Shown here: positions 1 to 64,000 of the stretch, in pieces
Numbering within the stretch: the first letter of the stretch is position 1
How the letters are laid out: every line of letters starts with the position of its first letter
Source: Blautia hansenii DSM 20583
GTDB taxonomy: Bacteria > Bacillota > Clostridia > Lachnospirales > Lachnospiraceae
Length of the DNA: 64,000 nt
Assembly: GCF_002222595.2 (NCBI RefSeq)
Contig: NZ_CP022413.2
Span: 693,501-757,500 of the forward strand
Reading direction: 5' to 3'
The notes under the pieces: model-generated
Seen by the model: only the letters and a program-made list of their open reading frames with translations
Databases searched by the model: none
Told to the model about the DNA's origin: nothing
Program-made: the position numbers and the translations under genes

Positions 1-725
1 TCCAAATGGAATGGGTCAATCATGTTGACATCATTTAAGTCTGCGGTAGCTGCTTCATAAGCCAGATTTACCGGATGTTTCAGAGGAATATTCCAGATTG
101 GGAAAGTCTCGAATTTCGCATAACCTGCATGAATTCCACGTTTGTGTTCATGGTAAAGCTGTGAGAGACAGGTTGCCATTTTTCCGCTTCCAGGTCCTGG
201 TGCAGTGATGATAACCAGAGGACGAGAAGTTTCAATATACTCATTTTTTCCATAGCCTTCATCGCTGACAATGAGAGGAATATTACTTGGATAACCTTCA
301 ATTGGGTAATGGATATATACTTTAATCCCTAAATTCTCCAATTTTGATTTGAAGATATTTGCGCTGTTTTGCCCGGAATATTGGGTAATAACTACGCTGC
401 CTACGAAAAAGCCTCTTTCTTTAAAGGCGTCAATTAAACGAATTACGTCAAGGTCATAAGTGATTCCCAAATCCCCTCTTACTTTATTTTTTTCAATGTC
501 TCCGGCACTGATAACAATTACGATTTCGGCATGCTCAGAAAGTTGCATTAACATTTTAAGCTTGCTGTCTGGGGCAAATCCGGGTAAAACTCTGGAGGCG
601 TGATAGTCGTCAAAGAGTTTACCGCCAAACTCCAGATACAGCTTGTTATCAAACTTGCTGATACGTTCTTTAATGTGTTCTGATTGCATCGATAAATACT
701 TGTCATTATCAAATCCTATTTTCAT
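1..725 (-). CDS. DUF1846 family protein, 3' end cut by window edge
   Basis: The reverse strand is open from an ATG at 725 to the window edge, about 241 residues. The start reads [14 protein letters not shown] and continues with the LYLEFGGKL and [12 protein letters not shown] blocks that I recognise from the DUF1846 family, a conserved protein of about 500 residues common in Firmicutes, whose cellular role is not well settled. A glycine-rich GPGSGKM stretch resembling a P-loop lies around residue 195. There is another in-frame ATG at 731, but the AAAAGGGG ribosome site sits only a base or two before it and 7-8 bases before the ATG at 725, so I chose 725. It is transcribed divergently from ftsH. 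The C-terminal half lies outside the window. Confidence 0.85.
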
Positions 726-888
726 ATTCATGCCCCTTTTCTATAAATTTTTTTAAACCACTGCGATAGTATACTACAAAAGCAAGGGGAAATTCCAGTG
801 GTAAAAAGAAAAATGTTTTATTTTGTGTATATTCAACATAAATTTACAAAAGTTTAATAAATGTGTCCTCTTTTTCACAATCTAAATG

Positions 889-917
889 TTGATTTATAGC
901 ACAGTAATCCTTATAAT
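889..917 (+). promoter_or_regulatory. Sigma-A-type promoter of ftsH
   Basis: TTGATT at 889-894 and a perfect TATAAT at 912-917 are separated by 17 bp, placing the transcript start about 20 bp ahead of the ftsH ribosome site. The surrounding DNA (726-944) is AT-rich intergenic sequence with no other gene. The promoter of the divergent DUF1846 gene must lie in the same gap, but I see only a TATACT-like -10 without a good -35. Confidence 0.75.
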
Positions 918-944
918 AAAAGAGATAGTATGAGGAGGATGAAA

Positions 945-2855
945 ATGGATCAAAATCAAAACCCAAGTCCACAAAATAATAATGAAAATGGACCTAAGAA
1001 TAAACAACCCATACTGATGCTTTTAATTTGCATTATGGTGGTTATGTTTTTAGTAAATCTCCTGACAATGACAATGCAGGGAGGTTCCGGTGAAATTAAA
1101 TACAGTGAGTTTGTAGATTTGCTGGAGCAGGGCAAGGTTCAGGAGGTACAGATTAAAGGGGAAACTTTAAGAGTTACCTTAAAAGAGCAGCAGCGCATGG
1201 GCGTAAAAAAAGAAGTTTATACGGTTCTTTCCGAAGATAAGACCGATTTGGTAAAAAGACTGGAAAGAGCAGGAGTCAATGACTATTATACTGAAAAGCC
1301 CAATGTAGTTATGGAAATTCTGTTCAGTCTGATTAGTCTGATTGTACCGATTGTTTTAATGTTCTTCCTGCTGAATATGCTGTTTCGCCGTATGAATAAA
1401 AACGGCGGCATGATGGGCGGCGTAGGAAAGAGCAAAGCAAAAGCTTACGTACAGAAGGAAACAGGAATTACTTTTAAGGATGTGGCAGGACAGGATGAAG
1501 CAAAAGAGTCCTTACAGGAGGTTGTTGATTTTCTGCATAATCCGGGAAAATACACTGCTATCGGTGCAAAGCTTCCAAAAGGTGCATTGCTTGTAGGACC
1601 TCCGGGTACAGGTAAAACACTTCTGGCAAAAGCAGTTGCCGGAGAAGCGCACGTTCCGTTCTTTTCCTTGTCCGGTTCTGACTTCGTGGAAATGTTTGTC
1701 GGCGTAGGTGCATCACGAGTACGTGATTTGTTTGAAGAAGCAAAGAAAAATGCCCCATGTATCATCTTTATTGATGAAGTGGATGCCATCGGAAAGAGCA
1801 GAGACTCCAGATTTGGAGGAAACGATGAACGTGAGCAGACCTTAAACCAGCTTCTTGCAGAAATGGATGGATTTGATACTTCCAAGGGACTTTTAATTCT
1901 GGCTGCGACAAACAGACCGGAGGTGTTAGACCCTGCGCTTTTAAGACCGGGACGTTTTGACAGACGTGTAATTGTAGACCGTCCTGATTTAAAGGGAAGG
2001 ATTAGTATTCTGAAGGTACATGCAAAAAATGTTTCCTTAGATGAAACCGTAGATTTAGAGGGAATTGCCCTTGCTACTTCCGGAGCTGTGGGTTCAGATT
2101 TGGCAAATATGGTCAATGAAGCTGCTATTTTGGCAGTAAAGAACGGGAGACAGGCTGTATCACAGAAAGACTTATTAGAAGCCGTAGAGGTTGTTCTGGT
2201 AGGTAAGGAAAAGAAAGACAGAATTTTAAGCAAGGAAGAAAGAAAGATTGTTTCTTATCATGAAGTAGGACATGCACTGGTAAGCGCATTGCAGAAGGAC
2301 TCTGAACCGGTACAGAAAATTACCATTGTCCCCAGAACCATGGGTGCGCTGGGATATGTTATGCACGTTCCGGAGGAAGAAAAGTTCTTAAATACCAGAA
2401 AAGAATTAGAGGCAATGCTGGTGGGATATTTAGGTGGACGTGCAGCCGAGGAAATCGTGTTTGACACCGTTACTACCGGCGCAGCAAACGATATTGAGCA
2501 GGCTACAAAAATTGCCAGAGCTATGATTACCCAGTATGGTATGTCTGACCGTTTTGGATTAATGGGGCTTGCAGAGAGTCAGAACCAGTATCTTGACGGA
2601 AGAAGCATGTTAAACTGCGGCGACTCTACGGCTACGGAGATTGACCACGAGGTTATGAAGCTTCTGAAAAAATCATATGATGAAGCAAAGAGACTTTTAA
2701 GTGAAAATCGTGAAGCTCTTGATAAAATTGCAGAATTTCTTATTCAAAAAGAAACTATTACAGGTAAGGAATTTATGAAAATTTTCCATGAGATAAAAGG
2801 AATAAAGGAACCTACAGAAGAAGTAGCGGCTGTAGAAGCAGAAATAAAAGAATAA
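945..2855 (+). CDS. ftsH: ATP-dependent zinc metalloprotease FtsH
   Basis: Membrane-anchored AAA+ protease that extracts and degrades membrane and short-lived cytosolic proteins. Two hydrophobic segments near the N-terminus (about residues 20-43 and 125-148) flank the extracytoplasmic domain. The AAA module has Walker A GPPGTGKT, Walker B FIDEVD and the SRH with RPGRFDR. The protease domain has the zinc motif HEVGH. The length of 636 residues is normal. An upstream in-frame ATG at 930 overlaps the ribosome site: GAGGAGG at 932-938 is spaced properly only for the ATG at 945, so that start is chosen. A rho-independent terminator follows directly. Confidence 0.97.
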
Positions 2856-2871
2856 ATAAAAGAATAAATAG

Positions 2872-2922
2872 AAATCCTCCTTCTTTTTCAATACAAAAGA
2901 ATAAAAAGAAGGAGGATTTTTT
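2872..2922 (+). terminator. Rho-independent terminator after ftsH
   Basis: A 17-bp perfect inverted repeat (2872-2888 pairing with 2903-2919) with a 14-base loop, followed by a run of T residues. It lies between the ftsH stop and the uvrC ribosome site. Confidence 0.85.
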
Positions 2923-2938
2923 GCGAAAGGAGAGCAGA

Positions 2939-4801
2939 ATGTTTCACATAGAAGAAGAGTTGAAAAAACTGCCTTCTCTTCCAGGTGTCTATATTATGCA
3001 CGATGAGCAGGATGCCATTATTTATGTTGGGAAGGCAATCAGTCTGAAAAACAGGGTCAGACAATATTTTCAGAAAAGCAGAAATCTGGGAATTAAAAAG
3101 GAGCAGATGGTAGAACAAATCGCCCGTTTTGAGTATATTGTGACAGACTCAGAACTAGAGGCGCTGGTGTTAGAGTCTAATTTGATTAAAGAGCATTGCC
3201 CAAAATACAACACCATGTTAAAGGACGACAAAAATTATCCTTTTATCAAAGTAACGGCAGGGGAAGCATTTCCACGAATTATGACAGCCAGAAGTATGAA
3301 GAAGGATAAATCCAAATATTTCGGACCATACACCAGCGCAGGAGCTGTTAAAGATGTGATTGAGCTTACACGTAAGCTTTATCATTTAAGAACCTGTAAT
3401 CGAAATCTGCCAAGAGATATCGGAAAAGAGAGACCTTGTCTTTATTATCATATTAAGCAGTGTGATGCGCCTTGTCAGGGTTACATTACAGAAGCGGCTT
3501 ATCAAAAACAGGTGGAGGAGCTCCTTGATTTTTTAAACGGAAATCACAAGAAAATTCTTACGCAGCTGGAGGGGAAAATGTATGAAGCGTCTGAAAAAAT
3601 GGAGTTTGAGGATGCTGCCCAGTACAGAGATTTGATACAAAGTGTGAAAAAAATAGGAGAAAGGCAGAAGATTACCGACCATCCGGGAGAAGATAAGGAT
3701 ATTATTGCAGCGGCAATGGAAGATGCAGATGCAGTGGTGCAGGTATTTTTTGTAAGGGACGGAAAGCTGATTGGCAGAGACCATTTTTATATGAAGTCAG
3801 CGCCGGGAGAAAACAGAAAAGGGATTTTATCCAGCTTTTTAAAACAGTTTTATGCGGGAACTCCTTTTATACCAAAAGAAATTATGCTTCAGGAAGAAGT
3901 GGAAGACATGGAGCTGATAGCCAAGTGGCTGGAGTCCAGAAAAGGGAAAAAAGTGCGTATTTCTGTACCCAAGAAGGGTACAAAGGAAAAGCTGGTAGAA
4001 ATGGCATACCACAATGCAAAATTGGTTTTAAGGCAGGATAAGGAGCGGATAAAAAGAGAAGAGGGGAGGACCATAGGCGCTGTGAAAGAAATCGAGGCGC
4101 TTTTGGGATTGTCCGGTATTCAGAGAATGGAGGCCTACGATATTTCAAATATCAGCGGTTTTCAGTCCGTAGGTTCTATGGTGGTGTACGAAAAAGGAAA
4201 GCCAAAGCGCAGCGATTATAGAAAGTTTAAAATCAAAAGTGTGCAGGGACCAAACGATTATGCCAGTATGGAAGAAGTACTTACACGCCGTTTTGTACAT
4301 GGGATGGACGAGCGGGAAGAACGGAAGCAGCAGCTGGAAGATGAATTTGGAAGCTTTACCCGTTTTCCTGATTTAATTCTCATGGACGGAGGCAAGGGAC
4401 AGGTAAATATTGCTTTGGAGGTTTTGGAAAAGCTGCAGCTTACCATTCCTGTATGCGGTATGGTAAAGGATGATAAGCATCGTACAAGAGGCTTGTATTA
4501 TAACAATCAGGAAATTCCTATCAGCAGAGACAGCGAAGGCTTCAAGCTGATTACCAGAGTACAGGATGAGGCTCACAGATTTGCTATTGAATATCATCGT
4601 TCTCTGCGAAGCAAGGGCCAGGTACATTCTGTTTTAGATGATATTCCGGGGATTGGAGAGACAAGAAGAAAGGCGCTTATGCGGCATTTTAAAGGACTGG
4701 ACGGTATTCGTGAGGCATCTGTGGAAACCCTTTCCAATATTGAGTCTATGAATGAGAAGGCAGCCAGACAGGTCTATGACTTTTTTCATAAAAAGGAGTG
4801 A
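2939..4801 (+). CDS. uvrC: Excinuclease ABC subunit C (UvrC)
   Basis: Nuclease that makes the dual incision in nucleotide excision repair after UvrA/UvrB damage recognition. Domain order is complete: GIY-YIG nuclease at the N-terminus (GVYIM and IYVGKA), cysteine-rich patch ([13 protein letters not shown]), UVR motif ([10 protein letters not shown]), the RNase H-like C-terminal nuclease ([10 protein letters not shown]) and a terminal helix-hairpin-helix ([12 protein letters not shown]). 620 residues, a normal length. The reading frame could begin at a TTG at 2921, but AAAGGAG at 2926-2932 is correctly spaced for the ATG at 2939. Confidence 0.96.
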
Positions 4802-4820
4802 CAAAGGTCGGGCAGTTTGC

Positions 4821-4849
4821 TTGTCATGTAAAAATAGATATGATAAAAT
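4821..4849 (+). promoter_or_regulatory. Sigma-A-type promoter of the hprK operon
   Basis: TTGTCA at 4821-4826, a 17-bp spacer and TAAAAT at 4844-4849, 40 bp ahead of the hprK start. Good match to the housekeeping consensus. Confidence 0.75.
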
Positions 4850-4889
4850 AAAACAAGAAGTTTAAGACTGAATAGAAGGAGAATGGAAC

Positions 4890-5837
4890 ATGAATGGTGT
4901 AGAATTAAAGAAAATGGTACAGGAATTAAATCTGTATAATAAAACACCGGAAGTTGACATTTCAAAGAAAATGATTAATACGCCGGAAATTAACCGTCCT
5001 GCTTTGCAGCTGACAGGATATTTAGAGCATTTTGAAAATGAGAGAGTACAGATTATCGGATATGTAGAATATACTTATCTTCTTCACCTCAGTAGAGAAG
5101 AAAAAATCGTGGCTTTCGAGAGATTTGTCTCCAGCAAAATTCCATGTGTGGTATTCACTACGATGACAGAGCCGGATGAGGATATGCTGAGTCTGGCAAT
5201 GAAATATGATGTTCCTGTGCTGGTGACACATAATACAACTTCTGTATTTATGGCAGAGATTATCCGATGGCTGAATGTGCAGCTTGCACCATGTATCTCT
5301 ATTCACGGGGTTTTGGTAGATGTTTATGGTGAGGGCGTTTTAATTACCGGTGAAAGCGGTATCGGAAAGAGCGAGGCTGCTCTGGAGCTGATTAAGAGAG
5401 GTCATCGTCTGGTAAGCGATGATGTTGTGGAGCTGCGCCGTGTCAGTGACGTTACCTTGGTAGGCTCTGCGCCGGACATTACCCGTCATTTTATTGAGCT
5501 TCGAGGCATTGGTATTATTGATGTGAAAACACTGTTTGGTGTTGAAAGTGTAAAGGATACCCAGTCTATTGATTTGGTTATTAAATTAGAAGAGTGGAAT
5601 AAAGACAAGGAATATGACCGTCTGGGAATGGAAGAGGAATATACGGAATTTTTAGGTAATAAAATTGTATGCCATTCTCTGCCAATTCGTCCGGGACGTA
5701 ATCTGGCAGTTATCGTAGAGTCAGCGGCAGTTAATCACAGACAGAAGAAAATGGGTTATAATGCAGCTCAGGAATTATACCGGAGAGTGCAGGAAAATAT
5801 GACAAAAAAAAGAGGAATGGAGAATGAGGATGAGTAA
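4890..5837 (+). CDS. hprK: HPr kinase/phosphorylase
   Basis: Bifunctional enzyme that phosphorylates and dephosphorylates Ser46 of HPr, the central sensor of carbon catabolite repression in Firmicutes. The ATP-binding P-loop GESGIGKS lies near residue 155, and the family signature ELRGIGIIDV follows about 60 residues later. 315 residues is the usual length. The end overlaps the start of the next gene, a sugar kinase, by 8 bp, so the two are probably translated together and form a sugar-control operon. Confidence 0.96.
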   Translation: MNGVELKKMVQELNLYNKTPEVDISKKMINTPEINRPALQLTGYLEHFENERVQIIGYVEYTYLLHLSREEKIVAFERFVSSKIPCVVFTTMTEPDEDMLSLAMKYDVPVLVTHNTTSVFMAEIIRWLNVQLAPCISIHGVLVDVYGEGVLITGESGIGKSEAALELIKRGHRLVSDDVVELRRVSDVTLVGSAPDITRHFIELRGIGIIDVKTLFGVESVKDTQSIDLVIKLEEWNKDKEYDRLGMEEEYTEFLGNKIVCHSLPIRPGRNLAVIVESAAVNHRQKKMGYNAAQELYRRVQENMTKKRGMENEDE

Positions 5838-6771
5838 GTATTGTTTTGGAATTGATGTAGGGGGAACAACGATTAAATGTGCGCTGTTTTTAAATGATGG
5901 AACTATTTTGGATAAATGGGAAATCAAAACAAATACAGACAATGGCGGCGAGAGAATTCTTCCAGATATTGCAGATGGAATTGAAGCAAAGCTGAAAGAA
6001 AAGAAAATAGACAAGGCAGAGGTAGAAGGAATTGGTATTGGATTGCCGGGACCGATTGAAGAAAATGGTGAGATTGCATGTGCGGTCAACCTTCACTGGG
6101 GCAGAAAGAACATTGAAAAAGAATTAAACGAGCTGACAGGAATGGCTGTAAAAGCAGGAAATGACGCAAATGTAGCTGCTCTTGGAGAAATGTGGAGGGG
6201 TGGCGGAAAAGGCGCTAAAAACCTGATTATGGCAACTCTCGGAACTGGCGTAGGCGGCGGAATTATTGTCAACGAGAGGATTGTAACAGGGGCTCACGGT
6301 GCAGGCGGAGAAATCGGACATGCTCTGGTAAATCCTCATGAAACCATTCCTTGTAACTGTGGAAACAAAGGCTGTCTGGAGCAGTATGCGTCTGCAACAG
6401 GAATTGCAAGACTGGCAAGAGAAGCTCTGGAAGCTTCCCAGAAAGCTTCTGTTTTAAGAGAAAAAGAAAGAGTAACTGCAAAGGATGTTTTTGACGCATA
6501 TAAAGAGCAGGATGAATTAGCAGGAGAAATTGTTGAAAAATTCGCAAGATATCTGGGACATGCTCTGGCAATTTTTGCCAGTGTATCAGATCCGGATGTG
6601 ATTGTTATTGGCGGCGGTGTTTCAAAGGCAGGAGAAGTTTTAGTAGACTGTGTACAGAAGCAGTACGAGAAATTTGCATTTTCCGCATGTAAGAAAACAC
6701 CGATTAAGCTGGCTATACTGGGAAATGATGCCGGTATTTGCGGCGCTGCGAAATTGATTTTAAGCAGATAA
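5830..6771 (+). CDS. ROK family glucokinase-like protein
   Basis: Sugar kinase of the ROK family, most likely glucose to glucose-6-phosphate. The phosphate motif DVGGTTIK is at the N-terminus, the substrate motif GEIGH is in the middle, and the zinc site CNCGNKGCLEQY follows it. 313 residues fits glucokinases of Firmicutes. ATGs occur at 5824 and 5830; the GGAG at 5819-5822 is too close to the first, so 5830 is preferred. The coupling to hprK fits a role in glycolytic entry. Family membership is secure; the exact substrate is inferred. Confidence 0.9.
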   Translation: MSKYCFGIDVGGTTIKCALFLNDGTILDKWEIKTNTDNGGERILPDIADGIEAKLKEKKIDKAEVEGIGIGLPGPIEENGEIACAVNLHWGRKNIEKELNELTGMAVKAGNDANVAALGEMWRGGGKGAKNLIMATLGTGVGGGIIVNERIVTGAHGAGGEIGHALVNPHETIPCNCGNKGCLEQYASATGIARLAREALEASQKASVLREKERVTAKDVFDAYKEQDELAGEIVEKFARYLGHALAIFASVSDPDVIVIGGGVSKAGEVLVDCVQKQYEKFAFSACKKTPIKLAILGNDAGICGAAKLILSR

Positions 6772-6794
6772 AAATCGGAAATAATATGATATAG

Positions 6795-6830
6795 AAAAAG
6801 CAGGTTTTCACTATGGAAAACCTGCTTTTT
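6795..6830. terminator. Bidirectional terminator between the kinase and PBP genes
   Basis: A 15-bp perfect inverted repeat (6795-6809 with 6816-6830), with A residues on one side and T residues on the other, so it can end transcripts from both converging genes. Confidence 0.85.
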
Positions 6831-6844
6831 ATTGCTTTAAAATT

Positions 6845-9379
6845 TTATTGATTTGCCGGAGGAGCTGGCGGTGTTTCCGGTTGCTCCTGAGGTGTTTCCG
6901 GAGTTGGTGGAGTCGGTGTTTCCGGCTCTTGTGGGGTTTGAGGTGTTTCCGGTGTGGTTTCCTCCGGAGCATCTACGGAGTCCTCAGGTTTGGGTTTTTC
7001 GTTCTCCTCAGGTTTTGCTTTTTTATGACCGGAACAATATTTCTTTGGAAGAGTTTCCGTATCATAATATTCTGTTACGGCATCACAGGATGAGCTTGCC
7101 AACAGACCGCTGCTCTTACAAATGGATTTTTTCTCCACTGTGGAAGGAACTTTAAATTCTGTTTCCGGCAAATCATTGTGAATACGCTGCATGATTTTCT
7201 GCCATAGAGTTTGCTGATAGGTTCTTGCCTGTCCTTTTGGAAGGACAATATTATTATCATATCCTGCCCATACAGAGCAAGTATAATACGGAGTAAATCC
7301 GGAGAACCATAAATCCTTGTAGTTATCGGTTGTACCGGTTTTTCCTGCTACCGGCATATTGCTTAACTGTAAGCGAGTACCTGTTCCTTTTTTTACAACG
7401 TCTTCCATTACGGAAGTCAGCAGATAAGCAGTGCTTGGCTTCAGAACCGTTGTTTTTTCAGGGGTGTTGTCAATGACAACATTTCCGTCAGAGTCTAAAA
7501 TCTTTGTATAGAATACAGGTTTAATATAAGTTCCGTTATTTGCAATAGTAGCATAAGCGGCTGTCAATTCCAGATTACTTACACCCTTTGTAATACCACC
7601 GATTGCTGTTGCAGAATTCACGTCTGTGTAGAAATTGCCGCTTCCCTGAGGCAGCTCAGTTAAGGTATCTAAGATAGAAGTAAATCCAAATTTCTTTAAG
7701 TATTCTACGCCGACCTCCGGTGTGATTTCCACCATAGCTTTTACGGCAGGAATATTGTAGGATTTTGTAATTGCAGTACGCATGGTTACAGTTCCGTGAT
7801 ATTGGCGGTCATAGTTGTATAACGGCTGTCCGCTGTCGTATTTAAATGGCTCATCCTTAAAGGTTGTGGATAATGTCATTCCGCCTTCATTTAAGGCAGC
7901 AGCATAAGCGGCTAATGGCTTAAACGTAGAACCCGGCTGACGCAAGGTGTTTGTTGCACGGTTTAAGGAAAGACTGGAGGATTTTTCTCCACGTCCGCCC
8001 ACAATAGCTTTTACATAACCTGTGTGCTGGTCAATGATACAAATAGAAGATTGCGGCTGAGGAGTTAAGTAAATGTTTTCGCTGATTACCTCGCTTCCGT
8101 CTGCCAGAATAGCTGCCTTGTAAGTATCTACATGAGACTGAGCGCTTTCAGGACTGTCAAATAATAAAGTGAAATTTTTATCTTCATTCTGAATGAAATA
8201 TTCCTGAAGCATTTCCTTGCTGTAATTTTCCTGTTCGCCGTTTGGATGCTTTACAGTCAGGCGATAATCCAAGGTTACCTGTGTACCGGAAGGGAAATTA
8301 TCAGGATTTCCATATTCTTCATCGCAAATAAGCTGAATTGCAGGGTCTTGTGTTGTATAAATACGAAGACCGCCGCTGTAAAGTGCGTTGTAAGCCTGAG
8401 CTTCCGTAAATCCACGCTGTTCCTGCAAATCTTTTACAACCTGTTCGGTTAATTCATCAATAAAGTAACTGTAAGTCTGGGTTTCCTCACCCTGTTCTTC
8501 GTCAACGGTTTTAATCCTGTCATATACATTGTCAGCCAGACATTCGTCATACTGTTCTTTGGTAATATATTCCTGTTCCAGCATGTGGTCTAAAACGTCT
8601 TTACGGCGCATAGCATTTTTATCAGGGTTAATAACAGGGTTAAACTTTGTAGGGTTCTGACTGATACCGGCAATTACGGTACACTCAGAAAGTGTTAATT
8701 CACTTACATTTTTACCGAAATAATCCTGAGCAGCAGCCTGTACACCAAAGTTACCGTTTCCCAGGTTAATGGTGTTTAAATAATTTTCGAGGATAATGTT
8801 TTTATCCTTTACCTGTTTTTCTAATTCAATGGCGAGGTACTGCTCCTGAAACTTACGTTTAAAACGCTGTATAACAGACTCATTTGTCCAGCCGGTAAAA
8901 ACGTTATTTTTTAATAACTGCTGTGTAATGGTACTTGCACCTTCGGTAAAGTTTCCTCCGTTTAGGATACCTTTTACACCTGCACGCAGGATACCTTTTA
9001 TGTCAATACCATTATGTTCATAGAAACGTTCATCTTCAATAGCTACCACGGCATGCTGTAAGTCCAGAGGAATTTGCTCAATGCTTACGGGCATACGGTT
9101 GGAATTTGGAGCAGTCAGCTTTTGGAGCTGGTTGCCGTTCGCATCATAAACAAAGGTAGCTTCGCCAACGGGGACGATATTTACTTCTGAAATATCAGGT
9201 GCATTGTCAATCAGACCTTTAAAAGCACCTATACCCATGCAGCCTCCGATAATCAAAATTGCCATCAGAGAGATGAAAATAATACGTAGAAAAGAAACAT
9301 GTGCTTTTTTTCCCAGCATAGAAGAACGGGAAGTAAGAGCGTTGCGTTTCTTGTTCGTGGCACGTTTTCCAAAATTCAT
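6845..9379 (-). CDS. Class A penicillin-binding protein (transglycosylase/transpeptidase)
   Basis: Bifunctional cell-wall polymerase. One N-terminal membrane segment (about residues 30-52) is followed by the GT51 glycosyltransferase domain (EDERFYEHNGID, GASTITQQLLKN) and the penicillin-binding transpeptidase with SxxK in GSTFKPLA, an SYN motif and KTGTT. The last 60 or so residues are a low-complexity Pro/Glu/Thr tail with repeated TPETP units, typical of wall-exposed ends. AAGGAGG precedes the ATG at 9379. The prophage is inserted just upstream of the promoter of this gene and does not interrupt it. Confidence 0.95.
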   Translation of the reverse strand: MNFGKRATNKKRNALTSRSSMLGKKAHVSFLRIIFISLMAILIIGGCMGIGAFKGLIDNAPDISEVNIVPVGEATFVYDANGNQLQKLTAPNSNRMPVSIEQIPLDLQHAVVAIEDERFYEHNGIDIKGILRAGVKGILNGGNFTEGASTITQQLLKNNVFTGWTNESVIQRFKRKFQEQYLAIELEKQVKDKNIILENYLNTINLGNGNFGVQAAAQDYFGKNVSELTLSECTVIAGISQNPTKFNPVINPDKNAMRRKDVLDHMLEQEYITKEQYDECLADNVYDRIKTVDEEQGEETQTYSYFIDELTEQVVKDLQEQRGFTEAQAYNALYSGGLRIYTTQDPAIQLICDEEYGNPDNFPSGTQVTLDYRLTVKHPNGEQENYSKEMLQEYFIQNEDKNFTLLFDSPESAQSHVDTYKAAILADGSEVISENIYLTPQPQSSICIIDQHTGYVKAIVGGRGEKSSSLSLNRATNTLRQPGSTFKPLAAYAAALNEGGMTLSTTFKDEPFKYDSGQPLYNYDRQYHGTVTMRTAITKSYNIPAVKAMVEITPEVGVEYLKKFGFTSILDTLTELPQGSGNFYTDVNSATAIGGITKGVSNLELTAAYATIANNGTYIKPVFYTKILDSDGNVVIDNTPEKTTVLKPSTAYLLTSVMEDVVKKGTGTRLQLSNMPVAGKTGTTDNYKDLWFSGFTPYYTCSVWAGYDNNIVLPKGQARTYQQTLWQKIMQRIHNDLPETEFKVPSTVEKKSICKSSGLLASSSCDAVTEYYDTETLPKKYCSGHKKAKPEENEKPKPEDSVDAPEETTPETPQTPQEPETPTPPTPETPQEQPETPPAPPANQ

Positions 9380-9403
9380 GTAGTTTGCCTCCTTTTCCCG
9401 TAC

Positions 9404-9432
9404 ATTATATCAAATGACAGAACCTAATTCAA
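9404..9432 (-). promoter_or_regulatory. Promoter of the penicillin-binding protein gene
   Basis: Reading leftward, TTGAAT (9432-9427), a 17-bp spacer and a perfect TATAAT (9409-9404). The prophage-flanking direct repeat begins only 11 bp upstream of the -35 box, so insertion left this promoter whole. Confidence 0.8.
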
Positions 9433-9442
9433 GAAACTTTGA

Positions 9443-9458
9443 GCCGGCGGGTAAGATT
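9443..9458 (+). repeat. Left 16-bp direct repeat flanking the prophage
   Basis: GCCGGCGGGTAAGATT occurs here and again at 57606-57621, in direct orientation, immediately outside the two terminal inverted repeats. It is most simply the duplicated target sequence or att core. IS30 elements usually duplicate only 2-3 bp, so a 16-bp copy is unusual. Confidence 0.85.
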
Positions 9459-9459
9459 G

Positions 9460-9484
9460 GGAAAAGTCAAGAGTAAATGCGAAA
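9460..9484 (+). repeat. Left terminal inverted repeat (TIR-L)
   Basis: Begins GGAAAAG and ends TAAATGCGAAA; 21 of 25 positions match the reverse complement of 57581-57605. One extra G (9459) separates it from the 16-bp direct repeat. On the reverse strand it contains TCTTGACTTT (9472-9463), a -35 box pointing out of the element. Confidence 0.85.
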
Positions 9485-9502
9485 AAAATTAAATAAATTT
9501 TA

Positions 9503-10546
9503 TTAGGCCCCCAAAAGGGCGTCCATTTGCTCTTGAAATACTGCACTGGCTGGCAAAAATCCGAGGATCTTCCGTGGGTAGTTGTTCAGCCAGTTTGTTA
9601 TTGTCTGGATCACTTCGGCGCCGATCTCGTCGAAGTTCGTCCCCTTTGGCAGCCAGCGGCGGATCATCTTGTTGAGGTTCTCGTTGCTTCCGCGCTCGTA
9701 TGAGCTGTACGGGTGGCAGTAGTAGCACTTCGTCCGGGATCCCTCCGCCAGTATGCTACGTTCTATGCCGGGGCAGTCCGCAAACTCGCTGCCGTTGTCT
9801 ACGGTGATCGTTTGGAACACGTGAGGGAAAAGCTCACCCCATTCTTTTTCCAGATCGTCGAGGGCCTGCACCACGCTGGCCGCGCTTTTGTCCGGGAGTT
9901 TGGCCGTGATCTCATTCCGGGTGAGTCTCTCGGTCAGGACGAGGATCGCAGCCTTTCCCGGTCTGGCACTCACTACGGTGTCCATTTCCCAGTGCCCGAA
10001 GGTGGAGCGCTCGCCGATTATATCCGGGCGCTTTTCTATGCTTTCGCCCTTCGGTGCGCGTTTCTGAGCCTGTACCTTGTGGTAGCTGCGCTTCTTGTCT
10101 CCCTTAACCGGGAGGTCTTTGTTTGTGAGTCTGAGGAAGATCCCCTTCTCGATATAACTGTAAATGGTGTTTTTGCTCTTGATCTCCGTGTTGAACTGGA
10201 GCCCTTGTGCCTTGATTTCTCCCAGCACGGCCTCCGGGCTGTACTTTTCGTCTGCGATCTTGGTTTCTATATATTCAGCGAGGCGGTGATCGTTTCCGAT
10301 TTTCAGGTCGGCGCCTTTGGCTGCAAGGTTGGCCCGGTATTTCATTTCGCTGAGGTCTGAACTGTATCGGGTTTCCTCTGTCCAATCACTATTCCGGTGC
10401 GTGTACTGTCCGCGCTGCAGCTCGCGGTATATTGTGCTAATATGCACGCCGACAACTTCCGCGATCTCTTTCGGAGTCTTGCCGTCATTGTTCAGGGTTT
10501 CGATCCGGATCCTGTCGGATTTGCTCAGGTGTTTGAATCTTCTCAT
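9503..10546 (-). CDS. IS30-family DDE transposase, probable phage integrase
   Basis: 347 residues with the IS30 plan. The N-terminal helix-turn-helix runs over about residues 3-45 (KEIAEVVGVHISTIYRELQ). The catalytic core has the three acidic residues in WEMDTV, TVDNGSEF and RGSNENLNK, followed by the family's PKGTNF motif. The reading frame opens at 10621, but TTGGAGGTAAACCC precedes an ATG at 10546, which starts the conserved domain. It ends 19 bp inside the left inverted repeat and has no second inverted repeat of its own close upstream, so it is not a stand-alone insertion sequence. A terminator lies just ahead of it, which should hold its expression low in the prophage. It probably catalyses joining and cleavage of the phage ends (inference). 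Confidence 0.9.
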   Translation of the reverse strand: MRRFKHLSKSDRIRIETLNNDGKTPKEIAEVVGVHISTIYRELQRGQYTHRNSDWTEETRYSSDLSEMKYRANLAAKGADLKIGNDHRLAEYIETKIADEKYSPEAVLGEIKAQGLQFNTEIKSKNTIYSYIEKGIFLRLTNKDLPVKGDKKRSYHKVQAQKRAPKGESIEKRPDIIGERSTFGHWEMDTVVSARPGKAAILVLTERLTRNEITAKLPDKSAASVVQALDDLEKEWGELFPHVFQTITVDNGSEFADCPGIERSILAEGSRTKCYYCHPYSSYERGSNENLNKMIRRWLPKGTNFDEIGAEVIQTITNWLNNYPRKILGFLPASAVFQEQMDALLGA

Positions 10547-10564
10547 GGGTTTACCTCCAATATA

Positions 10565-10596
10565 CAAAAAATGAGGGGCAGCCGAAGCCGCCCCCT
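10565..10596 (-). terminator. Terminator ahead of the transposase gene
   Basis: Leftward hairpin of 8 bp (10594-10587 with 10582-10575) closed by a TTCG tetraloop and followed by a T-rich tail (10571-10565). It separates the XRE regulator from the transposase, so the transposase needs read-through or antitermination from upstream. Confidence 0.8.
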
Positions 10597-10610
10597 TGAA
10601 TGTGTGGTGC

Positions 10611-10871
10611 TTATTTCTCATACTCTGCTAAAAGCTCGGACGTTTCCGCGTCTGTCACTATATCTGAGAGTTTACAACTCAGCGCTTTACAGATCCGCAG
10701 CAGCGTGGAGAGCTGCGCCTTGCTTATATCCCGGTCGCCCTGTTCGTATTTCTGATACATTCGGACGTTTACCCCGGCGGCTTCCGCGAGCTGCGACTGG
10801 GAGAGGCCAGCGGCCTGTCTGAGCTTTTGCAGTTTTTCGTTTTTATAATTTACCTTTACCGTTATTTCCAT
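10611..10871 (-). CDS. XRE-type helix-turn-helix regulator, proximal to transposase
   Basis: 86-residue DNA-binding protein made almost entirely of one XRE/Cro-type domain (LRQAAGLSQSQLAEAAGVN, then MYQKYEQGDRD) with a short C-terminal tail. AAGGAGG lies upstream of the ATG at 10871. The gene sits between two leftward terminators, next to a divergent rightward promoter (10887-10915) that it may control. A role as lysogeny repressor or transposase regulator is inferred from position; the sequence alone does not say which. Confidence 0.85.
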   Translation of the reverse strand: MEITVKVNYKNEKLQKLRQAAGLSQSQLAEAAGVNVRMYQKYEQGDRDISKAQLSTLLRICKALSCKLSDIVTDAETSELLAEYEK

Positions 10872-10886
10872 GTGTCGGCCTCCTTC

Positions 10887-10915
10887 TTGACTTTGTTGTA
10901 GCCGGTGGATATAAT
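10887..10915 (+). promoter_or_regulatory. Rightward promoter divergent from the XRE gene
   Basis: TTGACT at 10887-10892, 17-bp spacer, TATAAT at 10910-10915: a near-consensus promoter. The 10 bases TCTTGACTTT (10885-10894) recur at the rightward promoter at 11525 and, inverted, in TIR-L. No rightward gene follows closely: the transcript would run antisense to the 41-residue gene at 10952-11077. Confidence 0.7.
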
Positions 10916-10945
10916 AAAGGCGGTGGGTGGGAATTTCCCACCGCC
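10910..10945 (-). terminator. Terminator after the 41-residue gene
   Basis: Leftward hairpin with a 9-bp perfect stem (10945-10937 with 10927-10919) followed by TTTATTAT. It overlaps the -10 of the opposing promoter at 10910-10915. Confidence 0.8.
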
Positions 10946-10951
10946 GAGCCT

Positions 10952-11077
10952 TTAGGACTGCTTAGGTTTTTGATTTGGCTTTATTGTTATCGTGATCCGT
11001 TCCACCGCTTCACTTCTTAAAGCCTTTTCGAGAACTTCGAGCAGTTCTTTTGTTTGCTTTTCTTTCTGTTCGTCCAC
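10952..11077 (-). CDS. Small 41-residue protein in the control region
   Basis: GTG-initiated frame of 41 codons (begins VDEQKEKQTKELLEVLEKAL, ends KPKQS) with AAAGGAGG 9 bases upstream of the start. Highly charged, mostly helical in appearance, no recognisable family. It is the first gene after the promoter at 11152-11180, whose spacer is a perfect operator-like palindrome, and is followed at once by a terminator. Being first behind a regulated promoter suggests a small regulator or anti-repressor, but that is a guess. Confidence 0.65.
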   Translation of the reverse strand: MDEQKEKQTKELLEVLEKALRSEAVERITITIKPNQKPKQS

Positions 11078-11151
11078 CGTTGTGTCCTCCTTTCGTTTCT
11101 TCTGTTTTCCTCCTTTTTTCTTACTCAGGTTTTCCCTTACCTTGTAATATT

Positions 11152-11180
11152 ATTATACACCTACGGGTGTATATAGTCAA
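11152..11180 (-). promoter_or_regulatory. Leftward promoter with palindromic operator in its spacer
   Basis: TTGACT (11180-11175), 17-bp spacer, perfect TATAAT (11157-11152). An 8-bp perfect inverted repeat, TATACACC-TACG-GGTGTATA (11154-11173), fills the spacer and overlaps the -10. A dimeric repressor bound there would block polymerase directly. Confidence 0.8.
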
Positions 11181-11213
11181 GCTCATTTCCTATATTTTCG
11201 CGTTTTTTTGCAT

Positions 11214-11236
11214 AAAAAAGAGACGTTTTCACGCCT
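11214..11236 (-). terminator. Terminator after the distal XRE gene
   Basis: Leftward hairpin GAGGCG/CGTCTC with a 6-base loop followed by TTTTTT, overlapping the stop codon region of the XRE gene at 11236. Confidence 0.65.
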
Positions 11237-11484
11237 CATTTTTCATATTCCAGAAGTGTGCAAACTGGCACACCGAGCACCGTTGCAAAATAATTTAACT
11301 CGAAGTCTGGCACAACGCGGTCGCCGGTTTCGATCCGGCTCACTGCTTTCTGATTCAGATTCAGCCCAGCCAGTTGCAACTTGGCGGCGAGCTGTTCCTG
11401 AGATATTCCCGCCCTTTCGCGGAGGGCCCGGATCGCAGGGCCGGAGGCGTTGCACGTTCCATTCGTGTGCTTGTAGAGTTTCAA
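11236..11484 (-). CDS. XRE-type helix-turn-helix regulator, distal
   Basis: 82-residue XRE/Cro-type DNA-binding protein (IRALRERAGISQEQLAAKL; AVSRIETGDR). An ATG at 11511 is in frame, but AAAGGAGGG at 11500-11492 is correctly placed for a TTG at 11484, so I prefer the TTG start. It is divergent from the strong promoter at 11525-11554. Two 17-bp direct repeats lie between the genes, one just ahead of this gene and one over the -10 of the divergent promoter. Likely the repressor that acts at this operator pair (inference). Confidence 0.85.
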   Translation of the reverse strand: MKLYKHTNGTCNASGPAIRALRERAGISQEQLAAKLQLAGLNLNQKAVSRIETGDRVVPDFELNYFATVLGVPVCTLLEYEK

Positions 11485-11498
11485 CCTTTCACCCTCCT

Positions 11499-11570
11499 TT
11501 ATCCCAAACATGACTGATAGCTTCTTGACTTTACCATGGCCGGGCGCCTATAATTATCCCAAACATGACT
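11499..11570. promoter_or_regulatory. Pair of 17-bp direct repeats, candidate operators
   Basis: TTATCCCAAACATGACT occurs at 11499-11515 and 11554-11570, a centre-to-centre distance of 55 bp. The second overlaps the end of the -10 box of the rightward promoter and its start point; the first lies between the start of the XRE gene and its upstream region. This is the arrangement expected of a repressor controlling both directions, possibly by looping. Confidence 0.7.
11525..11554 (+). promoter_or_regulatory. Strong rightward promoter for the lone rightward phage gene
   Basis: TTGACT at 11525-11530, 18-bp spacer, perfect TATAAT at 11549-11554. It drives the gene at 11611 and shares TCTTGACTTT with the promoter at 10887. 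Confidence 0.8.
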
Positions 11571-11610
11571 AAAAGCGAATAAACGCAAAAAAGAATTAGG
11601 AGGGCATGGC

Positions 11611-12249
11611 ATGGTTGGAAAGAAGGGCCCGTTCGGCGGGTTTTGTAATTATGGAATTTTTGGGATCTGGGGAAAAGATCCGGGGACAGGAAAGAAAAAG
11701 TACAAAAAGGTGGACGCCATTTCAGAAGCGGCAGCAGTAGAGAAGGCGGCAGCTCTTGGCTGTGTGGATCCGCAGAGCGTTGAGGTGATCCCGTTCCTCC
11801 CGCCGTCTGAAAAACAGCAACGGTACGCCGCAGATCTTGGCGTTCGTCTGCCAGAAGGTTGCACGGTTGCGGACGCCACCGCGTTGCTCAGCAGGGCGGA
11901 GAATGGAAGCGATCAGGATCCCGCTCCCGGTCTTGTGGAGTATGCTCAGAGCTGCGGTGTTTGCTTTTCTACACTGGCTGGAGAGGGTGGCCTGCTTGAT
12001 TGTATGGTTTGCCAGCTTCCGATCAGGGAGAAGGCGATCCTTTTCGCTCATGCGGTTGCTGCCAGTGCGGCCGGTTCCGGTTTGACGGATCCTCGAAAAA
12101 CTCCGCAGTATTTGAAGTTTTGCCAGTTTGCCGATCAGGTGGCGGTGGATCCTGCTCTTGCGAAGTCGGTAGAGGGCCGCGATCGCTACGACTTCCAGAA
12201 GCCAAACACGAGATCGAAGGCATACAAGGCGGCGCTGGCCTGCTTATAA
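11611..12249 (+). CDS. Unknown 212-residue protein, only rightward gene in the prophage
   Basis: I do not recognise the family. The N-terminus is Gly/Lys-rich (KKGPFGGFCNYGIFGIWGKD), followed by a stretch of the PPSEKQQRYAADLGVRLPEG type that I have seen as a small helical module in phage proteins. Four cysteines lie between about residues 113 and 133. No signal peptide or membrane segment is visible. AGGAGGGC precedes the ATG at 11611; a nearby ATG at 11606 is in another frame. It has its own strong promoter and operator-like repeats and ends at a bidirectional terminator. It is therefore likely expressed from the prophage: a lysogenic-conversion or immunity gene is possible but unproved. 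Confidence 0.75.
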   Translation: MVGKKGPFGGFCNYGIFGIWGKDPGTGKKKYKKVDAISEAAAVEKAAALGCVDPQSVEVIPFLPPSEKQQRYAADLGVRLPEGCTVADATALLSRAENGSDQDPAPGLVEYAQSCGVCFSTLAGEGGLLDCMVCQLPIREKAILFAHAVAASAAGSGLTDPRKTPQYLKFCQFADQVAVDPALAKSVEGRDRYDFQKPNTRSKAYKAALACL

Positions 12250-12292
12250 AAAATAGCCCGGTAGGAGATAACACTCCCGCCGGGCTTTCTTT
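12248..12292. terminator. Bidirectional terminator between converging genes
   Basis: Stem AGCCCGG/CCGGGCT (12255-12261 with 12280-12286) with an inner GGAG/CTCC pairing, an A-run on the left and a T-rich right side. It can end both the rightward gene and the long leftward late transcript. Confidence 0.85.
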
Positions 12293-12314
12293 ATGTCCTG
12301 AACGTGTCAGGGGC

Positions 12315-12842
12315 TTATTCTGTTTTAGTTTCAGCGGCCGGAGCTTCGGCTGCGAGCTGCTGCACCGCAGTGGTGGCGATCGTTGCCGCTACGCTTGCCG
12401 CGGTTGTTGCTGCGTCGGCCGTTGCTGCCTTGATCTGGGACTCGCTGGCGGCCTTGGTTTCTCTGCATACCTGCTCGATCTTGGTTTCGAGCCATGCGTC
12501 GAAGTCGCCGTAAATCTCACGGAGGGCGGCCACGGTTGTGTCGCCGAGGATCTCCAGTGTCTTGTTTTTGGACTTCTCGAAGGCTTCGAGCTGCTTCTCT
12601 TTAGTGAATTTGCCCTCGGCTTTCAGTGAGTCCGTGAACGTCTGGGCTGTATAGGCTACGGCCTGAGCCACGGCGTCCACTGCCATATTCATGTACTTGG
12701 CGGCTGTCTCATTGTCCAGATCTTTCTCGATCTGGGCTGTCTGGCGTTTGAGCAGTGCCACGAGGTAGGCGCCACCGGCAGTAATGAGCAGACAGAGGAT
12801 CGGCGTTGCTGCGTTGATGATCTGAGTCATAGTTTCGTTCAT
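12315..12842 (-). CDS. Phage holin, LLH family
   Basis: 175 residues with one N-terminal membrane segment (about residues 10-31, AATPILCLLITAGGAYLVAL), a long helical region and an Ala-rich tail. This matches the LL-H type holins of Firmicutes phages, which permeabilise the cytoplasmic membrane at lysis. GAAAGGAG precedes the ATG. It lies directly downstream of the endolysin gene at the end of the late operon. Confidence 0.85.
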   Translation of the reverse strand: MNETMTQIINAATPILCLLITAGGAYLVALLKRQTAQIEKDLDNETAAKYMNMAVDAVAQAVAYTAQTFTDSLKAEGKFTKEKQLEAFEKSKNKTLEILGDTTVAALREIYGDFDAWLETKIEQVCRETKAASESQIKAATADAATTAASVAATIATTAVQQLAAEAPAAETKTE

Positions 12843-13002
12843 GGTGTTGATTCTCCTTTCTGTTTTCTCCCGGATAATACGGGCAGTCTTTACAGTCTGC
12901 TGCGTCGCATGGTGAGCCGTCCCACTCCACGAGGGAGCGGATCCAGATCACATGGACGGCCACGGCCACGATCAGCAGCAGGATATTAGCGGCCGTTCTC
13001 AT
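12709..13002 (-). CDS. Small membrane protein between endolysin and holin
   Basis: The ATG at 13002 overlaps the endolysin stop as ATGA, with no strong ribosome site, so it would be translationally coupled. The first 45 residues form one membrane segment (ANILLLIVAVAVHVIWIRSL) and a cysteine-bearing tail (CDAADCKDCPYYP), like short proteins found next to holins in related phages. After that the frame runs 134 bp into the holin gene and the predicted residues look like an out-of-frame reading, so the true product may have lost its original stop. Function unknown. Confidence 0.5.
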   Translation of the reverse strand: MRTAANILLLIVAVAVHVIWIRSLVEWDGSPCDAADCKDCPYYPGENRKENQHHERNYDSDHQRSNADPLSAHYCRWRLPRGTAQTPDSPDRERSGQ

Positions 13003-14591
13003 TTTGAGACGTTGGCCGCATTTACCCAGCCGTAGACGCTGGACTGGCCGTCAGTGTGTACGATATGGTACGGGTGCTTTGCTCCCTTCACAATTCTGGT
13101 GACTTTGGCCGGGCCAGCCTTCGGAGTTCCGGCAGCAGTTGAAGCTGCAGCACTTCCGTAGTGAGGGCCGCCGGAGAACTGAACCACGTCGCCGACTTTA
13201 ATCTCGGAGTTTGCGGATCCGGCAGCGCTTCCACCGTTGGTTGTCACTATTGCGTCGAAGCCCTTCGCTTTCAGCTTTGTGACTTCGGCGTTGGCGTTTT
13301 CTTTCTTGGAGTAGGCTCCAGTCTGCACCTTGTAGAAGCCGCCGGACTGTTTGAGAATAGCGTCAAAACCGGCAGCTTTCACCTTTTTGAGCTGAGCGTC
13401 AGCGTTTGCCTTCTGCTTATAGGCTCCGGTCTGGACGTAGTATTTCACGCCGGAACCGCCGGACGGGGTATTATTTCCGCCGGAGTTGCCGGAGTCAGTA
13501 GAGCCGAGCAGTGCGTTGATTCTGTCGGCGAGTTCCCCATATCTGGAATAAAGCCAGTCGCCGGGGCACGATTTATTCGCGAACCAGCGGTGCGCGGTGA
13601 GGACGATCTCGTTCGCCTTCGGCTCGTATGCGAGAGCCTTCTCCTTGCTGCCGAGCCATAGCACCTTCGTTTTTCCGTTTCTCTTGCAGATGTCAGCGCA
13701 GAGCTCGATCAGTTTCTCGTAAACTGCGGATTTCATGGCGTATGGTTCGGTCTTATCGCTGGCGCACTCGATCGTGATCGCTCGCTGGTCGTTTGCGCCG
13801 CTGGAGCTGCACCAGCTCCGGTTGCACTCGTCCACGATCAGGCAGAAGCGGCCGTCGCATCCGATCCCGTAGTTGCAAGACGCGCCTTCATCGGGATCAT
13901 ATTTCGTAAAGCAGGCGCCGATCGTTTCGGCAGATAACTGGCCGACTACGCAGTGCGGCGTCAGGCGGTCGATCGAGTGGGTTCTCTTTCCACTATGGTT
14001 GGGGCTGTAAACTGTGCAGTCCACTAATGAACTATTGCTCATGGTTTTACCTCCTTGTGTGTCGTTGGTTGTCTTAGTAGCGTATTTGTCGAAGTAGGTC
14101 TGTCCATAGCTGGCCCGCTTCGTTTGGACGCTGGCGCTCTGATCCTTTGGTTGTTCATATTTGAGCAGCACGGCGTCGGAAGCCTGTCTCACGCTGGTGG
14201 CTTTTTTCAGCACGGCCAGCACGGCGGCGTAGCTTTCGGCGAGTTCTTTCCAGAGGAAGCCGAGCTGAGTCTCCAGATCTCCGATCGAGGCACCGGCAGC
14301 CTTGACATAATTCAGGAGCGCCTCCTTGCGGCTCCAGAATGTCCACTGCGCGAGGCCGTAGCCTGCGGAGTCATGCACGAAGCCGGTATACTTTCCGGAG
14401 TCCACCGCGTCGGTGTAGTCGTCGTCTGTATAGCCGAGCTTTTTCTCGTAGGTGTTCTGGAGGTTGTGAGGGTTGAGCCCGCTCTCCGCGAACAGGTTCC
14501 CCATGAGTCCGGCGGCCCCGTATGAGTTCAGGCCCTTGCCGGTGAGAAAATTCCAGATCTTTTCCTCGTTGTTTTTTCCGGTGAGTGACAT
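12999..14591 (-). CDS. Modular endolysin: lysozyme-like domain, amidase, SPOR repeats, SH3-like end
   Basis: 530-residue wall hydrolase. Residues 1-170 resemble the phage tail-type lysozyme domain (GLMGNLFAESGLNP, GYGLAQW). An N-acetylmuramoyl-L-alanine amidase follows at about 185-365 with the zinc-type residues in LTPHCVVGQ and TAHRWF...CPGDW. Two SPOR-like repeats (YYVQTGAYKQKANAD; FYKVQTGAYSKKENA) span about 380-455, and the final 65 residues look like an SH3-type wall-binding domain. AAGGAGG precedes the ATG. A second ribosome site with ATG at 14042 would make the amidase part alone. Located upstream of the holin. Confidence 0.92.
   Translation of the reverse strand: MSLTGKNNEEKIWNFLTGKGLNSYGAAGLMGNLFAESGLNPHNLQNTYEKKLGYTDDDYTDAVDSGKYTGFVHDSAGYGLAQWTFWSRKEALLNYVKAAGASIGDLETQLGFLWKELAESYAAVLAVLKKATSVRQASDAVLLKYEQPKDQSASVQTKRASYGQTYFDKYATKTTNDTQGGKTMSNSSLVDCTVYSPNHSGKRTHSIDRLTPHCVVGQLSAETIGACFTKYDPDEGASCNYGIGCDGRFCLIVDECNRSWCSSSGANDQRAITIECASDKTEPYAMKSAVYEKLIELCADICKRNGKTKVLWLGSKEKALAYEPKANEIVLTAHRWFANKSCPGDWLYSRYGELADRINALLGSTDSGNSGGNNTPSGGSGVKYYVQTGAYKQKANADAQLKKVKAAGFDAILKQSGGFYKVQTGAYSKKENANAEVTKLKAKGFDAIVTTNGGSAAGSANSEIKVGDVVQFSGGPHYGSAAASTAAGTPKAGPAKVTRIVKGAKHPYHIVHTDGQSSVYGWVNAANVSK
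14040..14056 (-). promoter_or_regulatory. Internal ribosome site and start inside the endolysin gene
   Basis: AAGGAGGT (14056-14049) lies 6 bases ahead of an in-frame ATG (14042-14040) at codon 184, exactly between the lysozyme-like and amidase domains. Translation from here would give a 347-residue amidase-SPOR-SH3 protein. Confidence 0.7.
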
Positions 14592-14602
14592 GTTCCACCT
14601 CC

Positions 14603-14983
14603 TTAGAAGTCGTTGAAGTTGTCCGCCTCTGGCTGCACGCCGTTGGCGTTCATCAATTTTATTTTGTTTTCAGCCTTGGCCTTCGTGTAGTAAAAACCGG
14701 TCGCGCTCGCCATTTCAGCGAACACGGCCGGGATCAGGTAGGCGAGGGCTGAGGCGTCCATGGTGGAGTAAATAATCCAGCAGGAAAAGACGGTAATTAA
14801 GATCGTCACGATTGAAGCGCCGCAGAAAATAATTTTTGAAAATTCCATCTTTTTGCTGGTGGCTGCAGCCTCTCTCATTCGTTTGATCTGCTTCCGGAGC
14901 CGATGGTTTTCGGCTGTCAGCTCTCGGATCTGTTCCTCCGGATCTGTTTCGGTTTCTACCGGTTCCAGCGTTTCCTCAGTCAT
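14603..14983 (-). CDS. Small phage membrane protein with coiled coil, late operon
   Basis: 126 residues. An acidic N-terminus is followed by a heptad-like region (IRELTAENHRLRKQIKRMRE) and two hydrophobic segments (about residues 50-70 and 78-98). AAGGAGGTGACACC precedes the ATG. Location immediately before the endolysin suggests a part in lysis, but I do not recognise a named family. Confidence 0.75.
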   Translation of the reverse strand: MTEETLEPVETETDPEEQIRELTAENHRLRKQIKRMREAAATSKKMEFSKIIFCGASIVTILITVFSCWIIYSTMDASALAYLIPAVFAEMASATGFYYTKAKAENKIKLMNANGVQPEADNFNDF

Positions 14984-14995
14984 GGTGTCACCTCC

Positions 14996-15352
14996 TTAGC
15001 TTTCATAAATAGATTCGATCCCCTGCCTCGTCAGGAAGTCCTTCTGCTCATGTTTGACCTTGGCGGCATAGTCGAGGGCCGCGTGCATATCACCGTTGCA
15101 GTGGGCGTCCGGGATCCGCTGCACGGCTCTGGCCGTGGCTTCTCCGAGGGCGATCGCGGCGTTTACTCCCTGCACTAAAAAAAGCTCCTGCTGTTCGTGG
15201 AGCTTTTCGCGCTTGTCCTGAGCTTCTCGTCGCTGTTTTTCTTCCTTCTCCAGTTTCTTGCTCTGTTTCTGGATTTTCTGCTCGATACACCAGAAGCAGA
15301 ACCCAGTGATCGCCGAAGGAAGGCAGGCGATCAAAACTGATTCAATTCCCAT
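14996..15352 (-). CDS. Small membrane-anchored coiled-coil phage protein
   Basis: 118 residues: an N-terminal membrane segment (IACLPSAITGFCFWCI), a strongly charged coiled coil (residues 22-50) and a C-terminal helical part. The open frame extends to 15706, but GGAGGTGACACA precedes the ATG at 15352, which overlaps the reverse-transcriptase stop by 22 bp. It is the first gene of the lysis block, directly after the retroelement. Function unknown. Confidence 0.75.
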   Translation of the reverse strand: MGIESVLIACLPSAITGFCFWCIEQKIQKQSKKLEKEEKQRREAQDKREKLHEQQELFLVQGVNAAIALGEATARAVQRIPDAHCNGDMHAALDYAAKVKHEQKDFLTRQGIESIYES

Positions 15353-16476
15353 TGTGTCACCTCCTGCGGCAGCTCTATGTCTGCCATTTCTTTGCGTTTG
15401 AAAATAATATTTTTCTCGATCCATTTCTGGAGCCCGTGAGTGGAGCAGTGGCCCATAAGTCCGAAGTAGCTCTGCATGGTCGCGTCTACCGCGTCGAAGT
15501 CGATCAGCCCGGCCTCGTACTCTTTCGCTATGTAGCGCATACGTGCCTTCATTTTCTTGACCGACTGAGCTGTCGGTTTGCGGTACCCCGGATAGATTCG
15601 GCAGCCCACGAAGGTGATCCCGTGCTTGACGAGTCCGATCGTGGTTTTGCTGTTCAATTCGAGGTGCAGGACTTCGTTCAGATACTTCTCGATCGCAGCC
15701 CTCCACCGGTTCAGTGTGGCTGCGTCAGGATAGAGCAGCGCCATGTCGTCCATGTATCTGTCGTAAAAATGGGCTTTCAGCTCGTGCTTGATATACTGAT
15801 CCAGCTCATTGAGGCAGACGTTCGCGAGTAGCTGGCTCGTGAGGTTTCCGATCGGCATACCTACCTCGAACAGTCTTTCAGACGGTGGGATCTCGTCGGC
15901 AGACTTTCCCGGAGGCAGTCCAAAGGGTGTATGGTCACAATTTATAATCGTTTCCATAAGCCAGAGGTAGCCGTCCTCGTTCGGGAACTTCCGGCGGAGT
16001 ATGTCGAGCAGTACCCGGTGATCCACCCGGTAAAAATACTTTGATACGTCCAGTTTCAGGTAGTACCAATTGCCCGGCTTCCGATCCACGAGCGTGCACC
16101 AGTATTGAAGCCGGTCGGCTGCTCTGGTGGTTCCTTTTCCCACCCTGCACCCGTAGCTGTGGTATATCATGCCATTGTCGAGGTGTTGGTTTGTCTGGAG
16201 GTAGATCGCCCACTGCACGACACGATCCCGGAAGCCCAGAGCCATGACGAGCCGTTTCTTCGGTTCATGGACGTAAAACTGCCGGTACCGGCCCACTTTG
16301 TAGGCGTGCCAGATCAGGTCGTTTTGTATGCTGATCAGGTTTTCCTCCAGATTCGCCGCGAAGGCGGTCACGTCGTTGCGGTACCACTTCTCGCTTGCTG
16401 CCTCGTGGTATGCGTCCAGAAGATTCTCCCACGAGTATATTCTCTCCAGAAGGGAGGGCTGGTTTCTTGGATCCAT
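15331..16476 (-). CDS. Reverse transcriptase of a diversity-generating retroelement
   Basis: 381 residues. It copies the template RNA into cDNA with adenine-directed errors that is then written into variable repeats. Palm motifs are intact: LKLDVSKYFYRVD for motif A, the catalytic YMDD in DRYMDDMAL, and IGNLTSQLLAN, the GxxxSQ-type motif 4 characteristic of these enzymes and not of group II introns. No maturase or endonuclease domain is present. A longer frame starts at 16644, but GGAGGAACGAGGAC places the start at the ATG at 16476. Gene order is target, Avd, template repeat, reverse transcriptase, as in the classical phage systems. Confidence 0.95.
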   Translation of the reverse strand: MDPRNQPSLLERIYSWENLLDAYHEAASEKWYRNDVTAFAANLEENLISIQNDLIWHAYKVGRYRQFYVHEPKKRLVMALGFRDRVVQWAIYLQTNQHLDNGMIYHSYGCRVGKGTTRAADRLQYWCTLVDRKPGNWYYLKLDVSKYFYRVDHRVLLDILRRKFPNEDGYLWLMETIINCDHTPFGLPPGKSADEIPPSERLFEVGMPIGNLTSQLLANVCLNELDQYIKHELKAHFYDRYMDDMALLYPDAATLNRWRAAIEKYLNEVLHLELNSKTTIGLVKHGITFVGCRIYPGYRKPTAQSVKKMKARMRYIAKEYEAGLIDFDAVDATMQSYFGLMGHCSTHGLQKWIEKNIIFKRKEMADIELPQEVTQWELNQF

Positions 16477-16757
16477 GTCCTCGTTCCTCCTTGTGTTGTC
16501 ATAATTATGGCCCGCGTTGTGACATTCCTCGGCGAGATCTTTCCTCTGCGGTCGCCACGCCGCAGGATCCGGATCCCCCTTCTGCCCGCATAGCAGACAA
16601 CGGCCAGCCTGCGCGGTTTGCTCGGTGTCCCCGGTGGCCTCCACCGGCAGAGCAGCACGAGCGTGTATCTTTGGCCTTGTCGGCCGGGAAATGCATCCCT
16701 TTTGCCTTGGTGTTTCTGCTGGGCCTTGGCCCTCAGAAAATAAACAAATAAGGTAAG
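16477..16757 (-). ncRNA. Spacer between template repeat and reverse transcriptase, likely part of the template RNA
   Basis: 281 bp without a convincing gene; open frames here lack ribosome sites and read through the template repeat. In characterised systems the RNA that is reverse-transcribed spans the template repeat and this downstream spacer, where the enzyme and Avd bind. I infer the same here; no processing site can be read from sequence. Confidence 0.55.
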
Positions 16758-16872
16758 AGCGGCACGGAAGCCGATGTTCGTGTTCACATTGCTGCGGGAG
16801 TTGTTGCCGTTGAGGTAGAACACACCAGCGTTCGCACCGTTGTTCCAGTTGCCCCCGCGATACACGCAGCGC
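16758..16872 (-). repeat. Template repeat (TR) of the retroelement
   Basis: 115 bp aligning without gaps to VR1 (17341-17455), and its first 105 bp align to VR2 (55337-55441). On the coding strand it is rich in AAC and AAT codons (it would read YRGGNWNNGANAGVF), the hallmark of a template tuned for adenine mutagenesis: 25 adenines lie in the 105-bp part shared with both copies. Each variable repeat differs at 14 of these and nowhere else. Confidence 0.96.
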
Positions 16873-16903
16873 CTCCTTTATCTCGACACATTCCCCACGG
16901 GCT

Positions 16904-17248
16904 TTACTCGTTCGACTTTTTCCAGCCGCCGAGCATACGCCCGATTTCGTTCAGCTCCTTGCTCCATATTTCGTGGAGCCCCGGAGAGATCAGGCGATCC
17001 TCCGGAGAAACTGCTGTGTCTACGAGAGAGCGCAGCACGTCCAGCTTGGTGTCCATTTTGTTCTGGAGTTCTACCCGGCGCGAGCCTCTGGCCCGGTTGG
17101 CCTCAATGCAGAGCTCCAGCATATCCATGAACGCCGCCGTCATGTGCTTGCGATACTCGAATTTTTCGGGTTTTCTCATATTTGCGGTGCGTTCGCTCAC
17201 CCGGATCATGCTCCGAACGATACGCTGCCGCAGTTGTAAGTTGTCCAT
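16904..17248 (-). CDS. avd: Avd-like accessory protein of the retroelement
   Basis: 114 residues, predicted all-helical and basic (VRSMIRVSERTANMRKPEKF; IEANRARGSRRVELQ), the size and character of Avd, the pentameric four-helix-bundle protein that binds the reverse transcriptase and the template RNA and is needed for mutagenesis. It lies between the variable protein and the template repeat, the canonical place. AAGGAG precedes the ATG. Assignment rests on context plus fold-like features, not on a strict motif. Confidence 0.85.
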   Translation of the reverse strand: MDNLQLRQRIVRSMIRVSERTANMRKPEKFEYRKHMTAAFMDMLELCIEANRARGSRRVELQNKMDTKLDVLRSLVDTAVSPEDRLISPGLHEIWSKELNEIGRMLGGWKKSNE

Positions 17249-17270
17249 GTTGTTACTCCTTAAAAGGGTA

Positions 17271-17295
17271 GAGGGTGGCTTGGTGGGCCACCCTC
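17271..17295. other. Perfect hairpin downstream of VR1
   Basis: GAGGGTGGC at 17271-17279 pairs perfectly with 17287-17295 across a 7-base loop, 46 bp past the 3' end of VR1. In the Bordetella phage system a GC-rich cruciform just after the variable repeat increases mutagenic homing. This could be its counterpart, or a weak terminator; there is no clear T-run on the leftward strand. Confidence 0.5.
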
Positions 17296-17319
17296 ATGCC
17301 AGATTTTCAGATTGCCAGA

Positions 17320-18417
17320 TTACCGGATTTCCGGGATATAAGCGGCACGGAAGCCGAGGTACGTGGACACACCGCTGCGGGAGCCGGTGCCGTAGAGGTA
17401 GAACACACCAGCGTACGCACCGCCGTTCCAGTCGCCCCCGCGATACACGCAGCGCTCGGCTACGCCGTTATTCCACCACATGTAGTCGCCCTCGTATACG
17501 TCAGTAGTGACGTCAGAGTCCGGGAGAAGGGCGAGAGCGCGCAGCATAACTTTGGCAGCGTCTCCGATCGAGCTGTCGGCAGCAACCTGATAAAAGGCGC
17601 AGCTTCGGCTTTCATCTTTGGCGTTGGTGATCGAAGTAGAGTACGTCCACTTGTTGTTCACATAGTCCAGTTTTACGGTTTTACCGGAAACATGGGCGGA
17701 GCTGTCGGTCGTCTTGCTCTCAGGATCCACGAGGGCGCCGTCTGCGGCGTTGATAGCCTTCCAGCATGTGCTCGTTGCGTTCTGAGGGTTGTCCGGATCG
17801 GCTGCGTCGTTGTTTGCAAGGATCTGAAGCTCGCCCCAAACAAGGCGGATTCCTCCCTGCCATTCCCACACGTTGCCGTTCAGATCCCAGATACCAGCCA
17901 TGGTCTTGTCGTGGCTCCATGAGATCGGGCCGGTACCAGTTGCAACTCTCGCGATCTTGCCGCTTTCGTAGTAGCTCGGCACGGCTTTGTAATTACTTTC
18001 GCGGCTGTCTTTGCCGTAGTTGTTGTTACCATACGGGAGGAAGCCGTTTTTCTTGCACCAGAGAGCGATCGCGGCCCATTCTGCGTTAGTGCTCAGGTGC
18101 CAGCCTGCGCCCTTGGCCTCGCAGCGTGCGCGTGCGGTGTCGAAGTTGATACTTGCGGTCGGATCTTCGCCCGGCAGGCTGTACGCTACGGAGTTGTAAA
18201 CCTTGGCCTGATACTTGCCGTAGTAAAAGCCGGGGATTTCCACGCCGTTGACGATAAAGGCCGGGTGGGTGCTGTCATTTCCGCCGGTGAGTACGTCCGA
18301 GTTCTTAAACTTCGGGATATACACCAGAACGGAAGGGAGATCGGTGTCGTCTGTCTTGACGACGTTGTTCGGGCAGATCATTTTTACTGCCAGATTGGTG
18401 AGGTCAAAATTTGCCAT
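17320..18417 (-). CDS. Variable tail-region protein 1, C-type-lectin/FGE-like fold (DGR target)
   Basis: 365 residues. The C-terminal part has the formylglycine-generating-enzyme type of C-lectin fold used by retroelement targets (GWHLSTNAEWAAIALW, WDLNGNVWEWQGG, then YRGGDWNGGAYAGVF). VR1 occupies residues 321-359, so it ends six residues before the stop, as expected. The protein is the last of the tail/baseplate genes and directly precedes avd, so it is probably a receptor-binding or host-contact protein whose binding surface is diversified. AAAGGAG precedes the ATG. Confidence 0.92.
   Translation of the reverse strand: MANFDLTNLAVKMICPNNVVKTDDTDLPSVLVYIPKFKNSDVLTGGNDSTHPAFIVNGVEIPGFYYGKYQAKVYNSVAYSLPGEDPTASINFDTARARCEAKGAGWHLSTNAEWAAIALWCKKNGFLPYGNNNYGKDSRESNYKAVPSYYESGKIARVATGTGPISWSHDKTMAGIWDLNGNVWEWQGGIRLVWGELQILANNDAADPDNPQNATSTCWKAINAADGALVDPESKTTDSSAHVSGKTVKLDYVNNKWTYSTSITNAKDESRSCAFYQVAADSSIGDAAKVMLRALALLPDSDVTTDVYEGDYMWWNNGVAERCVYRGGDWNGGAYAGVFYLYGTGSRSGVSTYLGFRAAYIPEIR
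17341..17455 (-). repeat. Variable repeat 1 (VR1)
   Basis: Aligned without gaps to the template repeat: 14 differences, all at template adenines of the coding strand, changing to G, C or T. Both repeats end (coding sense) with GGCTTCCGTGCCGCT, the constant stretch where the initiation-of-homing sequence is expected. Confidence 0.96.
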
Positions 18418-18437
18418 TTTCTTGTGCTCCTTTCTGC

Positions 18438-18806
18438 TTATTCAATGCTCCAGAGGATCAGCTTCACCTCTGCCATGTCGAGCGGGTTCTTTGTGCGCTC
18501 TACGGTCTGGCGGTTGGTATCGCCGGACTCGTCGGCGCCTTCCTGCGGTTCGATCGGTGTCTCGGTATAGGTTGCGGCCGGGATCTCGATCTGGGCCACA
18601 TAGCGGCCGCCGGGCTGGGTGCCGAGCATGAGATCACCGCCGCGATCCATGCACACGTCGAGGGTGCGGGCCTCGTCGCCCTGATACTTGGTAACCTTGA
18701 CGCTGAGCGCGTCGTCGTCGAAGCTGAGACGGTAGCCGTCCTGCTCCCACTGGATCTTTTCGCCGGTGTTCTTCTCGATCACCTGCACGTCGTTGATTTT
18801 TGCCAT
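18438..18806 (-). CDS. Unknown tail-region protein, 122 residues
   Basis: No recognised family. Begins MAKINDVQVIEKNTGEKIQW, beta-rich in appearance, ends with KNPLDMAEVKLILWSIE. AAAGGAGG precedes the ATG, and it is 20 bp upstream of the variable protein and 3 bp downstream of the previous gene, so it is part of the tail fibre/baseplate block. It may be a fibre chaperone or adaptor for the variable protein, but nothing in the sequence settles this. Confidence 0.75.
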   Translation of the reverse strand: MAKINDVQVIEKNTGEKIQWEQDGYRLSFDDDALSVKVTKYQGDEARTLDVCMDRGGDLMLGTQPGGRYVAQIEIPAATYTETPIEPQEGADESGDTNRQTVERTKNPLDMAEVKLILWSIE

Positions 18807-18809
18807 GGT

Positions 18810-19235
18810 TTATTTACCTCCTTTGATTCTTAAAATAAGGGTGGCGCTCTCGGCGCTTCCGTCGTACTTGACCTTGAAGCCGTTGAGCTGCTTGTCGTAG
18901 ATCTGGATCTCGCCGACGTTTCCGGTGTGGGCCTGAATATCCACGTCCACGGTGTAGTCTGTGTTGTCGCGAGTGATCGCAAGGCTCACGGTCTTGGTGG
19001 AGTTGTTGAACGGATAGCTCGCCGTGTTTTTCAGTTCTACGACGTGGCGCTCGATCTCTGTCTGAGACTGGAGCTCTCCGGCTGCGATCAGGAGCATGGC
19101 AGCGGCCACGCTGGCGTCTGTGATCCCGCTCTCCATGTTGTTGAAGTGGGCGGCGCTCTGATCGGTTCCGGCTTGAATGACCTCGCCGCTATCGACGTCT
19201 ACCACTTTGTCGAGCCATTTTGTTGCGTTATACAT
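18810..19235 (-). CDS. Tail-region protein, probable fibre/adaptor
   Basis: 141 residues. The N-terminal half (YNATKWLDKVVDVDSGEVIQ, FNNMESGITDAS) resembles the beginnings of short tail appendage proteins of Firmicutes phages, and the second half is beta-rich (KTVSLAITRDNTDYTVDVD; SATLILRIKGGK), like a small attachment domain. AAGGAGG precedes the ATG. Part of the receptor-contact block between gpI and the variable protein. Confidence 0.7.
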   Translation of the reverse strand: MYNATKWLDKVVDVDSGEVIQAGTDQSAAHFNNMESGITDASVAAAMLLIAAGELQSQTEIERHVVELKNTASYPFNNSTKTVSLAITRDNTDYTVDVDIQAHTGNVGEIQIYDKQLNGFKVKYDGSAESATLILRIKGGK

Positions 19236-19255
19236 GTGTCTGCTTCCTCCTTCCT

Positions 19256-19567
19256 TTATGCTGTGACTTCATAGATCGGGATCGTGATCTTGATCATGGT
19301 TCCCTGTCCGGCCACTTTGTTGATAGTTCTCTGCTGGTATGCTGCCTGCTCCCCGTAGGTGTCGATCAGACGGGAGGCGTTGATCGTGCAGGCGATAGAG
19401 TCCAGCGTCGGGAACGTCGCCATAACTACCACGTTTTCGCCTTCGATCTTTTTCTGGTTGATCGTTCCGCGGTGCCATGTGCCATTTGTCTGAGCCTCGA
19501 CATAGGCGAGAGAGCGGAGCCACTGCTGCCGCCTTCGTCCCATGTAGGCTTCGCCGAAGTATGCCAT
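19256..19567 (-). CDS. Small tail-region protein, 103 residues
   Basis: Begins MAYFGEAYMGRRRQQWLRSL and is beta-rich afterwards; no family recognised. AAAGGAGG precedes the ATG. Placed directly after the tail protein I gene, where tail-fibre or fibre-attachment proteins are usual. Confidence 0.7.
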   Translation of the reverse strand: MAYFGEAYMGRRRQQWLRSLAYVEAQTNGTWHRGTINQKKIEGENVVVMATFPTLDSIACTINASRLIDTYGEQAAYQQRTINKVAGQGTMIKITIPIYEVTA

Positions 19568-19586
19568 TTTGTGCCCTCCTTTCGGT

Positions 19587-20492
19587 TTATTCCCCGCAGC
19601 GCTTAGTTCCGCATTTTACGAACGGATAGCAGAACAGGGCCGCCTTTTCGTTCGTGGCTGCTGCGCGTTTTATAACTGAGCCCAACGTCCCCGGCCGTGG
19701 AGTTATTCCACATTCAGGGTAGTTGTAGCGGAACGCCTCGGTGTCAGGCTCGGCTGCAGCCGCTTGCTTTACGACGGCGCCGAGTGTTCCGGGCTGCGGA
19801 TATGTTCCGCAGGTTGTGGTTCCGGCGTGAGTGTAGTCGTATAGGTACGGCTTCACTTCCGGATCTGTTTCAATGCTCGGCTTTATCACGAAGCCGATCG
19901 TGGCCGTTCGCGGGTTGGTACCGCATTTCACAAAATCATAACGGTGCAGCTCCGTGTTTAGCGCACACTCAATGCCGGGATCCGGCCCCTGCTGCCAGTA
20001 ATAGAAAACGCCCGCGATATGCGAGCGCACATTTTTGGCAGCCTGAACGGCGTCAACAAATTTATTAAAATTTTCGCCGTCGGTGTTCGCGTTTGTGGTT
20101 AGAGCCGCGAAGGTGTACGGGGAGTCGTCCATCTCGAACCACTCCATGACGTAGCCCTCGCCGAAGTATGCGCCGATCAGACGCTCAACGGCCCACTTGG
20201 TACCGCGTTTTCTTTTGATCTGCTGCGCGAGCTTGATTGTGTTCCGCTTCTCTGTCAGGCTCATGCCTTCGGAGTCGTACCAGTCAATGTCCAGCTCCCA
20301 CGCCATTTCGTTGCACTCCGCCTCTGTGAGCTCGTCTACCTTGTCCCATGTGCGGATTGTGGCCAGACGTTTGCCCGGCTCACCTATGAGCTTGTTCACG
20401 GCCTTGCTGAGTGCGATCGCTGCCTCGTCGTCCTGCATGAAGGCGGGCAGCAGTTTTATAAAATCCATGTTTGACACTTTCATGCCGCCCAT
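19587..20492 (-). CDS. Tail protein I-like (P2 gpI family)
   Basis: 301 residues. The first half matches the P2 gpI type that bridges baseplate and tail fibres (FIKLLPAFMQDDEAAIALSK, LDIDWYDSEGMSLTEKRNTIK, RKRGTKWAVERLIGAYFGEG). The C-terminal part contains about four copies of a short repeat, each with a CGTxPRPGTLGxVIK-like core, unusual for gpI and probably a fibre-like extension. GTG at 20501 is in frame, but AAAGGAGG fits the ATG at 20492. It follows the baseplate J gene as in P2. Confidence 0.85.
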   Translation of the reverse strand: MGGMKVSNMDFIKLLPAFMQDDEAAIALSKAVNKLIGEPGKRLATIRTWDKVDELTEAECNEMAWELDIDWYDSEGMSLTEKRNTIKLAQQIKRKRGTKWAVERLIGAYFGEGYVMEWFEMDDSPYTFAALTTNANTDGENFNKFVDAVQAAKNVRSHIAGVFYYWQQGPDPGIECALNTELHRYDFVKCGTNPRTATIGFVIKPSIETDPEVKPYLYDYTHAGTTTCGTYPQPGTLGAVVKQAAAAEPDTEAFRYNYPECGITPRPGTLGSVIKRAAATNEKAALFCYPFVKCGTKRCGE

Positions 20493-20506
20493 GCTGTCCA
20501 CCTCCT

Positions 20507-21853
20507 TTATCCTCTGACGATATGCTTCACGGTCTTTTTACCGGAGAACTTGGCCACGGTCGTGCTGTTGAGCTCGGTGTATTCCGGTTTGATGATCTGC
20601 ACGCGGGTGGCTCCGATCAGATCGTCGGCCCAGTCGGGGCAGAGGATCCGCTTCCGGAGCTCGTCTGGGTTTATGTCCTGATTCAGTGTGGAGCCCTGCC
20701 AGTTGATATACTGATCAATAGCCCCGCCGGATCCTTCCACGTTCTGCACTACTTCTGACTCGTTGGCTTTAGTGGTGTAATAGGTGAGCTCTATGTCATA
20801 CTCGTGAGTTTCCGGAGCTTCCACCGTTACCATGTCAGTGAGAGGGCGAACGTCGTCCGCAGAGCAGGCAGCCAGCACGTCGGCCAGCACTTCCTCGCTC
20901 GGAATCTGTCCTCCGGCGCAGATCGGCACGATCTTGACACGGCCGTACATATTGCGGCCGATCTGGATCTTTACCGCCTCGGCTCCAGCGAGAGATCCGG
21001 AGAGTGAGAGAGTCAGAAGCTCGTCTGCATACTCGGCCGTATAGTCGGCCCCTGCTGTGGCTTCGGATCCGTCACTCAGGAAAACCACCAGAGTGTCCGG
21101 CAGGAGATTGGCGCCACCTTGGAAGGCGTGCCCGGCGTATGTTTTCAGAGTTCTGGTGATTGTTTCCTTTTCGGATTCCACCACCGCGTCCGTGACGAGA
21201 GAGTTCGCGGACAGCGCCCAGTATTTGTAGGCTTTGGCCGGGCCTGCGGTGCTGAGTTTGTTCTCAGCCTCTCGGATTCTCTCACGGTACGGTTCGTCCT
21301 CCTCACGGTCGCCTCCGCCTTCTGTTATGGTCAGGTTTGTTACTCCGTCGAGCAGTGGAACGTCGGAGACGTCCACGATCTCGGAGATCTCGCCCTCGTC
21401 TATGTTGTTGTAGTCCGTGCCGCCTTCCTCGGCGGTTGCTGCCACGTCCACATAGAGGCTACCTGCATAAAGCACGGCTGTGGTGTCTGTCAGGAAATAG
21501 TGAACGAAGTCACCAGTTACTCGAAGTCCGGCCGGTATAATGATATTAGAGCCCACCGCTTCGGTAACTGTGAACCGTAGGGTGGTAGTGGCATAGGTAG
21601 GATCGAGACGGATCACGTCTCTGTTTTCTCCCAGAGCGTCCAGAACAGTGCCCCTTGCATATCGGAGCATTTTCTGGCGGCAGGCGTCGTTTACTGTGTT
21701 GTAAACAGTGACGATCACCTTCGCCATGGTGTCGCCGAAGATTCGGCGCTCGTCACCGGGGTAGAGAGGCTCGCCGACGCCGTTCTCTAATTCTTCCAGT
21801 ATGTCGGTGTAGATTGTTTCGTCGGTTGTCTCTATGAATTTGAGCTCGCTCAT
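20507..21853 (-). CDS. Baseplate protein J
   Basis: 448 residues of the P2 gpJ/Mu gp47 family, the wedge protein at the edge of contractile-tail baseplates. Typical features are the N-terminal MSELKFIETTDETIYTDIL, the GTVLDALGENRDVIRLDP region and EEDEPYRERIREAE. Its ATG overlaps the stop of the gp25-like gene as ATGA. Followed by gpI, the standard order. Confidence 0.92.
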   Translation of the reverse strand: MSELKFIETTDETIYTDILEELENGVGEPLYPGDERRIFGDTMAKVIVTVYNTVNDACRQKMLRYARGTVLDALGENRDVIRLDPTYATTTLRFTVTEAVGSNIIIPAGLRVTGDFVHYFLTDTTAVLYAGSLYVDVAATAEEGGTDYNNIDEGEISEIVDVSDVPLLDGVTNLTITEGGGDREEDEPYRERIREAENKLSTAGPAKAYKYWALSANSLVTDAVVESEKETITRTLKTYAGHAFQGGANLLPDTLVVFLSDGSEATAGADYTAEYADELLTLSLSGSLAGAEAVKIQIGRNMYGRVKIVPICAGGQIPSEEVLADVLAACSADDVRPLTDMVTVEAPETHEYDIELTYYTTKANESEVVQNVEGSGGAIDQYINWQGSTLNQDINPDELRKRILCPDWADDLIGATRVQIIKPEYTELNSTTVAKFSGKKTVKHIVRG

Positions 21854-22131
21854 GCGTCCTCGTCCTCCTTTCTTTGGATAATGTTCACGATCATGCCGAA
21901 GTCGCCAGAGAAGGCAGCCGCCGGATCTGAGGCGATACTGTCAGACTCAACGCGGGGCTCGAAGGTTTCCAGAACCCACTCCGCGTCAGCCACGGCCTCG
22001 TCGGTCGCGTTCGGTTTGTCGATCAGAGTCCCGTCAACGCCGCGCACGCGATCGTATGCGACTTCACCGCGGACGATCCTCAGTAGATTGGCGGCGCACA
22101 CTTCTGGGCTCCCGTTTCCGCTTGCTCTCAT
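21850..22131 (-). CDS. Baseplate wedge protein, gpW/gp25-like
   Basis: 93 residues. Size, acidic composition, VCAANLLRIVRGEVAYDRVRG and the ADAEWVLETFEPRVE helix fit the gp25/GpW lysozyme-like wedge family, which initiates sheath assembly at the baseplate. AAGGAGG precedes the ATG, and it overlaps gpJ by 4 bp. Confidence 0.8.
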   Translation of the reverse strand: MRASGNGSPEVCAANLLRIVRGEVAYDRVRGVDGTLIDKPNATDEAVADAEWVLETFEPRVESDSIASDPAAAFSGDFGMIVNIIQRKEDEDA

Positions 22132-22143
22132 GGCGTCACCTCC

Positions 22144-22830
22144 TTATGCGAGAGTTACTTCGGACAGATACACCCAGCTATTGATCCCGTTAGGGTGGCC
22201 CAGTAGCACCTTGTTTTGGCTGCTCTTGATCTGGCTCACCCTATGCTTTCGTTGTTTTACCCAGTTTGGTATCTTCTGGCCGGTTGCGTACCTGCTGCCG
22301 GTCGGCTTCACATAGTCGCCGACTTTGATCGTTTTCTTTGTGGCCTTTTTGGCCGCTGTGTTGGTTGTTTTCTTGACGGACTTCGAGGCGGTGCTCGCTT
22401 TCACATTTAGCGCGGTGGTGCTTACCTTCACGCTGGTGGTGGCCGGATCGTATTCCTTGAATGTGAAGGAAAGAGTGGCCAGAAGCAGCCGCCCCTTGCC
22501 GTCCACCTTTGTGTTGCTTACCGCGACTTTTCGGAGCTGGAGCTTCGGCCCCAGCTTCTTGCCGCCGAGATAGAAATAATTCACTTTTGTGACGAGAGCC
22601 TTCCAGCTCTGGATCTCCGCCCATACGTCAACGCCTGCGCCTGAGTGCAGCACGGTGGTGAATGAGAGAGGGAAAAGCTCGGTGCCTCGTTCGTTAGTCG
22701 TCTTTTTGTCCTCGGTGCTGGTGTTTTCGTCGGCCACCTGCTCGTAGGAAAAGGCCAGCCCCTCCAGCGCGACGACTTGCTTTGATGATACGGCCCATTT
22801 TTTTGAGCCCCACTGTGCCATTGTTGGCAT
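22144..22830 (-). CDS. Tail/baseplate protein with C-terminal SH3-like domain
   Basis: 228 residues. The first 110 (WAVSSKQVVALEGLAFSYEQ, FPLSFTTVLHSGAGVDVWAE) resemble a gpU-type tail-end or hub-associated domain. A Lys/Ala/Thr-rich linker (STASKSVKKTTNTAAKKATK) leads to an SH3-like module (IKVGDYVKPTGSRYATGQKI). A wall-binding SH3 domain on a tail protein suggests contact with peptidoglycan during infection. Family assignment of the N-terminal half is tentative. GGAGGTACAGCC precedes the ATG. Confidence 0.65.
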   Translation of the reverse strand: MPTMAQWGSKKWAVSSKQVVALEGLAFSYEQVADENTSTEDKKTTNERGTELFPLSFTTVLHSGAGVDVWAEIQSWKALVTKVNYFYLGGKKLGPKLQLRKVAVSNTKVDGKGRLLLATLSFTFKEYDPATTSVKVSTTALNVKASTASKSVKKTTNTAAKKATKKTIKVGDYVKPTGSRYATGQKIPNWVKQRKHRVSQIKSSQNKVLLGHPNGINSWVYLSEVTLA

Positions 22831-22842
22831 GGCTGTACCTCC

Positions 22843-23193
22843 TTAGTCTGGTTTTTTAGTGGATCCGCTGCCTGTTTCGACGCCTCCGTGGGTGTGTCCG
22901 CTCAGGCTTATGCCGCGAGCTGTGACGTCGCCCTTCGGTACGTTGATATTACCGGCCGAGAGTCTCGGCAGGTAGCACCCCCATTCACCGTCCGCCCGGC
23001 CCAGCAGCAGCCCGGTGGAGTCGTCAAACTCCACATAAACCACCGCCGTGCCTTTTGAGAGGTTTCCGGTGGATCCGCGGAGGTGCCACGGGATCGTGAT
23101 CTTTGCGGTTGGCTTAGCCCCGGCGTCAGACGGTACAACGCGGGCCGTGTTTCCTGATATGCTGGCGATCGTGCCTTTATTGATTTTTCCCAT
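22843..23193 (-). CDS. Baseplate assembly protein V-like (spike)
   Basis: 116 residues. The OB-fold-like start (INKGTIASISGNTARVVPSD), the middle DDSTGLLLGRAD and the C-terminal SLSGHTHGGVETGSGST correspond to gpV-type tail spike proteins, where the HTH-glycine segment begins the needle. The start overlaps the upstream stop as TAATG. It sits between the hub gene and the gpU-like gene. Confidence 0.85.
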   Translation of the reverse strand: MGKINKGTIASISGNTARVVPSDAGAKPTAKITIPWHLRGSTGNLSKGTAVVYVEFDDSTGLLLGRADGEWGCYLPRLSAGNINVPKGDVTARGISLSGHTHGGVETGSGSTKKPD

Positions 23194-24110
23194 TAGTAGC
23201 CCTCCAGAATGTGTCGGAAGTAGATCGTGGATTTATTTCCGACAAAATCATGCCGGACTTTATACACAAAAACGGTACCGTCCCACATGGTTGCCCTTGG
23301 TGTTGATAGTGTCAAAATGCTGGCGGCTGCATATCCGGTCATAAGTGACTTGGAAAAGTAGCCGGATCGGGCAAACTTGTTCGCGTTCCGCAGCAGCCCC
23401 TTGGCGAAGCGTGCCGCCTCTGCATTGCTGGTTACCTGAATAGGCACCGCAGGGCGGAGCACTGAGCTGTTGGAGCTGTCGGCTATAAATTTTCCGGAGT
23501 AGCTTCCGCTTGCAATTTCGCAGGATCCGTACATTCCGCCCCGGTTGTCCTCATAGGAGAAAACGCCATTTTCATCTACGGAGAGACTACCGGCTGGAGT
23601 CTGCCCCTCTATGTACTGCTCGTTATACGCCAGCAGCTTGCCGTCAAATATAAGCATTTGGCAGCCTTCCAGAGTGCAGAGCCGGTGGAATAGGGCGAAG
23701 TCTGTCTCGTTGTCCTGCTTAATATACGGGTAAACCTGATCCGCGCAGCCGTAGTTCTGGAATGTTAGTCCGTGATTTCCTGCGAACTCATTCGCCAGTT
23801 GCAGGAACCGGACGCCCTCCCAGCTTTTGCTCTTTTTTGTCTTGCCGCTTTTTGGCATGGACATGGCTCGGATCGTAAAAAGCCCGTTTTCTGGTTTCAT
23901 GGAGTGCACGAACATTTTCCCAGTATCACTCGCGCCTTCTTTGAATTGCACGGTGTCACCTTCGGCCGGTTGCCACTTGCTCCATGTTCCCTTGGTGTCA
24001 TTGAAGCGGATCACGAGGGTGTCGGCTTGCTTTTCTGCGAACATTTCGTGCACGCAGTAGTTCACCGACACGTCCCCGTATATATCCACCCCGTTGTAGT
24101 AGAGGTTCAC
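23193..24110 (-). CDS. Baseplate hub, late control gene D-like
   Basis: 305 residues of the P2 gpD/gp27-type hub family, which forms the tube-to-spike adaptor (FRHILEGY end; KGTWSKWQPAEGDTVQFKEG; YIKQDNETDFALFHRLC is the family's most conserved part). GTG start at 24110, overlapping the preceding LysM-type gene by 4 bp. Order X-D-V matches P2-like tails. Confidence 0.88.
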   Translation of the reverse strand: MNLYYNGVDIYGDVSVNYCVHEMFAEKQADTLVIRFNDTKGTWSKWQPAEGDTVQFKEGASDTGKMFVHSMKPENGLFTIRAMSMPKSGKTKKSKSWEGVRFLQLANEFAGNHGLTFQNYGCADQVYPYIKQDNETDFALFHRLCTLEGCQMLIFDGKLLAYNEQYIEGQTPAGSLSVDENGVFSYEDNRGGMYGSCEIASGSYSGKFIADSSNSSVLRPAVPIQVTSNAEAARFAKGLLRNANKFARSGYFSKSLMTGYAAASILTLSTPRATMWDGTVFVYKVRHDFVGNKSTIYFRHILEGY

Positions 24111-24355
24111 GCGCTGTCGTCCTCGTCCTCAGAGTCCCGACGCCACGGCGGCAGAGTTTCCGGCGTCTCTGCACCTTCGACGATCGGCAGCCGGAGGGCC
24201 ACGTTCGCGTCGAAGATCAGCACGTCCGCATAGTCGGGGTTAAATTCTGCGATATAGTGCGCCAGCATTTCCTCCCCGTACGTTTCGAGGGCCAGCGCGT
24301 CGAAGGTGTCCCCTTCGCGTGTCGTGTAGTCTTTGTAGCCTGTTACTCTACGCAT
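24107..24355 (-). CDS. Tail protein X-like with LysM motif
   Basis: 82 residues. One LysM-like unit (YTTREGDTFDALALETYGEE, then AHYIAEFNPDYADV) as in P2 gpX. These small proteins join tube and baseplate or bind peptidoglycan. GGGAGGTGG precedes the ATG. It overlaps both neighbours by a few bases, so the tape measure, X and D genes are translationally coupled. Confidence 0.88.
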   Translation of the reverse strand: MRRVTGYKDYTTREGDTFDALALETYGEEMLAHYIAEFNPDYADVLIFDANVALRLPIVEGAETPETLPPWRRDSEDEDDSA

Positions 24356-27300
24356 ATTGAGCCACCTCCCGCATTTTTATAAATTCTTCCAGCCAGTCGA
24401 AGAACTCGGCCTCGTGGGCTTTGAGCTTCGCCATGAAGTCGTCCGCGTCGTCGCCGGTTCCTTCTGTCTGGATCTGTGGGCTCCATGTGAAGCCGGAGAA
24501 GTCGTAGTAAACTACCATGCCGCCACTGTCTGCCAGACTTCCGAGAGAGAAGTCGTCCAGAGTCAGAAGCCTTCCGGCCGTGCTTGTGAGTCCTTCGCCA
24601 GAAGATCCGCCGGTTGTGCTTGCAGTGTTGAACACTGAGGTGATCATGGTTTCCAACTTATCCCAGAGGGTTGCAAGAGGAACCACCGCCTCGGCGCCAG
24701 CTTCACCACCAGCCAGAAGATTGTTACCTGCTGCGCCGAAAATAGTCGGGCGCGTCAGAATACCGCCGTCCTTGTACCATGAAATACCGAAGTGTGGTAC
24801 GCTTGGCGGGTTGATCGAGAAGCTGCCGCTGATACTCACATGAGGGAGTTTCAGGTGTGGCAGGCTCCACGAGAAGTTAAACTTTGATTTTAGGGCGCTG
24901 ATCGCGTTTCCTACGGCGTCCCTTGCTGCCGACATTTTGCTGCTGATCGTCGAGTAAATACTGGAGAACTTACCCGACACTGTGCTGAGTGCGGAGCTGA
25001 GTCCTGAACTCATGGTGGAAGTGATTCCACTCATTAAGCTGGAAACGGTAGACTTTGCGCTGCTCAGTTTGCTGCTGATCGTGCTCCGGATACTTTCCCA
25101 TTGAGAGGAAGCGGTAGAGCTCACACTTGACCACGCAGAGCTTGCCACGCTGGTGATCGTACTCGTTGCCGAGCTTACGGCGGAACTGGCCGCCGAGATC
25201 TTGCTGCTCACTGTGGAGCTGATTGTATTCCAGAGAGAGGAAGCCGTGGAGCTTACGCTTGACCATGCGGAACTTGCCACGCTGGTGATCGCACTCGTCG
25301 CGGTGCTTACTTTCTCCTTGGCTGCGTCGATTTTGGAACCGATCGTGCCTTTGATCCCTTCCCAGAGGGAGGAAGCCGTGGAGCTGATCGCGTTCCATGC
25401 TGCGCTTGCTACGTTGGAGATCGCAGTCGTCACCGTGGTGATCTTTTCTTTTACGGCGTCGATTTTTTCGCCGATCACGCTCTTGATAGTCTCCCAGATA
25501 GAGAGCACCGTGTCCTTGCAGTTTTCCCAGATAAACCGAAACGGCAGCGTGATGATCTGGAAGGCTGCGCTGATAATTTCCTTCACGGCCATGATCCCGA
25601 CGGTCACAATGTTTTTAATTGTTTCCCATGCTCCGGACAAAAATCCGGTGATTGAGTCCCAGATATTCGTGAAGGTGTCGTGGATCTCGGTCATGGTTCC
25701 GGTAACGCTCGAATAAATTCCGGATAAAATTCCGGAGAAAAACGAGACGATCGCGTTCCATGTGTCCGTGAAAAATGTTTTGATTCCCGTCAGGATTCCG
25801 GAGAAAAACGACGAGATCGCGTTCCATGTGTCTGAGAAAAATGTTTTAACATTCGTCCAGACGGTTTCCCAGTCGGTGCCGAACCAGCCCAGAACGGTGT
25901 CCGCCAGAGAGGTGAACGTGCTGATCCAGTTCTCGAAGGTTGCCACAACGAAGTCCCAGACTGCGCCGAAAACTTCTTGGACGCCCTGCCATACCATGTC
26001 CCAGTCACCGGTAAAAATTCCGGCGAAGATGTCAAACAGGCCGGTCAGAATGTCGAGGGCCTCGTTCAGAATATTGCTGATCTGCTGGAATACGCCCTCG
26101 AAAATCGGAGCGAGCACCTCGCAGAAGCCGTCCCAGACTGCCTTCATTACTTCGGTTATGTCCTCGAACTCGAACCCCAGCGCGTTGAGCCTGTCCACAA
26201 TTCCTTGCCCGAACTCGTCGAACTTGGCCTTGATTCCGTCCCAGATCGCTGTGATCTTGTTCCTAAATTCTTCGTTGTTTTTCCATAAATTCGTAAAGGC
26301 GAGAGCCACGGCCGTGATCACTGCGATAATAGCAATAGCCGGAAGCGATACGCCTCCCAGTGCTGCAGCGAGTTTTACCAGTGCGCCCTTCACCATTGCG
26401 ATCTTGCTCGATATGGTTCCCCAGTTCATAGCCGCGATAACGGCACCGAGGCCGCTCACCGCTATGGTCACTTCTGGGATATGTCCGCCGAGCCATTCGA
26501 TCGCCGGGATCACGCCGTTAGTGATAAACTGCACACCTGCTCGTAGCTTACTTTCCAGCGCGTCGTAAATTTTGAGCCCCAGTTCCTCGAAGGCGCTGTT
26601 CATTGCCGCCACGTCGCCGCTGAGGTTGTCGTTCATAATATTGGCCATTTCCTCAGCGGATCCAGAAGCTCCGCGGAGTTCTTCCTCGTACCCGGCGATA
26701 TTGTCCATGCCTTCGTTGAGGATCAGGTTCAGGCCCTTGGTGGAGTCTGCGGTAAAAGTGGAAGATAGCGCGACGGCTCGTTCTGCGTCGCCCATTCCAT
26801 TTGTGGCGGCTTCCACTTCTGTGAGAATGTCGGTGAGATCTCGGAAGTTGCCCTGTGCGTCCATTACGGCCACGGAGGTTTCTCCGATCTTGATCGCGCC
26901 GTCCTTCATTCCGTTGGTTATGTCTCGCATAATCGCGGCCATGGCGGTTCCGGCTTCGGATCCTTTATAACCTTGGTTTGCCATTCCTTCGAGCAGTGAG
27001 GTGACGGTTTCGACGTCCTGCCCGGCTGCGTTTAAGTTGGCTGCGCAGTTCTTGTAGGCTTCGCCCAGCGCTTCGGCCGTGGTGTTACTGTGGCTTTGCG
27101 CGTAGGAGAGCAGATCTGCGAAGTATGCGGCGTCTCCGGCCTCCATGGCGAAGGCGCTCAGGTAGTCCGTTACCATATCGGAAGCCGCTCCCAGTTCCAT
27201 GCCGGAAGCGGCGGCCAGATTCAGAACGCCACCCAGCGCACTTGTGGACTGATCAGCGTCCCACCCGGCGAGGCTCATGTATTTGAGGGCCTCTGCTGCA

Positions 27301-28139
27301 TTGCTGGCAGAGAAAACCGTGGTGGCGCCGTATTCTCTGGCGCAGGCTTCCAGTTTCTCGAAGTCCTCACCGGTTGCGCCACTGATTGCCGATACCTCGG
27401 ACATGGTGCTGGTGAAGTTTTGGCCCAACTCTATGACATTTCCGACCAGATTTTTGATACCGTCCACCGCTCGCATGATCGCGTCGGCTGCGAGATTTGC
27501 CAACGTAGCCTTAAACATGGTGAAGCCGTCGTCTGCCTTTTTGGCCGAGCTTTCGACTTCCTCCAGAGAATTGTCCAGTTTGTCCGCTGCGTACTCTGCG
27601 TCCGAGAGCTTGGTTTTGTTCTCGTGCAGTTCGCTGGATAGGTCTTGGATCTGTCGAGCGAGTTCCCGCGCTTCGTCGCTGGTTTCCCCTTGTTCGGTTG
27701 CAACGTCAACGTATCGCTGTTTTAACTGTTGGAGGGTGTCCTCCTGTTTGGAGATTGTAGAGCGCAGCGTTTCAGCTTCTCCGCCTGCGTCGTCCATGGT
27801 TTCGGACAGGGCACGGGCGGCTTTCTCTGCCGCGTCCAACGTGCCGCGATTTTCCGTCAGTTCACCGGACAGTTCTTGGATTGTACTCGCGAGCTGTTCG
27901 GCTTCCTCGGTTCCTTCTTGGCCGGTCACAATGTAGTCGGCGTAGCCTTGTTCCAGATTTTTGAGTACTGTCTCCTGCGTGCTGATCTTTGCCGCCAACT
28001 GTGCGGAAGCACCGGCGGCTTCGAGCGTTTCTTTGCTCATTTCCTCCAGACGAGAGACGGCCGCGTTTATAGCCGATTGAAGGGAGGGGCTGAGGGATCC
28101 GGCGATCTCTATCGTAGATTGTAGAGTATGGTCTGCCAC
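24348..28139 (-). CDS. Tail tape measure protein
   Basis: 1,263 residues, by far the longest phage protein. The N-terminal third is coiled coil; the TP901-type core follows (EACAREYGATTVFSASNAAE, GWDADQSTSALGGVLNLAA, AAIMRDITNGM). Hydrophobic segments lie near residues 560-610, and a long series of degenerate repeats of the SSAWSSVSSTASS type covers about 915-1,060. It sets tail length and is ejected with the DNA. Start is GTG at 28139, with AAGGAGG upstream; the -1 frame extension of the tail chaperone ends just before it. Confidence 0.95.
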   Translation of the reverse strand: MADHTLQSTIEIAGSLSPSLQSAINAAVSRLEEMSKETLEAAGASAQLAAKISTQETVLKNLEQGYADYIVTGQEGTEEAEQLASTIQELSGELTENRGTLDAAEKAARALSETMDDAGGEAETLRSTISKQEDTLQQLKQRYVDVATEQGETSDEARELARQIQDLSSELHENKTKLSDAEYAADKLDNSLEEVESSAKKADDGFTMFKATLANLAADAIMRAVDGIKNLVGNVIELGQNFTSTMSEVSAISGATGEDFEKLEACAREYGATTVFSASNAAEALKYMSLAGWDADQSTSALGGVLNLAAASGMELGAASDMVTDYLSAFAMEAGDAAYFADLLSYAQSHSNTTAEALGEAYKNCAANLNAAGQDVETVTSLLEGMANQGYKGSEAGTAMAAIMRDITNGMKDGAIKIGETSVAVMDAQGNFRDLTDILTEVEAATNGMGDAERAVALSSTFTADSTKGLNLILNEGMDNIAGYEEELRGASGSAEEMANIMNDNLSGDVAAMNSAFEELGLKIYDALESKLRAGVQFITNGVIPAIEWLGGHIPEVTIAVSGLGAVIAAMNWGTISSKIAMVKGALVKLAAALGGVSLPAIAIIAVITAVALAFTNLWKNNEEFRNKITAIWDGIKAKFDEFGQGIVDRLNALGFEFEDITEVMKAVWDGFCEVLAPIFEGVFQQISNILNEALDILTGLFDIFAGIFTGDWDMVWQGVQEVFGAVWDFVVATFENWISTFTSLADTVLGWFGTDWETVWTNVKTFFSDTWNAISSFFSGILTGIKTFFTDTWNAIVSFFSGILSGIYSSVTGTMTEIHDTFTNIWDSITGFLSGAWETIKNIVTVGIMAVKEIISAAFQIITLPFRFIWENCKDTVLSIWETIKSVIGEKIDAVKEKITTVTTAISNVASAAWNAISSTASSLWEGIKGTIGSKIDAAKEKVSTATSAITSVASSAWSSVSSTASSLWNTISSTVSSKISAASSAVSSATSTITSVASSAWSSVSSTASSQWESIRSTISSKLSSAKSTVSSLMSGITSTMSSGLSSALSTVSGKFSSIYSTISSKMSAARDAVGNAISALKSKFNFSWSLPHLKLPHVSISGSFSINPPSVPHFGISWYKDGGILTRPTIFGAAGNNLLAGGEAGAEAVVPLATLWDKLETMITSVFNTASTTGGSSGEGLTSTAGRLLTLDDFSLGSLADSGGMVVYYDFSGFTWSPQIQTEGTGDDADDFMAKLKAHEAEFFDWLEEFIKMREVAQYA

Positions 28140-28143
28140 GTCC

Positions 28144-28271
28144 TCACCTCCTTGTGTGCTTTGGCCTCCTTATGTTTAGCGGCCGATTTTTCTCAGCGCG
28201 TTTTTTTTCGGCTGCGAGATCCTCGGCCGCTTCTGCATACTCTATGATGAAGTCAGTTACTCGCTTTTTTT
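28144..28271 (-). CDS. -1 frameshift extension of the tail assembly chaperone
   Basis: An A7 run (28271-28265) lies four codons before the stop of the 135-residue chaperone. A -1 shift there opens a frame of about 40 codons reading RVTDFIIEYAEAAEDLAAEK, ending at 28144 just ahead of the tape measure start. This is the G/GT (lambda) or E/E' (P2) arrangement. The slippery run is not a textbook XXXYYYZ heptamer in the zero frame, so the mechanism is inferred. Confidence 0.65.
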
Positions 28272-28664
28272 CGAGCTCTGTCGTGCTGGTGTGGTAGACT
28301 CTGGCGTAGTCGCGGTAGGCTCTGCGGAGTCGTTTTCCTGTGGTTCCGACTCCGATTTCAGCATAAAATTTCGGCCGATGGCCATTACCTCCACAACGTC
28401 CGCGCCCTTCATGCGCTCCAGATCGGAAAAGTCATAAGTCGGATTCACGGCCACGATCGCAGCATAGCCGAGGTAGAGGTGGAGGCCGAAGTCAAACTCT
28501 GCCGCTGCGGACACGGACAGGTTCTTCATGCCTGCGGCCGCTTTTCTCTTTGCCTCAGCAGTTGCGAAAAGCACGCCGTCGATCTCGTTCGTGTCGTACT
28601 TCATTTCTGTGATTTTGTCCCCGTTGATCATCACGGGATTTTTCAGAGTGAGGGTTCCGTTCAT
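28257..28664 (-). CDS. Tail assembly chaperone (short form)
   Basis: 135 residues of the small phage tail assembly protein type that lies between tube and tape measure genes (NGTLTLKNPVMINGDKITEM, ...FDFGLHLYLGYAAIVAVNP). It coats the tape measure protein during tail assembly. The C-terminus is low-complexity Ser/Thr/Pro/Glu. GAAAGGAG precedes the ATG. A strong terminator hairpin lies between the tube gene and this one. Confidence 0.85.
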   Translation of the reverse strand: MNGTLTLKNPVMINGDKITEMKYDTNEIDGVLFATAEAKRKAAAGMKNLSVSAAAEFDFGLHLYLGYAAIVAVNPTYDFSDLERMKGADVVEVMAIGRNFMLKSESEPQENDSAEPTATTPESTTPARQSSKKSE

Positions 28665-28682
28665 TTTGTTCTCCTTTCAAAC

Positions 28683-28715
28683 AAAAAGAGCCCGCCAGTG
28701 ACTTGACCGGCGGGC
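28683..28715 (-). terminator. Terminator between tail tube and chaperone genes
   Basis: Leftward hairpin with a 7-bp GC stem (28715-28709 with 28696-28690), then TCTTTTTG. Found inside the late operon, so it probably works as a partial terminator giving much more tube and sheath than tape measure mRNA. Confidence 0.8.
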
Positions 28716-28739
28716 CGTGGTTATTTTTTGATTACTGCA

Positions 28740-29249
28740 TTAAAGCAGGTTGTTGATCTGGCTCATGTAGTCCTTGCCGTTGATACGGAGGATCTGAGCC
28801 AAACGGTCAACGCAGCAGATCTCGACGCCGTTTGCGTAGATCTGGAGCCTTGTCACGTTATAAGCGTTCTCGGCTTCGGTTGCGCTGCCGACTTCGACGC
28901 CCAACTCAGGGAATGATCCCGGCATAGTACGCACAAAAGCCTTGCAGCCTTCGGTTGCGGTGGATCCGTCGGATTTTACGACATTCTGAACCCAGCGGAA
29001 CTCGAAGCTCTGCTTTTCGAGGCGGTTCATGCGGCGCAGGCCGTTGTCTACGCCGATCTTTGTAATGGAGAGCTCCATGTTCTCCAGAAGTCCGATCAGT
29101 GGTACGGTCATGTTACCCATGGCCTGCACGTCAGCAGTTAAAAATTCAATACCGGGCAGAGTGAAGGCGACGTCCTTCGCCACCAGAGTGCTGTCCGCGT
29201 ATACAGTGTCGGCCACTACCGGGCCTTTAATATCGAGCCATTTTGCCAT
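28740..29249 (-). CDS. Tail tube protein (P2 FII/Mu M-type)
   Basis: 169 residues, major tail tube of a contractile tail (DIKGPVVADTVYADSTLVAK, AMGNMTVPLIGLLENMELSI). Placed directly after the sheath gene, as in P2. AAGGAGG precedes the ATG at 29249. Confidence 0.9.
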   Translation of the reverse strand: MAKWLDIKGPVVADTVYADSTLVAKDVAFTLPGIEFLTADVQAMGNMTVPLIGLLENMELSITKIGVDNGLRRMNRLEKQSFEFRWVQNVVKSDGSTATEGCKAFVRTMPGSFPELGVEVGSATEAENAYNVTRLQIYANGVEICCVDRLAQILRINGKDYMSQINNLL

Positions 29250-29263
29250 TGTTCTGCACCTCC

Positions 29264-30733
29264 TTATTCAGTAGCAAAAAAGGACTGGAAGCCTTCGTCT
29301 GTGTAGCATACGCGAGCGGTGCCAGACTTGAACGGAGGCGTATTGGTTACGGAGAAGTCCCAAACAAAGTCGCCGTTCAGCATGTTGCTGGTAGGGTTCG
29401 CGCTCTCCACAAATTCCACGGACGGGGTACCGATCAGGGCACCGATTCCCAGAAGGGTGTCGAGCTTTTCCTTTTCAAAATTCAGCACGCTGTCCTTGTC
29501 CTGCGGAGTCATGGGGCTGTCGATCTCAGTTCCGTGATCCTTCTGGAAGCTGTTCGTGATATGCTCCAGCATACGGATATTTACGTCGAAGATCGCGCGG
29601 GCGTCCATGCTGCCGTTGTACTTGTACGCAGCAGTATGAGGGCCCCACAATACCCAGCGGCCACCCCAGAAGCAGGCCGTTGTGATTCCTTTTTCGTTGA
29701 GCTTGTTCGCAGTTTCCTGATCGAAGCCGCGGCTCTTGGAGTCCTCACCGAAATACTGGCTCGTGGCCATGATTTCCTTGTTGGACGGAGATTCAAACGG
29801 AACGCCGTCGTGGCTCAGGTCTACGCGCTGCATAGTGGCGGCGCCTACTGTGGACAGCCAGAAGATCCGGCCGCTGCCGTCCTTAATTTTAGGCCAGTAT
29901 ACCTTCGAGAACTCGCTGGTGTAGCCGTTGTCAATAGCCCATTTCTGAGCCTTTGCGAGTGTGTCGATCTTGGTTCCTTTGTCCTCCAGAGGAACGTCGG
30001 CGTGAACGAAGCCGTCCCAGTGGCCGTTGAGTTTCTGGACAGTGCTTACCATAGCCTTATATACGGCCGGGATATGACTCCAGCCCGGAGCTGCCAGAAT
30101 ATTGAGCACGACGTTGTGATACTGATAGAGTAGAGCCATGGAAGCCAGTCCGGTATATTCTCCAGTTTCGGTTCTCTCACCGATAATGTCGGCCGCCTGC
30201 ACCTTGGAAGTGTCCACGGTGTCGAAGGTTGCGGAGAGTTCGGCCCCGTCAGTCTCTTTGAGCAGTGTCACGGTTACTGTGTGCTTTGCCATGCTATAAG
30301 AGAGAGCATAGTCCACGCCCTCGGCCTTGTCTGCGATCGCGAAGGTGTCGAGAATGATCTTGTCGCTCTCAAACTCTGCCTTGCCGTCCGTGAAGGTCAG
30401 GGCCTTTGTGGTTTTCTGTGCGGATTTATGCACCGCAGGATCGAGCACGTTCACGATATAGATCGGGCCTACATTTCCGACGGTGTTGTCGAAGTGCTCA
30501 GCGAACGCAGAACCGAGGGTGAATGTTTCCCAGTCGTCGGAGTAGCCGACGAGGCTCTGGACTTCGCTCATATTGGTTACTTTTACCGGCATATTAACGA
30601 GATCTTTGTCAGCGTAACCCCTGATCAGGTTCACCGGTGCGGTGCCGATATACGCGGCCACCACGTCGGCCTGAGTGACGGAAGCCACTTTGCTTTCGCC
30701 GATTTCGCCATATGCGCCATGCAAATATGCCAT
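29264..30733 (-). CDS. Tail sheath protein
   Basis: 489 residues, contractile sheath. Recognised by AYLHGAYGEIGESKVASVTQ at the start, the APVNLIRG N-terminal region and the C-terminal block with VLWGPHTAAYKYNGSMDAR and RAIFDVNIRMLEHITNSF, typical of P2 FI-like sheaths. AAGGAGG precedes the ATG. It identifies the virus as a myophage. Confidence 0.95.
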   Translation of the reverse strand: MAYLHGAYGEIGESKVASVTQADVVAAYIGTAPVNLIRGYADKDLVNMPVKVTNMSEVQSLVGYSDDWETFTLGSAFAEHFDNTVGNVGPIYIVNVLDPAVHKSAQKTTKALTFTDGKAEFESDKIILDTFAIADKAEGVDYALSYSMAKHTVTVTLLKETDGAELSATFDTVDTSKVQAADIIGERTETGEYTGLASMALLYQYHNVVLNILAAPGWSHIPAVYKAMVSTVQKLNGHWDGFVHADVPLEDKGTKIDTLAKAQKWAIDNGYTSEFSKVYWPKIKDGSGRIFWLSTVGAATMQRVDLSHDGVPFESPSNKEIMATSQYFGEDSKSRGFDQETANKLNEKGITTACFWGGRWVLWGPHTAAYKYNGSMDARAIFDVNIRMLEHITNSFQKDHGTEIDSPMTPQDKDSVLNFEKEKLDTLLGIGALIGTPSVEFVESANPTSNMLNGDFVWDFSVTNTPPFKSGTARVCYTDEGFQSFFATE

Positions 30734-30746
30734 GTTTTAGTCCTCC

Positions 30747-31376
30747 TTATAAAAATTCTTCGTATTCTTTCGGGATCGCCGGAGTCGTTCCGATTTCCAG
30801 CGCGAAGCTGATCCAGCTATGCCAGTACGGGTAGTAGTCCCAGACATTGCCGTCCTCTGTGAACGGGCCGAACTTGATCCCTTGCTCTTTTACGAGCCTA
30901 TGGCCTGCGATATATTCCGCAGTTTCGATCTCGCGGAGTACGAGGTCGGCCAGATTGTAGCAATCGCGCCAGCCGTCCATGTTTCGCGAGTATGTTTTGG
31001 CAGCTTCTCCGGTATTGACGTAGTAGGAGTAGCCGCCGGTTGCCTTCGCGTTTTCGCGAGGGTTGAAAATCTCCCCGCCGTGTTGGCCGGGATTCCAGCA
31101 GGCGAGGCAGAGCCGGATCTGGAGCTGCCTCTTTTTCTGAATAAGCTCGTCGCTTCCTTCCATGAGCTGCACGCAGACGGAAGGGATCGGAGCGGCCACG
31201 TTTGGCGGCAGCCGATCCTTTCCCGGAACGTATAAAGGGAACGCCGCGGGGTTCACCATAACGACGTCGTAGCCGGTGTCGTTCCGGTAGTCGTCCGGCA
31301 GTTTGAGGGTGATCTTGCTGCATACGTTTTCAGTGAGCCAGCTCACTATTTTGTCGATACTGTTTACCAGTGTCAT
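30747..31376 (-). CDS. Head-tail/tail completion protein
   Basis: 209 residues. Lies between the joining protein and the sheath, the place of tail terminator or tail completion proteins. The central part has QLQIRLCLACWNPGQHGGEI, and the end is aromatic-rich (NVWDYYPYWHSWISFALEIG), which I associate with phage proteins of this position. Exact family not certain. AAGGAGG precedes the ATG. Confidence 0.7.
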   Translation of the reverse strand: MTLVNSIDKIVSWLTENVCSKITLKLPDDYRNDTGYDVVMVNPAAFPLYVPGKDRLPPNVAAPIPSVCVQLMEGSDELIQKKRQLQIRLCLACWNPGQHGGEIFNPRENAKATGGYSYYVNTGEAAKTYSRNMDGWRDCYNLADLVLREIETAEYIAGHRLVKEQGIKFGPFTEDGNVWDYYPYWHSWISFALEIGTTPAIPKEYEEFL

Positions 31377-31391
31377 GCTGCCGTCACCTCC

Positions 31392-31718
31392 TTAGCTCAT
31401 GCGATTCTGGCGAACCGCGATCTGTACGAGTCCCATTTCCGACGTGGTAGTGACAACGATCATCTCGCGGCCGTCCAGATTGAGAAGGCGGCCGGGATCC
31501 AGATTTTCTGGAAGGTCGGAGGCTTTTCCCATGATTACCATATCGGCCTCGTCCATTCCATGAATACGGTTGTCGCCGATTTTACTCAGCTTGGCCATTA
31601 TGTCGCTGTCAATTACCACCGGGACTTCCTTCCCTTCGATTCGATGAAGGTCTGCGAACTCGTCCAGATTCAGGAAAATGTCTGAGAGATCCTGCTTTAT
31701 TTGGTCTTTGAAGCTCAC
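31392..31718 (-). CDS. Head-tail joining-type protein
   Basis: 108 residues, GTG start only a few bases after the upstream stop (GAGGCGTAAGCTC precedes). The N-terminal helix (MSFKDQIKQDLSDIFLNLDEF) and the following beta-rich part resemble the lambda FII-like joining proteins that close the portal. Position between capsid and sheath genes agrees. Assignment moderate. Confidence 0.7.
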   Translation of the reverse strand: MSFKDQIKQDLSDIFLNLDEFADLHRIEGKEVPVVIDSDIMAKLSKIGDNRIHGMDEADMVIMGKASDLPENLDPGRLLNLDGREMIVVTTTSEMGLVQIAVRQNRMS

Positions 31719-31722
31719 GAGC

Positions 31723-32049
31723 TTACGCCTCGGAAGGTTCCGCCTCGATTTTTGCGGAGCTGTCGGCTTTGACCTTGGCTGCCTCGATCAGGGCGATCAC
31801 TTCCTTTTTGCTGCGGACTGCGCTCGCGTCTACGCCATACGCTGATGCAGCTTCTCTGAGCTCTGTCATGTTCAGGCCGTTGTATTCTGAGAAAGTGCTT
31901 TCCGGCTCCGCCTCATACACGGCCACGCCAGCCTCCACCAGCTCAGCCTCGCGGGCTGCGTTGATAGAGAAGGCAGGAGAGTGTTTCGTCATAGGTTCCA
32001 CGGTTCCGTTTTTAACGAGCCCGTAGGTGCCTTTGATCATTCGGATCAT
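31723..32049 (-). CDS. Small phage protein with HeH/SAP-like helical module
   Basis: 108 residues. The first half resembles small structural proteins (IKGTYGLVKNGTVEPMTKHS), and the second contains a LEM/SAP-type helix-extended-loop-helix (LNMTELREAASAYGVDASAV, SKKEVIALIEAAK). It follows another protein with a similar C-terminal module, possibly by duplication. Role in head completion inferred from position. Confidence 0.7.
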   Translation of the reverse strand: MIRMIKGTYGLVKNGTVEPMTKHSPAFSINAAREAELVEAGVAVYEAEPESTFSEYNGLNMTELREAASAYGVDASAVRSKKEVIALIEAAKVKADSSAKIEAEPSEA

Positions 32050-32062
32050 GTGCTCACCTCCA

Positions 32063-32467
32063 TTATTCCGGATCTGCTGCGTTCAGATCCGGGAGATCGT
32101 CGCCGTCTGTGTCCTCGTCGTCAACCATGCCGCCAGCGTTTACTTCTGCGGCTGCGATCGCGTCCACATAATCGGCTTTCTTTTTGCAGCCGGTAACGTC
32201 AACGCCGAGATCCCCGGCGAGGTTCTGGAGCTGCTGGATCGTCATTTCTTCGAGCTGGCTCTTTGCAAGGTGGCCGGTCACTTCCTGCTCGTCCGCCTCG
32301 TCTACTTCGATTGCGCCGCCGACGTATTCAGCGACACCAGCAGAGACGAAGTGCTCCGCCTGAGTGTCCTCGCACTCAAACGGGCCGTCCGCTGCTGTCA
32401 TTCTTTTGTGGGCGTGCTTGGCGTCATAATAGCCGACGGTTCCCACTGTTACCCTGATTTTTCTCAT
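32063..32467 (-). CDS. Phage protein with C-terminal SAP/Rho-N-like module
   Basis: 134 residues. The N-terminal part (IRVTVGTVGYYDAKHAHKRM) is followed by an acidic linker and a helix-extended-loop-helix (MTIQQLQNLAGDLGVDVTGC, KKADYVDAIAAA), then an acidic tail. Shares plan and likely origin with the next gene downstream. Directly after the major capsid gene, so a head completion function is plausible. GAAAGGAG precedes the ATG. Confidence 0.7.
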   Translation of the reverse strand: MRKIRVTVGTVGYYDAKHAHKRMTAADGPFECEDTQAEHFVSAGVAEYVGGAIEVDEADEQEVTGHLAKSQLEEMTIQQLQNLAGDLGVDVTGCKKKADYVDAIAAAEVNAGGMVDDEDTDGDDLPDLNAADPE

Positions 32468-32494
32468 GGTTTTGCTCCTTTCTACTCGGTACGC

Positions 32495-33571
32495 TTAGTT
32501 GATAACTTTCGCCACGCTGAACGGGCACTCGTTGTTAGGCATAGGCAGCGGTGCAGAGCTGAGAGTGAGCTCGCGGATGTTGTGAGCAGCGTCGCTGATA
32601 TACTTCGGCACGTTCACGCCGGTGTAAGTATGGAACTCGCCGTCGGTCTGCTCCACCTGAGTGATCGCGCCGTAAACAGTACGGCCAGCAGCCGGAGCGC
32701 CTACCGCGATCATGCCCTGCGGGATATACTGCTTTACAGTTCCGTCCAGCTCGGTGTATGTGTCCTCATAAGTGAGGAAGTCGATCATTCGGCCCTTGAT
32801 ATTCAGGCGGGCGATCTTGGAAGCACCGGCAGGCAGAGTCTCAGGATCTACGCCTCCGATATTGTAGTTGCGGTTGTCGAGCAGTTTCAGGATCCACGGA
32901 TTGCGGAGGAAAAGATCCGCAACGTCTGGAGCCATGAGGCACTCGGTCGCAGGGAGCCCTCTTTTACTCAACATGGAGATCATGGCGGCCACGTCGTCGA
33001 TCATCTGCTTGCCGACTGCCTCAGTGTCGGCCCAGTCTGCGGAAGGGGTATATTTTGCCGGGTTGCTGGTGCCGTCATAGTAACGGACTTCCTTTTCCTC
33101 GTAAGTGCCGAGGTCGTCCGTGTACTCGTGCATAATGCAGCCGTTGGTGAAGATTACCTCGGCAGCCATGGCCTCTTTTCTGCGGGTGTTCATGTCGCGG
33201 AGTTCGTCGAGATCTCCGAGCATGATCACGCCCTGCCTCTGGGCCGGAGTCAGGTTAGTATAAAGAGCCTCCCCGAAGCCTCTCTTTTTCAGGTCGTCAA
33301 TGGAGAGTGGGCGCTTCGGTGCCATATGCGCCGGAGTGAAGCGCTTCATGGTGTAGCCTTCGCGCAGGATCGTGATCCCGCCCTTGCGAGGTGCTACAAA
33401 AGGTGCCGCTTTCTTGGATCCCTTGCGGTATTCCACCAGCACGTCGTCAGTGGCGAACACGTCAGAGGCGGCGTTAGTAGGGAAATAGCGATCCAAAAGG
33501 AAAGAGTGAAGCGGCGGGAGCTGCTGCACGGAGGCGAGCAGTGTGTGGGTATCATAAAAATTAAAAGCCAT
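32495..33571 (-). CDS. Major capsid protein, lambda E type
   Basis: 358 residues, the usual length of the lambda gpE family. Features: MAFNFYDTHTLLASVQQLPP, FLLDRYFPTNAASDVF at the N-terminus, and the E-type C-terminus with GVNVPKYISDAAHNIRELT and PMPNNECPFSVAKV. It forms the head shell together with the decoration protein upstream. AAGGAGG precedes the ATG. Confidence 0.93.
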   Translation of the reverse strand: MAFNFYDTHTLLASVQQLPPLHSFLLDRYFPTNAASDVFATDDVLVEYRKGSKKAAPFVAPRKGGITILREGYTMKRFTPAHMAPKRPLSIDDLKKRGFGEALYTNLTPAQRQGVIMLGDLDELRDMNTRRKEAMAAEVIFTNGCIMHEYTDDLGTYEEKEVRYYDGTSNPAKYTPSADWADTEAVGKQMIDDVAAMISMLSKRGLPATECLMAPDVADLFLRNPWILKLLDNRNYNIGGVDPETLPAGASKIARLNIKGRMIDFLTYEDTYTELDGTVKQYIPQGMIAVGAPAAGRTVYGAITQVEQTDGEFHTYTGVNVPKYISDAAHNIRELTLSSAPLPMPNNECPFSVAKVIN

Positions 33572-33591
33572 TTGTCTGTCCTCCTTGTTTT

Positions 33592-33999
33592 TTAGTATGC
33601 TACGGCGTCAGAGAGCAGGATTCCGGCAGAGCGGAGCGCTTCCTTGTCCGTTTCGCTGATCGCATGGCTGTTGTCAGTGATCAGGCTGTTCTCGTTAAAA
33701 TGGCCGGTACGGTATGCAGTCGCCACCGCGTCGGAAGCCGTTCCGACTTCCACGTCGTCAGCCAGCACGCAGTTGGCCGTCAGCGTCTCGTTGCTTTTCG
33801 CAGTGGTACCGAGAATTACACGCAAGCCGTCGCCTGCTGTACCGGTGGAGAGTGCCAGAACAGTGCCGCGCTTGTAGATTTTGGCTTCTGTGGCTTCCTT
33901 GCGGATCTTCACAGTGAAAACCTCTGCGGGCGGGTACTGGCCATTGATCAGGTTGTCGAAGCCTACGGCCCCGATCGTCTCGTCGAGTCTTTTACTCAT
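33592..33999 (-). CDS. Head decoration protein, lambda D-like
   Basis: 135 residues. Central beta-tulip type region (RGTVLALSTGTAGDGLRVIL, LADDVEVGTASDAVATAY) of the lambda D family that trimers on the expanded head. ATG overlaps the protease stop as TAATG. Lies between protease and capsid genes as in lambda. Confidence 0.88.
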   Translation of the reverse strand: MSKRLDETIGAVGFDNLINGQYPPAEVFTVKIRKEATEAKIYKRGTVLALSTGTAGDGLRVILGTTAKSNETLTANCVLADDVEVGTASDAVATAYRTGHFNENSLITDNSHAISETDKEALRSAGILLSDAVAY

Positions 34000-35249
34000 T
34001 ACTTCATACCTCCTTTGGTCTGGTTATAGGCGGAAACTACCGCCTGAATGTCTGCTGCGTCCTGTTCCTGAGCGCTTGCAGGCGTGCCGCCGTTAGGTGC
34101 TGCGCCTACGTCTGCGGCTCCGGATTTTGCTCCCTCTGCCTGATATGCTGCGAGGAAATTCTGGCCGGACGCTGCGCTGGCCTGCATAACACGGAAGCAA
34201 AGCTCCTGAGCTGTGCAAGGGTTGTCGCCGTACTTGGCGTCGTGTACGAGCTGCTGATCCGGGATAGAGGCGGCGATCGAGTCGATCTGCTCGATTCTCT
34301 GGCGTTCTGCTGCCACGGCCTCACCGGAAGCGTTCTGCGCTTCGGTTCTTGCGCTGGCCTCGATCTGGGCCACGATCTCCGGGTATGTTGCCCTCAGTTC
34401 CTTCTCGTCCATAGGTTTGTTACCTCCTTCTTTTTTTGCCGCCTTTGTGGTCGGCTTCTTTTTATTTGCTCCGGGCTTTGCAGCCGGTGGAGTCGCGATT
34501 GCTTTCACCGGGATAGTGCCCGGCACATGCTGGAGACCGTCAACGTTGTGGCGTACTCCATTAACAAAAAGCACCTTTCTGTCGGCGCTCATGCTCATTT
34601 CTGGATCGTCCTCGTCCTCTTTGATTGCGTCAGCGAAGCCCTTCTCCAGAGCTTCGCGGCCGGTGAACCACGTCTCCTTGGTCATCATGCTGCGGAGAGT
34701 ATCGACTTCGATCCCTGTCTTGCTGTTGTAGATCTCGGCCACGGCCCGCTCGCTGGCGTCCATTCCTTTCATAAGCTGCTTCATGTCCTGCATGTTCATG
34801 TAGTCCCAGAGCATAACGCTTACGCCGTGGATCATAATTAGGGAACCGGGGTACACGGTCACGGTGTCGCCCGCGCACATGATAACGCTCGCAGCGCTGG
34901 CCGCGATCCCCTCGACAATGACGTTCACCTCACCGCTGAGAGCTTTCAGTGCGTTGTGGATTGCGATCCCGGTGTAGAGATCGCCGCCGCAGCTATTGAG
35001 CTTGACGGTGATGTGCCCCTTGTCTTTAACTGCTGCCAGATCCTCCATGAAGCCCTCCGGTGTGATAAAAAGGCCGGGCTCCGGTTCGCCTGTCCACCAG
35101 TCAACGGGCTGCTGGCTCATAACGTCGCCGTAGAGAGTGATCTCTCCCTCGTCGTCGCCGGTGCTGGCCATATTCCAGAACTTTGTCGCCGCGGGAGCTT
35201 GTGGAGCAGCAGCCGGGCCCATGATTAGGCCGCTATGTTTGGTTTTCAT
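33999..35249 (-). CDS. Head maturation protease, ClpP/S49-like, fused to scaffold-like region
   Basis: 416 residues. The first ~220 form a ClpP-type serine protease: LYGDVM, NSCGGDLYTGIAIHNAL, the catalytic serine in GIAASAASVI and the histidine in IMIHGVS. After a Lys/Pro-rich linker (KPGANKKKPTTKAAKKEG) the C-terminal 150 residues are helical and charged, as expected for an internal scaffold that the protease removes. AAGGAGG precedes the ATG. Confidence 0.92.
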   Translation of the reverse strand: MKTKHSGLIMGPAAAPQAPAATKFWNMASTGDDEGEITLYGDVMSQQPVDWWTGEPEPGLFITPEGFMEDLAAVKDKGHITVKLNSCGGDLYTGIAIHNALKALSGEVNVIVEGIAASAASVIMCAGDTVTVYPGSLIMIHGVSVMLWDYMNMQDMKQLMKGMDASERAVAEIYNSKTGIEVDTLRSMMTKETWFTGREALEKGFADAIKEDEDDPEMSMSADRKVLFVNGVRHNVDGLQHVPGTIPVKAIATPPAAKPGANKKKPTTKAAKKEGGNKPMDEKELRATYPEIVAQIEASARTEAQNASGEAVAAERQRIEQIDSIAASIPDQQLVHDAKYGDNPCTAQELCFRVMQASAASGQNFLAAYQAEGAKSGAADVGAAPNGGTPASAQEQDAADIQAVVSAYNQTKGGMK

Positions 35250-35253
35250 TGGC

Positions 35254-36948
35254 TTATCCTCCTTGTATGGTTTGCTTTATCTGCTCGCCGATCACGAGGC
35301 TGCGGAGAGCCACCGTGCCCCTCTTGCGAGCTGTTTCAGGGTTGTGCGGATTGTCGTCGCCTTCTGGCGGATCCTGTTCGCCGTCCGGTTCCGCTGTTCC
35401 GGTGCCGCTCTGGTGCGGATCTGGCGGATTGCCTCCGAGCTTTTCATTTTCACGTCTGAGCTGTTCCACGTTGCTGTCCCATTGGCCACCGTTGAGGCGG
35501 ATCGTGCTCTGCTCGTGAGTGGAGAAGCCTTCACTGCACGCGAGGATCTCGGCCGTGATTTCCTTCACTGGATCGAGCTGTCCCTGAGACGGGCCGAGCC
35601 ATTCGCTGCCGAGATACGCGGCGCGGATTGCTGGATTCTGGAAAAAGCCCGGCGCATATATGCGGCCACGGGCCACGGCTTCGCTCATCCACACTTCATA
35701 GCACGGGCGGCAGAAGTCGTCCGCCAGCCATTCGCGGCGCATTTTGAACGCCTTCCACGCTTCCAGCAGAGCAGCACGGCTCGCACTGTATGAGGCGTTG
35801 AAGGATTTCAGGAGCAGATCGCTGGGAATTTCCAGCGCGGCGCCTACTTGCGCACTGATCGCTACGGCGAACTTGTCGAAGCTGCCGTTCGGGTGCGTCG
35901 GGTTTGCAAATTCTACGCTTTCACCCGGCCCCATGACATTGATCTGGCCCGGCCCCATGCTGTACTCGTTCGGGTTCCGCATTTCTCCGGGTGGTACCGG
36001 ATCCACCTCATTGAATGGCATTTCATCAGTCGGGGCTTCTGTCTTAATGAAGGCAGTGTAAAAGCTCTCGACGACTGCGGCCATGAGTTCGGACTCGGTA
36101 TACCTGCGAAGCTGCAGCAGCGGCTCGATCACCTGCGCGAGATAACTCACGCCGCGGTACTGATCCGGGCGCTCTGTGTCAATGACGTGGAGCACATTCG
36201 GAAGGCCGGTTCTTTGCTGGTATGCCAGAACGCGGGCCCATTCAGTAACCGGAGCGCCGAGCTCATACGGGTAGTTGCTGCGTATGTGATACGCCACCAC
36301 CATGCCGTTCTTGTCTACTTCCACGCCGTCGTATATGGTGTTGCCCGTTTCCGGGTTCTTTCCGGTTGTGTAGTAGAGCGTAGTCCCGGCCCCGTAGTTG
36401 TTCGGTGTTGCGATTCTGTCGGACTCGATCAGGTGGACGCGGAGAGAGTAGGGGAGTAGCTGAGTGGTTTCGTACTGCTTGATTAACCCTATGCAGTCAC
36501 CGGAGAGCAGCCACGAGATCAGCGCGAGCTGCTGGAGCCCGTAGAAGTTATTCATGCCGGTGGCGTCGCAGGCTCTCTTGTTGCTGGCCCAGAGGGAAAA
36601 CTCTCGCTCTGTTTCTTTCTGCCACCGTTCTGCCTGATCCGGTGAGAGTCCGAGCACTTCGCGGTCGATCCGGCTTTTAAGCCTGAGCCCGACGCCTACC
36701 ACGTTTGTGCGGTTGGTTTTGATCGCCGAGGTAGCGATCGGCGCGGCCATGTATAACATGCGGGCACGCTGTCGCATGGTGTAGTTGTTGAAGTCTATGT
36801 CCTCGTGAGCGGATCCGCTGGGAGCATTAAAGCCTTTCACGGCTTTTTTTCTCCAGCTTGCGCCTGCCTCTCCGTAGCCCTTATTCTGAGGGCGCACGTT
36901 ATCCGGGAGATATAGCCCCCTCGTTTGGTCGTACTTCGTTTTTCTCAC
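35254..36948 (-). CDS. Portal protein, lambda B type
   Basis: 564 residues of the lambda-type portal family (FNNYTMRQRARMLYMAAPIA, NVVGVGLRLKSRID, RGVSYLAQVIEPLLQL, and the C-terminal AALLEAWKAFKMRREWL). Forms the dodecameric DNA entry ring. The frame's first start is a GTG at 36948, which overlaps its own AAGGAGG; no better start is visible, so the N-terminus is slightly uncertain. Confidence 0.92.
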   Translation of the reverse strand: MRKTKYDQTRGLYLPDNVRPQNKGYGEAGASWRKKAVKGFNAPSGSAHEDIDFNNYTMRQRARMLYMAAPIATSAIKTNRTNVVGVGLRLKSRIDREVLGLSPDQAERWQKETEREFSLWASNKRACDATGMNNFYGLQQLALISWLLSGDCIGLIKQYETTQLLPYSLRVHLIESDRIATPNNYGAGTTLYYTTGKNPETGNTIYDGVEVDKNGMVVAYHIRSNYPYELGAPVTEWARVLAYQQRTGLPNVLHVIDTERPDQYRGVSYLAQVIEPLLQLRRYTESELMAAVVESFYTAFIKTEAPTDEMPFNEVDPVPPGEMRNPNEYSMGPGQINVMGPGESVEFANPTHPNGSFDKFAVAISAQVGAALEIPSDLLLKSFNASYSASRAALLEAWKAFKMRREWLADDFCRPCYEVWMSEAVARGRIYAPGFFQNPAIRAAYLGSEWLGPSQGQLDPVKEITAEILACSEGFSTHEQSTIRLNGGQWDSNVEQLRRENEKLGGNPPDPHQSGTGTAEPDGEQDPPEGDDNPHNPETARKRGTVALRSLVIGEQIKQTIQGG

Positions 36949-37056
36949 CTCCTTGCAAGTAATTAAAAACGGCAGCGGCCGCGGTATCTAAAGGAGCAAA
37001 AATGTCCCGCAGTCGTCGCCGTAGTAAAGCCAGCCGATCGGCCAGCGTTTACCCAT

Positions 37057-37323
37057 TTACCAGTCGCGGGGGACTACCCCCACGGCGCGGCGAGCAGATC
37101 CGCCCGCCAGTTCGGCCTCCAGCTCGCGGACTCGCTTTTGCAGCTTCGCGATCATGTCCTGAACGGAAGCGAGCGAAGTCTGGTACCGTTGCAGGTTTCT
37201 GGAGCCGATTGTGTAGAGCTGCACCCCGTCCTTGCTGAGCATGTCAGCCTCACGGGCCAGATACGCACTGAGTCGCGTCCTCGTTTCTGTGAGCTCTTGC
37301 TGTATGGTTTCTTTTGATCTCAT
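37057..37323 (-). CDS. Small head protein, gpW/DUF6148-like
   Basis: 88 residues, helical, with YTIGSRNLQRYQ in the middle, the motif I associate with small gpW-like head-tail joining proteins between terminase and portal. AAGGAGGTGAACCC precedes the ATG. Position between the large terminase and the portal is that of lambda gpW. Confidence 0.75.
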   Translation of the reverse strand: MRSKETIQQELTETRTRLSAYLAREADMLSKDGVQLYTIGSRNLQRYQTSLASVQDMIAKLQKRVRELEAELAGGSARRAVGVVPRDW

Positions 37324-37335
37324 GGGTTCACCTCC

Positions 37336-39258
37336 TTACCACTCGTCGAAGTAGTTCCGGGCTGCCGGTTTTGGTTTTCGGCGCTGCGCCGGTTTGGTTT
37401 GCGGCGTTTCTTGGACATTTTTCAGGCGTCGCTCCACCGCGAACATGTCCGGATCTATGATTTTTAACCCTGCGTTCGCATAGTTTCGGCAGTCGAGGGC
37501 CTCGTTCCGGTTGTGTCCGGGGATTTTTACCCAGTGCCACTGGTTGCCGCGCTTTGTTTGCGTGAGCTCCAGACGCTCGGAGAGCAGTCCATTGAAATAA
37601 TAGGTATCGTAGCCGCATGACTCGTGGATCGGGAAATGGCAATATTTCGGGCCAGCTTCCTGAACCTTTAGGCTCGACATGATCGTTTCTTTTCCAGCGT
37701 CAACGCCGAGCGTGTAGAGCCAGCAGGTGATCCGCTTGTTGTCCTTGATCGGAACCTTTGACGGAGGCGTCACGAACGGGATCCCGTCGCCGCCCTTGCC
37801 CTTGATAGCAAAAACACGCTTGTTTTTACGCTCACGGCAGCGAGTGTATACCTCTTGGGTGTAGTGGCCGCCAGAGTCCACGCAGGTGATTGAGATCCGC
37901 AGCCCTTTTCCGTCATTGAAGCGGTAAACGTGATCGATCACGTCGTCGAGCTGCTGCCATACCTCGTCGGTGTCTGGCTTTCCCATGATGTAGCCCTTTT
38001 TTATGCCCCACGTTTCACCGTAGAAGCCATGGCCCACGACTTCATACTCCAAACGGTTGTCCTGAGTATCTACGCCGCAGGTGAGAACGAGAACACCCTC
38101 CGGAACTTCGACGGGAGAGCCGTCGGCATTGGTGCCGTAGTCCTCGCGCCGGGCCAGCATGGTGTCTTCGTCGGCTATGTCGCCGCGATCCTCCCAGAGC
38201 TCACCCAGCAGTGTGTTGTAAACTACTTTGAGCTTTTGTGGATCGTCCTTAGCTTGCAGAAATTTGAGCGCGATCTTTTCCCACGGAGTCCATGGAGAAG
38301 AAAAAGCGTTCAGCCAGAAGGAGCGGACGCCCTCGTCGTAGGCCGCCGGGTTCTCGGCGATCCACTTTGCGGGCTGCTTCCGCATTTTTTCCTCCGGTAC
38401 TATGCAGCCGCAGGAGGGGCAGCACCATGTAATCGGGCCCACGATCTTGTACGCCTTTTTCCCGCGGACTTTGGCCACCGTATGTTCAAAGTGTACGCGG
38501 TCGAAGGTGATCTCGCCGTACTCTCCACACTCAGGGCACTGGTGGCACCAGCGTTCCTGTGTTCCGAGGTAGTAGCTGCTTTCGATATTTGAAGCGCCTT
38601 TTATGGTCGGAGTTGATACCTCGACGGCCTTCGCATTGTAGAACGTGGCCTGTCTGGCTTCGGCCAGAGCCCACGGATCACCCTCAGCACCGGCAGACAC
38701 GGCCCAGCGGTCGCGCTCGTCGCCGAGAATGTAGCGGGCGGGAGTGGAAGCCAGAGCGGAGGCGCTGTTGGATCCTGTGATCGTGAGCATACCGCCGGGG
38801 AATGACTTCTGGAGGATTGTGTTCCCGGAGTCTTTGCTTTTGACGTCGGAAACTTTCGCCCTCAGCACCTTGCTGTCTCGTATCATTGGAGCGATACGGA
38901 GGCGTGAGAACTTTCGGGCGTCGTCGAGGGAAGGCTGGACGAACAGGATCGAGCCGGGATCTTGGTCGATAATGTAGCCGATTATGTTCAGCTCCAGCTC
39001 AGATTTTCCCACCTGAGACGCTGCCACCATTACGATCTTACGGATCTTCGGATCCGTGAACGCTTCCATAGGTTCCCGCAGGTACGGCGTGCGCGAAGTG
39101 CGCCACGGGCCAGACTCCGCGGAGTTCTCCGGGGATAGGCGGCGGTGTCTATCGGCCCATTCGGCCACCGTCAGATCTTCGGGTGGCTTAAAGTTGCGAA
39201 TGGCCGGTGCTATGGCTGCGTTGAGTTTCGCGGTGGATTTTTTAGTCGTCGGCTTCAT
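37336..39258 (-). CDS. Large terminase subunit, GpA family
   Basis: 640 residues, the packaging motor and nuclease of the lambda gpA type. ATPase motifs: VAASQVGKSELE (Walker A-like) and YILGDERDRWA (Walker B). The nuclease half starts at TCGVDTQDNRLEYEVVGHG, and a CxxC...CxxC zinc site lies near residue 230 (CHQCPECGEYG; CCPSCGC). Overlaps the small subunit gene by 17 bp. Confidence 0.94.
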   Translation of the reverse strand: MKPTTKKSTAKLNAAIAPAIRNFKPPEDLTVAEWADRHRRLSPENSAESGPWRTSRTPYLREPMEAFTDPKIRKIVMVAASQVGKSELELNIIGYIIDQDPGSILFVQPSLDDARKFSRLRIAPMIRDSKVLRAKVSDVKSKDSGNTILQKSFPGGMLTITGSNSASALASTPARYILGDERDRWAVSAGAEGDPWALAEARQATFYNAKAVEVSTPTIKGASNIESSYYLGTQERWCHQCPECGEYGEITFDRVHFEHTVAKVRGKKAYKIVGPITWCCPSCGCIVPEEKMRKQPAKWIAENPAAYDEGVRSFWLNAFSSPWTPWEKIALKFLQAKDDPQKLKVVYNTLLGELWEDRGDIADEDTMLARREDYGTNADGSPVEVPEGVLVLTCGVDTQDNRLEYEVVGHGFYGETWGIKKGYIMGKPDTDEVWQQLDDVIDHVYRFNDGKGLRISITCVDSGGHYTQEVYTRCRERKNKRVFAIKGKGGDGIPFVTPPSKVPIKDNKRITCWLYTLGVDAGKETIMSSLKVQEAGPKYCHFPIHESCGYDTYYFNGLLSERLELTQTKRGNQWHWVKIPGHNRNEALDCRNYANAGLKIIDPDMFAVERRLKNVQETPQTKPAQRRKPKPAARNYFDEW

Positions 39259-39820
39259 CAGCGGCCACTATAACGTCGCTCCAGCCTTCACGATCCCGCA
39301 CCCGCCGCTGATATACCGCCGGATCGTAGTTGTAGTTTGCGAGCTCGTTCAGAATTTTGTAGCACTCAGCCCGGATCAGTGCCGAGGCTTCGTTGGCGCT
39401 TGCCACCTGCACAACGTCCATGGCCAAACGTCCGGGGAGTGCCATTATCATGCTGCGGACAGTGTAAACGAGGTCATTCGTCACGGCCTCCACGTCCTCG
39501 CTGCGGTGCATTTTGCCTTCGAGCTCTTTCAGTTGCATGGCTGCCATGTCTGCCTTACTGCGTTTCATGTCAGCCTCAGCCCGCAGCTTCTCCATTTCAA
39601 CCTGAGCGGTGTCGGCGCTTTTGGCCTCTCGGCCGTTGGCTTTGTCACTCAGGTAACGGATGTAAGATTGCACCGTCGGAAGCAGGTCGAACATATACGG
39701 CCGCTTCTGGGCGGCTGGAATAATTCCCTCTTTTGCGAGCTGCTGGATCCGGCGGTCGGTGACGCCGAAAAGCTTCGCAATAATGGCAGCGTTTTGGAGA
39801 TTCTGCTTGCCCTCCGCCAT
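39242..39820 (-). CDS. Small terminase subunit, Nu1-like
   Basis: 192 residues. N-terminal winged helix-turn-helix (AAIIAKLFGVTDRRIQQLAK) that would recognise the packaging site, central coiled coil (VEMEKLRAEADMKRSKADMA) and a C-terminal part for the large subunit. AAAGGAGG precedes the ATG. Directly upstream of the GpA-type gene. Confidence 0.87.
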   Translation of the reverse strand: MAEGKQNLQNAAIIAKLFGVTDRRIQQLAKEGIIPAAQKRPYMFDLLPTVQSYIRYLSDKANGREAKSADTAQVEMEKLRAEADMKRSKADMAAMQLKELEGKMHRSEDVEAVTNDLVYTVRSMIMALPGRLAMDVVQVASANEASALIRAECYKILNELANYNYDPAVYQRRVRDREGWSDVIVAADEADD

Positions 39821-40144
39821 GGCGCCACCTCCTTTCTTTGAGGCAAACGAAACGAAACGGCCTGAAAAAATTTTTCTGAGTCTGCGCGTGTTTTGGGCTC
39901 GCCAGCACCGCAGGCGTTTGGCGGCCCGGACAGTACCTTCGGGCTGCGGAAAAATTTCGGCGCGGTTGCTCGGTCGAGTTGCTTTGCCTTTTGCTTCTTT
40001 GCTTTGGTCGCTTTGTTTCGCTGTTCTTTGTTGCTGTTGCTTTTGGTTTCGCTTTGGCTTTGCTGTTCGATTGCTTCGCGCTTGGCTTGCTGCTTGGCGC
40101 GTGTTCGTTGGCTTGGCTTTGGCTCGTGAGCTCGGAGCGTTTGG
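39821..40144 (-). other. 324-bp gene-free low-complexity segment ahead of terminase, candidate packaging site
   Basis: No gene with a start and ribosome site is visible. The leftward strand is a long series of short AAGC, CAAAGC and GCAAC-type purine-rich units (about 39,960-40,130), then an ordinary segment and the ribosome site of the small terminase. A frame stays open through it without a start codon, coding only Lys/Ser/Ala/Gln. In lambda the cos site with its gpNu1-binding repeats lies at this place, so a packaging site is the leading idea. Confidence 0.4.
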
Positions 40145-40837
40145 CTATTTCATTACTTGATCTATGTAATGGTTGAAGCGTTCGCCGAGCTTCTCGGAGA
40201 TTGTTGTCTCAATGGTTTGGCGTGCTTTGCCGTCGATCATCTGAGGCACGGACAGAGTACGCACGGCCTCGATCGGGGAGCGCCCCCTCCCAGTCTTTTG
40301 AAACGGAAGCATGGAGCCGCCGTTTCCGCCAGTGAGGAACACGTTCGAGCCGAGGCTCACACGGGATCCCTTAATGATCGTCGCCTTGACTTGGTACGGC
40401 CGCGGTGGTCGAACCATTGCAACGTCACCAGCTCCGGCGATCAGTTGGCCGGGGATTCTGATCGGCTTCTTTTGCTGAGCGCTTGGTCTGGACTTCGGGC
40501 TCATTTTGAAATGCGTCGGCGTCAGTGTCCGCCCCTTATAAATGAGGGAGGCACTATCAACTTGAACCCCCGCCACTTGGATTGAGCTCTGCCCCCTCCG
40601 AGGTTGTTGTTTGGCCTCGTTGATTGCGGCAGTGTCTACCCCGTAGTGTTCGCGGATTCCCTTCGATACCCACGCAGGCGCACGGCTCATAAAGTCGTTG
40701 ACGGTTTTCTTGATTGCCGTCTGTCCGCCGTTCTCCAGTTTGTTGAGTCGCTTCACAATGTCCTCAGCTCCGGAGCATGTCACGGTGAAGCTGCCAGAGG
40801 TTCGGCGGCTTTGGCCGGTATAGAATAGACCGCCCAT
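40145..40837 (-). CDS. Minor tail protein Z-like, first gene of the late operon
   Basis: 230 residues. The middle and end (RAPAWVSKGIREHYGVDTAA, YQVKATIIKGSRVSLGSNVF, PIEAVRTLSVPQMI) resemble the GpZ-type prophage minor tail proteins, which normally lie in the tail or head-tail connector block. Here it is ahead of the terminase genes, alone. The frame extends to 40927, but AAGGAGCAAACAC places the start at the ATG at 40837. Confidence 0.75.
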   Translation of the reverse strand: MGGLFYTGQSRRTSGSFTVTCSGAEDIVKRLNKLENGGQTAIKKTVNDFMSRAPAWVSKGIREHYGVDTAAINEAKQQPRRGQSSIQVAGVQVDSASLIYKGRTLTPTHFKMSPKSRPSAQQKKPIRIPGQLIAGAGDVAMVRPPRPYQVKATIIKGSRVSLGSNVFLTGGNGGSMLPFQKTGRGRSPIEAVRTLSVPQMIDGKARQTIETTISEKLGERFNHYIDQVMK

Positions 40838-40947
40838 GTGTTTGCTCCTTCCTGTGGAAAATTTGCACCCCTCCCAGTTCTTTTCTGAGGGTAGGCACAT
40901 AGGAAAAACCGCCCGGATCTTTATCATGTCCCCGGACGGCTTTCGCT

Positions 40948-41010
40948 GTTATACAGAGTAGCACGGTGGTTTATCCCCTTTTATCCCTTTTTGTCCCTTT
41001 TTATCCCCCT
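40948..41010 (-). promoter_or_regulatory. Candidate late promoter with four 10-bp tandem repeats
   Basis: Reading leftward, TATAAC (40953-40948) is a good -10. Exactly 17 bp upstream, where a -35 belongs, there is no TTGACA but the start of four tandem 10-bp units at 40971, 40981, 40991 and 41001 (TTATCCCCTT, TTATCCCTTT, TTGTCCCTTT, TTATCCCCCT on the forward strand). One helical turn per unit puts them on one face of the DNA, as for an activator that recruits polymerase. Confidence 0.65.
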
Positions 41011-41073
41011 GTGTGCTCGTGAGCGCTCCGTCTGCGGCTTTCTCCTGAGTGTGTGCGTATTTCTTCTGGCACA

Positions 41074-41118
41074 CAAAAAAAAGCCCGCCGTCGGCCTTCC
41101 TGTGGCTTCTGGCGGGCG
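41074..41118 (-). terminator. Terminator at the end of the early operon
   Basis: Leftward hairpin GCCCGCC/GGCGGGC (41117-41111 with 41089-41083) followed by eight T residues. It separates the early operon from the late promoter. Confidence 0.88.
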
Positions 41119-41121
41119 TTG

Positions 41122-41625
41122 TTATCCCTGTTCTTGTTTTGCTCTGTATATTTTGGCCAGCGATTGAAGCGCCGAGCCGTGCAGCTTGAATGTTCTTTTG
41201 AGGTAGCGCTGCTCGTGTTCGTCGTAGTCCTCCCGGCTACCATGAAGGGCGGCGCACACCGTCCACCAGTTCGCTGCGTCGAAGTAGTGCATTTCTAACA
41301 CGGTCTGCTCGTCCGGCTTTTCCATTTCGGAGATCAGGGCCTCCAGTTCGCTGCGTTCCTGATCCTCGTCTGCGATCATGCGGCGGATCGTTTCCTCCAG
41401 TGTTACCTTCTGGATCACTTGCCGTTCTTGTTTGCTGGTTCCGTCGCCACCGCCTCCGGATATTCCGTCGAAGCTCGGCGAGGATATGGAGCCCATGACG
41501 GCCTCCAGATTCTCCAGCCGTTCGATCTGGTTGTCGATCCTGCGGTGGAGTGCTGCGTAGCTTTCCAGCTTTTTCTTGATCTCGTCGGTTTCCTTCGGCT
41601 GTTTTGCCTCACTGTTCTGGTGCAT
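41122..41625 (-). CDS. Late transcription activator, DUF1492/ArpU-like
   Basis: 167 residues. N-terminal coiled coil (ESYAALHRRIDNQIERLENL), Gly-rich linker, then a sigma-70 region 4-like end (EQTVLEMHYFDAANWWTVCA...RYLKRTFKLHGSALQSLA) as in the phage RinA/ArpU/DUF1492 regulators that switch on late genes. GTG at 41634 is in frame, but AAAGGAGGTGGAACCC fits the ATG at 41625. It is the last early gene; its likely target, the repeat-bearing late promoter, follows within 120 bp. Confidence 0.8.
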   Translation of the reverse strand: MHQNSEAKQPKETDEIKKKLESYAALHRRIDNQIERLENLEAVMGSISSPSFDGISGGGGDGTSKQERQVIQKVTLEETIRRMIADEDQERSELEALISEMEKPDEQTVLEMHYFDAANWWTVCAALHGSREDYDEHEQRYLKRTFKLHGSALQSLAKIYRAKQEQG

Positions 41626-41648
41626 GGGTTCCACCTCCTTTCGCTGGC

Positions 41649-42986
41649 TTATTCCGTGAACATTCTCTCGAAGTGCTCGCGGCCCAGCTCTTTGCCCTTC
41701 CTGAACAGTCGGATCCCGGTCGTCTTGCCGGTTGTCCTTATGTAGCGTTTTACGATTGTATCAACAAACTGAGGACTCAGCTCCATGAGGTACGACTTCT
41801 GGCCTATACTTTCCGCAGCGATCAGAGTCGTGCCAGATCCTCCGAAGGCGTCCATGACTCCCTCGGCCCACTGTGTATTGTCCAGCAGTTTCTCCAGTAT
41901 CTCCACTGGCTTTTGTGTCGGATGGAGTTCATTCCCGGAGCGGGTGGCTTCGATCACGTTCCCGTAGCCCTTGTGGTTGTCCCATGCTGGCTTTGTACGG
42001 TGTGCGAACATTATCAGCTCGTGCTGAGTTCTCCAGCCCATACCCATGCCCGGCGTTTTCTTATTCCAGACGATCATATTCTTGACGCCGAACCCGCTTT
42101 CCTCCATTACGTCGTAGAGATAGAGCCACATTCTCCAGTCGGTGAAGCAATAAACCACGGTACCGGTGAACTGTTTCAGGATCGAGCGCATGAGCTGCTG
42201 GTATCCGCGAGTGCTGAGGGAATCGTTCGCGATCGTCACTTTGATTTCCTTCCCGTTTGCGTCGTAGCGTTTGGTTCCGATACTTCCGGTGCTGCGTCCG
42301 GATTCCTGAAAACCTCCGGAGCAGTACGGCGGATCCATGAGAAGGATCTGAGGCTCGGCTCCGTCGAGTAGGAGAGCGCGATCGGCTTCGTTTGTACTGT
42401 CTCCGCACACGAGGCGGTGGTTTCCGAGAATCCAGAGATCGCCGCGTTGCGTGATTGTCTGATCTTCCTCCGGAAGCTCTGGGATCTCGTCCGGCTCTGT
42501 GAGGTCATTGTGCAGGGCTTCGGCCAGTCCAGTGACGAGGCTTTCCACTTCCTTGTCGGTGTAGCCGGTCAGCTCCATTGGGATCTCGCCGGTGTCAATG
42601 TCGGCGAAAATGTCAGCCAGCAGCTTGTTGTCGATCTCTGCCAGCTCTGCGATCCGGTTGTCGGCCACCAGATCGGCGTATTCCTCGGCCTCGTTCGTGT
42701 AGTTCTGGTAGTCCACCGGCACTTCGGTGAGTCCTTCGAGCTTGGCAGCAGCGAGGCGGCCGTGGCCCTTTACTATGAAGCCGGAGCGCTTCGACACTGT
42801 GATCGGCGCCCTCCACCCGGTCTGGCGGATAATGCGGCCGAGTGCTTGGATCTGTGCGTCCGGGTGTGTGTTCGGATTCTTCGGGTTGGGGATCAGCTTC
42901 TCTATGGCCACGATCGCGTCATGTGCGCAGAATACCGGTACCCCTCCAGCGGTTGCCTTTGGCTGCGCTTCTGTTTTATAGTCCAT
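41649..42986 (-). CDS. ParB-domain/adenine-type DNA methyltransferase fusion
   Basis: 445 residues. The N-terminal ~110 are a ParB/Srx-like domain (LIPNPKNPNTHPDAQIQAL, SGFIVKGHGRLAAAKLEGL). The rest is an amino-methyltransferase with motif IV DPPY and motif I DAFGGSGTT, in the beta-class order, and HPTQKPVEILEKLL before motif I. It probably modifies adenine in phage DNA. No restriction enzyme is next to it, so it is an orphan, likely protecting or marking phage DNA. AAGGAGG precedes the ATG. Confidence 0.9.
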   Translation of the reverse strand: MDYKTEAQPKATAGGVPVFCAHDAIVAIEKLIPNPKNPNTHPDAQIQALGRIIRQTGWRAPITVSKRSGFIVKGHGRLAAAKLEGLTEVPVDYQNYTNEAEEYADLVADNRIAELAEIDNKLLADIFADIDTGEIPMELTGYTDKEVESLVTGLAEALHNDLTEPDEIPELPEEDQTITQRGDLWILGNHRLVCGDSTNEADRALLLDGAEPQILLMDPPYCSGGFQESGRSTGSIGTKRYDANGKEIKVTIANDSLSTRGYQQLMRSILKQFTGTVVYCFTDWRMWLYLYDVMEESGFGVKNMIVWNKKTPGMGMGWRTQHELIMFAHRTKPAWDNHKGYGNVIEATRSGNELHPTQKPVEILEKLLDNTQWAEGVMDAFGGSGTTLIAAESIGQKSYLMELSPQFVDTIVKRYIRTTGKTTGIRLFRKGKELGREHFERMFTE

Positions 42987-43620
42987 GTTTTCGTTCCTCC
43001 TTTATTTTGATAGGCCGGTGGCAATACGGGCACGTCCTGGCTTTGATATCTGTCCGGCGGTCGCCCGGTGCGCACTTGCCGGTTGGTAGTTGTACGGTAT
43101 CAATAGTTTGGGCTGCTTTCAGGATTCTGCGGCGGTAGTGCTTCCAGCTTTCGTCCTGTTTCTTTACGACGCCATAGATCGGGCCCACATTGGAGAGGGT
43201 GAGCTGTTCCATGGTTTCGTATTTCGGTAGACTGCGAGGGGAGAGCCCCAGCTTTTCGCGGATCCTTTTCTCGTAGTCGGTGTTGTTTTCGCCTTTATTT
43301 CTTCTAATACCATAAATGGGGCCGACGCCGTTTAGCGTGAGCCCTTTCATGGATTCGTCCAGAGTGCGGGAGATCTTTCTCCTGCGATTGTATTCCCTGA
43401 TCTTTTTCCCGGTTCGCCCGATCCAGATCAGGAGAGTGGCCACCCAGAGAGTGATCAGCAGCAGCGCGGTGGGTACCCACACGAGCCCGGCGATCACCAC
43501 CGGCCAGCTCATTGATATAATGCCGCAGGCTTTCAGGATTGCCAGCATGGCCACGCCTGCGAGTGTTGCCAGTGTGTAGAGTAACGGCAAGCCCATAGGC
43601 TTGTTCTTGTTATCGTCCAT
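42976..43620 (-). CDS. Membrane protein with duplicated GPIYG module and zinc ribbon end
   Basis: 214 residues. Two membrane segments (about residues 9-30 and 35-63) are followed by two copies of a 40-residue unit (LTLNGVGPIYGIRRNKGE; LTLSNVGPIYGVVKKQDE, each followed by Y..RI/RRRI) and a C-terminal CPYCHRP zinc-knuckle-like end. I do not know the family. The frame runs to 43659, but AAAAGGAGG places the start at the ATG at 43620. In the early operon between methyltransferase and small genes of unknown role. Confidence 0.7.
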   Translation of the reverse strand: MDDNKNKPMGLPLLYTLATLAGVAMLAILKACGIISMSWPVVIAGLVWVPTALLLITLWVATLLIWIGRTGKKIREYNRRRKISRTLDESMKGLTLNGVGPIYGIRRNKGENNTDYEKRIREKLGLSPRSLPKYETMEQLTLSNVGPIYGVVKKQDESWKHYRRRILKAAQTIDTVQLPTGKCAPGDRRTDIKARTCPYCHRPIKIKEERKHGL

Positions 43621-43972
43621 TTCGTCCTCCTTTTCTTTTAGCTGCTCGTCTGGCTGCACGGTTCGGCCGCACCGGTTCTTGTCTGATAGGCCAGAGGGAG
43701 AGTGGGGCCGGTTTTTCCTGCTTGCTCCGCAGCATATCTCCGCCGATCTTGTGGAGCGCTTCCGAGTAGCTCAGCGCGGTGCTTTCCGCGAGTCTGCGAG
43801 CTTGTTTTTCTATGTCGTCGAGGTCACACTCCAGATAGAAGGCCAGCACTTCGGCGTATTGCCTGCACCTGAGCGCCTCCAGCACGTCCCTTGCTATTTT
43901 TCCGTCGGGGAAGTAGTGCCTCGCGTCTATTTTGAGGTAGTAGAGCCCATCTGTGTTATTTTCTTCTTTCAC
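43610..43972 (-). CDS. Unknown early phage protein, 120 residues
   Basis: GTG start at 43972 with AAGGAGGGCAAAGC upstream, overlapping the preceding gene by 17 bp. Helical, with LKIDARHYFPDGKIARDVLE, and a strongly basic C-terminus (RPNRAARRAAKRKGGRNGR) suggesting nucleic-acid binding. The preceding gene ends in a similar RAQRRRAKRERR tail. No family recognised. Confidence 0.7.
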   Translation of the reverse strand: MKEENNTDGLYYLKIDARHYFPDGKIARDVLEALRCRQYAEVLAFYLECDLDDIEKQARRLAESTALSYSEALHKIGGDMLRSKQEKPAPLSLWPIRQEPVRPNRAARRAAKRKGGRNGR

Positions 43973-44597
43973 GCTTTGCCCTCCTTCGCTGCGCGCGGTT
44001 TGGGCCTTCCTTTCGGAACGGTGACAGAAGCCCGGCTTTGATCGCGCACTCAGTACAGAGCATTTTCGCGTCCTGTTCTTTGGCGAGGCGGTCAGCTTCC
44101 GGGTGTTTCCAGCATTTCCGGCCGCATGTCGGGCACTCGACGGGCTCCCAGTCCGGGTGCTTGGCCTGCACGTCGCCGTTCAGGTTCTTGTCCAGTGGTA
44201 GGCAGATGATCCCGCCCCTGTCAGTCTGCTTTCTCGGTGTCAGATCGAAGCCGTGGGCCCGGAGCTGTTCGCGGGTGTTGTTGGTGCTTTCTTCCTGCTT
44301 TACCTCCAGCACTTCCACCTTGTCCAATGGCAGGCAGAACGAGCCCTGCGGCTCCCATTTCTTCGCCTTCCAATTCTCTGCGAACTTCTCCAGCGTATCG
44401 AACAGGCAGAGGCCAGCCTCGGTTTCGGTCTGGAATACGGTCTGCATGACTGCCTCGTCCTCTGAGTCCTCCCAGCCGTAGAGGTGCCAGTTCTCGCGGT
44501 TGTCGTAGTCCCACTGTGAGAACCAGAGCACATGGCCGTCGATCGGCCAGCCGGTGCCGGTCACTTTTCCGGTGATAACTTTCGGTTTATATTCCAT
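43956..44597 (-). CDS. Unknown early phage protein with zinc-finger-like C-terminus
   Basis: 213 residues. N-terminal region with WFSQWDYDNRENWHLYGW, a central repeated ICLPLDK/FCLPLDK segment, then CPTCGRKCW...CTEC, a four-cysteine zinc site, and a basic end (RAQRRRAKRERRK). AGGGAGG precedes the ATG. Function unknown; the cysteines and basic tail suggest nucleic-acid contact. Confidence 0.7.
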   Translation of the reverse strand: MEYKPKVITGKVTGTGWPIDGHVLWFSQWDYDNRENWHLYGWEDSEDEAVMQTVFQTETEAGLCLFDTLEKFAENWKAKKWEPQGSFCLPLDKVEVLEVKQEESTNNTREQLRAHGFDLTPRKQTDRGGIICLPLDKNLNGDVQAKHPDWEPVECPTCGRKCWKHPEADRLAKEQDAKMLCTECAIKAGLLSPFRKEGPNRAQRRRAKRERRK

Positions 44598-44611
44598 GGT
44601 TTTGTCCTCCC

Positions 44612-44761
44612 TTAGAAAAATCTATTTAATGCGATAATGAGCACGATCACGGCCACGAAGGCGATCGTGATGTTCTGCTGTCTGAGCCCGTCCTTTTCTC
44701 CAATAACTCCAAAAAGCAGGAGAGCAGCCACGAGGGCCAGCACTATGTTTATGATCAGCAT
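44612..44761 (-). CDS. Small two-segment membrane protein
   Basis: 49 residues comprising two hydrophobic helices (INIVLALVAALLLFGVIG; ITIAFVAVIVLIIAL) with a short charged loop. The frame extends to 44860, but AAAGGAGGACAAGAAC precedes the ATG at 44761. Location in the early operon; function unknown (superinfection or membrane effects are possible). Confidence 0.7.
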   Translation of the reverse strand: MLIINIVLALVAALLLFGVIGEKDGLRQQNITIAFVAVIVLIIALNRFF

Positions 44762-44834
44762 GTTCTTGTCCTCCTTTGGTTTGCCGGGAGAGCTTGGCCC
44801 TCCCGGTATGTTCCCGACATTTATGTCGGCCACA

Positions 44835-45578
44835 TTATGCAATGATCGTGATCCTTTCACGTTCCGGAACGTCTGCCAGTGCTTTGACGAGGTAGTTCTT
44901 CACGTTGTCCACCGCCTGAGACTTCCAAAGGCCACCGTCAGCAGCCACCAGCTTGAAGGCAGGGGCTCCGCCGCGTCCCTCGCTGATTCTGAACACGAAG
45001 TCACTCGCGGGCTGCGGAACTTCCAAAAATGTGCGGTACGGGATCAGGCTCACCGGATTAGGAACGAAGGCGGCGTCCTTCGTGGTTACTCCGGTTTTGA
45101 TGATTGCCTGTTGACTTACGCCGTCGTCTGAGAAGGTTCCCTGCTGTGTGTTCACGATATTGCTCGCCATAATGGTGACGGCTTCGCGGTCGTCTGTTTT
45201 CTGGAAGCATGACTGCATGGCCACGAGGAAGCTCTCCTGATCATATTCGCGGCCGTATTCAAACTGCGGCAGCAGGGCGTTGACCTCGAACAGAGTCTCA
45301 CGGTCACGCTCGGCCAGCAGCCCGGAGTAGAGCAGCACCTTTGTGGCGCTTACCACCTGAATGATCATTCTGTCGCGGAGTTCCTCGCGGCTTTCCTTGA
45401 TATAGTCCACCAGAGAGGTGAGAGTGGTCGCTTTGATCGGCTCGGCCTTGTCGGCTGCGTCGTAGCGTCTGAGATCCTTCGTGCAGTATGTCCGGCCGTT
45501 GATCTCGATTGTTTCTGGCTTCTCAGCCTTTACGGCCAGCCCTGTGATATATGCGATTGCTTCTTTGATTCCTTCCAT
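44835..45578 (-). CDS. Unknown early phage protein, 247 residues
   Basis: Begins MEGIKEAIAYITGLAVKAEK, with SLVDYIKESREELRDRMIIQ, ALLPQFEYGREYDQESFLVA and a beta-rich end (VFRISEGRGGAPAFKLVAAD). The plan resembles phage proteins of the DUF2303/YfdQ type, but I cannot confirm the family. AAGGAGG precedes the ATG. It follows the gene at 45592 by 13 bp, so the two are probably made together. Confidence 0.65.
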   Translation of the reverse strand: MEGIKEAIAYITGLAVKAEKPETIEINGRTYCTKDLRRYDAADKAEPIKATTLTSLVDYIKESREELRDRMIIQVVSATKVLLYSGLLAERDRETLFEVNALLPQFEYGREYDQESFLVAMQSCFQKTDDREAVTIMASNIVNTQQGTFSDDGVSQQAIIKTGVTTKDAAFVPNPVSLIPYRTFLEVPQPASDFVFRISEGRGGAPAFKLVAADGGLWKSQAVDNVKNYLVKALADVPERERITIIA

Positions 45579-45591
45579 TTTCTTGACCTCC

Positions 45592-46194
45592 TTATGCTTC
45601 TTTTGCTGGTGCGATTTTTACCACCTTCATGTTATTGCGTCCGCCGGTTGTCTGGCGGTCGTCCGTAGGCTGTCCGGCGGTTTCGTATACCTCGCCGGTG
45701 TCCGGATCGTAGTCACGGCCCGGAACTAATTCAGTAGCGGCAGCAGGTGCCTGTTTTCCCCTGTTTTTAAGATCCAGAGGCTTGCCGGTCGGATTCTGTC
45801 CCGGTGTAGGAGCTGCAGCTTGTGTTTCCTCTGATTCCTGATCCTGATCGGCGTCCGTGAAGTCGGAGAGATCCATCTGTCCACGGATCTGCCCGTCGTA
45901 TTCGGCGATCTCGATCTGGCCGGTTCTCATATTGACGCCCATCACCATTTGCGTGTCGATTGCTTCGGTAGCTGCGAGCTTGGTCGTGACAGCAATCTGG
46001 GTTCCTACCATTTGGCGGGTTTTGTTCGGCGTAAATTTAATATTTACCGTGATCTGGCGCTTAGTGGTTGCTTCTGTGTTCGGATTCTGAATATTTTCAG
46101 CCACCTGCATGAGCGCCTCGTTGAGTTTCTCGGCGAAGGCTCCGCCTGCGAGAGCTTCGAGGTTGATCTTTGCCTGTACTTTCTGCTTTTTCAT
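45592..46194 (-). CDS. Conserved early phage protein, 200 residues, function unknown
   Basis: Begins MKKQKVQAKINLEALAGGAF. The first 110 residues are conserved-looking and ordered (AFAEKLNEALMQVAENIQNP; TTKRQITVNIKFTPNKTRQ), and the last 90 are low-complexity with many Gln, Pro and Thr. Proteins with this start are often labelled 'replication terminator protein' in Firmicutes phages, a name I would not rely on. AAGGAGG precedes the ATG. Confidence 0.7.
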   Translation of the reverse strand: MKKQKVQAKINLEALAGGAFAEKLNEALMQVAENIQNPNTEATTKRQITVNIKFTPNKTRQMVGTQIAVTTKLAATEAIDTQMVMGVNMRTGQIEIAEYDGQIRGQMDLSDFTDADQDQESEETQAAAPTPGQNPTGKPLDLKNRGKQAPAAATELVPGRDYDPDTGEVYETAGQPTDDRQTTGGRNNMKVVKIAPAKEA

Positions 46195-46198
46195 GTGC

Positions 46199-46486
46199 TT
46201 ACCTCCTTACCGCAGCCCATACGGCTGTATTTTTTCCGGTTCTTTTGCTCGGTTTCTTTCCGACGACTTCCAGAACTCCGGCGCCTTTCAGCTCTGTGAG
46301 TCTCGGCGCCACGAAGTTGCGGTCGTAGTATTTCAGGTGGCCAGCAGCCACCAGCTCGTCGGTGATTTCTTCCACGGTCATTGACCGATTTCCGAGGGTT
46401 TCCAGTATTAGCTTGCAACGCTCGCCGCTGCGTGTTCGTATGCCGTCGTAACTTTGGCGGCGTGTCTGTTTAGTAATCCCGTTCAT
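46199..46486 (-). CDS. Winged-helix DNA-binding protein
   Basis: 95 residues. MTVEEITDELVAAGHLKYYD, then NFVAPRLTELKGAGVLEVVG, form a winged helix of the kind found in small phage regulators. AAGGAGG precedes the ATG. Next to genes of DNA modification; target unknown. Confidence 0.75.
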   Translation of the reverse strand: MNGITKQTRRQSYDGIRTRSGERCKLILETLGNRSMTVEEITDELVAAGHLKYYDRNFVAPRLTELKGAGVLEVVGKKPSKRTGKNTAVWAAVRR

Positions 46487-46540
46487 GGTTTCCTCCTTAT
46501 CTGAACCGGCGGAGCAGTGGCCCCGCTGGCTCTGGTTCTT

Positions 46541-47017
46541 TTATATGTGCCATGTGGCAAACTCGCGTCCGGTGCTTTCCGGACTCCGCCACACTATGAC
46601 GGCAGAAGGAAACGGAGCTGCGTCCTCGCCGTTTCCGTCCTCGTCGGTGAATTTCAGGCGGCCGCGGAGGAATCTCACCTCGCTGGCCTTGCCGAAGATC
46701 CAGTCGTGAAAATATGCCGTGTCAGTCCGCGAAGGAATGAGCATAACCACGGTGGTGCCGGGCTTCCGGCTTTCTTCGTAGCCTTTGCGTACCCAGTCTG
46801 CGATCGCTCGGCCGTATGGCGGATTGCAGAACACGCGATACCCCCCCAGTCTTGCTTTAGGCCGTCGTCGTCCGGCGTGAAGTGTTTCGCGCACTTGGCG
46901 CTTTTGTCGGTGCTGGCCGGATCCAGTTCAAAATGAAACTCGCGATCCAGTTCCGCGAAAAAAATCCGGCGGAGTGCACCAGCACATGTTTTTACTGCTC
47001 AGCAGTGCGTCGTTCAT
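46541..47017 (-). pseudogene. Phage Dam-type adenine methyltransferase, frameshifted twice
   Basis: AAGGAGATCAAGCC and ATG at 47017 open MNDALLSSKNMCWCTPPDFF, the start of the phage Dam family. A T7 run on the reverse strand (around 46,960) then shifts the frame. The expected sequence AELDREFHFELDPASTDKSA ... HFTPDDDGLKQDWG continues in the +1 frame, and a G7 run (46,853-46,847) shifts it back into the original frame for GYRVFCNPPYG and the rest to 46541. In the start frame a TGA stops translation after nine wrong codons. Either the gene is broken, or both homopolymer runs are misread in this assembly. Confidence 0.8.
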
Positions 47018-47219
47018 TGGCTTGATCTCCTTTCTGTGATTTGTAGAGCCCGCAGCCGTTCCCGTTGTTCATACACGGATCCGGGGAGGCCATGTGGTGC
47101 ATACAAATTTTTAACGGTTCGCCCGTCTGTTTGTTTATGAGCTTTCCGCTCAGCATGGCGCAGGCTTTTGAAATTACAAAAGGCCCGACTCTGCGGAGCT
47201 CGCAGTATTCGCATTTCAT
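46992..47219 (-). CDS. Small cysteine-rich phage protein
   Basis: 75 residues, six to seven cysteines: CEYCELRR at the start and CMHHMASPDPCMNNGNGCGL later, consistent with zinc binding. The frame runs to 47369, but GAAGGAGGCACGCC precedes the ATG at 47219, which overlaps the recU stop. Function unknown. Confidence 0.75.
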   Translation of the reverse strand: MKCEYCELRRVGPFVISKACAMLSGKLINKQTGEPLKICMHHMASPDPCMNNGNGCGLYKSQKGDQANERRTAEQ

Positions 47220-47824
47220 GGCGTGCCTCCTTCCTCGGTGTAGTCGATCTCCACACCTTCCAGCAGTTTGAGGATCCCGGCGATATATTGCACGCGGTAC
47301 GGTTCCAGATCTTCGAGCTTCATGTGTTTGCGCCCGTAGATCTGCTTCATGTCTCGCCATACTTCCCACGGTACCCGGTAGAAGTTTTCCAGCCCCACGC
47401 TCACCATGATGAAGGCAGCAGCTCCGAGCTTGTGGTGCAGCGTCAGACTTTCCACCTGCTCAGGAGTGAGGCGGCTCTGGTCGATCTTGTCGCTGTCGGT
47501 GTGTTTCGCCTCAAATACCACGGCCCGGCCACCGGTGAGCGTTCCCTTGAAGTCCGGCTGTCCGGCTTTGGTGTAGCAAGCAAGGAAACGGCCCTGTCGG
47601 TCTGGCTTCCTGAGTGGCTTCATGGGCTCCGGAGTCTTTTCAACGAAGGCCACGCCCTTGTCGCAGTACCAGTTCAGGCTTGCGGTGATCATATTCTCGA
47701 AGTGTTCACCGGCTCGCTTGCTCTGGAGTCCTTTCTGGCTATGCTGCACCCGTGCAAGGGCGGTGCTTGCTGTTGGATCCGGGTAGCCTTCGCCATTTCT
47801 TCCCGGAACCGTGTCCCAGCTCAT
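47216..47824 (-). CDS. recU: RecU-like Holliday junction resolvase
   Basis: 202 residues. RecU family core: KRAGEHFENMITASLNWYCD, the nuclease motif GQPDFKGTL...VFEAKHTD and FYRVPWEVWRDMK. It cuts four-way junctions during recombination and phage replication. ATGA overlap with the upstream gene, CGGAGG upstream. Fits with the ERF annealing protein and SSB in the same operon. Confidence 0.87.
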   Translation of the reverse strand: MSWDTVPGRNGEGYPDPTASTALARVQHSQKGLQSKRAGEHFENMITASLNWYCDKGVAFVEKTPEPMKPLRKPDRQGRFLACYTKAGQPDFKGTLTGGRAVVFEAKHTDSDKIDQSRLTPEQVESLTLHHKLGAAAFIMVSVGLENFYRVPWEVWRDMKQIYGRKHMKLEDLEPYRVQYIAGILKLLEGVEIDYTEEGGTP

Positions 47825-48360
47825 TGATCTACCTCCGAGTCTGCGCCTTTGTCGGCCTCCAGTGTGATGTCGTGGCCGGGGTGTCGTCTGAGCTCGATCG
47901 CAAGGTCTAAGATCATTTCGCCATTGATCCGCACGGTGGTGGATTCAATCGCGGCGACGCCGTTCAGGTGCCCGACGTGAGAAGGGAGAACGATCAGTGC
48001 GTCACCGATCGGAAGTGTTTCGGCTTCGCGGTTTCTGTAAAGCTCGGCAGCGTCCCGGATCGGGATCTGGTGCTGCTTTGCGTATTCGATCTCGCTCCTC
48101 ATGCCCTCGCTCGGATTCTCGATACCGTAAACCCAGAGCTCGTCACACATGGCCAGAAGTGAGAGGCCCATGTCCATGCCCGCGGCGCGTTCCTCCTGCT
48201 TGGTGTCGTCAAGAAACTGGGTAAAATATACATGAGGCGCGATCGGGATCACGTCGTCCCAGAGCTCGACGGCTTCGCGACAGTAGCGCTGGGCTTTTTC
48301 TATGTTCTTTTCAACGTCCCCGCGGCACGGGGAGCAGATGTAAACCAGTTTTTTTCTCAT
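47821..48360 (-). CDS. DUF4406/nucleoside deoxyribosyltransferase-like protein
   Basis: 179 residues. The first 110 have the deoxyribosyltransferase-like Rossmann plan (VYICSPCRGDVEKNIEKAQR, RAAGMDMGLSLLAMCDELWV, SEGMRSEIEYAKQ) seen in small phage proteins, perhaps acting on nucleotides. The remaining 60 residues are not recognised. GAAAGGAG precedes the ATG; overlaps the recU start. Confidence 0.75.
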   Translation of the reverse strand: MRKKLVYICSPCRGDVEKNIEKAQRYCREAVELWDDVIPIAPHVYFTQFLDDTKQEERAAGMDMGLSLLAMCDELWVYGIENPSEGMRSEIEYAKQHQIPIRDAAELYRNREAETLPIGDALIVLPSHVGHLNGVAAIESTTVRINGEMILDLAIELRRHPGHDITLEADKGADSEVDQ

Positions 48361-48866
48361 GCACTTGCTCCTTTCATGGTTTTGCTCAGCAGCTCATTGT
48401 ATAAATTCCGGTAGAGATCGCGCTCAGTTTCGAGCTTGATCTTTTCAACGTCTGGATCCTGCTGGACGATCCGGAGTGGCTGCTTGCTTATTTCTTCCAG
48501 TAAATGCTCCGCTTCTTTGACTGCGGGCTTCGGATCCATGAAGTCGATCCCCAGAGAGATTGCCAGAGCAGAGTCCACGGCTGCGAGCTCGCTCTTTGTC
48601 AATTTTCCGATCAGCGTCCCGATCCTTTTCACGCTTACGCTGTTTACCTGTTCGCATAAGACGGTAGAAGGGGAGAGTGCGCTCCGGATAAATACATGAG
48701 TTGGGAGGTCGTTTTTTGGTTTGGTGGTCATGTATACCACTTCCACAACCTCGCTGTTTTCGTTGTTCTTGTCATTGGAGACGATCACCGCAGGACGGCC
48801 GCCTCTCTGCTCGCTTCCGGTTTCCCGGTATGTGCTTTCGATATAATAAATTTCACCGCGTTTCAT
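48357..48866 (-). CDS. MazF/PemK-type protein without an adjacent antitoxin
   Basis: 169 residues. The first 115 match the PemK/MazF fold: MKRGEIYYIEST, RGGRPAVIVSND, THVFIRSALSPSTVLCEQVN and KRIGTLIGKLTKSELAAVD. In known members this is an endoribonuclease. A 50-residue helical C-terminal extension (EKIKLETERDLYRNLYNELL) is added. Neither neighbour looks like a MazE antitoxin: upstream is a methyltransferase overlapping by 4 bp, downstream the DUF4406 protein. The extension could be the inhibitor or a partner-binding part. Confidence 0.83.
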   Translation of the reverse strand: MKRGEIYYIESTYRETGSEQRGGRPAVIVSNDKNNENSEVVEVVYMTTKPKNDLPTHVFIRSALSPSTVLCEQVNSVSVKRIGTLIGKLTKSELAAVDSALAISLGIDFMDPKPAVKEAEHLLEEISKQPLRIVQQDPDVEKIKLETERDLYRNLYNELLSKTMKGASA

Positions 48867-49753
48867 GGTTTGGCTCCTTCCTGAGCAGCCTCAGCGAGTC
48901 GCTGCTCTTGTATTTTGCAGGTGTCGGGGTTAATCTCTATCCCGATATAGTTCCGCCCTTCTTTGAGGGCTGCGGCTCCTGTGGTTCCACTTCCTGAGAA
49001 TGGATCCAGAACCGTGTCGCCCGGTTTGCTCCCGGCCAGTATGCAGATCTTGGCCAGTTCCTCCGGGAACGTGGAGAGGTGGGCGCCCTTATATGGCCGT
49101 GTGGCGATCGTCCAGACGTCCCGGCGGTTTCGTTTGCCGGTTTCATTTCTCTGGAGCCCGTGGCTGCCTCGATCCACCTCGGCGCTGTTGGCTTTGGCCT
49201 GATCGTGAGTGTAGGCAGTGCCGCCGCGGAAGGTTTTCGCGTTGCCGCGCTTCCGGCCGGGCTTTTTCGGATCGTACCCGACGGCCAGCTCCTTGACGGC
49301 CTCGGCGTCGTAGTAATAGGCGGCCGCTTTACTGAGTAAAAAAACATACTCGTGAGATCTTGCCGGTCTGTCTTTGGCGCTTTCTGGCATGGCGTTGGGC
49401 TTGTTCCAGATAATGTCCGCCCGGAGGTACCAGCCGTCACTTCTGAGAGCCAGAGCCAGCAGCCACGGGATCCCGATCAGATCCTTGCGCTTGATCCCTC
49501 CGTCCTCGATATGCCTCGCGTAGCTGTCGCCGATATTTAGCCAGAGGGTGCCGTCGTCTTTCAGGACTCTGGCGACTTCCCGGAAGGCTTCCACCAGCTT
49601 GCGGGTGTATTCCTCCGGAGAGCTTTCGGTTCCGAGCTGATCGGCGGCTCCGTAGTCTCTGGCGTTGTAGTAGGGTGGTGAAGTTACGCAGACGCTGCAG
49701 CATTTGTCCGGCAGCTTTCTGAGTTCCTCCAGTGCGTCACCTTGTAGGATCAT
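48863..49753 (-). CDS. TSPPY-type DNA methyltransferase (probably N4-cytosine)
   Basis: 296 residues. Motif IV is TSPPYYNARDYG, the form typical of N4-cytosine enzymes, and motif I near the end is DPFSGSGTTGAAAL, giving beta-class order. ADIIWNKPNAMPESAKDRP and AKICILAGSKPGDT lie between them. GGGGAGG precedes the ATG. No restriction partner is near, so it is an orphan enzyme, the second or third methyltransferase of this phage. Confidence 0.9.
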   Translation of the reverse strand: MILQGDALEELRKLPDKCCSVCVTSPPYYNARDYGAADQLGTESSPEEYTRKLVEAFREVARVLKDDGTLWLNIGDSYARHIEDGGIKRKDLIGIPWLLALALRSDGWYLRADIIWNKPNAMPESAKDRPARSHEYVFLLSKAAAYYYDAEAVKELAVGYDPKKPGRKRGNAKTFRGGTAYTHDQAKANSAEVDRGSHGLQRNETGKRNRRDVWTIATRPYKGAHLSTFPEELAKICILAGSKPGDTVLDPFSGSGTTGAAALKEGRNYIGIEINPDTCKIQEQRLAEAAQEGAKP

Positions 49754-50433
49754 CCCAGCACCTCCCCTCTGAGTTCGAGCTTCGTTTGTTCGACGATCTG
49801 GCTCTCCAGTCGGAGGGCACCGCGGGTGATAGCCTCCATTTCCTGCTCTTTCCTGCGGCGTTCGCTTTCCCTGTACTCTATCAGGCGTTGGCCTTTGTCC
49901 GGAAGGGATCCGGCCGCGTTGTCGATCTTCTCGGTTAATTGTGCCGGTGTCATGCTGCGAGACTTTTCCCGTTCGTACATTGGCGTGTACTGTTGCATGA
50001 AGGCTACCCGATCCATGCCGGGCTTGCCGCCTATGTATGCGCTGCGGTGCATTTCCCAGAGGGAAGTCCAGCCGATTGACTCAACGGCCCGCGCCACCAG
50101 AGGCGGGAGCTGGTGGGAGAGATCTCCGTGGTTGAATTGTCCGGCGCTGTACATGAGGTCGCTCACGGCCAGCCATGCCTTGTCCGGCTCTATGAGTTCC
50201 GGGTGCTGGATCTCCAGCATGATCTCCCGGACTTCGGCCACACTCGGCGGCCATTTGTTTGTTGCAATGTGTTTTTTTACTGCCAGCGCTACGATCCCGG
50301 ATTCGTCTTGCTCAAACATCATGGCCCAGAGATTCACCGTGGCCTCGATTGCTTTCGCGTCCTTGAACTTGTCAAAATTCGGGTAGGCGGTGACGACGAT
50401 CGCCACCAGTCGAGCCGCGTCTGCTTTTGTCAT
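49750..50433 (-). CDS. Helicase loader/inhibitor, G39P-like
   Basis: 227 residues. The N-terminal domain (MTKADAARLVAIVVTAYPNF, VNLWAMMFEQDESGIVALAV, PPSVAEVREIM) resembles SPP1 G39P, the protein that loads or restrains the replicative helicase at the phage origin. ATGA overlap with the replisome organiser gene immediately upstream, the usual pairing. The C-terminal half is charged and helical. Confidence 0.8.
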   Translation of the reverse strand: MTKADAARLVAIVVTAYPNFDKFKDAKAIEATVNLWAMMFEQDESGIVALAVKKHIATNKWPPSVAEVREIMLEIQHPELIEPDKAWLAVSDLMYSAGQFNHGDLSHQLPPLVARAVESIGWTSLWEMHRSAYIGGKPGMDRVAFMQQYTPMYEREKSRSMTPAQLTEKIDNAAGSLPDKGQRLIEYRESERRRKEQEMEAITRGALRLESQIVEQTKLELRGEVLG

Positions 50434-51296
50434 ATCTCGAAGCCTCCTTCCTCGTCTGCGATTATCCCCGCGAGCACGTCCATGGTGTCAGGTTTTCCAC
50501 AATTTCCACCCGGTCGCTGTTGATAGCTTCCGGATCCGGCAGGTGGGAGAGGTTCGTCGTCCCAGCGTCCCTGATTGATCCATGTTGACGGGTTGGGAAT
50601 GAAGCGGCCACCTTCTCGCAGCCATTGTTCCGAGGTTTTAGCTGTTGCCACTGCCTGCATGATCTTCTCGAACAGTTCAGCGTCGGGTTTTGCCTTTTCC
50701 CATGCCTTCTGTGCTGCTTTCTTGCCGACTTTCTTCGGGTATGCAGTCCAGAACTCTGCGAAACGTCGTTCCTGAGCGTTTGGCTGCTTCTCGGCTGCGG
50801 GGGTTATGGGGGCATCCCCCTTATTTTCTGGTCTACTCTGGTCTACTCTGGTCTGGTCTACTCTACCTGCGGTCTTTTTCTGGTCGCTCTTGCTTACGTC
50901 CGCATACTGTCCGGCGGTCGTCCTCCGGTCGTTTGACTTGGCAGCAGCGCGGCGGGCTCTCGAACGGTTTTTCTCATTTTCTCGTTGTTCGATCAGCTTT
51001 CCGGTGTACTCGCTCCAGTCGTGGATCTCCAGAACGCCGTCCTCCGTTACGTCCAGCAGAGACGCAGAGGTCAGGGCGGCCACAAATTCCTCCGGATCTT
51101 TGTCCCACTGGGCCGCTCTTGCGATCATTCTGTCGGATATTCCAGCGAGGGATCCGTCCGGTGCGTTATCAATGGCCCAGAGCCAGAACGAGATCAGCAG
51201 GCCGAGCATGTGAGCCGGTTCAATATCGAGCTCGTCAGCAGCAGCCAGCACCTTGCGGTGGTCTTTCAGTTGTTGGTGAATTTGGATCCATGCCAC
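50430..51296 (-). CDS. Replisome organiser/DnaD-like protein
   Basis: 288 residues. N-terminal winged-helix domain typical of phage replisome organisers (WIQIHQQLKDHRKVLAAADE, RAAQWDKDPEEFVAAL, IHDWSEYTGKLIEQ), a low-complexity hydrophilic linker with many Arg/Asp/Gln, and a C-terminal helical part (FAEFWTAYPKKVGKKAAQKA, NPSTWINQGRWDDE). It would bind the phage origin and recruit helicase and loader. A GTG at 51305 overlaps the ribosome site; AAAGGAGG fits the GTG at 51296. Confidence 0.85.
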   Translation of the reverse strand: MAWIQIHQQLKDHRKVLAAADELDIEPAHMLGLLISFWLWAIDNAPDGSLAGISDRMIARAAQWDKDPEEFVAALTSASLLDVTEDGVLEIHDWSEYTGKLIEQRENEKNRSRARRAAAKSNDRRTTAGQYADVSKSDQKKTAGRVDQTRVDQSRPENKGDAPITPAAEKQPNAQERRFAEFWTAYPKKVGKKAAQKAWEKAKPDAELFEKIMQAVATAKTSEQWLREGGRFIPNPSTWINQGRWDDEPLPPAGSGSYQQRPGGNCGKPDTMDVLAGIIADEEGGFEI

Positions 51297-51382
51297 TGTC
51301 GGCACCTCCTTTCGTGGTTTGTTTCTGGTTCGGCCGTAGAGTTCCGCCGGTCTGTCCGGCGGTCGTCCTTCGGTCGGTGTTA

Positions 51383-51784
51383 TTAGTTAAAAGGAAGCTG
51401 TCCGTCGTCCGGTATGTCCATGAATCCGTCGTTGTTGGCGGGCTGAGGATTGCCATTTGCGTTGCCTCCGTTGCTGTCTGCGAAGTAAATGTTTGAGGCC
51501 ACAACTTCCACGGCCTTGCGGTTCTGCCCGGTTTTCTCGTCCTTCCATTTACGGGTGGAGATCCGGCCCTCAACTACGATCTGGCGGCCTTTGGAGAGGT
51601 AGCGGCCGCAAAACTCGGCGCGTTCTCTCCAGCACACGATCGGGATATAGTCCGGAGCGGCGTCTTTGTTCTTACTCGGTACCTGCACGGCGAGGTCGAA
51701 GCTCGCCACTGGTGTGCCACTCTGTGTGTATCTGATTTCAGGCTCCTGAGCCAGACGGCCCAGAAGCTCCACATGATTAAGCAT
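51383..51784 (-). CDS. ssb: Single-stranded DNA-binding protein
   Basis: 133 residues. OB-fold SSB with LGRLAQEPEIRYTQSGTPVA, FCGRYLSKGRQIVVEGRIST and KWKDEKTGQNRKAVEVVAS. The acidic C-terminal tip (DIPDDGQLPFN) keeps the usual proline-phenylalanine feature. AAGGAGG precedes the ATG; the start overlaps the ERF gene stop. Confidence 0.95.
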   Translation of the reverse strand: MLNHVELLGRLAQEPEIRYTQSGTPVASFDLAVQVPSKNKDAAPDYIPIVCWRERAEFCGRYLSKGRQIVVEGRISTRKWKDEKTGQNRKAVEVVASNIYFADSNGGNANGNPQPANNDGFMDIPDDGQLPFN

Positions 51785-52607
51785 TGTCTTGTCCTCCTTG
51801 CTGCTTTGCGTTGTCCATAGCGGCGCAGGCTTCGTCGTACTGGGCCCGCGTCAGGTTGTGCGGATCCTGCTGTCCGTATTTTTTCAGGATCCATTCGTTG
51901 ATCGACTGCTGAGAGTACCCGGCGTCCTCGCCTTTACGGTAGAGGCGGGAGAGCTGAGCGTCTGAGAGTGGTCGTGCGGCGCCTGAGCGCCCCGTCTGGC
52001 CATTTTGTGCCTGCGGCTGGGTGTTTCCTTGCCGGTTCCCGTTCTGAGCTCCTGTGTGCTGTTTCTGGCTCTGCTGAGGCGGTTCGCTGCTGTGGTCGCT
52101 CATGTCTGGATCGTCGTCGCCCTGATCAATGCCGAACTTCTCGAACAGGTAGTATTTGAGGCAGTACGTCCACGCGGAGCCTTTGGCCTTGTCCGGGCCT
52201 CCGTCGTTCGTTCCGATTGCGTGTAGAGTAACTTCCAGAGTCTCATCCGGGTTGTCTGCGTTCGTCCAGCGGATCGTGAGGTCGGCCTCGTACACCCAGA
52301 CAATGCGGTCGCCGTTTCTGGTGTGCTGCGTGAAGTTGGAGTAGTAGATCGGATCCCCGTTTTCGCTGTGCCGGGTTGCCTGCTCGCCTACAATGTCAAA
52401 ATTGACGCCGAACTCATTCATGGCCGGAGTGAGAAGCTGGTACACGTCGAAGATCTTCGCGAACTTGTACTTTACGCCGTCGCTGTGGGCCTTCTGGGTG
52501 ATAGAGGGAACGGCTTCGCGCAACTTGATGAACTTCTGCTGCAGCGTCAGCGGTACCGGTGGGGTGGTGGCCGTCTTTGTGGCCGCCGTTTCCTTTGCTG
52601 TTGCCAT
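51777..52607 (-). CDS. ERF-family single-strand annealing protein
   Basis: 276 residues. The ERF core spans about residues 20-165 (LQQKFIKLREAVPSITQKAH, KYKFAKIFDVYQLLTPAMNE, GSAWTYCLKYYLFEKFGID). A long Gln/Asn/Gly-rich linker leads to a short C-terminal helical domain (SDAQLSRLYRKGEDAGYSQQ). It anneals complementary strands in phage recombination, working with the SSB gene next to it. AAGGAGG precedes the ATG. Confidence 0.88.
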   Translation of the reverse strand: MATAKETAATKTATTPPVPLTLQQKFIKLREAVPSITQKAHSDGVKYKFAKIFDVYQLLTPAMNEFGVNFDIVGEQATRHSENGDPIYYSNFTQHTRNGDRIVWVYEADLTIRWTNADNPDETLEVTLHAIGTNDGGPDKAKGSAWTYCLKYYLFEKFGIDQGDDDPDMSDHSSEPPQQSQKQHTGAQNGNRQGNTQPQAQNGQTGRSGAARPLSDAQLSRLYRKGEDAGYSQQSINEWILKKYGQQDPHNLTRAQYDEACAAMDNAKQQGGQDNA

Positions 52608-52618
52608 GTGTTACCTCC

Positions 52619-53275
52619 TTACACGTCCACCGTGAAGGTGTCCGGTTTCTCAATGATCTGCACGCCATCCACCAGCTCGCCGGTGGTTTTGTCTACGATC
52701 TGGCCGCCTACAATTTCGAGGCGCTTCCTGAACTCGCCCCACTTCGGCTTTTCAGTGTTCTGGATCATATCCTCATTGCCGGAGGCTTTCAGATAGGCCA
52801 GCAGTGTGTCGTCGTCCTGTTTCATGGTGCTGCCGCCGATTTTCTTCACCAGAGTGCCGGAGAGAAGGCGGTAGCTGTGTTTTGTCTTGGTTGTCTTGTG
52901 CGGGACTGTCTCGAAGTATTCCGCGAGCTTTCCAGTGAGAAAACGGGTGCCGTTTTCATATCTGCGCTGAGCAGCGTCGATTCTCTGCTGGATCTTCTCG
53001 ATCTGGCTTTCGCCCAGTGCGGTGATCCGGTCGAGCTCGGTCTTTTCTTCTGCGATTTTTCGGCAGGCCCAGTCGGCGCAGCCGTCGTCAGTGATACGCC
53101 ATGCCGGGCGCGGAGCGCTTTCGGTTTCCTCTGCGTCGAACATGTTCATGTCCATGCTTTCCAGTTCGTCCAGTGTTACAGCCGGAGTTCCCGGCTCTGT
53201 GGTGGGTGCTGCGATTGTTTCTTTGATTTCTGCGGCCTGCTCAGCCTCAGCTATTGCTTTCTTTGTCGTTGCCAT
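52619..53275 (-). CDS. Gam/Gp157-like DNA-end-binding protein
   Basis: 218 residues. The ordered part (ADWACRKIAEEKTELDRITA, GESQIEKIQQRIDAAQRRYE, LTGKLAEYFETVPHKTTKTK, SYRLLSGTLVKK) is the plan of Mu Gam-like and Gp157-like proteins that bind double-strand ends and block host exonucleases. GAAGGAG precedes the ATG. Upstream of ERF and SSB, so it belongs to the recombination set. Confidence 0.82.
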   Translation of the reverse strand: MATTKKAIAEAEQAAEIKETIAAPTTEPGTPAVTLDELESMDMNMFDAEETESAPRPAWRITDDGCADWACRKIAEEKTELDRITALGESQIEKIQQRIDAAQRRYENGTRFLTGKLAEYFETVPHKTTKTKHSYRLLSGTLVKKIGGSTMKQDDDTLLAYLKASGNEDMIQNTEKPKWGEFRKRLEIVGGQIVDKTTGELVDGVQIIEKPDTFTVDV

Positions 53276-53498
53276 GGTTCTGTTCTCCTTCCTTTGCTTC
53301 CAGAGCCTTGCGGGCTTTCTGGAGTTCTGCCTGCGTGTCTCTCAGTTCCTTGTCCTTGCTGGTGAAAAACTGGTACCACTCGCCTGAGCTTTTCTTGTAC
53401 TGCTCGGCTTCGGCCTCGGCAGCGGCGGCGCGTTCCGCCATGCTGGCAAGTGCAGCCGTGAGCTCTGCGATCACGCTTGGCTTGTTTTCGTTATTCAT
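53247..53498 (-). CDS. Small coiled-coil protein
   Basis: 83 residues, almost wholly helical with heptad features (AELTAALASMAERAAAAEAE, LRDTQAELQKARKALEAKE). ATGA overlap with the upstream gene; it overlaps the Gam-like gene start by 29 bp. Function unknown. Confidence 0.7.
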   Translation of the reverse strand: MNNENKPSVIAELTAALASMAERAAAAEAEAEQYKKSSGEWYQFFTSKDKELRDTQAELQKARKALEAKEGEQNHGNDKESNS

Positions 53499-54250
53499 TC
53501 GGTTGCCTCCTTAAAAAATCGGTGTCCGTTAATGGTCATTACATAGATCTGGGACTCGTGCCACTCGCTGTCCGTGAGAGCGGGAGCGTAAAAGTATTTG
53601 ATCGGCTCGGTCGTTGCCACGATCCCGAAGTCGAACACGTCCTGCACGGCTTCGAGGGCTTCCTGAGTCGGTTCCGGGCGGCGCTTGCTATATGCGTACA
53701 CGCGCAGCACTTCGTCCGGTCGGATCCCTTCATCCTCGCAGGTCTGGAGAATACACTGAGCTACTGCGATCTTTCCGGCGAAGGGTTCGCCTCCAGCTTC
53801 GGCCGTGAGCACCTGAGCAATCTCCAGTCGCTCGGCGTCAGTGAGAGCGTAGCGCTTCTGGATCCCTGCCTCTGCGGCCCATGCGTCTGTGACGTCCTCC
53901 CAGCTTACGGCTTGCCCGTCCTTGTAGTAAAAAACGTAGGGCTGAGATTCCTCGGCCGCCGGGCTGCTGGTTGTGATCGGGGCTGTTTTTGTTTGGGTGT
54001 GTTCTGAGAACATACCCACGACGCCGCGCACTGCGAACACGATCACCACTGTGGTGACTGCCAGCCCGCCGATCCCTTTCCAGTTCAGGCGCTTGCAAAA
54101 ACGGCGCAGCTGGTATAAAATAGGCTTAGGCTTTCGCGTGGTTTTTCGATTGCCTGTGCGGCTTCCCGGTTCCGACGGGTGGCCGCTTCTTTTTTCTTTG
54201 TACCCGGTGTATTCCACCGGGCTGTATACTCTCAGCGAGCTACTTCGCAT
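53495..54250 (-). CDS. Membrane-anchored SleB-like cell-wall hydrolase
   Basis: 251 residues. A basic N-terminus, one membrane segment (about residues 58-80, GIGGLAVTTVVIVFAVRGVV), a Ser/Thr/Pro linker, then a domain of the SleB/hydrolase-2 type: RLEIAQVLTAEAGGEPFAGK and IAVAQCILQTCEDEGIRPDE, with the conserved glutamate, and VYAYSKRRPEPTQEALEAVQ. Unusual in an early replication operon instead of the lysis block. AAGGAGG precedes the ATG. Confidence 0.8.
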   Translation of the reverse strand: MRSSSLRVYSPVEYTGYKEKRSGHPSEPGSRTGNRKTTRKPKPILYQLRRFCKRLNWKGIGGLAVTTVVIVFAVRGVVGMFSEHTQTKTAPITTSSPAAEESQPYVFYYKDGQAVSWEDVTDAWAAEAGIQKRYALTDAERLEIAQVLTAEAGGEPFAGKIAVAQCILQTCEDEGIRPDEVLRVYAYSKRRPEPTQEALEAVQDVFDFGIVATTEPIKYFYAPALTDSEWHESQIYVMTINGHRFFKEATE

Positions 54251-54255
54251 TTCTG

Positions 54256-54990
54256 TTACCTCCTTCTTTGTCTGAGTTTGGCCGGGAGCGTATAGCTCGG
54301 AGCCTGCATGTATTTGTTGAAATTCTGTGGCCAGTAGGCCACCTTTTCGATCCGTTTCCCACTTACTCCATACTTCGGGTTATATCCGAACACGTTCACA
54401 TAGCTGAGAAGATCGGAGCGTTCCGCGTCCATGGCCTTGCACACCTCAAACAGTGCCGCCACGTCGTCGATCGCTCTGTGGGAGTTCTGAACCTTGTCCT
54501 CCAGCTTATAGGTGAGGATCGCGTTCGCCAGCTTGTGAGGATATGCCCGGCGGTCTTTGTAAACGGTTAGGCTGTCCAGATAGTCGGCAGCTTTCAGGGC
54601 TTCCGGGCCACCGTTTCCGTGTCTCCGGAGCATTTCAGCAGTAAACAGGAGATCAAACTGTGCATTGTGGGCTACCAGAAGGACGCGGCCGCCGCCGATC
54701 AACTCAGTGAAGCGAGCGGCAGCCTCAGCCTCGGTGATTCCTTCGTTTTCGAGCTGCTCGTCTGTGATTCCTGTTAGCTCGACGATCTTCTGAGGGATCC
54801 GCTCACCTTCCGGCAGCTTCACGAACACGTCGGCGCTGTCGGCCATGCGGAGGGTGCCCCGTTCGGTTTTCTCGACTCTGATCGCTGCCAGTTCAATGAT
54901 CTGGCAGCTTTCAGCTTCGAGCCCGGTTGTCTCAGTGTCAAAAAATACGACTGCTTTGTATTTCGTGAATACGTCCCGGAGCTCATTCAT
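54256..54990 (-). CDS. DnaQ-like 3'-5' exonuclease
   Basis: 244 residues, DEDD exonuclease: VVFFDTETTGLE (motif I), AHNAQFDLLFT (motif II) and HRAIDDVAALFE (motif III, DEDDh). Resembles the proofreading epsilon/PolC exonuclease. The start overlaps the end of the variable protein gene by 8 bp; CGGAGGTG precedes the ATG. It may proofread or trim recombination ends. Confidence 0.9.
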   Translation of the reverse strand: MNELRDVFTKYKAVVFFDTETTGLEAESCQIIELAAIRVEKTERGTLRMADSADVFVKLPEGERIPQKIVELTGITDEQLENEGITEAEAAARFTELIGGGRVLLVAHNAQFDLLFTAEMLRRHGNGGPEALKAADYLDSLTVYKDRRAYPHKLANAILTYKLEDKVQNSHRAIDDVAALFEVCKAMDAERSDLLSYVNVFGYNPKYGVSGKRIEKVAYWPQNFNKYMQAPSYTLPAKLRQRRR

Positions 54991-56245
54991 GGTCGTTCAC
55001 CTCCGTTTTAATCGTGATCAAGGTCGTGGTTGCGAGCTTTAACTGCTTAGAGGTCAGCTCGTACATGTCCACGGCTGCGTTCACCTGAGCCAGTGTAGCG
55101 CTGAGCCTTGCGGCCTTGGCGAGTTCTTCGTCTGTTGCCTTCTCGGCCAGTTCAGCGAAGCCTTCCGGATCCTCGCCGTGCGCGGCTTCGTAGAGCTTCT
55201 GAAACTGCCGGGCGAGTGCCTGCTTGATTCGTCCGATAAAGTCCGGAGCTAAAATGCTACGCTTTTTCGGTTCTGGCTGCTTCTTGTCAGAGTCCAGATC
55301 GTCCAGAGTGTCAGAGTCGCAGATAAACCGAACGCAAGCGGCACGGAAGCCGAGGTACGTGTACACATAGCTGCGGGAGTAGGTGCCGCAGAGGCAGAAC
55401 ACACCAGCGTACGCACCGTTGCCCCAGCCGCCCCCGCGATAAATAACCCGCTCGCCGTTAGAGTCGAGCCAGAAGTATTCGTCGCTTTCGTAGTCGTCGG
55501 CAGGATAGAGGCCGAGGTCTTTCAGCTTGTCCGGTGCGTCCATGTCGCTGCGAACTTCCAGATCCGTGAACTTTACGCCGTCGTAGTCGGTGCCGTCCGG
55601 GTGTACCGGTTGGAGGGTGATCTCTCCGTCGTGTACGTTGTAGTAAACCGGATCGCCGTCCTCGGTGTAGATCGCCTCCCACTCCGGCGAGTCTTTGGAC
55701 TGATCCGAGCCATAGGCTGCGCCGTTGTTCGGGATCACCTGCGGCATACCGTTCATAAATCGAACGCCGCCGACGTGCTCCCAGATATTGCCGCACATGT
55801 CAGCTACGCCGTAGGCCGTGCCGTCATGGTTCCACTGAACCGGGCCGGATCCGGTCAAGGTCTTGCCGCAGCCTCCTTCGTATGTAGTGCCGGTCTGCTC
55901 CGAGTGGCTGTGACTCTTGCCGCTTGCGGTGTTTCCGGTCGGCATGGTGTCGTTGTCCCAGCTCCAGAAGCCGAGAGCCACCCACTCGTCGTTTGTGATC
56001 AGGTGCCAGCCTTCGCCCTTGCTCTCGCAGAGGCGGATCGCTTCGTCGTGGCTGATATTCACAGCCGGTTTCATAAATGGGAGAGAGTACGGAACGCCGT
56101 CGATCAATGTGTTCGGGTATTTGCTTATCGCGTATTCCTTGACCTTGCGGCCTCTCAGGGTGTCAGGGAGTCCCAGCTCGGACGGGGTAAAAACCACCAT
56201 AATGTCCGGGCGCCCGTTTTTGTCGTAAATTACTTCGTTTCTCAT
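54983..56245 (-). CDS. Variable protein 2, C-lectin/FGE-like fold with C-terminal extension (remote DGR target)
   Basis: 420 residues. The first 300 are a formylglycine-enzyme-like C-lectin domain (GEGWHLITNDEWVALGFWSW, GVADMCGNIWEHVGG, then YRGGGWGNGAYAGVF). VR2 encodes residues 269-303. Unlike typical targets the protein goes on for 117 residues after the repeat: a Lys/Pro linker (KKQPEPKKRS) and a helical part (AELAEKATDEELAKAARLSA). The gene is in the early operon, next to an exonuclease, far from the tail genes. A frame opens at 56353, but AAAAGGAGC fits the ATG at 56245. Confidence 0.9.
   Translation of the reverse strand: MRNEVIYDKNGRPDIMVVFTPSELGLPDTLRGRKVKEYAISKYPNTLIDGVPYSLPFMKPAVNISHDEAIRLCESKGEGWHLITNDEWVALGFWSWDNDTMPTGNTASGKSHSHSEQTGTTYEGGCGKTLTGSGPVQWNHDGTAYGVADMCGNIWEHVGGVRFMNGMPQVIPNNGAAYGSDQSKDSPEWEAIYTEDGDPVYYNVHDGEITLQPVHPDGTDYDGVKFTDLEVRSDMDAPDKLKDLGLYPADDYESDEYFWLDSNGERVIYRGGGWGNGAYAGVFCLCGTYSRSYVYTYLGFRAACVRFICDSDTLDDLDSDKKQPEPKKRSILAPDFIGRIKQALARQFQKLYEAAHGEDPEGFAELAEKATDEELAKAARLSATLAQVNAAVDMYELTSKQLKLATTTLITIKTEVNDHE
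55337..55441 (-). repeat. Variable repeat 2 (VR2), 38 kb from the template
   Basis: 105 bp aligned without gaps to the template repeat at 16758-16862: 14 differences, all at template adenines of the coding strand. Beyond 55441 the sequence is unrelated. It differs from VR1 at many of the same positions but with a different pattern, so the two were diversified independently. Confidence 0.95.
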
Positions 56246-56420
56246 GGTTTTGCTCCTTTTCTGTATTTGCTGCGGCAGATCGGGCACTTGTAGCCGTACC
56301 ACGGGATCACCGCCTGCTTGCTTACATTCCAGTCCAGCCCGCACTCTTGGCATACTTCATAGCGGCAGCCGTCGCGCCGGGCATGAGTACGGGCCCGCTT
56401 AGGTTTCGCGAGTCGTTCAT
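56242..56420 (-). pseudogene. Zinc-ribbon protein with an apparent one-base frameshift
   Basis: ATAGGAGGTGATCCC and ATG at 56420 start a frame that gives an unlikely 32-residue peptide. After about five codons the -1/+2 frame instead reads PKRARTHARRDGCRYEVCQE, CGLDWNVSKQAVIPWYGYKC and PICRSKYRKGAKP, a clean four-cysteine zinc ribbon ending in TGA that overlaps the next ATG. Adding one A at GCGAAACC would join them. Either a small mutation, an assembly error or a shift site. Confidence 0.6.
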
Positions 56421-56431
56421 GGGATCACCTC

Positions 56432-57247
56432 CTATCCAGCGGCCAGCCTGCTGCATAGCTGCCTCATAAGCAGCCGCTTGTATTTCTTCCGGGTTCTCCA
56501 TTTCCGTGCGTGTTTGTATAGGTGCCACCATTTCTGGTGGGTGTTGGCTCTATATAGTAGGGAGTCCACAAAAGTGTCCACGGCTTTTCGTGCGTATTGC
56601 CGGAACTTCTGGAACCGTTCCGCAAGCTCGTCCATGAGTTGTCGGACTGCGCGAGCTGCTGCCTTCATTGCGTCGGCGAGAGCGTCGAGCAGGGCAGTGG
56701 CGGCAGGTGGGCCGATCTGGATCGTGAGCTCTGTGTGCTGAGGTTCTGGTGGCGACTCGTCCGGGAGTGGATCGCTTCGCGCCTGATCCGCAGCTATGAG
56801 CTGCTGGCGTTTCTCGTAGTCCTCGACGCTCATGTAGCCGTCGAATATATATGGATCCGGTTCCTCGGTGGTTTCCTTGCCGTACCATGGCATATCTGCC
56901 GGGAGATTTTCCGGGCGTGGTATCGGCTCAGGAGGGAAGGCTGTCGAGTTTTTCAGGAGATTGCAGCCGCCTTCGTAGTGCCAGAGAATACCGGCCTCCA
57001 GTTCTGCGATCGTCATGTTCTCGCCGAAGTGCCCGCAGTAGTAGCCGTTCACCATGACAGCGTTCGGATCCTGTTCCAAAATTTCGGCGGCAGTGCTCAG
57101 ATCCTCCAGCTCGAAGGTGTCGGAGTCTTGGTTGAGCCAGACGCTTTCAGCGTGCCAGCTTCGGCCAGTTTTCCATATAATCACCCACGCTATACCGTCG
57201 CGGATTTCTTCGGCGTACTGCCGAGCTATTTCGTGTAATGCTGCCAT
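56432..57247 (-). CDS. Unknown early protein, 271 residues
   Basis: The N-terminal half (LHEIARQYAEEIRDGIAWVI, WLNQDSDTFELEDLSTAAEI, VMVNGYYCGHFGENMTIAEL) looks like a globular phage protein with no family known to me. The second half is helical and, towards the end, very basic (HLYKHARKWRTRKKYKRLLM), suggesting DNA or RNA binding. The frame extends to 57298, but GAAAGGAG precedes the ATG at 57247. Second gene of the early operon. Confidence 0.7.
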   Translation of the reverse strand: MAALHEIARQYAEEIRDGIAWVIIWKTGRSWHAESVWLNQDSDTFELEDLSTAAEILEQDPNAVMVNGYYCGHFGENMTIAELEAGILWHYEGGCNLLKNSTAFPPEPIPRPENLPADMPWYGKETTEEPDPYIFDGYMSVEDYEKRQQLIAADQARSDPLPDESPPEPQHTELTIQIGPPAATALLDALADAMKAAARAVRQLMDELAERFQKFRQYARKAVDTFVDSLLYRANTHQKWWHLYKHARKWRTRKKYKRLLMRQLCSRLAAG

Positions 57248-57267
57248 GTTGTCGCTCCTTTCTTTTT

Positions 57268-57516
57268 TTATATAGTGGTGGATTTTCGCCCGCGGCACTT
57301 AAAGCTCTCAATGAGTCGGCGCTGGGCGAGTTCGGCGCTATACTCTCGGCGCATGTTCTTGTCGAGCTGGCCGGTGTCGCCTCTTTTCAGTTCTTTATAG
57401 ATAGTCGCCACATGGACGCCGAGGTCGATCGCAATGTCGGCCGGACGTCCTCCGGCTGCGTATTCCGTCTCGATTTTCTCGCGGTCGCCGAATGTCAAAT
57501 ATCGGTAGTTTCGCAC
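57268..57516 (-). CDS. Stand-alone IS30-type helix-turn-helix protein, first early gene
   Basis: 82 residues. LTFGDREKIETEYAAGG and DIAIDLGVHVATIYKELKRG align with the DNA-binding domain of the phage's own IS30 transposase (LSKSDRIRIET; EIAEVVGVHISTIYRELQRG). There is no catalytic domain. The frame extends to 57588, but AGAGGTGAGAAC precedes a GTG at 57516. It lies 65 bp from TIR-R and is the first gene of the leftward early operon. It may bind the phage ends and regulate the transposase or the end promoter (inference). Confidence 0.8.
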   Translation of the reverse strand: MRNYRYLTFGDREKIETEYAAGGRPADIAIDLGVHVATIYKELKRGDTGQLDKNMRREYSAELAQRRLIESFKCRGRKSTTI

Positions 57517-57580
57517 GTTCTCACCTCTCTTTCTGTGCTTTTCAGGTAAAAAAATAATGCGTCCGGAGGCTTTCGCTTCC

Positions 57581-57605
57581 TTTCGCATTTAATATTATCT
57601 TTTCC
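57581..57605 (-). repeat. Right terminal inverted repeat (TIR-R)
   Basis: Read leftward it begins GGAAAAG and ends TAAATGCGAAA; 21 of 25 positions match TIR-L. On that strand it contains GATAATATT (57599-57591), a -10-like sequence pointing into the phage early operon. Confidence 0.85.
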
Positions 57606-57621
57606 GCCGGCGGGTAAGATT
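57606..57621 (+). repeat. Right 16-bp direct repeat flanking the prophage
   Basis: GCCGGCGGGTAAGATT, identical to 9443-9458, immediately outside TIR-R. Removing the phage plus one copy gives a simple intergenic sequence between the penicillin-binding protein and yigZ promoters. Confidence 0.85.
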
Positions 57622-57643
57622 TCCGCTTTTTTAGTCATAAATA

Positions 57644-57673
57644 TTCCCAATTTCAGGGAGAATATGCTAAAAT
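57644..57673 (+). promoter_or_regulatory. Promoter of the yigZ-type gene
   Basis: Extended -10 TGCTAAAAT (57665-57673) with a weak TTCCCA 18 bp upstream (57644-57649). It lies 23 bp outside the right direct repeat and so survived the insertion. Confidence 0.55.
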
Positions 57674-57704
57674 AGCAGGAAAGAAAAAAGAAATGAGGAA
57701 TATT

Positions 57705-58361
57705 ATGTTAGAGCAATACAGGACAATCTATGAAGGCGGGCAGGGAGAAATAACAGAGAAAAAATCCAGATTTATCGCTACGGTCCGTCTTGTGAAGACA
57801 GAAGAGGAAGCCGTAAAATTTATAGAAGAGATGAAAAAGAAGTATTGGGACGCTACGCATAATTGCTCCGCTTATGTAATCGGAGAACGGAGGGAGATTA
57901 TGCGGTGCAGTGATGACGGAGAGCCTCAGGGAACAGCGGGAAAGCCAATGCTGGACGTGCTTTTAGGAGAAGAGCTCTATAATACAGCTGTTGTAGTTAC
58001 CCGATATTTCGGAGGAACACTTCTGGGAACAGGCGGGCTTGTAAGAGCTTATTCAAAATCTGTACAGGAAGGGCTGGCACAAAGCAGAATAATTACGAAG
58101 TATCACGGTGTACTTACAGAAGTGGGAACAGATTACAATGGAGTGGGAAAGCTTCAATATCTGTTTGCTCAAAAGGAAATTCCAATTATGAATTCGCAGT
58201 ATGAGGAGGCTGTAAAAATGCAGGTTCTTATACCGGCAAACAGAGTTGATGAAATAAAAAAGGCCGTAACAGAAGCTACTAATGCGAGAGCCTCTGTTAC
58301 GGATTTAAAAGAACTGTATTTTGCAGTTTCAGAAGGCGAATACCTTCTGTTTAATGATTAA
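57705..58361 (+). CDS. YigZ/IMPACT family protein
   Basis: 218 residues. N-terminal IMPACT domain (KKSRFIATVRLVKTEEEAVK, CSAYVIGERREI, DDGEPQGTAGKPMLDVLLGE) and the DUF1949-type C-terminal ferredoxin-like part. The family is linked to translation control in eukaryotes; the bacterial role is unclear. An ATG at 57693 is possible; GAGG at 57695-57698 favours the ATG at 57705. Confidence 0.9.
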   Translation: MLEQYRTIYEGGQGEITEKKSRFIATVRLVKTEEEAVKFIEEMKKKYWDATHNCSAYVIGERREIMRCSDDGEPQGTAGKPMLDVLLGEELYNTAVVVTRYFGGTLLGTGGLVRAYSKSVQEGLAQSRIITKYHGVLTEVGTDYNGVGKLQYLFAQKEIPIMNSQYEEAVKMQVLIPANRVDEIKKAVTEATNARASVTDLKELYFAVSEGEYLLFND

Positions 58362-58362
58362 A

Positions 58363-58881
58363 TTAGCATTTTTCAGGAGCAGGATATTCCACACCGAAGG
58401 TTTCCACTGTCATAGTCTGGATTTTCTGCTCTTCTAAAGGACGGTCGCTGTAATCTGTGCGTGTTTCCGCAATTTTATTTACTACGTCCATGCCTTCTGT
58501 GATTTTTCCGAAAGCAGCGTAAGCGCCGTCTAAGTGAGGAGAAGCTTCGTGCATGATGAAGAACTGGCTGCCTGCGGAATTTGGGTGCATTGCACGAGCC
58601 ATGGAAAGAACTCCCGGTGTGTGTGCCAGATTATTTTCAAAATGGTTCTGAGAAAATTCACCTTTGATGGAGTAACCTGGACCGCCCATGCCTGTACCGT
58701 CGGGACAACCGCCCTGTATCATGAAGCCACAGATGACTCTGTGGAAAATCAGACCGTCATAAAAGCCGTCTTTAATCAGGCTGATAAAGTTGTTTACTGT
58801 ATTTGGGGCGATTTCAGGATATAATTCCGCTTTCATAACATCGCCGTTTGCCATTGTAATGGTTACGATTGGATTTGCCAT
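58363..58881 (-). CDS. Cyclophilin-type peptidyl-prolyl isomerase
   Basis: 172 residues. Catalyses cis-trans isomerisation at proline. Family motifs: IFHRVICGFMIQGGCPDGTG, SMARAMHPNSAGSQFFIM (with the active-site QFFI) and HLDGAYAAFGKITEGMDVV. No signal peptide, so cytoplasmic. AAGGAG precedes the ATG. Transcribed toward the yigZ gene. Confidence 0.94.
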   Translation of the reverse strand: MANPIVTITMANGDVMKAELYPEIAPNTVNNFISLIKDGFYDGLIFHRVICGFMIQGGCPDGTGMGGPGYSIKGEFSQNHFENNLAHTPGVLSMARAMHPNSAGSQFFIMHEASPHLDGAYAAFGKITEGMDVVNKIAETRTDYSDRPLEEQKIQTMTVETFGVEYPAPEKC

Positions 58882-58918
58882 AATAAAATTCTCCTTTATT
58901 TCAGTAGTTTATTTGAAC

Positions 58919-58970
58919 ATTATAAGCGGAAAAAATAAAAGGTGCAAGCCGGAATTTTGTGTGTTATACT
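58919..58970. promoter_or_regulatory. Divergent promoters for cyclophilin and tsaE
   Basis: Leftward: TTGCAC (58947-58942), 17 bp, TATAAT (58924-58919). Rightward: extended -10 TGTTATACT (58962-58970) with only a weak -35. They share the same 50 bp between the cyclophilin gene and tsaE. Confidence 0.6.
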
Positions 58971-59009
58971 AATGAACTGAACTTATAGTAAAGATAAAGA
59001 GGACAATCT

Positions 59010-59447
59010 ATGATAATAGAAACATATAATGCAAAAGAAACCTTTTGTTTAGGTGAAAAAATAGGACAACAGGCTCTTCCCGGACAGGTTTACACCTTAA
59101 ACGGTGATTTGGGAGTGGGAAAAACGGTGTTCACCCAAGGGGTAGCGAAAGGACTTGGAATTACAGAGCCGGTAAACAGCCCGACTTTTACCATTATTCA
59201 GGAATATGAGGAGGGAAGACTTCCTTTCTATCATTTTGATGTGTATCGCATTGGCGACATAGAGGAAATGGAAGAAATCGGATACGATGATTACTTTTTC
59301 GGGCAGGGCGTATGTCTCATTGAATGGGCAGAGCTGATAAAGGAGATTTTACCCTCTGATATCATTTCCATTACCATTGAAAAGGATTTGGAAAAGGGAT
59401 TTGACTATCGAAAAATTACCATTACAGGTTTGGAATTGGAGATGTAG
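59010..59447 (+). CDS. tsaE: tRNA threonylcarbamoyladenosine biosynthesis ATPase TsaE
   Basis: 145 residues. P-loop ATPase with GDLGVGKT, NSPTFTIIQEY and LIEWAELI, the TsaE signature. Acts with TsaB and TsaD in forming t6A37 on ANN-decoding tRNAs. First gene of a tsaE-tsaB-rimI operon; tsaD follows 2 kb downstream. Confidence 0.95.
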   Translation: MIIETYNAKETFCLGEKIGQQALPGQVYTLNGDLGVGKTVFTQGVAKGLGITEPVNSPTFTIIQEYEEGRLPFYHFDVYRIGDIEEMEEIGYDDYFFGQGVCLIEWAELIKEILPSDIISITIEKDLEKGFDYRKITITGLELEM

Positions 59448-59462
59448 AAAGGAGCGCTTTAC

Positions 59463-60185
59463 ATGAAAATATTAGCGTTAGACAGTTCAGGACTGGTAGC
59501 ATCTGTTGCAGTGATGGAAAATGATACACTTGTGGCAGAATATACCATGAATTATAAAAAAACACATTCACAGACCTTGTTGCCTATGCTGGATGAAATA
59601 AAAAATAACATTCAGGTTGATTTAAGCAGCATTGATGCTATTGCAGTGGCAGCAGGTCCGGGCTCATTTACAGGACTTCGTATCGGTTCTGCTACGGCAA
59701 AGGGATTGGGACTGGCTCTTGATAAGCCTTTGATTGCAGTGCCCACAGTAGATGCGCTGGCATATAACCTTTATGATACAGGGGAAGATACCGTTGTATG
59801 CCCGATTATGGACGCAAGAAGAAATCAGGTGTATACAGGTATTTATAAATTTCAAAATCATGAGATGGCTATTGTGAAAGAGCAGGATGCGTTATCTATT
59901 CAGGAGCTTTTAGAGGTGTTAAACGGAATAGGAAAGAAGGTTATCTTTTTAGGTGATGGAGTTCCCGTTTTTAAAGAAATCATAAAAGAAAAGTGTAAGG
60001 TAGAATACAGTTTTGCTCCTGCTCATTTAAGCCGTCAAAGGGCAGGGGCAGTGGCTGCCTTGGCAGGTATTTATTTTGCGCAGGGAAGAATTCAGACTGC
60101 CACAGAGCATCAGCCGGATTATTTACGGGTATCTCAGGCAGAAAGGGAGCGGGCAGAACGCCTTGCGAAAACAGAAAATGCTTGA
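59463..60185 (+). CDS. tsaB: tRNA threonylcarbamoyladenosine biosynthesis protein TsaB
   Basis: 240 residues. ASKHA-type paralogue of TsaD: MKILALDSSGLVASVAVMEN, AVAAGPGSFTGLRIGSATAK. It forms the complex with TsaD and TsaE. GAAAGGAG precedes the ATG; the end overlaps rimI by 8 bp. Confidence 0.95.
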   Translation: MKILALDSSGLVASVAVMENDTLVAEYTMNYKKTHSQTLLPMLDEIKNNIQVDLSSIDAIAVAAGPGSFTGLRIGSATAKGLGLALDKPLIAVPTVDALAYNLYDTGEDTVVCPIMDARRNQVYTGIYKFQNHEMAIVKEQDALSIQELLEVLNGIGKKVIFLGDGVPVFKEIIKEKCKVEYSFAPAHLSRQRAGAVAALAGIYFAQGRIQTATEHQPDYLRVSQAERERAERLAKTENA

Positions 60186-60612
60186 AATCAGAGAGATGCG
60201 GGAGCAGGATGCGGCAGCAGTGGCACAGATAGAAGCGGAGAATTTTTCAAAGCCTTGGAAAGAGGCTGATTTTCTGGGAGCTGTAAGGGATGAAAAGGCT
60301 CTCTATCTTGTGGCATATCTGGATAAGATACTGGTAGGGTACATAGGAATGTGGATGGTGCTGGATGAAGGCGAAATTACCAATGTTTCTGTGAAAAAGG
60401 AATATCAGGGACAGAAAATCGGCAGGGCATTATTAGAAAAACTGGAAATTTCAGGCAGGGCAAAAGGGGTAAGCACATATTTTCTGGAGGTGCGTGAAAG
60501 TAATCAAAATGCCCGCAGACTATATGAGTCCTGTGGATTTTCTGTTTTGAGTATAAGAAAAAATTTTTATGATGAACCTGTGGAAAACGGAATTGTTATG
60601 TGTAAAAGATAG
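60178..60612 (+). CDS. rimI: Ribosomal protein S18-alanine N-acetyltransferase RimI
   Basis: 144 residues. GNAT acetyltransferase with VKKEYQGQKIGRALLEKLE (acetyl-CoA site) and the C-terminal NARRLYESCGFSVLSIRKNFY typical of RimI. The frame is open from 60076, but conserved sequence starts at the ATG at 60178 inside the end of tsaB. Confidence 0.92.
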   Translation: MLEIREMREQDAAAVAQIEAENFSKPWKEADFLGAVRDEKALYLVAYLDKILVGYIGMWMVLDEGEITNVSVKKEYQGQKIGRALLEKLEISGRAKGVSTYFLEVRESNQNARRLYESCGFSVLSIRKNFYDEPVENGIVMCKR

Positions 60613-60632
60613 CAGAAGTGCTATCTTTTTCT
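60603..60632 (+). terminator. Terminator after rimI
   Basis: AAAGATAGCA and TGCTATCTTT pair around a short loop, followed by T residues. It overlaps the rimI stop codon. Confidence 0.85.
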
Positions 60633-60653
60633 AAATTTAGCGTGATTTCCCAC

Positions 60654-60682
60654 TGGGTTTTGAAAGAACCTTCATGTATAAT
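60654..60682 (+). promoter_or_regulatory. Possible promoter of the small Cys-pair gene
   Basis: Perfect TATAAT at 60677-60682 preceded by TG, with a poor TGGGTT 17 bp upstream. Confidence 0.5.
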
Positions 60683-60725
60683 AAACAGCGTAGTCAAATA
60701 ATTATTCCACAAGCAGGAGGAGGAA

Positions 60726-60974
60726 ATGAGAAAATACGAAGAAAAAAAGGAAAATCAGGTTGTTGAAGTATACTGTAATTGTTGTGGAAAAAAATTAGCT
60801 GTAAAAGATGGCATGATTATGGAAGGGGTTCTGCCTGTGACGGCTTTCTGGGGATATTTTTCAGAAAAAGACGGGGAACACCATACTTTTGATTTATGTG
60901 AAAGCTGTTATGATAAATGGATTGCAGGGTTTCAAATTCCGGTGGAAAAGAAAATAGAGAATGAAATGTTGTAG
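60726..60974 (+). CDS. Small zinc-binding-type conserved protein
   Basis: 82 residues with two cysteine pairs, CNCCGKKL near the N-terminus and CESCYDKW near the C-terminus, probably binding zinc. Known to me only as an uncharacterised protein of this bacterial group. AGGAGGAGG precedes the ATG. Confidence 0.8.
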   Translation: MRKYEEKKENQVVEVYCNCCGKKLAVKDGMIMEGVLPVTAFWGYFSEKDGEHHTFDLCESCYDKWIAGFQIPVEKKIENEML

Positions 60975-61034
60975 CACGAAAAAAACTGTGCTATGATAAG
61001 AAATGCTATAATAGATAGAAATGAGGAAAATGAG

Positions 61035-61943
61035 ATGTTAGATGTATGCTTATTAGGAACAGGGGGAATGATGCCTCTGCCCAGAAGAAAATTGACATCT
61101 TTAATGACGAGATATAACGGAAGTAATCTGATGATTGACTGCGGAGAAGGAACTCAGGTGGCAGTAAAGGAAAAGGGATGGAGCTTTAAACCTATTGATG
61201 TGATTTGCTTCACCCATTACCACGCAGACCATATCAGTGGTTTGCCGGGACTTTTGCTTACTATGGGAAACGCGGAAAGAACGGAGCCGCTTACTTTAAT
61301 CGGACCGAAGGGACTTGTCAGAGTTGTTTCTGCACTTCGTGTCATTGCACCGGAGCTTCCTTTTGAAATTCAGTGTATTGAGCTTACACAACCGGAGGAA
61401 ACTTATGAACTGAACGGTTATCACATCACTGCTTTTCGTGTAAATCATAATGTAACTTGTTATGGATATACACTGGAAATCAAAAGGGCGGGAAAATTTG
61501 ATGCCCAAAGAGCAAAAGAGCAGAATATTCCTTTGAAATGCTGGAATTCCCTGCAAAAAGGTGAAACAGTAGTATGTGAAGGAAACACTTACACACCGGA
61601 TATGGTTTTAGGAGCGCCGAGAAAGGGAATTAAGCTTACCTATACCACAGATACCAGACCGGTAAAGGCAATTTCAGACCATGCAGCAGGCTCGGATTTA
61701 TTTATTTGCGAAGGCATGTATGGAGAACAGGATAAGGACGACAAAGCAAGAGCATATAAACACATGACATTTAAAGAAGCTGCACAGTTGGCAAAGGAAG
61801 CGCAGGTAGCGGAAATGTGGCTGACACATTACAGTCCTTCTCTGGTAAGACCGGAGGAAGCGGTAAAGGAAGCTACGGATATATTTCCGAATACCATTGC
61901 AGCCAGAGACAGACAATCTGTGGAGCTGATGTTTGAAGAGTAA
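61035..61943 (+). CDS. rnz: Ribonuclease Z
   Basis: 302 residues. Metallo-beta-lactamase-fold tRNA 3' endonuclease. [19 protein letters not shown] at the start, the zinc motif [21 protein letters not shown] and LTHYSPSL later. The frame opens at 60993; the ATG at 61035, preceded by GAGG, begins the conserved part. Confidence 0.93.
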
Positions 61944-61954
61944 GGAGAGAACCC

Positions 61955-62980
61955 ATGAATAAGGAAGACGTATTGATTTTGGCAATAGAAAGTTCCTGTG
62001 ATGAAACAGCCGCATCCGTAGTGAAAAACGGACGTACTGTTTTGTCAAATGTTATTTCTTCCCAAATAGATTTGCACAAATTATATGGAGGCGTTGTTCC
62101 GGAAATCGCATCCAGAAAGCATATTGAGAAAATCAATCAGGTAATTGAGGAAGCTTTGAAGGAAGCGGAGGTTACATTGGATGATTTAGATGCCATAGGA
62201 GTTACCTACGGACCGGGATTGGTAGGCGCTCTTTTAGTAGGCGTGGCTGAGGCAAAAGCAATCAGCTTTGCTAAGGATATTCCGTTGGTAGGTGTTCATC
62301 ATATTGAAGGACATATTTCTGCCAATTATATAGAAAACTTAGAGCTGGAACCTCCGTTCTTATGTCTTGTTGTATCAGGCGGTCATACGCATCTTGTAAT
62401 TGTAAAGGATTACGGAGAATTTGAAATCTTGGGAAGAACCAGAGATGATGCGGCAGGAGAAGCTTTTGACAAAGTAGCTCGTGCCATTGGTCTGGGATAT
62501 CCGGGAGGCCCGAAAATTGATAAGCTTTCAAAAGAAGGCAATGCCTATGCCATGGATTTTCCAAAGGCAAAAATCGAAGATGCACCTTATGATTTTAGTT
62601 TCAGCGGAGTAAAATCGGCTGTTTTAAATCATATAAATAAATGTAAAATGCAGGGAGAACCTATTGTAGAAGCAGATATTGCAGCTTCTTTTCAGCGCTG
62701 CGTAGTGGAAGTACTGGTAGAGCATGCGATTGCAGCAGCAAAAGATTATGGAATTGACAAGCTTGCTATTGCCGGTGGCGTGGCATCAAACCAAACCTTG
62801 CGAAATGCTATGGAAAAAGCCTGTAAGGAGAATAAAATTAAGTTTTATCATCCGTCACCGATTTTTTGTACGGATAATGCAGCGATGATTGGCGTAGCAG
62901 CATATTACGAATATTTAAAAGGTACTCGTCATGGCTGGGACCTGAATGCGGTTCCGAATTTGAAATTAGGAGAAAGATAA
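61955..62980 (+). CDS. tsaD: tRNA N6-threonylcarbamoyltransferase TsaD
   Basis: 341 residues. The metal site HIEGH in [14 protein letters not shown], the start [27 protein letters not shown] and [10 protein letters not shown] are diagnostic. Completes the t6A pathway with tsaE and tsaB. AAGGAGAG precedes the ATG. Confidence 0.97.
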
Positions 62981-62992
62981 GGAGAACAAGAG

Positions 62993-63688
62993 ATGAAATG
63001 TACAGCAATTATTCTTGCAGCAGGTCAAGGAAAAAGAATGAAAACAAAAGTTCAGAAGCAATTTTTAATGTTGCAGGGAAAACCATTGCTGTATTATAGT
63101 CTGGCATGTTTTCAGAAATCAGATGAAATTCAGGAGATAGTCGTAGTTACGGGAAAAGAAAGTATTGACTATTGCAGAAGCGAAATTATAGAAAAATACG
63201 GATTTACAAAGGTGAAGAGCATTGCAGAAGGCGGAAAAGAACGTTATGACTCCGTTTATGCGGGATTAGAAGCGTGTTCTGCCGATACGGACTACGTATT
63301 TATTCATGATGGAGCAAGACCGTTTGTTACAGAAGATATTATCAAACGTACAAAGGAAGTGGCAGTCACTTATCAGGCATGTATTGCAGGCATGCCTTCA
63401 AAGGACACGGTGAAAATCATTGACGAAAACAATATGGTGTCGGCAACTCCTGAAAGAAGCAGGGTGTGGTCTGTTCAAACACCTCAGGTATTTTTATATT
63501 CTTTGATAAAAGAAGCTCATGATACAGCCAGAAGTGTATCCATGCAGGGGATAACAGATGATGCAATGGTAGTAGAGCAATATAAAAATACACCTGTACA
63601 CATTGTAGAGGGTGCTTATGAGAATATAAAAATAACTACGCCGGAGGATATTTTAGTGGCAGAAAAAATTTTGGAAAAAATTTTATAA
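62993..63688 (+). CDS. ispD: 2-C-methyl-D-erythritol 4-phosphate cytidylyltransferase IspD
   Basis: 231 residues. Third step of the MEP isoprenoid pathway. AIILAAGQGKRMKTKVQKQF (nucleotide-binding), VFIHDGARPFVTEDII and QTPQVFLYSLIKEAH are the family motifs. AAGGAG precedes the ATG. Confidence 0.94.
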   Translation: MKCTAIILAAGQGKRMKTKVQKQFLMLQGKPLLYYSLACFQKSDEIQEIVVVTGKESIDYCRSEIIEKYGFTKVKSIAEGGKERYDSVYAGLEACSADTDYVFIHDGARPFVTEDIIKRTKEVAVTYQACIAGMPSKDTVKIIDENNMVSATPERSRVWSVQTPQVFLYSLIKEAHDTARSVSMQGITDDAMVVEQYKNTPVHIVEGAYENIKITTPEDILVAEKILEKIL

Positions 63689-63694
63689 AAAGTC

Positions 63695-63723
63695 TTGACA
63701 TATTGAATAGCGCGTGATAATAT
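63695..63723 (+). promoter_or_regulatory. Promoter of the tRNA-Ser pair
   Basis: Perfect TTGACA at 63695-63700, 17-bp spacer, TAATAT at 63718-63723, about 28 bp ahead of the first tRNA. Confidence 0.7.
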
Positions 63724-63750
63724 ACTACCTGTCGCTGACACAGCGCATTC

Positions 63751-63836
63751 GGAGAGATATCGAAGTGGTCATAACGAGGCGGTCTTGAAAACCGTTTGTC
63801 CGCAAGGGCGCGTGGGTTCGAATCCCACTCTCTCCG
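63751..63836 (+). tRNA. tRNA-Ser (anticodon TGA)
   Basis: 86 bases. Acceptor GGAGAGA pairs with TCTCTCC, anticodon loop CTTGAAA, GGTTCGAATCC T arm, long variable arm as in class II serine tRNAs. CCA is not encoded. Confidence 0.95.
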
Positions 63837-63867
63837 CTTCAGTTAAACAACTGAAAGTTCAGGCTAT

Positions 63868-63956
63868 GGAGAAATACCCAAGAGGCTGAAGGGGCTCCCC
63901 TGGAAAGGGAGTAGGTCGTTAATAGCGGCGCGAGGGTTCAAATCCCTCTTTCTCCG
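63868..63956 (+). tRNA. tRNA-Ser (anticodon GGA)
   Basis: 89 bases. Acceptor GGAGAAA pairs with TTTCTCC, anticodon loop CTGGAAA, GGTTCAAATCC T arm and a long variable arm. A TTGACA box follows at about 63,991, probably the promoter of the next gene beyond the window. Confidence 0.95.
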
Positions 63957-64000
63957 TTACAGCAATTAAGCTGTTAAAAAAAGTCGTTGACAAAGTTAGG

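Follow-up and report, generated by a model that had tools for sequence, protein, structure and literature searches.

The window, a stretch of 64,000 nucleotides of the Blautia hansenii DSM 20583 genome, contains a prophage at positions 9459..57605. According to PHROGs and Pfam scans, the prophage encodes a tail sheath, a portal, a head protein and both terminase subunits, as well as Gam, ERF, SSB, RecU and a helicase-loader domain. The early genes (47216..57588, minus strand) read away from the L end and include HTH_38, LPD15, DGR-target FGE-like, exonuclease, Gam, ERF, SSB, helicase loader and RecU genes. The first gene at the L end (57268..57588, minus strand) encodes a small HTH_38 protein (phrog_11420) akin to the DNA-binding domain of the transposase.

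The outermost gene at the opposite end (9503..10546, minus strand; 347 aa from the ATG at 10546, with the ORF open to 10621) encodes an IS30-family DDE transposase, the predicted integrase, and is adjoined by a gene assigned by domain scans to a Cro/CI-type HTH regulator (10611..10871, minus strand). The transposase passes the NCBIfam model NF033563 ‘IS30 family transposase’ with 238.6 bits against a cut-off of 80, and all five transposases scanned score 232–246 bits against the same cut-off. It has HTH_38 and an rve match below threshold. The columns of the DDE triad (D194, D257 and E297) are invariant in a 12-sequence alignment. Searched against the PDB, the profile of the transposase gives a single weak HTH match; the transposase tree leaves out 10 of 33 transposases. 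A sequence-only reading of this DNA had named the outermost IS30-family DDE transposase, which the family score and the invariant triad bear out, and had listed ERF, SSB, RecU and the helicase loader, all of which are present in the scans. It had also stated that no tyrosine or serine recombinase is encoded, and none was found among 39 distinct phage proteins scanned with PHROGs or Pfam (small ORFs only in part).

The prophage is 97.0–97.7% identical to Faecalibacterium phage FP_Lagaffe (NC_047911, Lagaffevirus) over nearly all of its 48.2 kb; the three aligned blocks measure 30,448, 14,523 and 3,101 bp. The transposases are 97.8% identical and the HTH proteins 99.1% identical. Phages with >95% identity over most of the genome belong to one species, and the three blocks place the prophage in Lagaffevirus lagaffe. 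In its accessible text, the 2018 paper on Lagaffe describes an IS30-type integrase, direct repeats, cos packaging and virions, and reports a 98% identical prophage in B. hansenii DSM 20583; the idea of an IS30-type integrase is thus already published for this phage (PMC5883640). The same text does not mention end inverted repeats, a rule for the duplications, a targeting of promoters or a promoter where the ends join. The B. hansenii genome carries a second prophage, a structurally unrelated siphophage with the same transposase module. The sequence-only reading mentions neither this second prophage nor the HTH_38 protein at the far end, and it has nothing on a long target duplication, on a fixed distance to promoters or on a possible promoter at the junction.

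Terminal repeats and target duplication

Terminal inverted repeats delimit the prophage at the R end (9459..9484) and the L end (57581..57605). Reading the sequence confirms the earlier count of 21 identical positions out of 25 between 9460–9484 and 57581–57605. A degenerate search with up to three mismatches found only two copies in the window, at the phage ends (shuffles expect 0.03), so that, as had been claimed, no second repeat adjoins the transposase.

Directly outside both inverted repeats lies an exact 16-bp direct repeat, GCCGGCGGGTAAGATT, which was overlooked before. One copy is at the transposase end (9443..9458) and the other at the L end (57606..57621), and the repeat may consist of 15 bp plus one base that matches by chance. 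In two genomes of the same genus (G520 and G518), the site is uninterrupted and holds one copy; the repeat is thus a target duplication. Empty sites were found for both prophages of the B. hansenii genome, and both indicate target duplication.

Related elements were collected as pairs by a small HTH match 29–49 kb from a transposase, so that an HTH protein at their far end follows from the selection and does not count as separate evidence. Exact direct repeats of 14–16 bp are present in 24 of 27 pairs and are unrelated to one another in sequence; the three pairs with no repeat are G146 and G500, near contig edges, and G283. Two phages with 100% identical transposases (G000_2 and G563_1) occupy unrelated sites. 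The expectation of ordinary IS30 behaviour in the sequence-only reading did not hold, as IS30 duplicates 2 bp according to the accessible text (PMC9333248), whereas these phages duplicate 14–16 bp in 24 of the 24 elements with a repeat.

Predicted promoters at the insertion sites

The prophage adjoins a predicted promoter upstream of a host penicillin-binding-protein (PBP) gene. Specifically, a −10 box, TATAAT (9404..9409, minus strand), and a −35 box, TTGAAT (9427..9432, minus strand), are separated by a 17-bp spacer, score 17.4, and are both present in five of five same-genus sites aligned. The −35 box is 10 bp from the 16-bp repeat. Insertion targets of the related elements include 16S rRNA and tRNA genes.

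The promoters are sequence predictions, and their position relative to the repeat recurs. In 20 of 24 elements, namely the prophage in the window and 19 of 23 related elements, the best promoter-like site of either flank is directed outwards from the phage and has its −35 box 10–12 bp past the repeat. With the same 24 elements, reversed flanks and the opposite strand give 1 each, and 300 shuffles give a mean of 2.07 and a maximum of 6. The mean promoter score of the first 22 elements peaks at 14.8 at offset 11, with 11.3 at offset 10, 10.7 at offset 12 and 7.0–9.4 elsewhere. Two elements retrieved after the rule was formulated (G660_1 and G660_2) both conform. In the four exceptions the best site is at an offset of 14 (G148), 8 (G617), 39 (G619_2) or 22 (G563_2); G617 also has an 11-bp site scoring 12.9, and G619_2 a 10-bp site scoring 14.9.

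The promoter is on the transposase side in 12 of the 20 fitting elements and on the other side in 8. A partly overlapping set covers 40 of 80 genome loci, those with a clear transposase-side end. Among these 40 ends, the best offset is 24–27 bp from the end in 19, against 2.7 expected. We rejected the idea that the promoter is always on the transposase side, given that the best promoter is elsewhere in 21 of the 40 loci for which no other side was visible. Some of these 21 loci looked by eye like terminators, and terminators were considered as a second type of target; the idea was dropped once complete elements placed the promoter opposite the transposase in 8 of the 20 that fit.

Insertion may be untargeted, with insertions behind promoters merely surviving selection, as housekeeping promoters (rRNA, tRNA and PBP) would tolerate insertion upstream, and gene disruption would not be tolerated. 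However, such selection would not fix a distance, and the signal peaks at 11 bp and drops to background within 2–3 bp; nor does it fit that reversed or opposite-strand flanks conform in only 1 of 24. We consider this explanation unlikely. Because the 10–12 bp register and the 14–16 bp duplication recur in the window and in 19 of 23 relatives, the transposase is likely an integrase that aims at predicted promoters. The prophage is very probably a temperate tailed phage of the Lagaffe type, with the IS30-family transposase as its likely integrase, that sits 10 bp behind a promoter-like −35 box. No near-identical copy turned up among 396 genomes of a related family that were searched with a view to the Lagaffe site of F. 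prausnitzii A2-165.

Free-phage junctions and a proposed route of integration

In free-phage contigs of relatives, the two ends are joined with about 2 variable bp between them. Using a uniform definition of the ends, and with no preference for a 2-bp reading, 22 junctions were parsed, all from relatives’ contigs, with spacers of 2 bp (18 junctions), 3 bp (three) and 1 bp (one). The four deviant junctions become 2 bp when the ends are taken from related prophages. Six related contigs have six different junction spacers, and the transposase runs straight into the HTH gene in 27 of 76 distinct viral loci. The Lagaffe record joins the ends as TTTTCC-AAC-GGAAAAG and was not counted as junction evidence because it may have been rotated in silico. 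The recurrence of the ends in relatives, the empty sites with duplication and the 2-bp junctions support the claim of the sequence-only reading that the IS30 enzyme probably acts as the integrase.

The direct repeats, termed surprising for Lagaffe by its authors in the accessible text (PMC5883640), may instead be attachment cores of an unrecognised site-specific recombinase. This is very unlikely: the 24 repeats are unrelated in sequence, even 100% identical transposases are found at unrelated sites, free junctions contain about 2 bp rather than a 15-bp core, and no other recombinase is among the 39 proteins scanned.

Replication by transposition in the manner of Mu, to which the DDE enzyme and the Mu Gam-like protein would point, is highly improbable in the face of the replication module and of relatives that occur as contigs with closed end junctions. 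Furthermore, the accessible text on Lagaffe reports that virion reads gave a cos site, whereas the Mu-like Mushu of the same strain packages copies with variable host flanks (PMC5883640). Cos packaging fits the off-chromosome replication, unlike Mu, that had been suggested from the letters. Finally, it is scarcely credible that the transposase belongs to an insertion sequence that jumped into the phage close to its edge as a passenger, as the authors of FP01 read theirs in the accessible text (PMC13432834), since, although close relatives are real insertion sequences (G566), the only two inverted-repeat copies in the window are the phage ends and the same end-to-end layout in 24 elements and in free-phage contigs already contradicts it.

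For a transposase serving as integrase, the following route can be proposed. The transposase would link both ends into a circle, as IS30 does, and the new junction would create a promoter driving the early replication genes. Specifically, the R end has an outward TTGACT (9465–9470, minus strand), the predicted −35 of a circle-junction promoter, and the L end has TAATAT (57592–57597, minus strand), its possible −10; junction-promoter scoring used the neighbouring AATATT register at the L end, with a 17-bp spacer. Ends joined by script agree with the promoter consensus at 9–11 of its 12 bases in 21 of the 22 elements (a sequence match only), and the predicted junction promoter of the window, with 9 of 12, is the weakest of the 21. 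The joined ends thus form a promoter-like sequence facing the early genes. Since the junction would build an early-gene promoter, lytic expression would be turned on by excision or, in a newly infected cell, by circularisation.

For integration, the two ends of the circle would attack the strands of the target at points separated by about 15 bp, immediately behind a σA promoter, with promoter DNA or bound RNA polymerase as the guide. Thanks to the duplication, the native DNA upstream of the host promoter would be preserved over about 26 bp, and harm to the host should therefore be limited. A regulatory role in this step, through binding to the same two ends, may fall to the small HTH protein encoded at the opposite end; this is the weakest part of the scheme. 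The 2-bp step at circle formation and the 15-bp step at integration pose a mechanistic puzzle.

A wider reading, which we hold with more doubt than conviction, is that in a widespread class of phages of gut Firmicutes the integrase has given way to an IS30-family transposase, which would recognise promoter DNA or bound RNA polymerase and insert at a constant distance of 11 bp behind the −35 box; end joining would make the early lytic promoter, departure from the chromosome would itself act as the switch to lysis, and the small HTH protein, expressed first from this promoter, would decide between return and lysis.

Comparison with known systems

Like these phages, Mu-like phages have a DDE transposase in the place of an integrase, which is unrelated to the IS30 enzyme. 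ICE6013 of Staphylococcus is a large conjugative element that is moved by an IS30-like transposase and makes a 3-bp duplication within an AT-rich palindrome. ICE6013 is named in the accessible text on TnGBS, ISLre2 and some ISKra4-group elements, which are DDE elements that move via a circle and insert at a fixed distance upstream of σA promoters, mostly in one orientation (PMC3942029). The phages resemble TnGBS and ISLre2 in fixed-distance insertion upstream of predicted promoters (20 of 24 here), at another distance. TnGBS, ISLre2 and ISKra4 have a Mutator-like transposase, an 8–9 bp duplication, a −35 box 15–17 bp from the end and a circle spacer of 6–10 bp (PMC3942029), whereas the phages have a transposase that matches the IS30 family model and HTH_38, a 14–16 bp duplication, a −35 box about 26 bp from the end and a spacer of about 2 bp. 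In the phages, the promoter may lie at either end.

IS30 itself forms a circle with joined ends and a junction promoter, Pjunc, in the accessible text (PMC9333248), and shares with these phages the transposase family and the joined-end circle; Pjunc may have a counterpart in the junction promoter predicted for the phages. Related insertion sequences were compared as well. IS30-family insertion sequences of the same bacterial order have 13-bp duplications in two of two (G566), five of five (G493) and six of six (G296) copies; in G282, three copies have 13 bp, none and 12 bp, and in G062 neither of two copies has one, with G005 kept out of the tally because its boundaries are ambiguous. The phiPV83 element is annotated with a 4-bp duplication. 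Thus, long duplications also occur outside the phages, and the 2-bp duplication is a trait of IS30 and not of the family as seen here. The best promoter is 12–13 bp away in 5 of 13 copies of G566, G493 and G296, so that for insertion sequences the promoter rule is either weaker than in the phages or unproved.

In the literature searched, which lay outside ISfinder and most subscription papers, neither the targeting of promoters by an IS30-family enzyme or phage nor the integration rule of promoter distance and long duplication was found. In the accessible text of PMC3942029, the reading of transcription complexes is reported for Mutator-like TnGBS, ISLre2 and ISKra4 enzymes, and a DDE enzyme with a promoter register would offer another handle on how transposases read such complexes. 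If the promoter rule is true, these phages would leave genes and core promoters intact when they insert, and many sites per genome could be open to them.

Temperate phages are usually classed by tyrosine, serine or Mu-type enzymes, and a phage IS30 gene can easily pass for an insertion sequence that has strayed in. The Faecalibacterium phage FP01 is labelled lytic with an ‘insertion sequence’ in the accessible text, in which one of two lifestyle predictors gave temperate; its gene table has an entry for an IS30 transposase, followed three ORFs later by one for an 84-aa COG2826 helix-turn-helix protein (PMC13432834). Given the module described here, FP01 could be temperate.

Ends, gene content and target duplication

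The window (G000:C1:693501-757500) is part of the single-contig, 3.07-Mb genome of Blautia hansenii DSM 20583 (G000). The prophage occupies positions 9459-57605. The inverted repeats proposed for its ends in the sequence-only reading match at 21 of 25 positions, and just two copies occur in the window (0.03 expected), bearing out the claim that no second repeat lies beside the transposase. Each inverted repeat is bordered on its outer side by one copy of a 16-bp direct repeat, GCCGGCGGGTAAGATT; the two copies (9443-9458 and 57606-57621) are identical, and that reading had not described them. The outermost gene at the left end indeed encodes an IS30-family DDE transposase, and the first gene inside the right inverted repeat encodes a 106-aa HTH_38 protein alignable to the DNA-binding part of the transposase. 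A scan of 39 phage proteins found a tyrosine or serine integrase in none, as claimed. The structural genes define a contractile-tailed phage. Among the early genes are those for RecU, SSB, ERF and Gam, along with one encoding a helicase-loader domain.

Along almost the full length, the prophage shares 97.0–97.7% identity with Faecalibacterium phage FP_Lagaffe. Cornuault and colleagues assigned the Lagaffe integrase to the IS30 transposase family, noted with surprise that direct repeats flank the prophage, found a cos site in virion DNA, and reported a 98% identical prophage in B. hansenii DSM 20583 together with Lagaffe virions in cultures of that strain (PMC5883640). A 2019 survey describes twelve prophage clusters with IS30, IS256 and IS110 family transposases (PMC6907783). 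The replacement of an integrase by an IS30 enzyme is therefore already known and not new.

Two further features were observed. A MazF/PemK-type toxin domain is encoded in the early region (48357-48866), and an antitoxin was recognised in none of the scanned proteins. In a diversity-generating retroelement (DGR), one template (16773-16852) matches two variable regions (17356-17426 and 55361-55431); within the compared 70-nt stretches, all differences fall at adenines of the template. One variable region lies close to the reverse transcriptase, within the FGE-like gene at 17320-18417; the other belongs to a second FGE-like gene, in the early region (54983-56353), at a distance of 38 kb. The available text of the Lagaffe paper names one DGR target gene (PMC5883640).

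Searches with the transposase and an HTH profile yielded pairs of transposase and small HTH genes 29–49 kb apart, and the ends were compared at both sides for 27 pairs (the window prophage and 26 fetched elements). An exact direct repeat of 14–16 bp flanks both ends in 24 of them (15 bp in 13, 16 bp in nine, 14 bp in two); when the ends are fixed by homology, several 16-bp repeats become 15 bp plus a chance base. No direct repeat was found for the pairs of G146 and G500, which are near contig edges, or, within the compared stretches, for that of G283 (C35:7159-51598). The repeats of different elements are unrelated in sequence and therefore derive from the targets. The transposases of the second G000 prophage and of G563_1 are 100% identical but sit at unrelated sites; both this and the duplication lengths are checks that the sequence-only reading had proposed. 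The second G000 prophage (G000:C1:778500-814138; L005, L006) is of the same integration type and is a siphophage.

We searched for empty sites by joining the flanks with one repeat copy, across 20 genomes of the genus, G000 included. The uninterrupted site of the window prophage is present in G520 (94%) and G518 (87%). The single repeat copy is diverged, with 13 of 16 bases retained in G520 and 10 of 16 in G518; the surrounding alignment is gap-free in G520 and has a few one-base gaps nearby in G518. The site of the second G000 prophage is uninterrupted in the same two genomes, with 14 of 15 and 13 of 15 repeat bases. Thus, the direct repeats are target duplications.

Fixed distance to predicted host promoters

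For every element, promoters (−35/−10, spacer 15–19 bp) were scored on the two sides in the direction leading away from it, and an element passed if the best site began 9–13 bp beyond the repeat. Twenty of the 24 elements pass, with predicted promoters whose −35 box is 10 bp (four elements), 11 bp (15) or 12 bp (one) from the repeat. Only one element passes with reversed flanks and one on the opposite strand, and 300 shuffles averaged 2.07 passing elements and never exceeded 6. Averaged over the first 22 elements, the promoter score is highest at 11 bp (14.8 versus ~8.4 elsewhere). The exceptions are G148 (14 bp), G563_2 (22 bp), G617 (8 bp, with a slightly weaker site at 11) and G619_2 (39 bp, with a weaker site at 10). 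Two elements obtained after the rule was framed, G660_1 and G660_2, both obey it. When only transposase-side ends are considered, in a set partly overlapping the complete elements, 19 of 40 have their best predicted promoter 24–27 bp from the end, versus 2.7 expected.

The promoter lies on the transposase side in 12 of the passing elements and on the other side in eight. Genes adjoining the targets include a PBP gene (window prophage), a 16S rRNA gene (G035_1), tRNA-Ser (G456) and tRNA-Phe/Gly (G609), and the second G000 prophage sits in front of a gene that we take, from its sequence, to be lepA. The promoter boxes of the window target are present in all five aligned same-genus sites. In G456 (L271), the right end of the first element is followed, some hundreds of bases further downstream, by the left end of a second one, and the tRNA-Ser gene and its promoter separate the two.

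TnGBS, ISLre2 and some members of the ISKra4 group are known to insert at a fixed distance upstream of promoters, with Mutator-like enzymes, 8–9 bp duplications and 6–10 bp circle spacers (PMC3942029). We found no report in the open-access literature of such insertion by IS30-family enzymes or phages.

Circle junctions and a proposed mechanism

Closed end junctions, in which the transposase gene leads directly into the small HTH gene, occur at 27 of 76 distinct loci in viral contigs. The sequence-only reading had suggested looking for circle junctions of the window phage; the junctions observed all belong to relatives, and none of the window phage itself was seen. With one uniform end definition, the spacer is 2 bp in 18 of 22 parsed junctions, 3 bp in three and 1 bp in one; the four deviant ones also read 2 bp once their ends are set by related prophages (G035_1, G282; G623), whose ends are longer or shorter by one base. 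All six spacers differ among the related contigs L153, L154, L155, L157, L158 and L160: TT, TC, CA, GT, AA and TA. Within 60 bp, the two spacer positions are the sole differences between L154 and four of the other contigs, and the fifth, L160, is shifted through an indel upstream. The six are 92–99% identical upstream; downstream, identity is 98.7–99.5% over the initial 377 bp, beyond which they become mosaic. They are therefore close relatives rather than one genome. The database records nd12 and MT837638 also differ in their spacers (GG and GC). Such varying 2-bp spacers are the trace that IS30-type circles from different sites would be expected to leave; IS30 makes a 2-bp attack and forms a junction promoter, Pjunc (PMC9333248).

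At R ends (transposase side), a TTGA(C/A) box points outward, and L ends (small-HTH side) contain a −10-like box. When ends were joined by script, assuming as spacer the first two bases of the repeat, they matched the promoter consensus at 9–11 of 12 positions in 21 of 22 elements (seven in G563_2); within the integrated prophage, the L end matches at 6–9. The predicted junction promoter of the window phage scores 9.

Sequence shows the element ends, the duplication of the target, the uninterrupted sites, the distance to predicted promoters and, in relatives, the 2-bp junctions; the model that follows goes further. The transposase would catalyse both circle formation and integration, guided by promoter DNA or bound RNA polymerase. 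The junction promoter may drive the early genes, which begin at the L end, and the small HTH protein may regulate this expression. Behind the host −35 box, the duplication preserves ~26 bp of native DNA, roughly the stretch contacted by the polymerase alpha subunits, and insertion should therefore leave the host promoter functional. A 2-bp circle-formation step alongside a 15-bp integration step is unusual, and the sole explanation we offer is that the same enzyme may act in two different geometries.

Origin of the transposase module

A transposase tree was built from 23 of 33 sequences, ten rows being left out. In it, the phage transposases except that of G563_2 form one group (97/94), to which a genuine insertion sequence of G566 and a gene of G024 are closest. 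Insertion sequences of the broader branch make 13-bp duplications, so the long duplication is not limited to phages. Such duplications by IS30-family insertion sequences of this order were seen in L295-L301, L307-L309 and L323-L325, versus 2 bp for IS30. The second G000 prophage is a siphophage by its terminase, portal, head and tail proteins, and Lagaffe is contractile; because both carry the transposase, ends and HTH gene, these move between phage types as a module. G563_2 (G563:C1:1633966-1671867) is a phage-like transposase/HTH pair of a distant branch, and its repeat is 14 bp long. It clusters with a G493 insertion sequence and an unresolved G005 repeat, which hints at a possibly independent, second recruitment.
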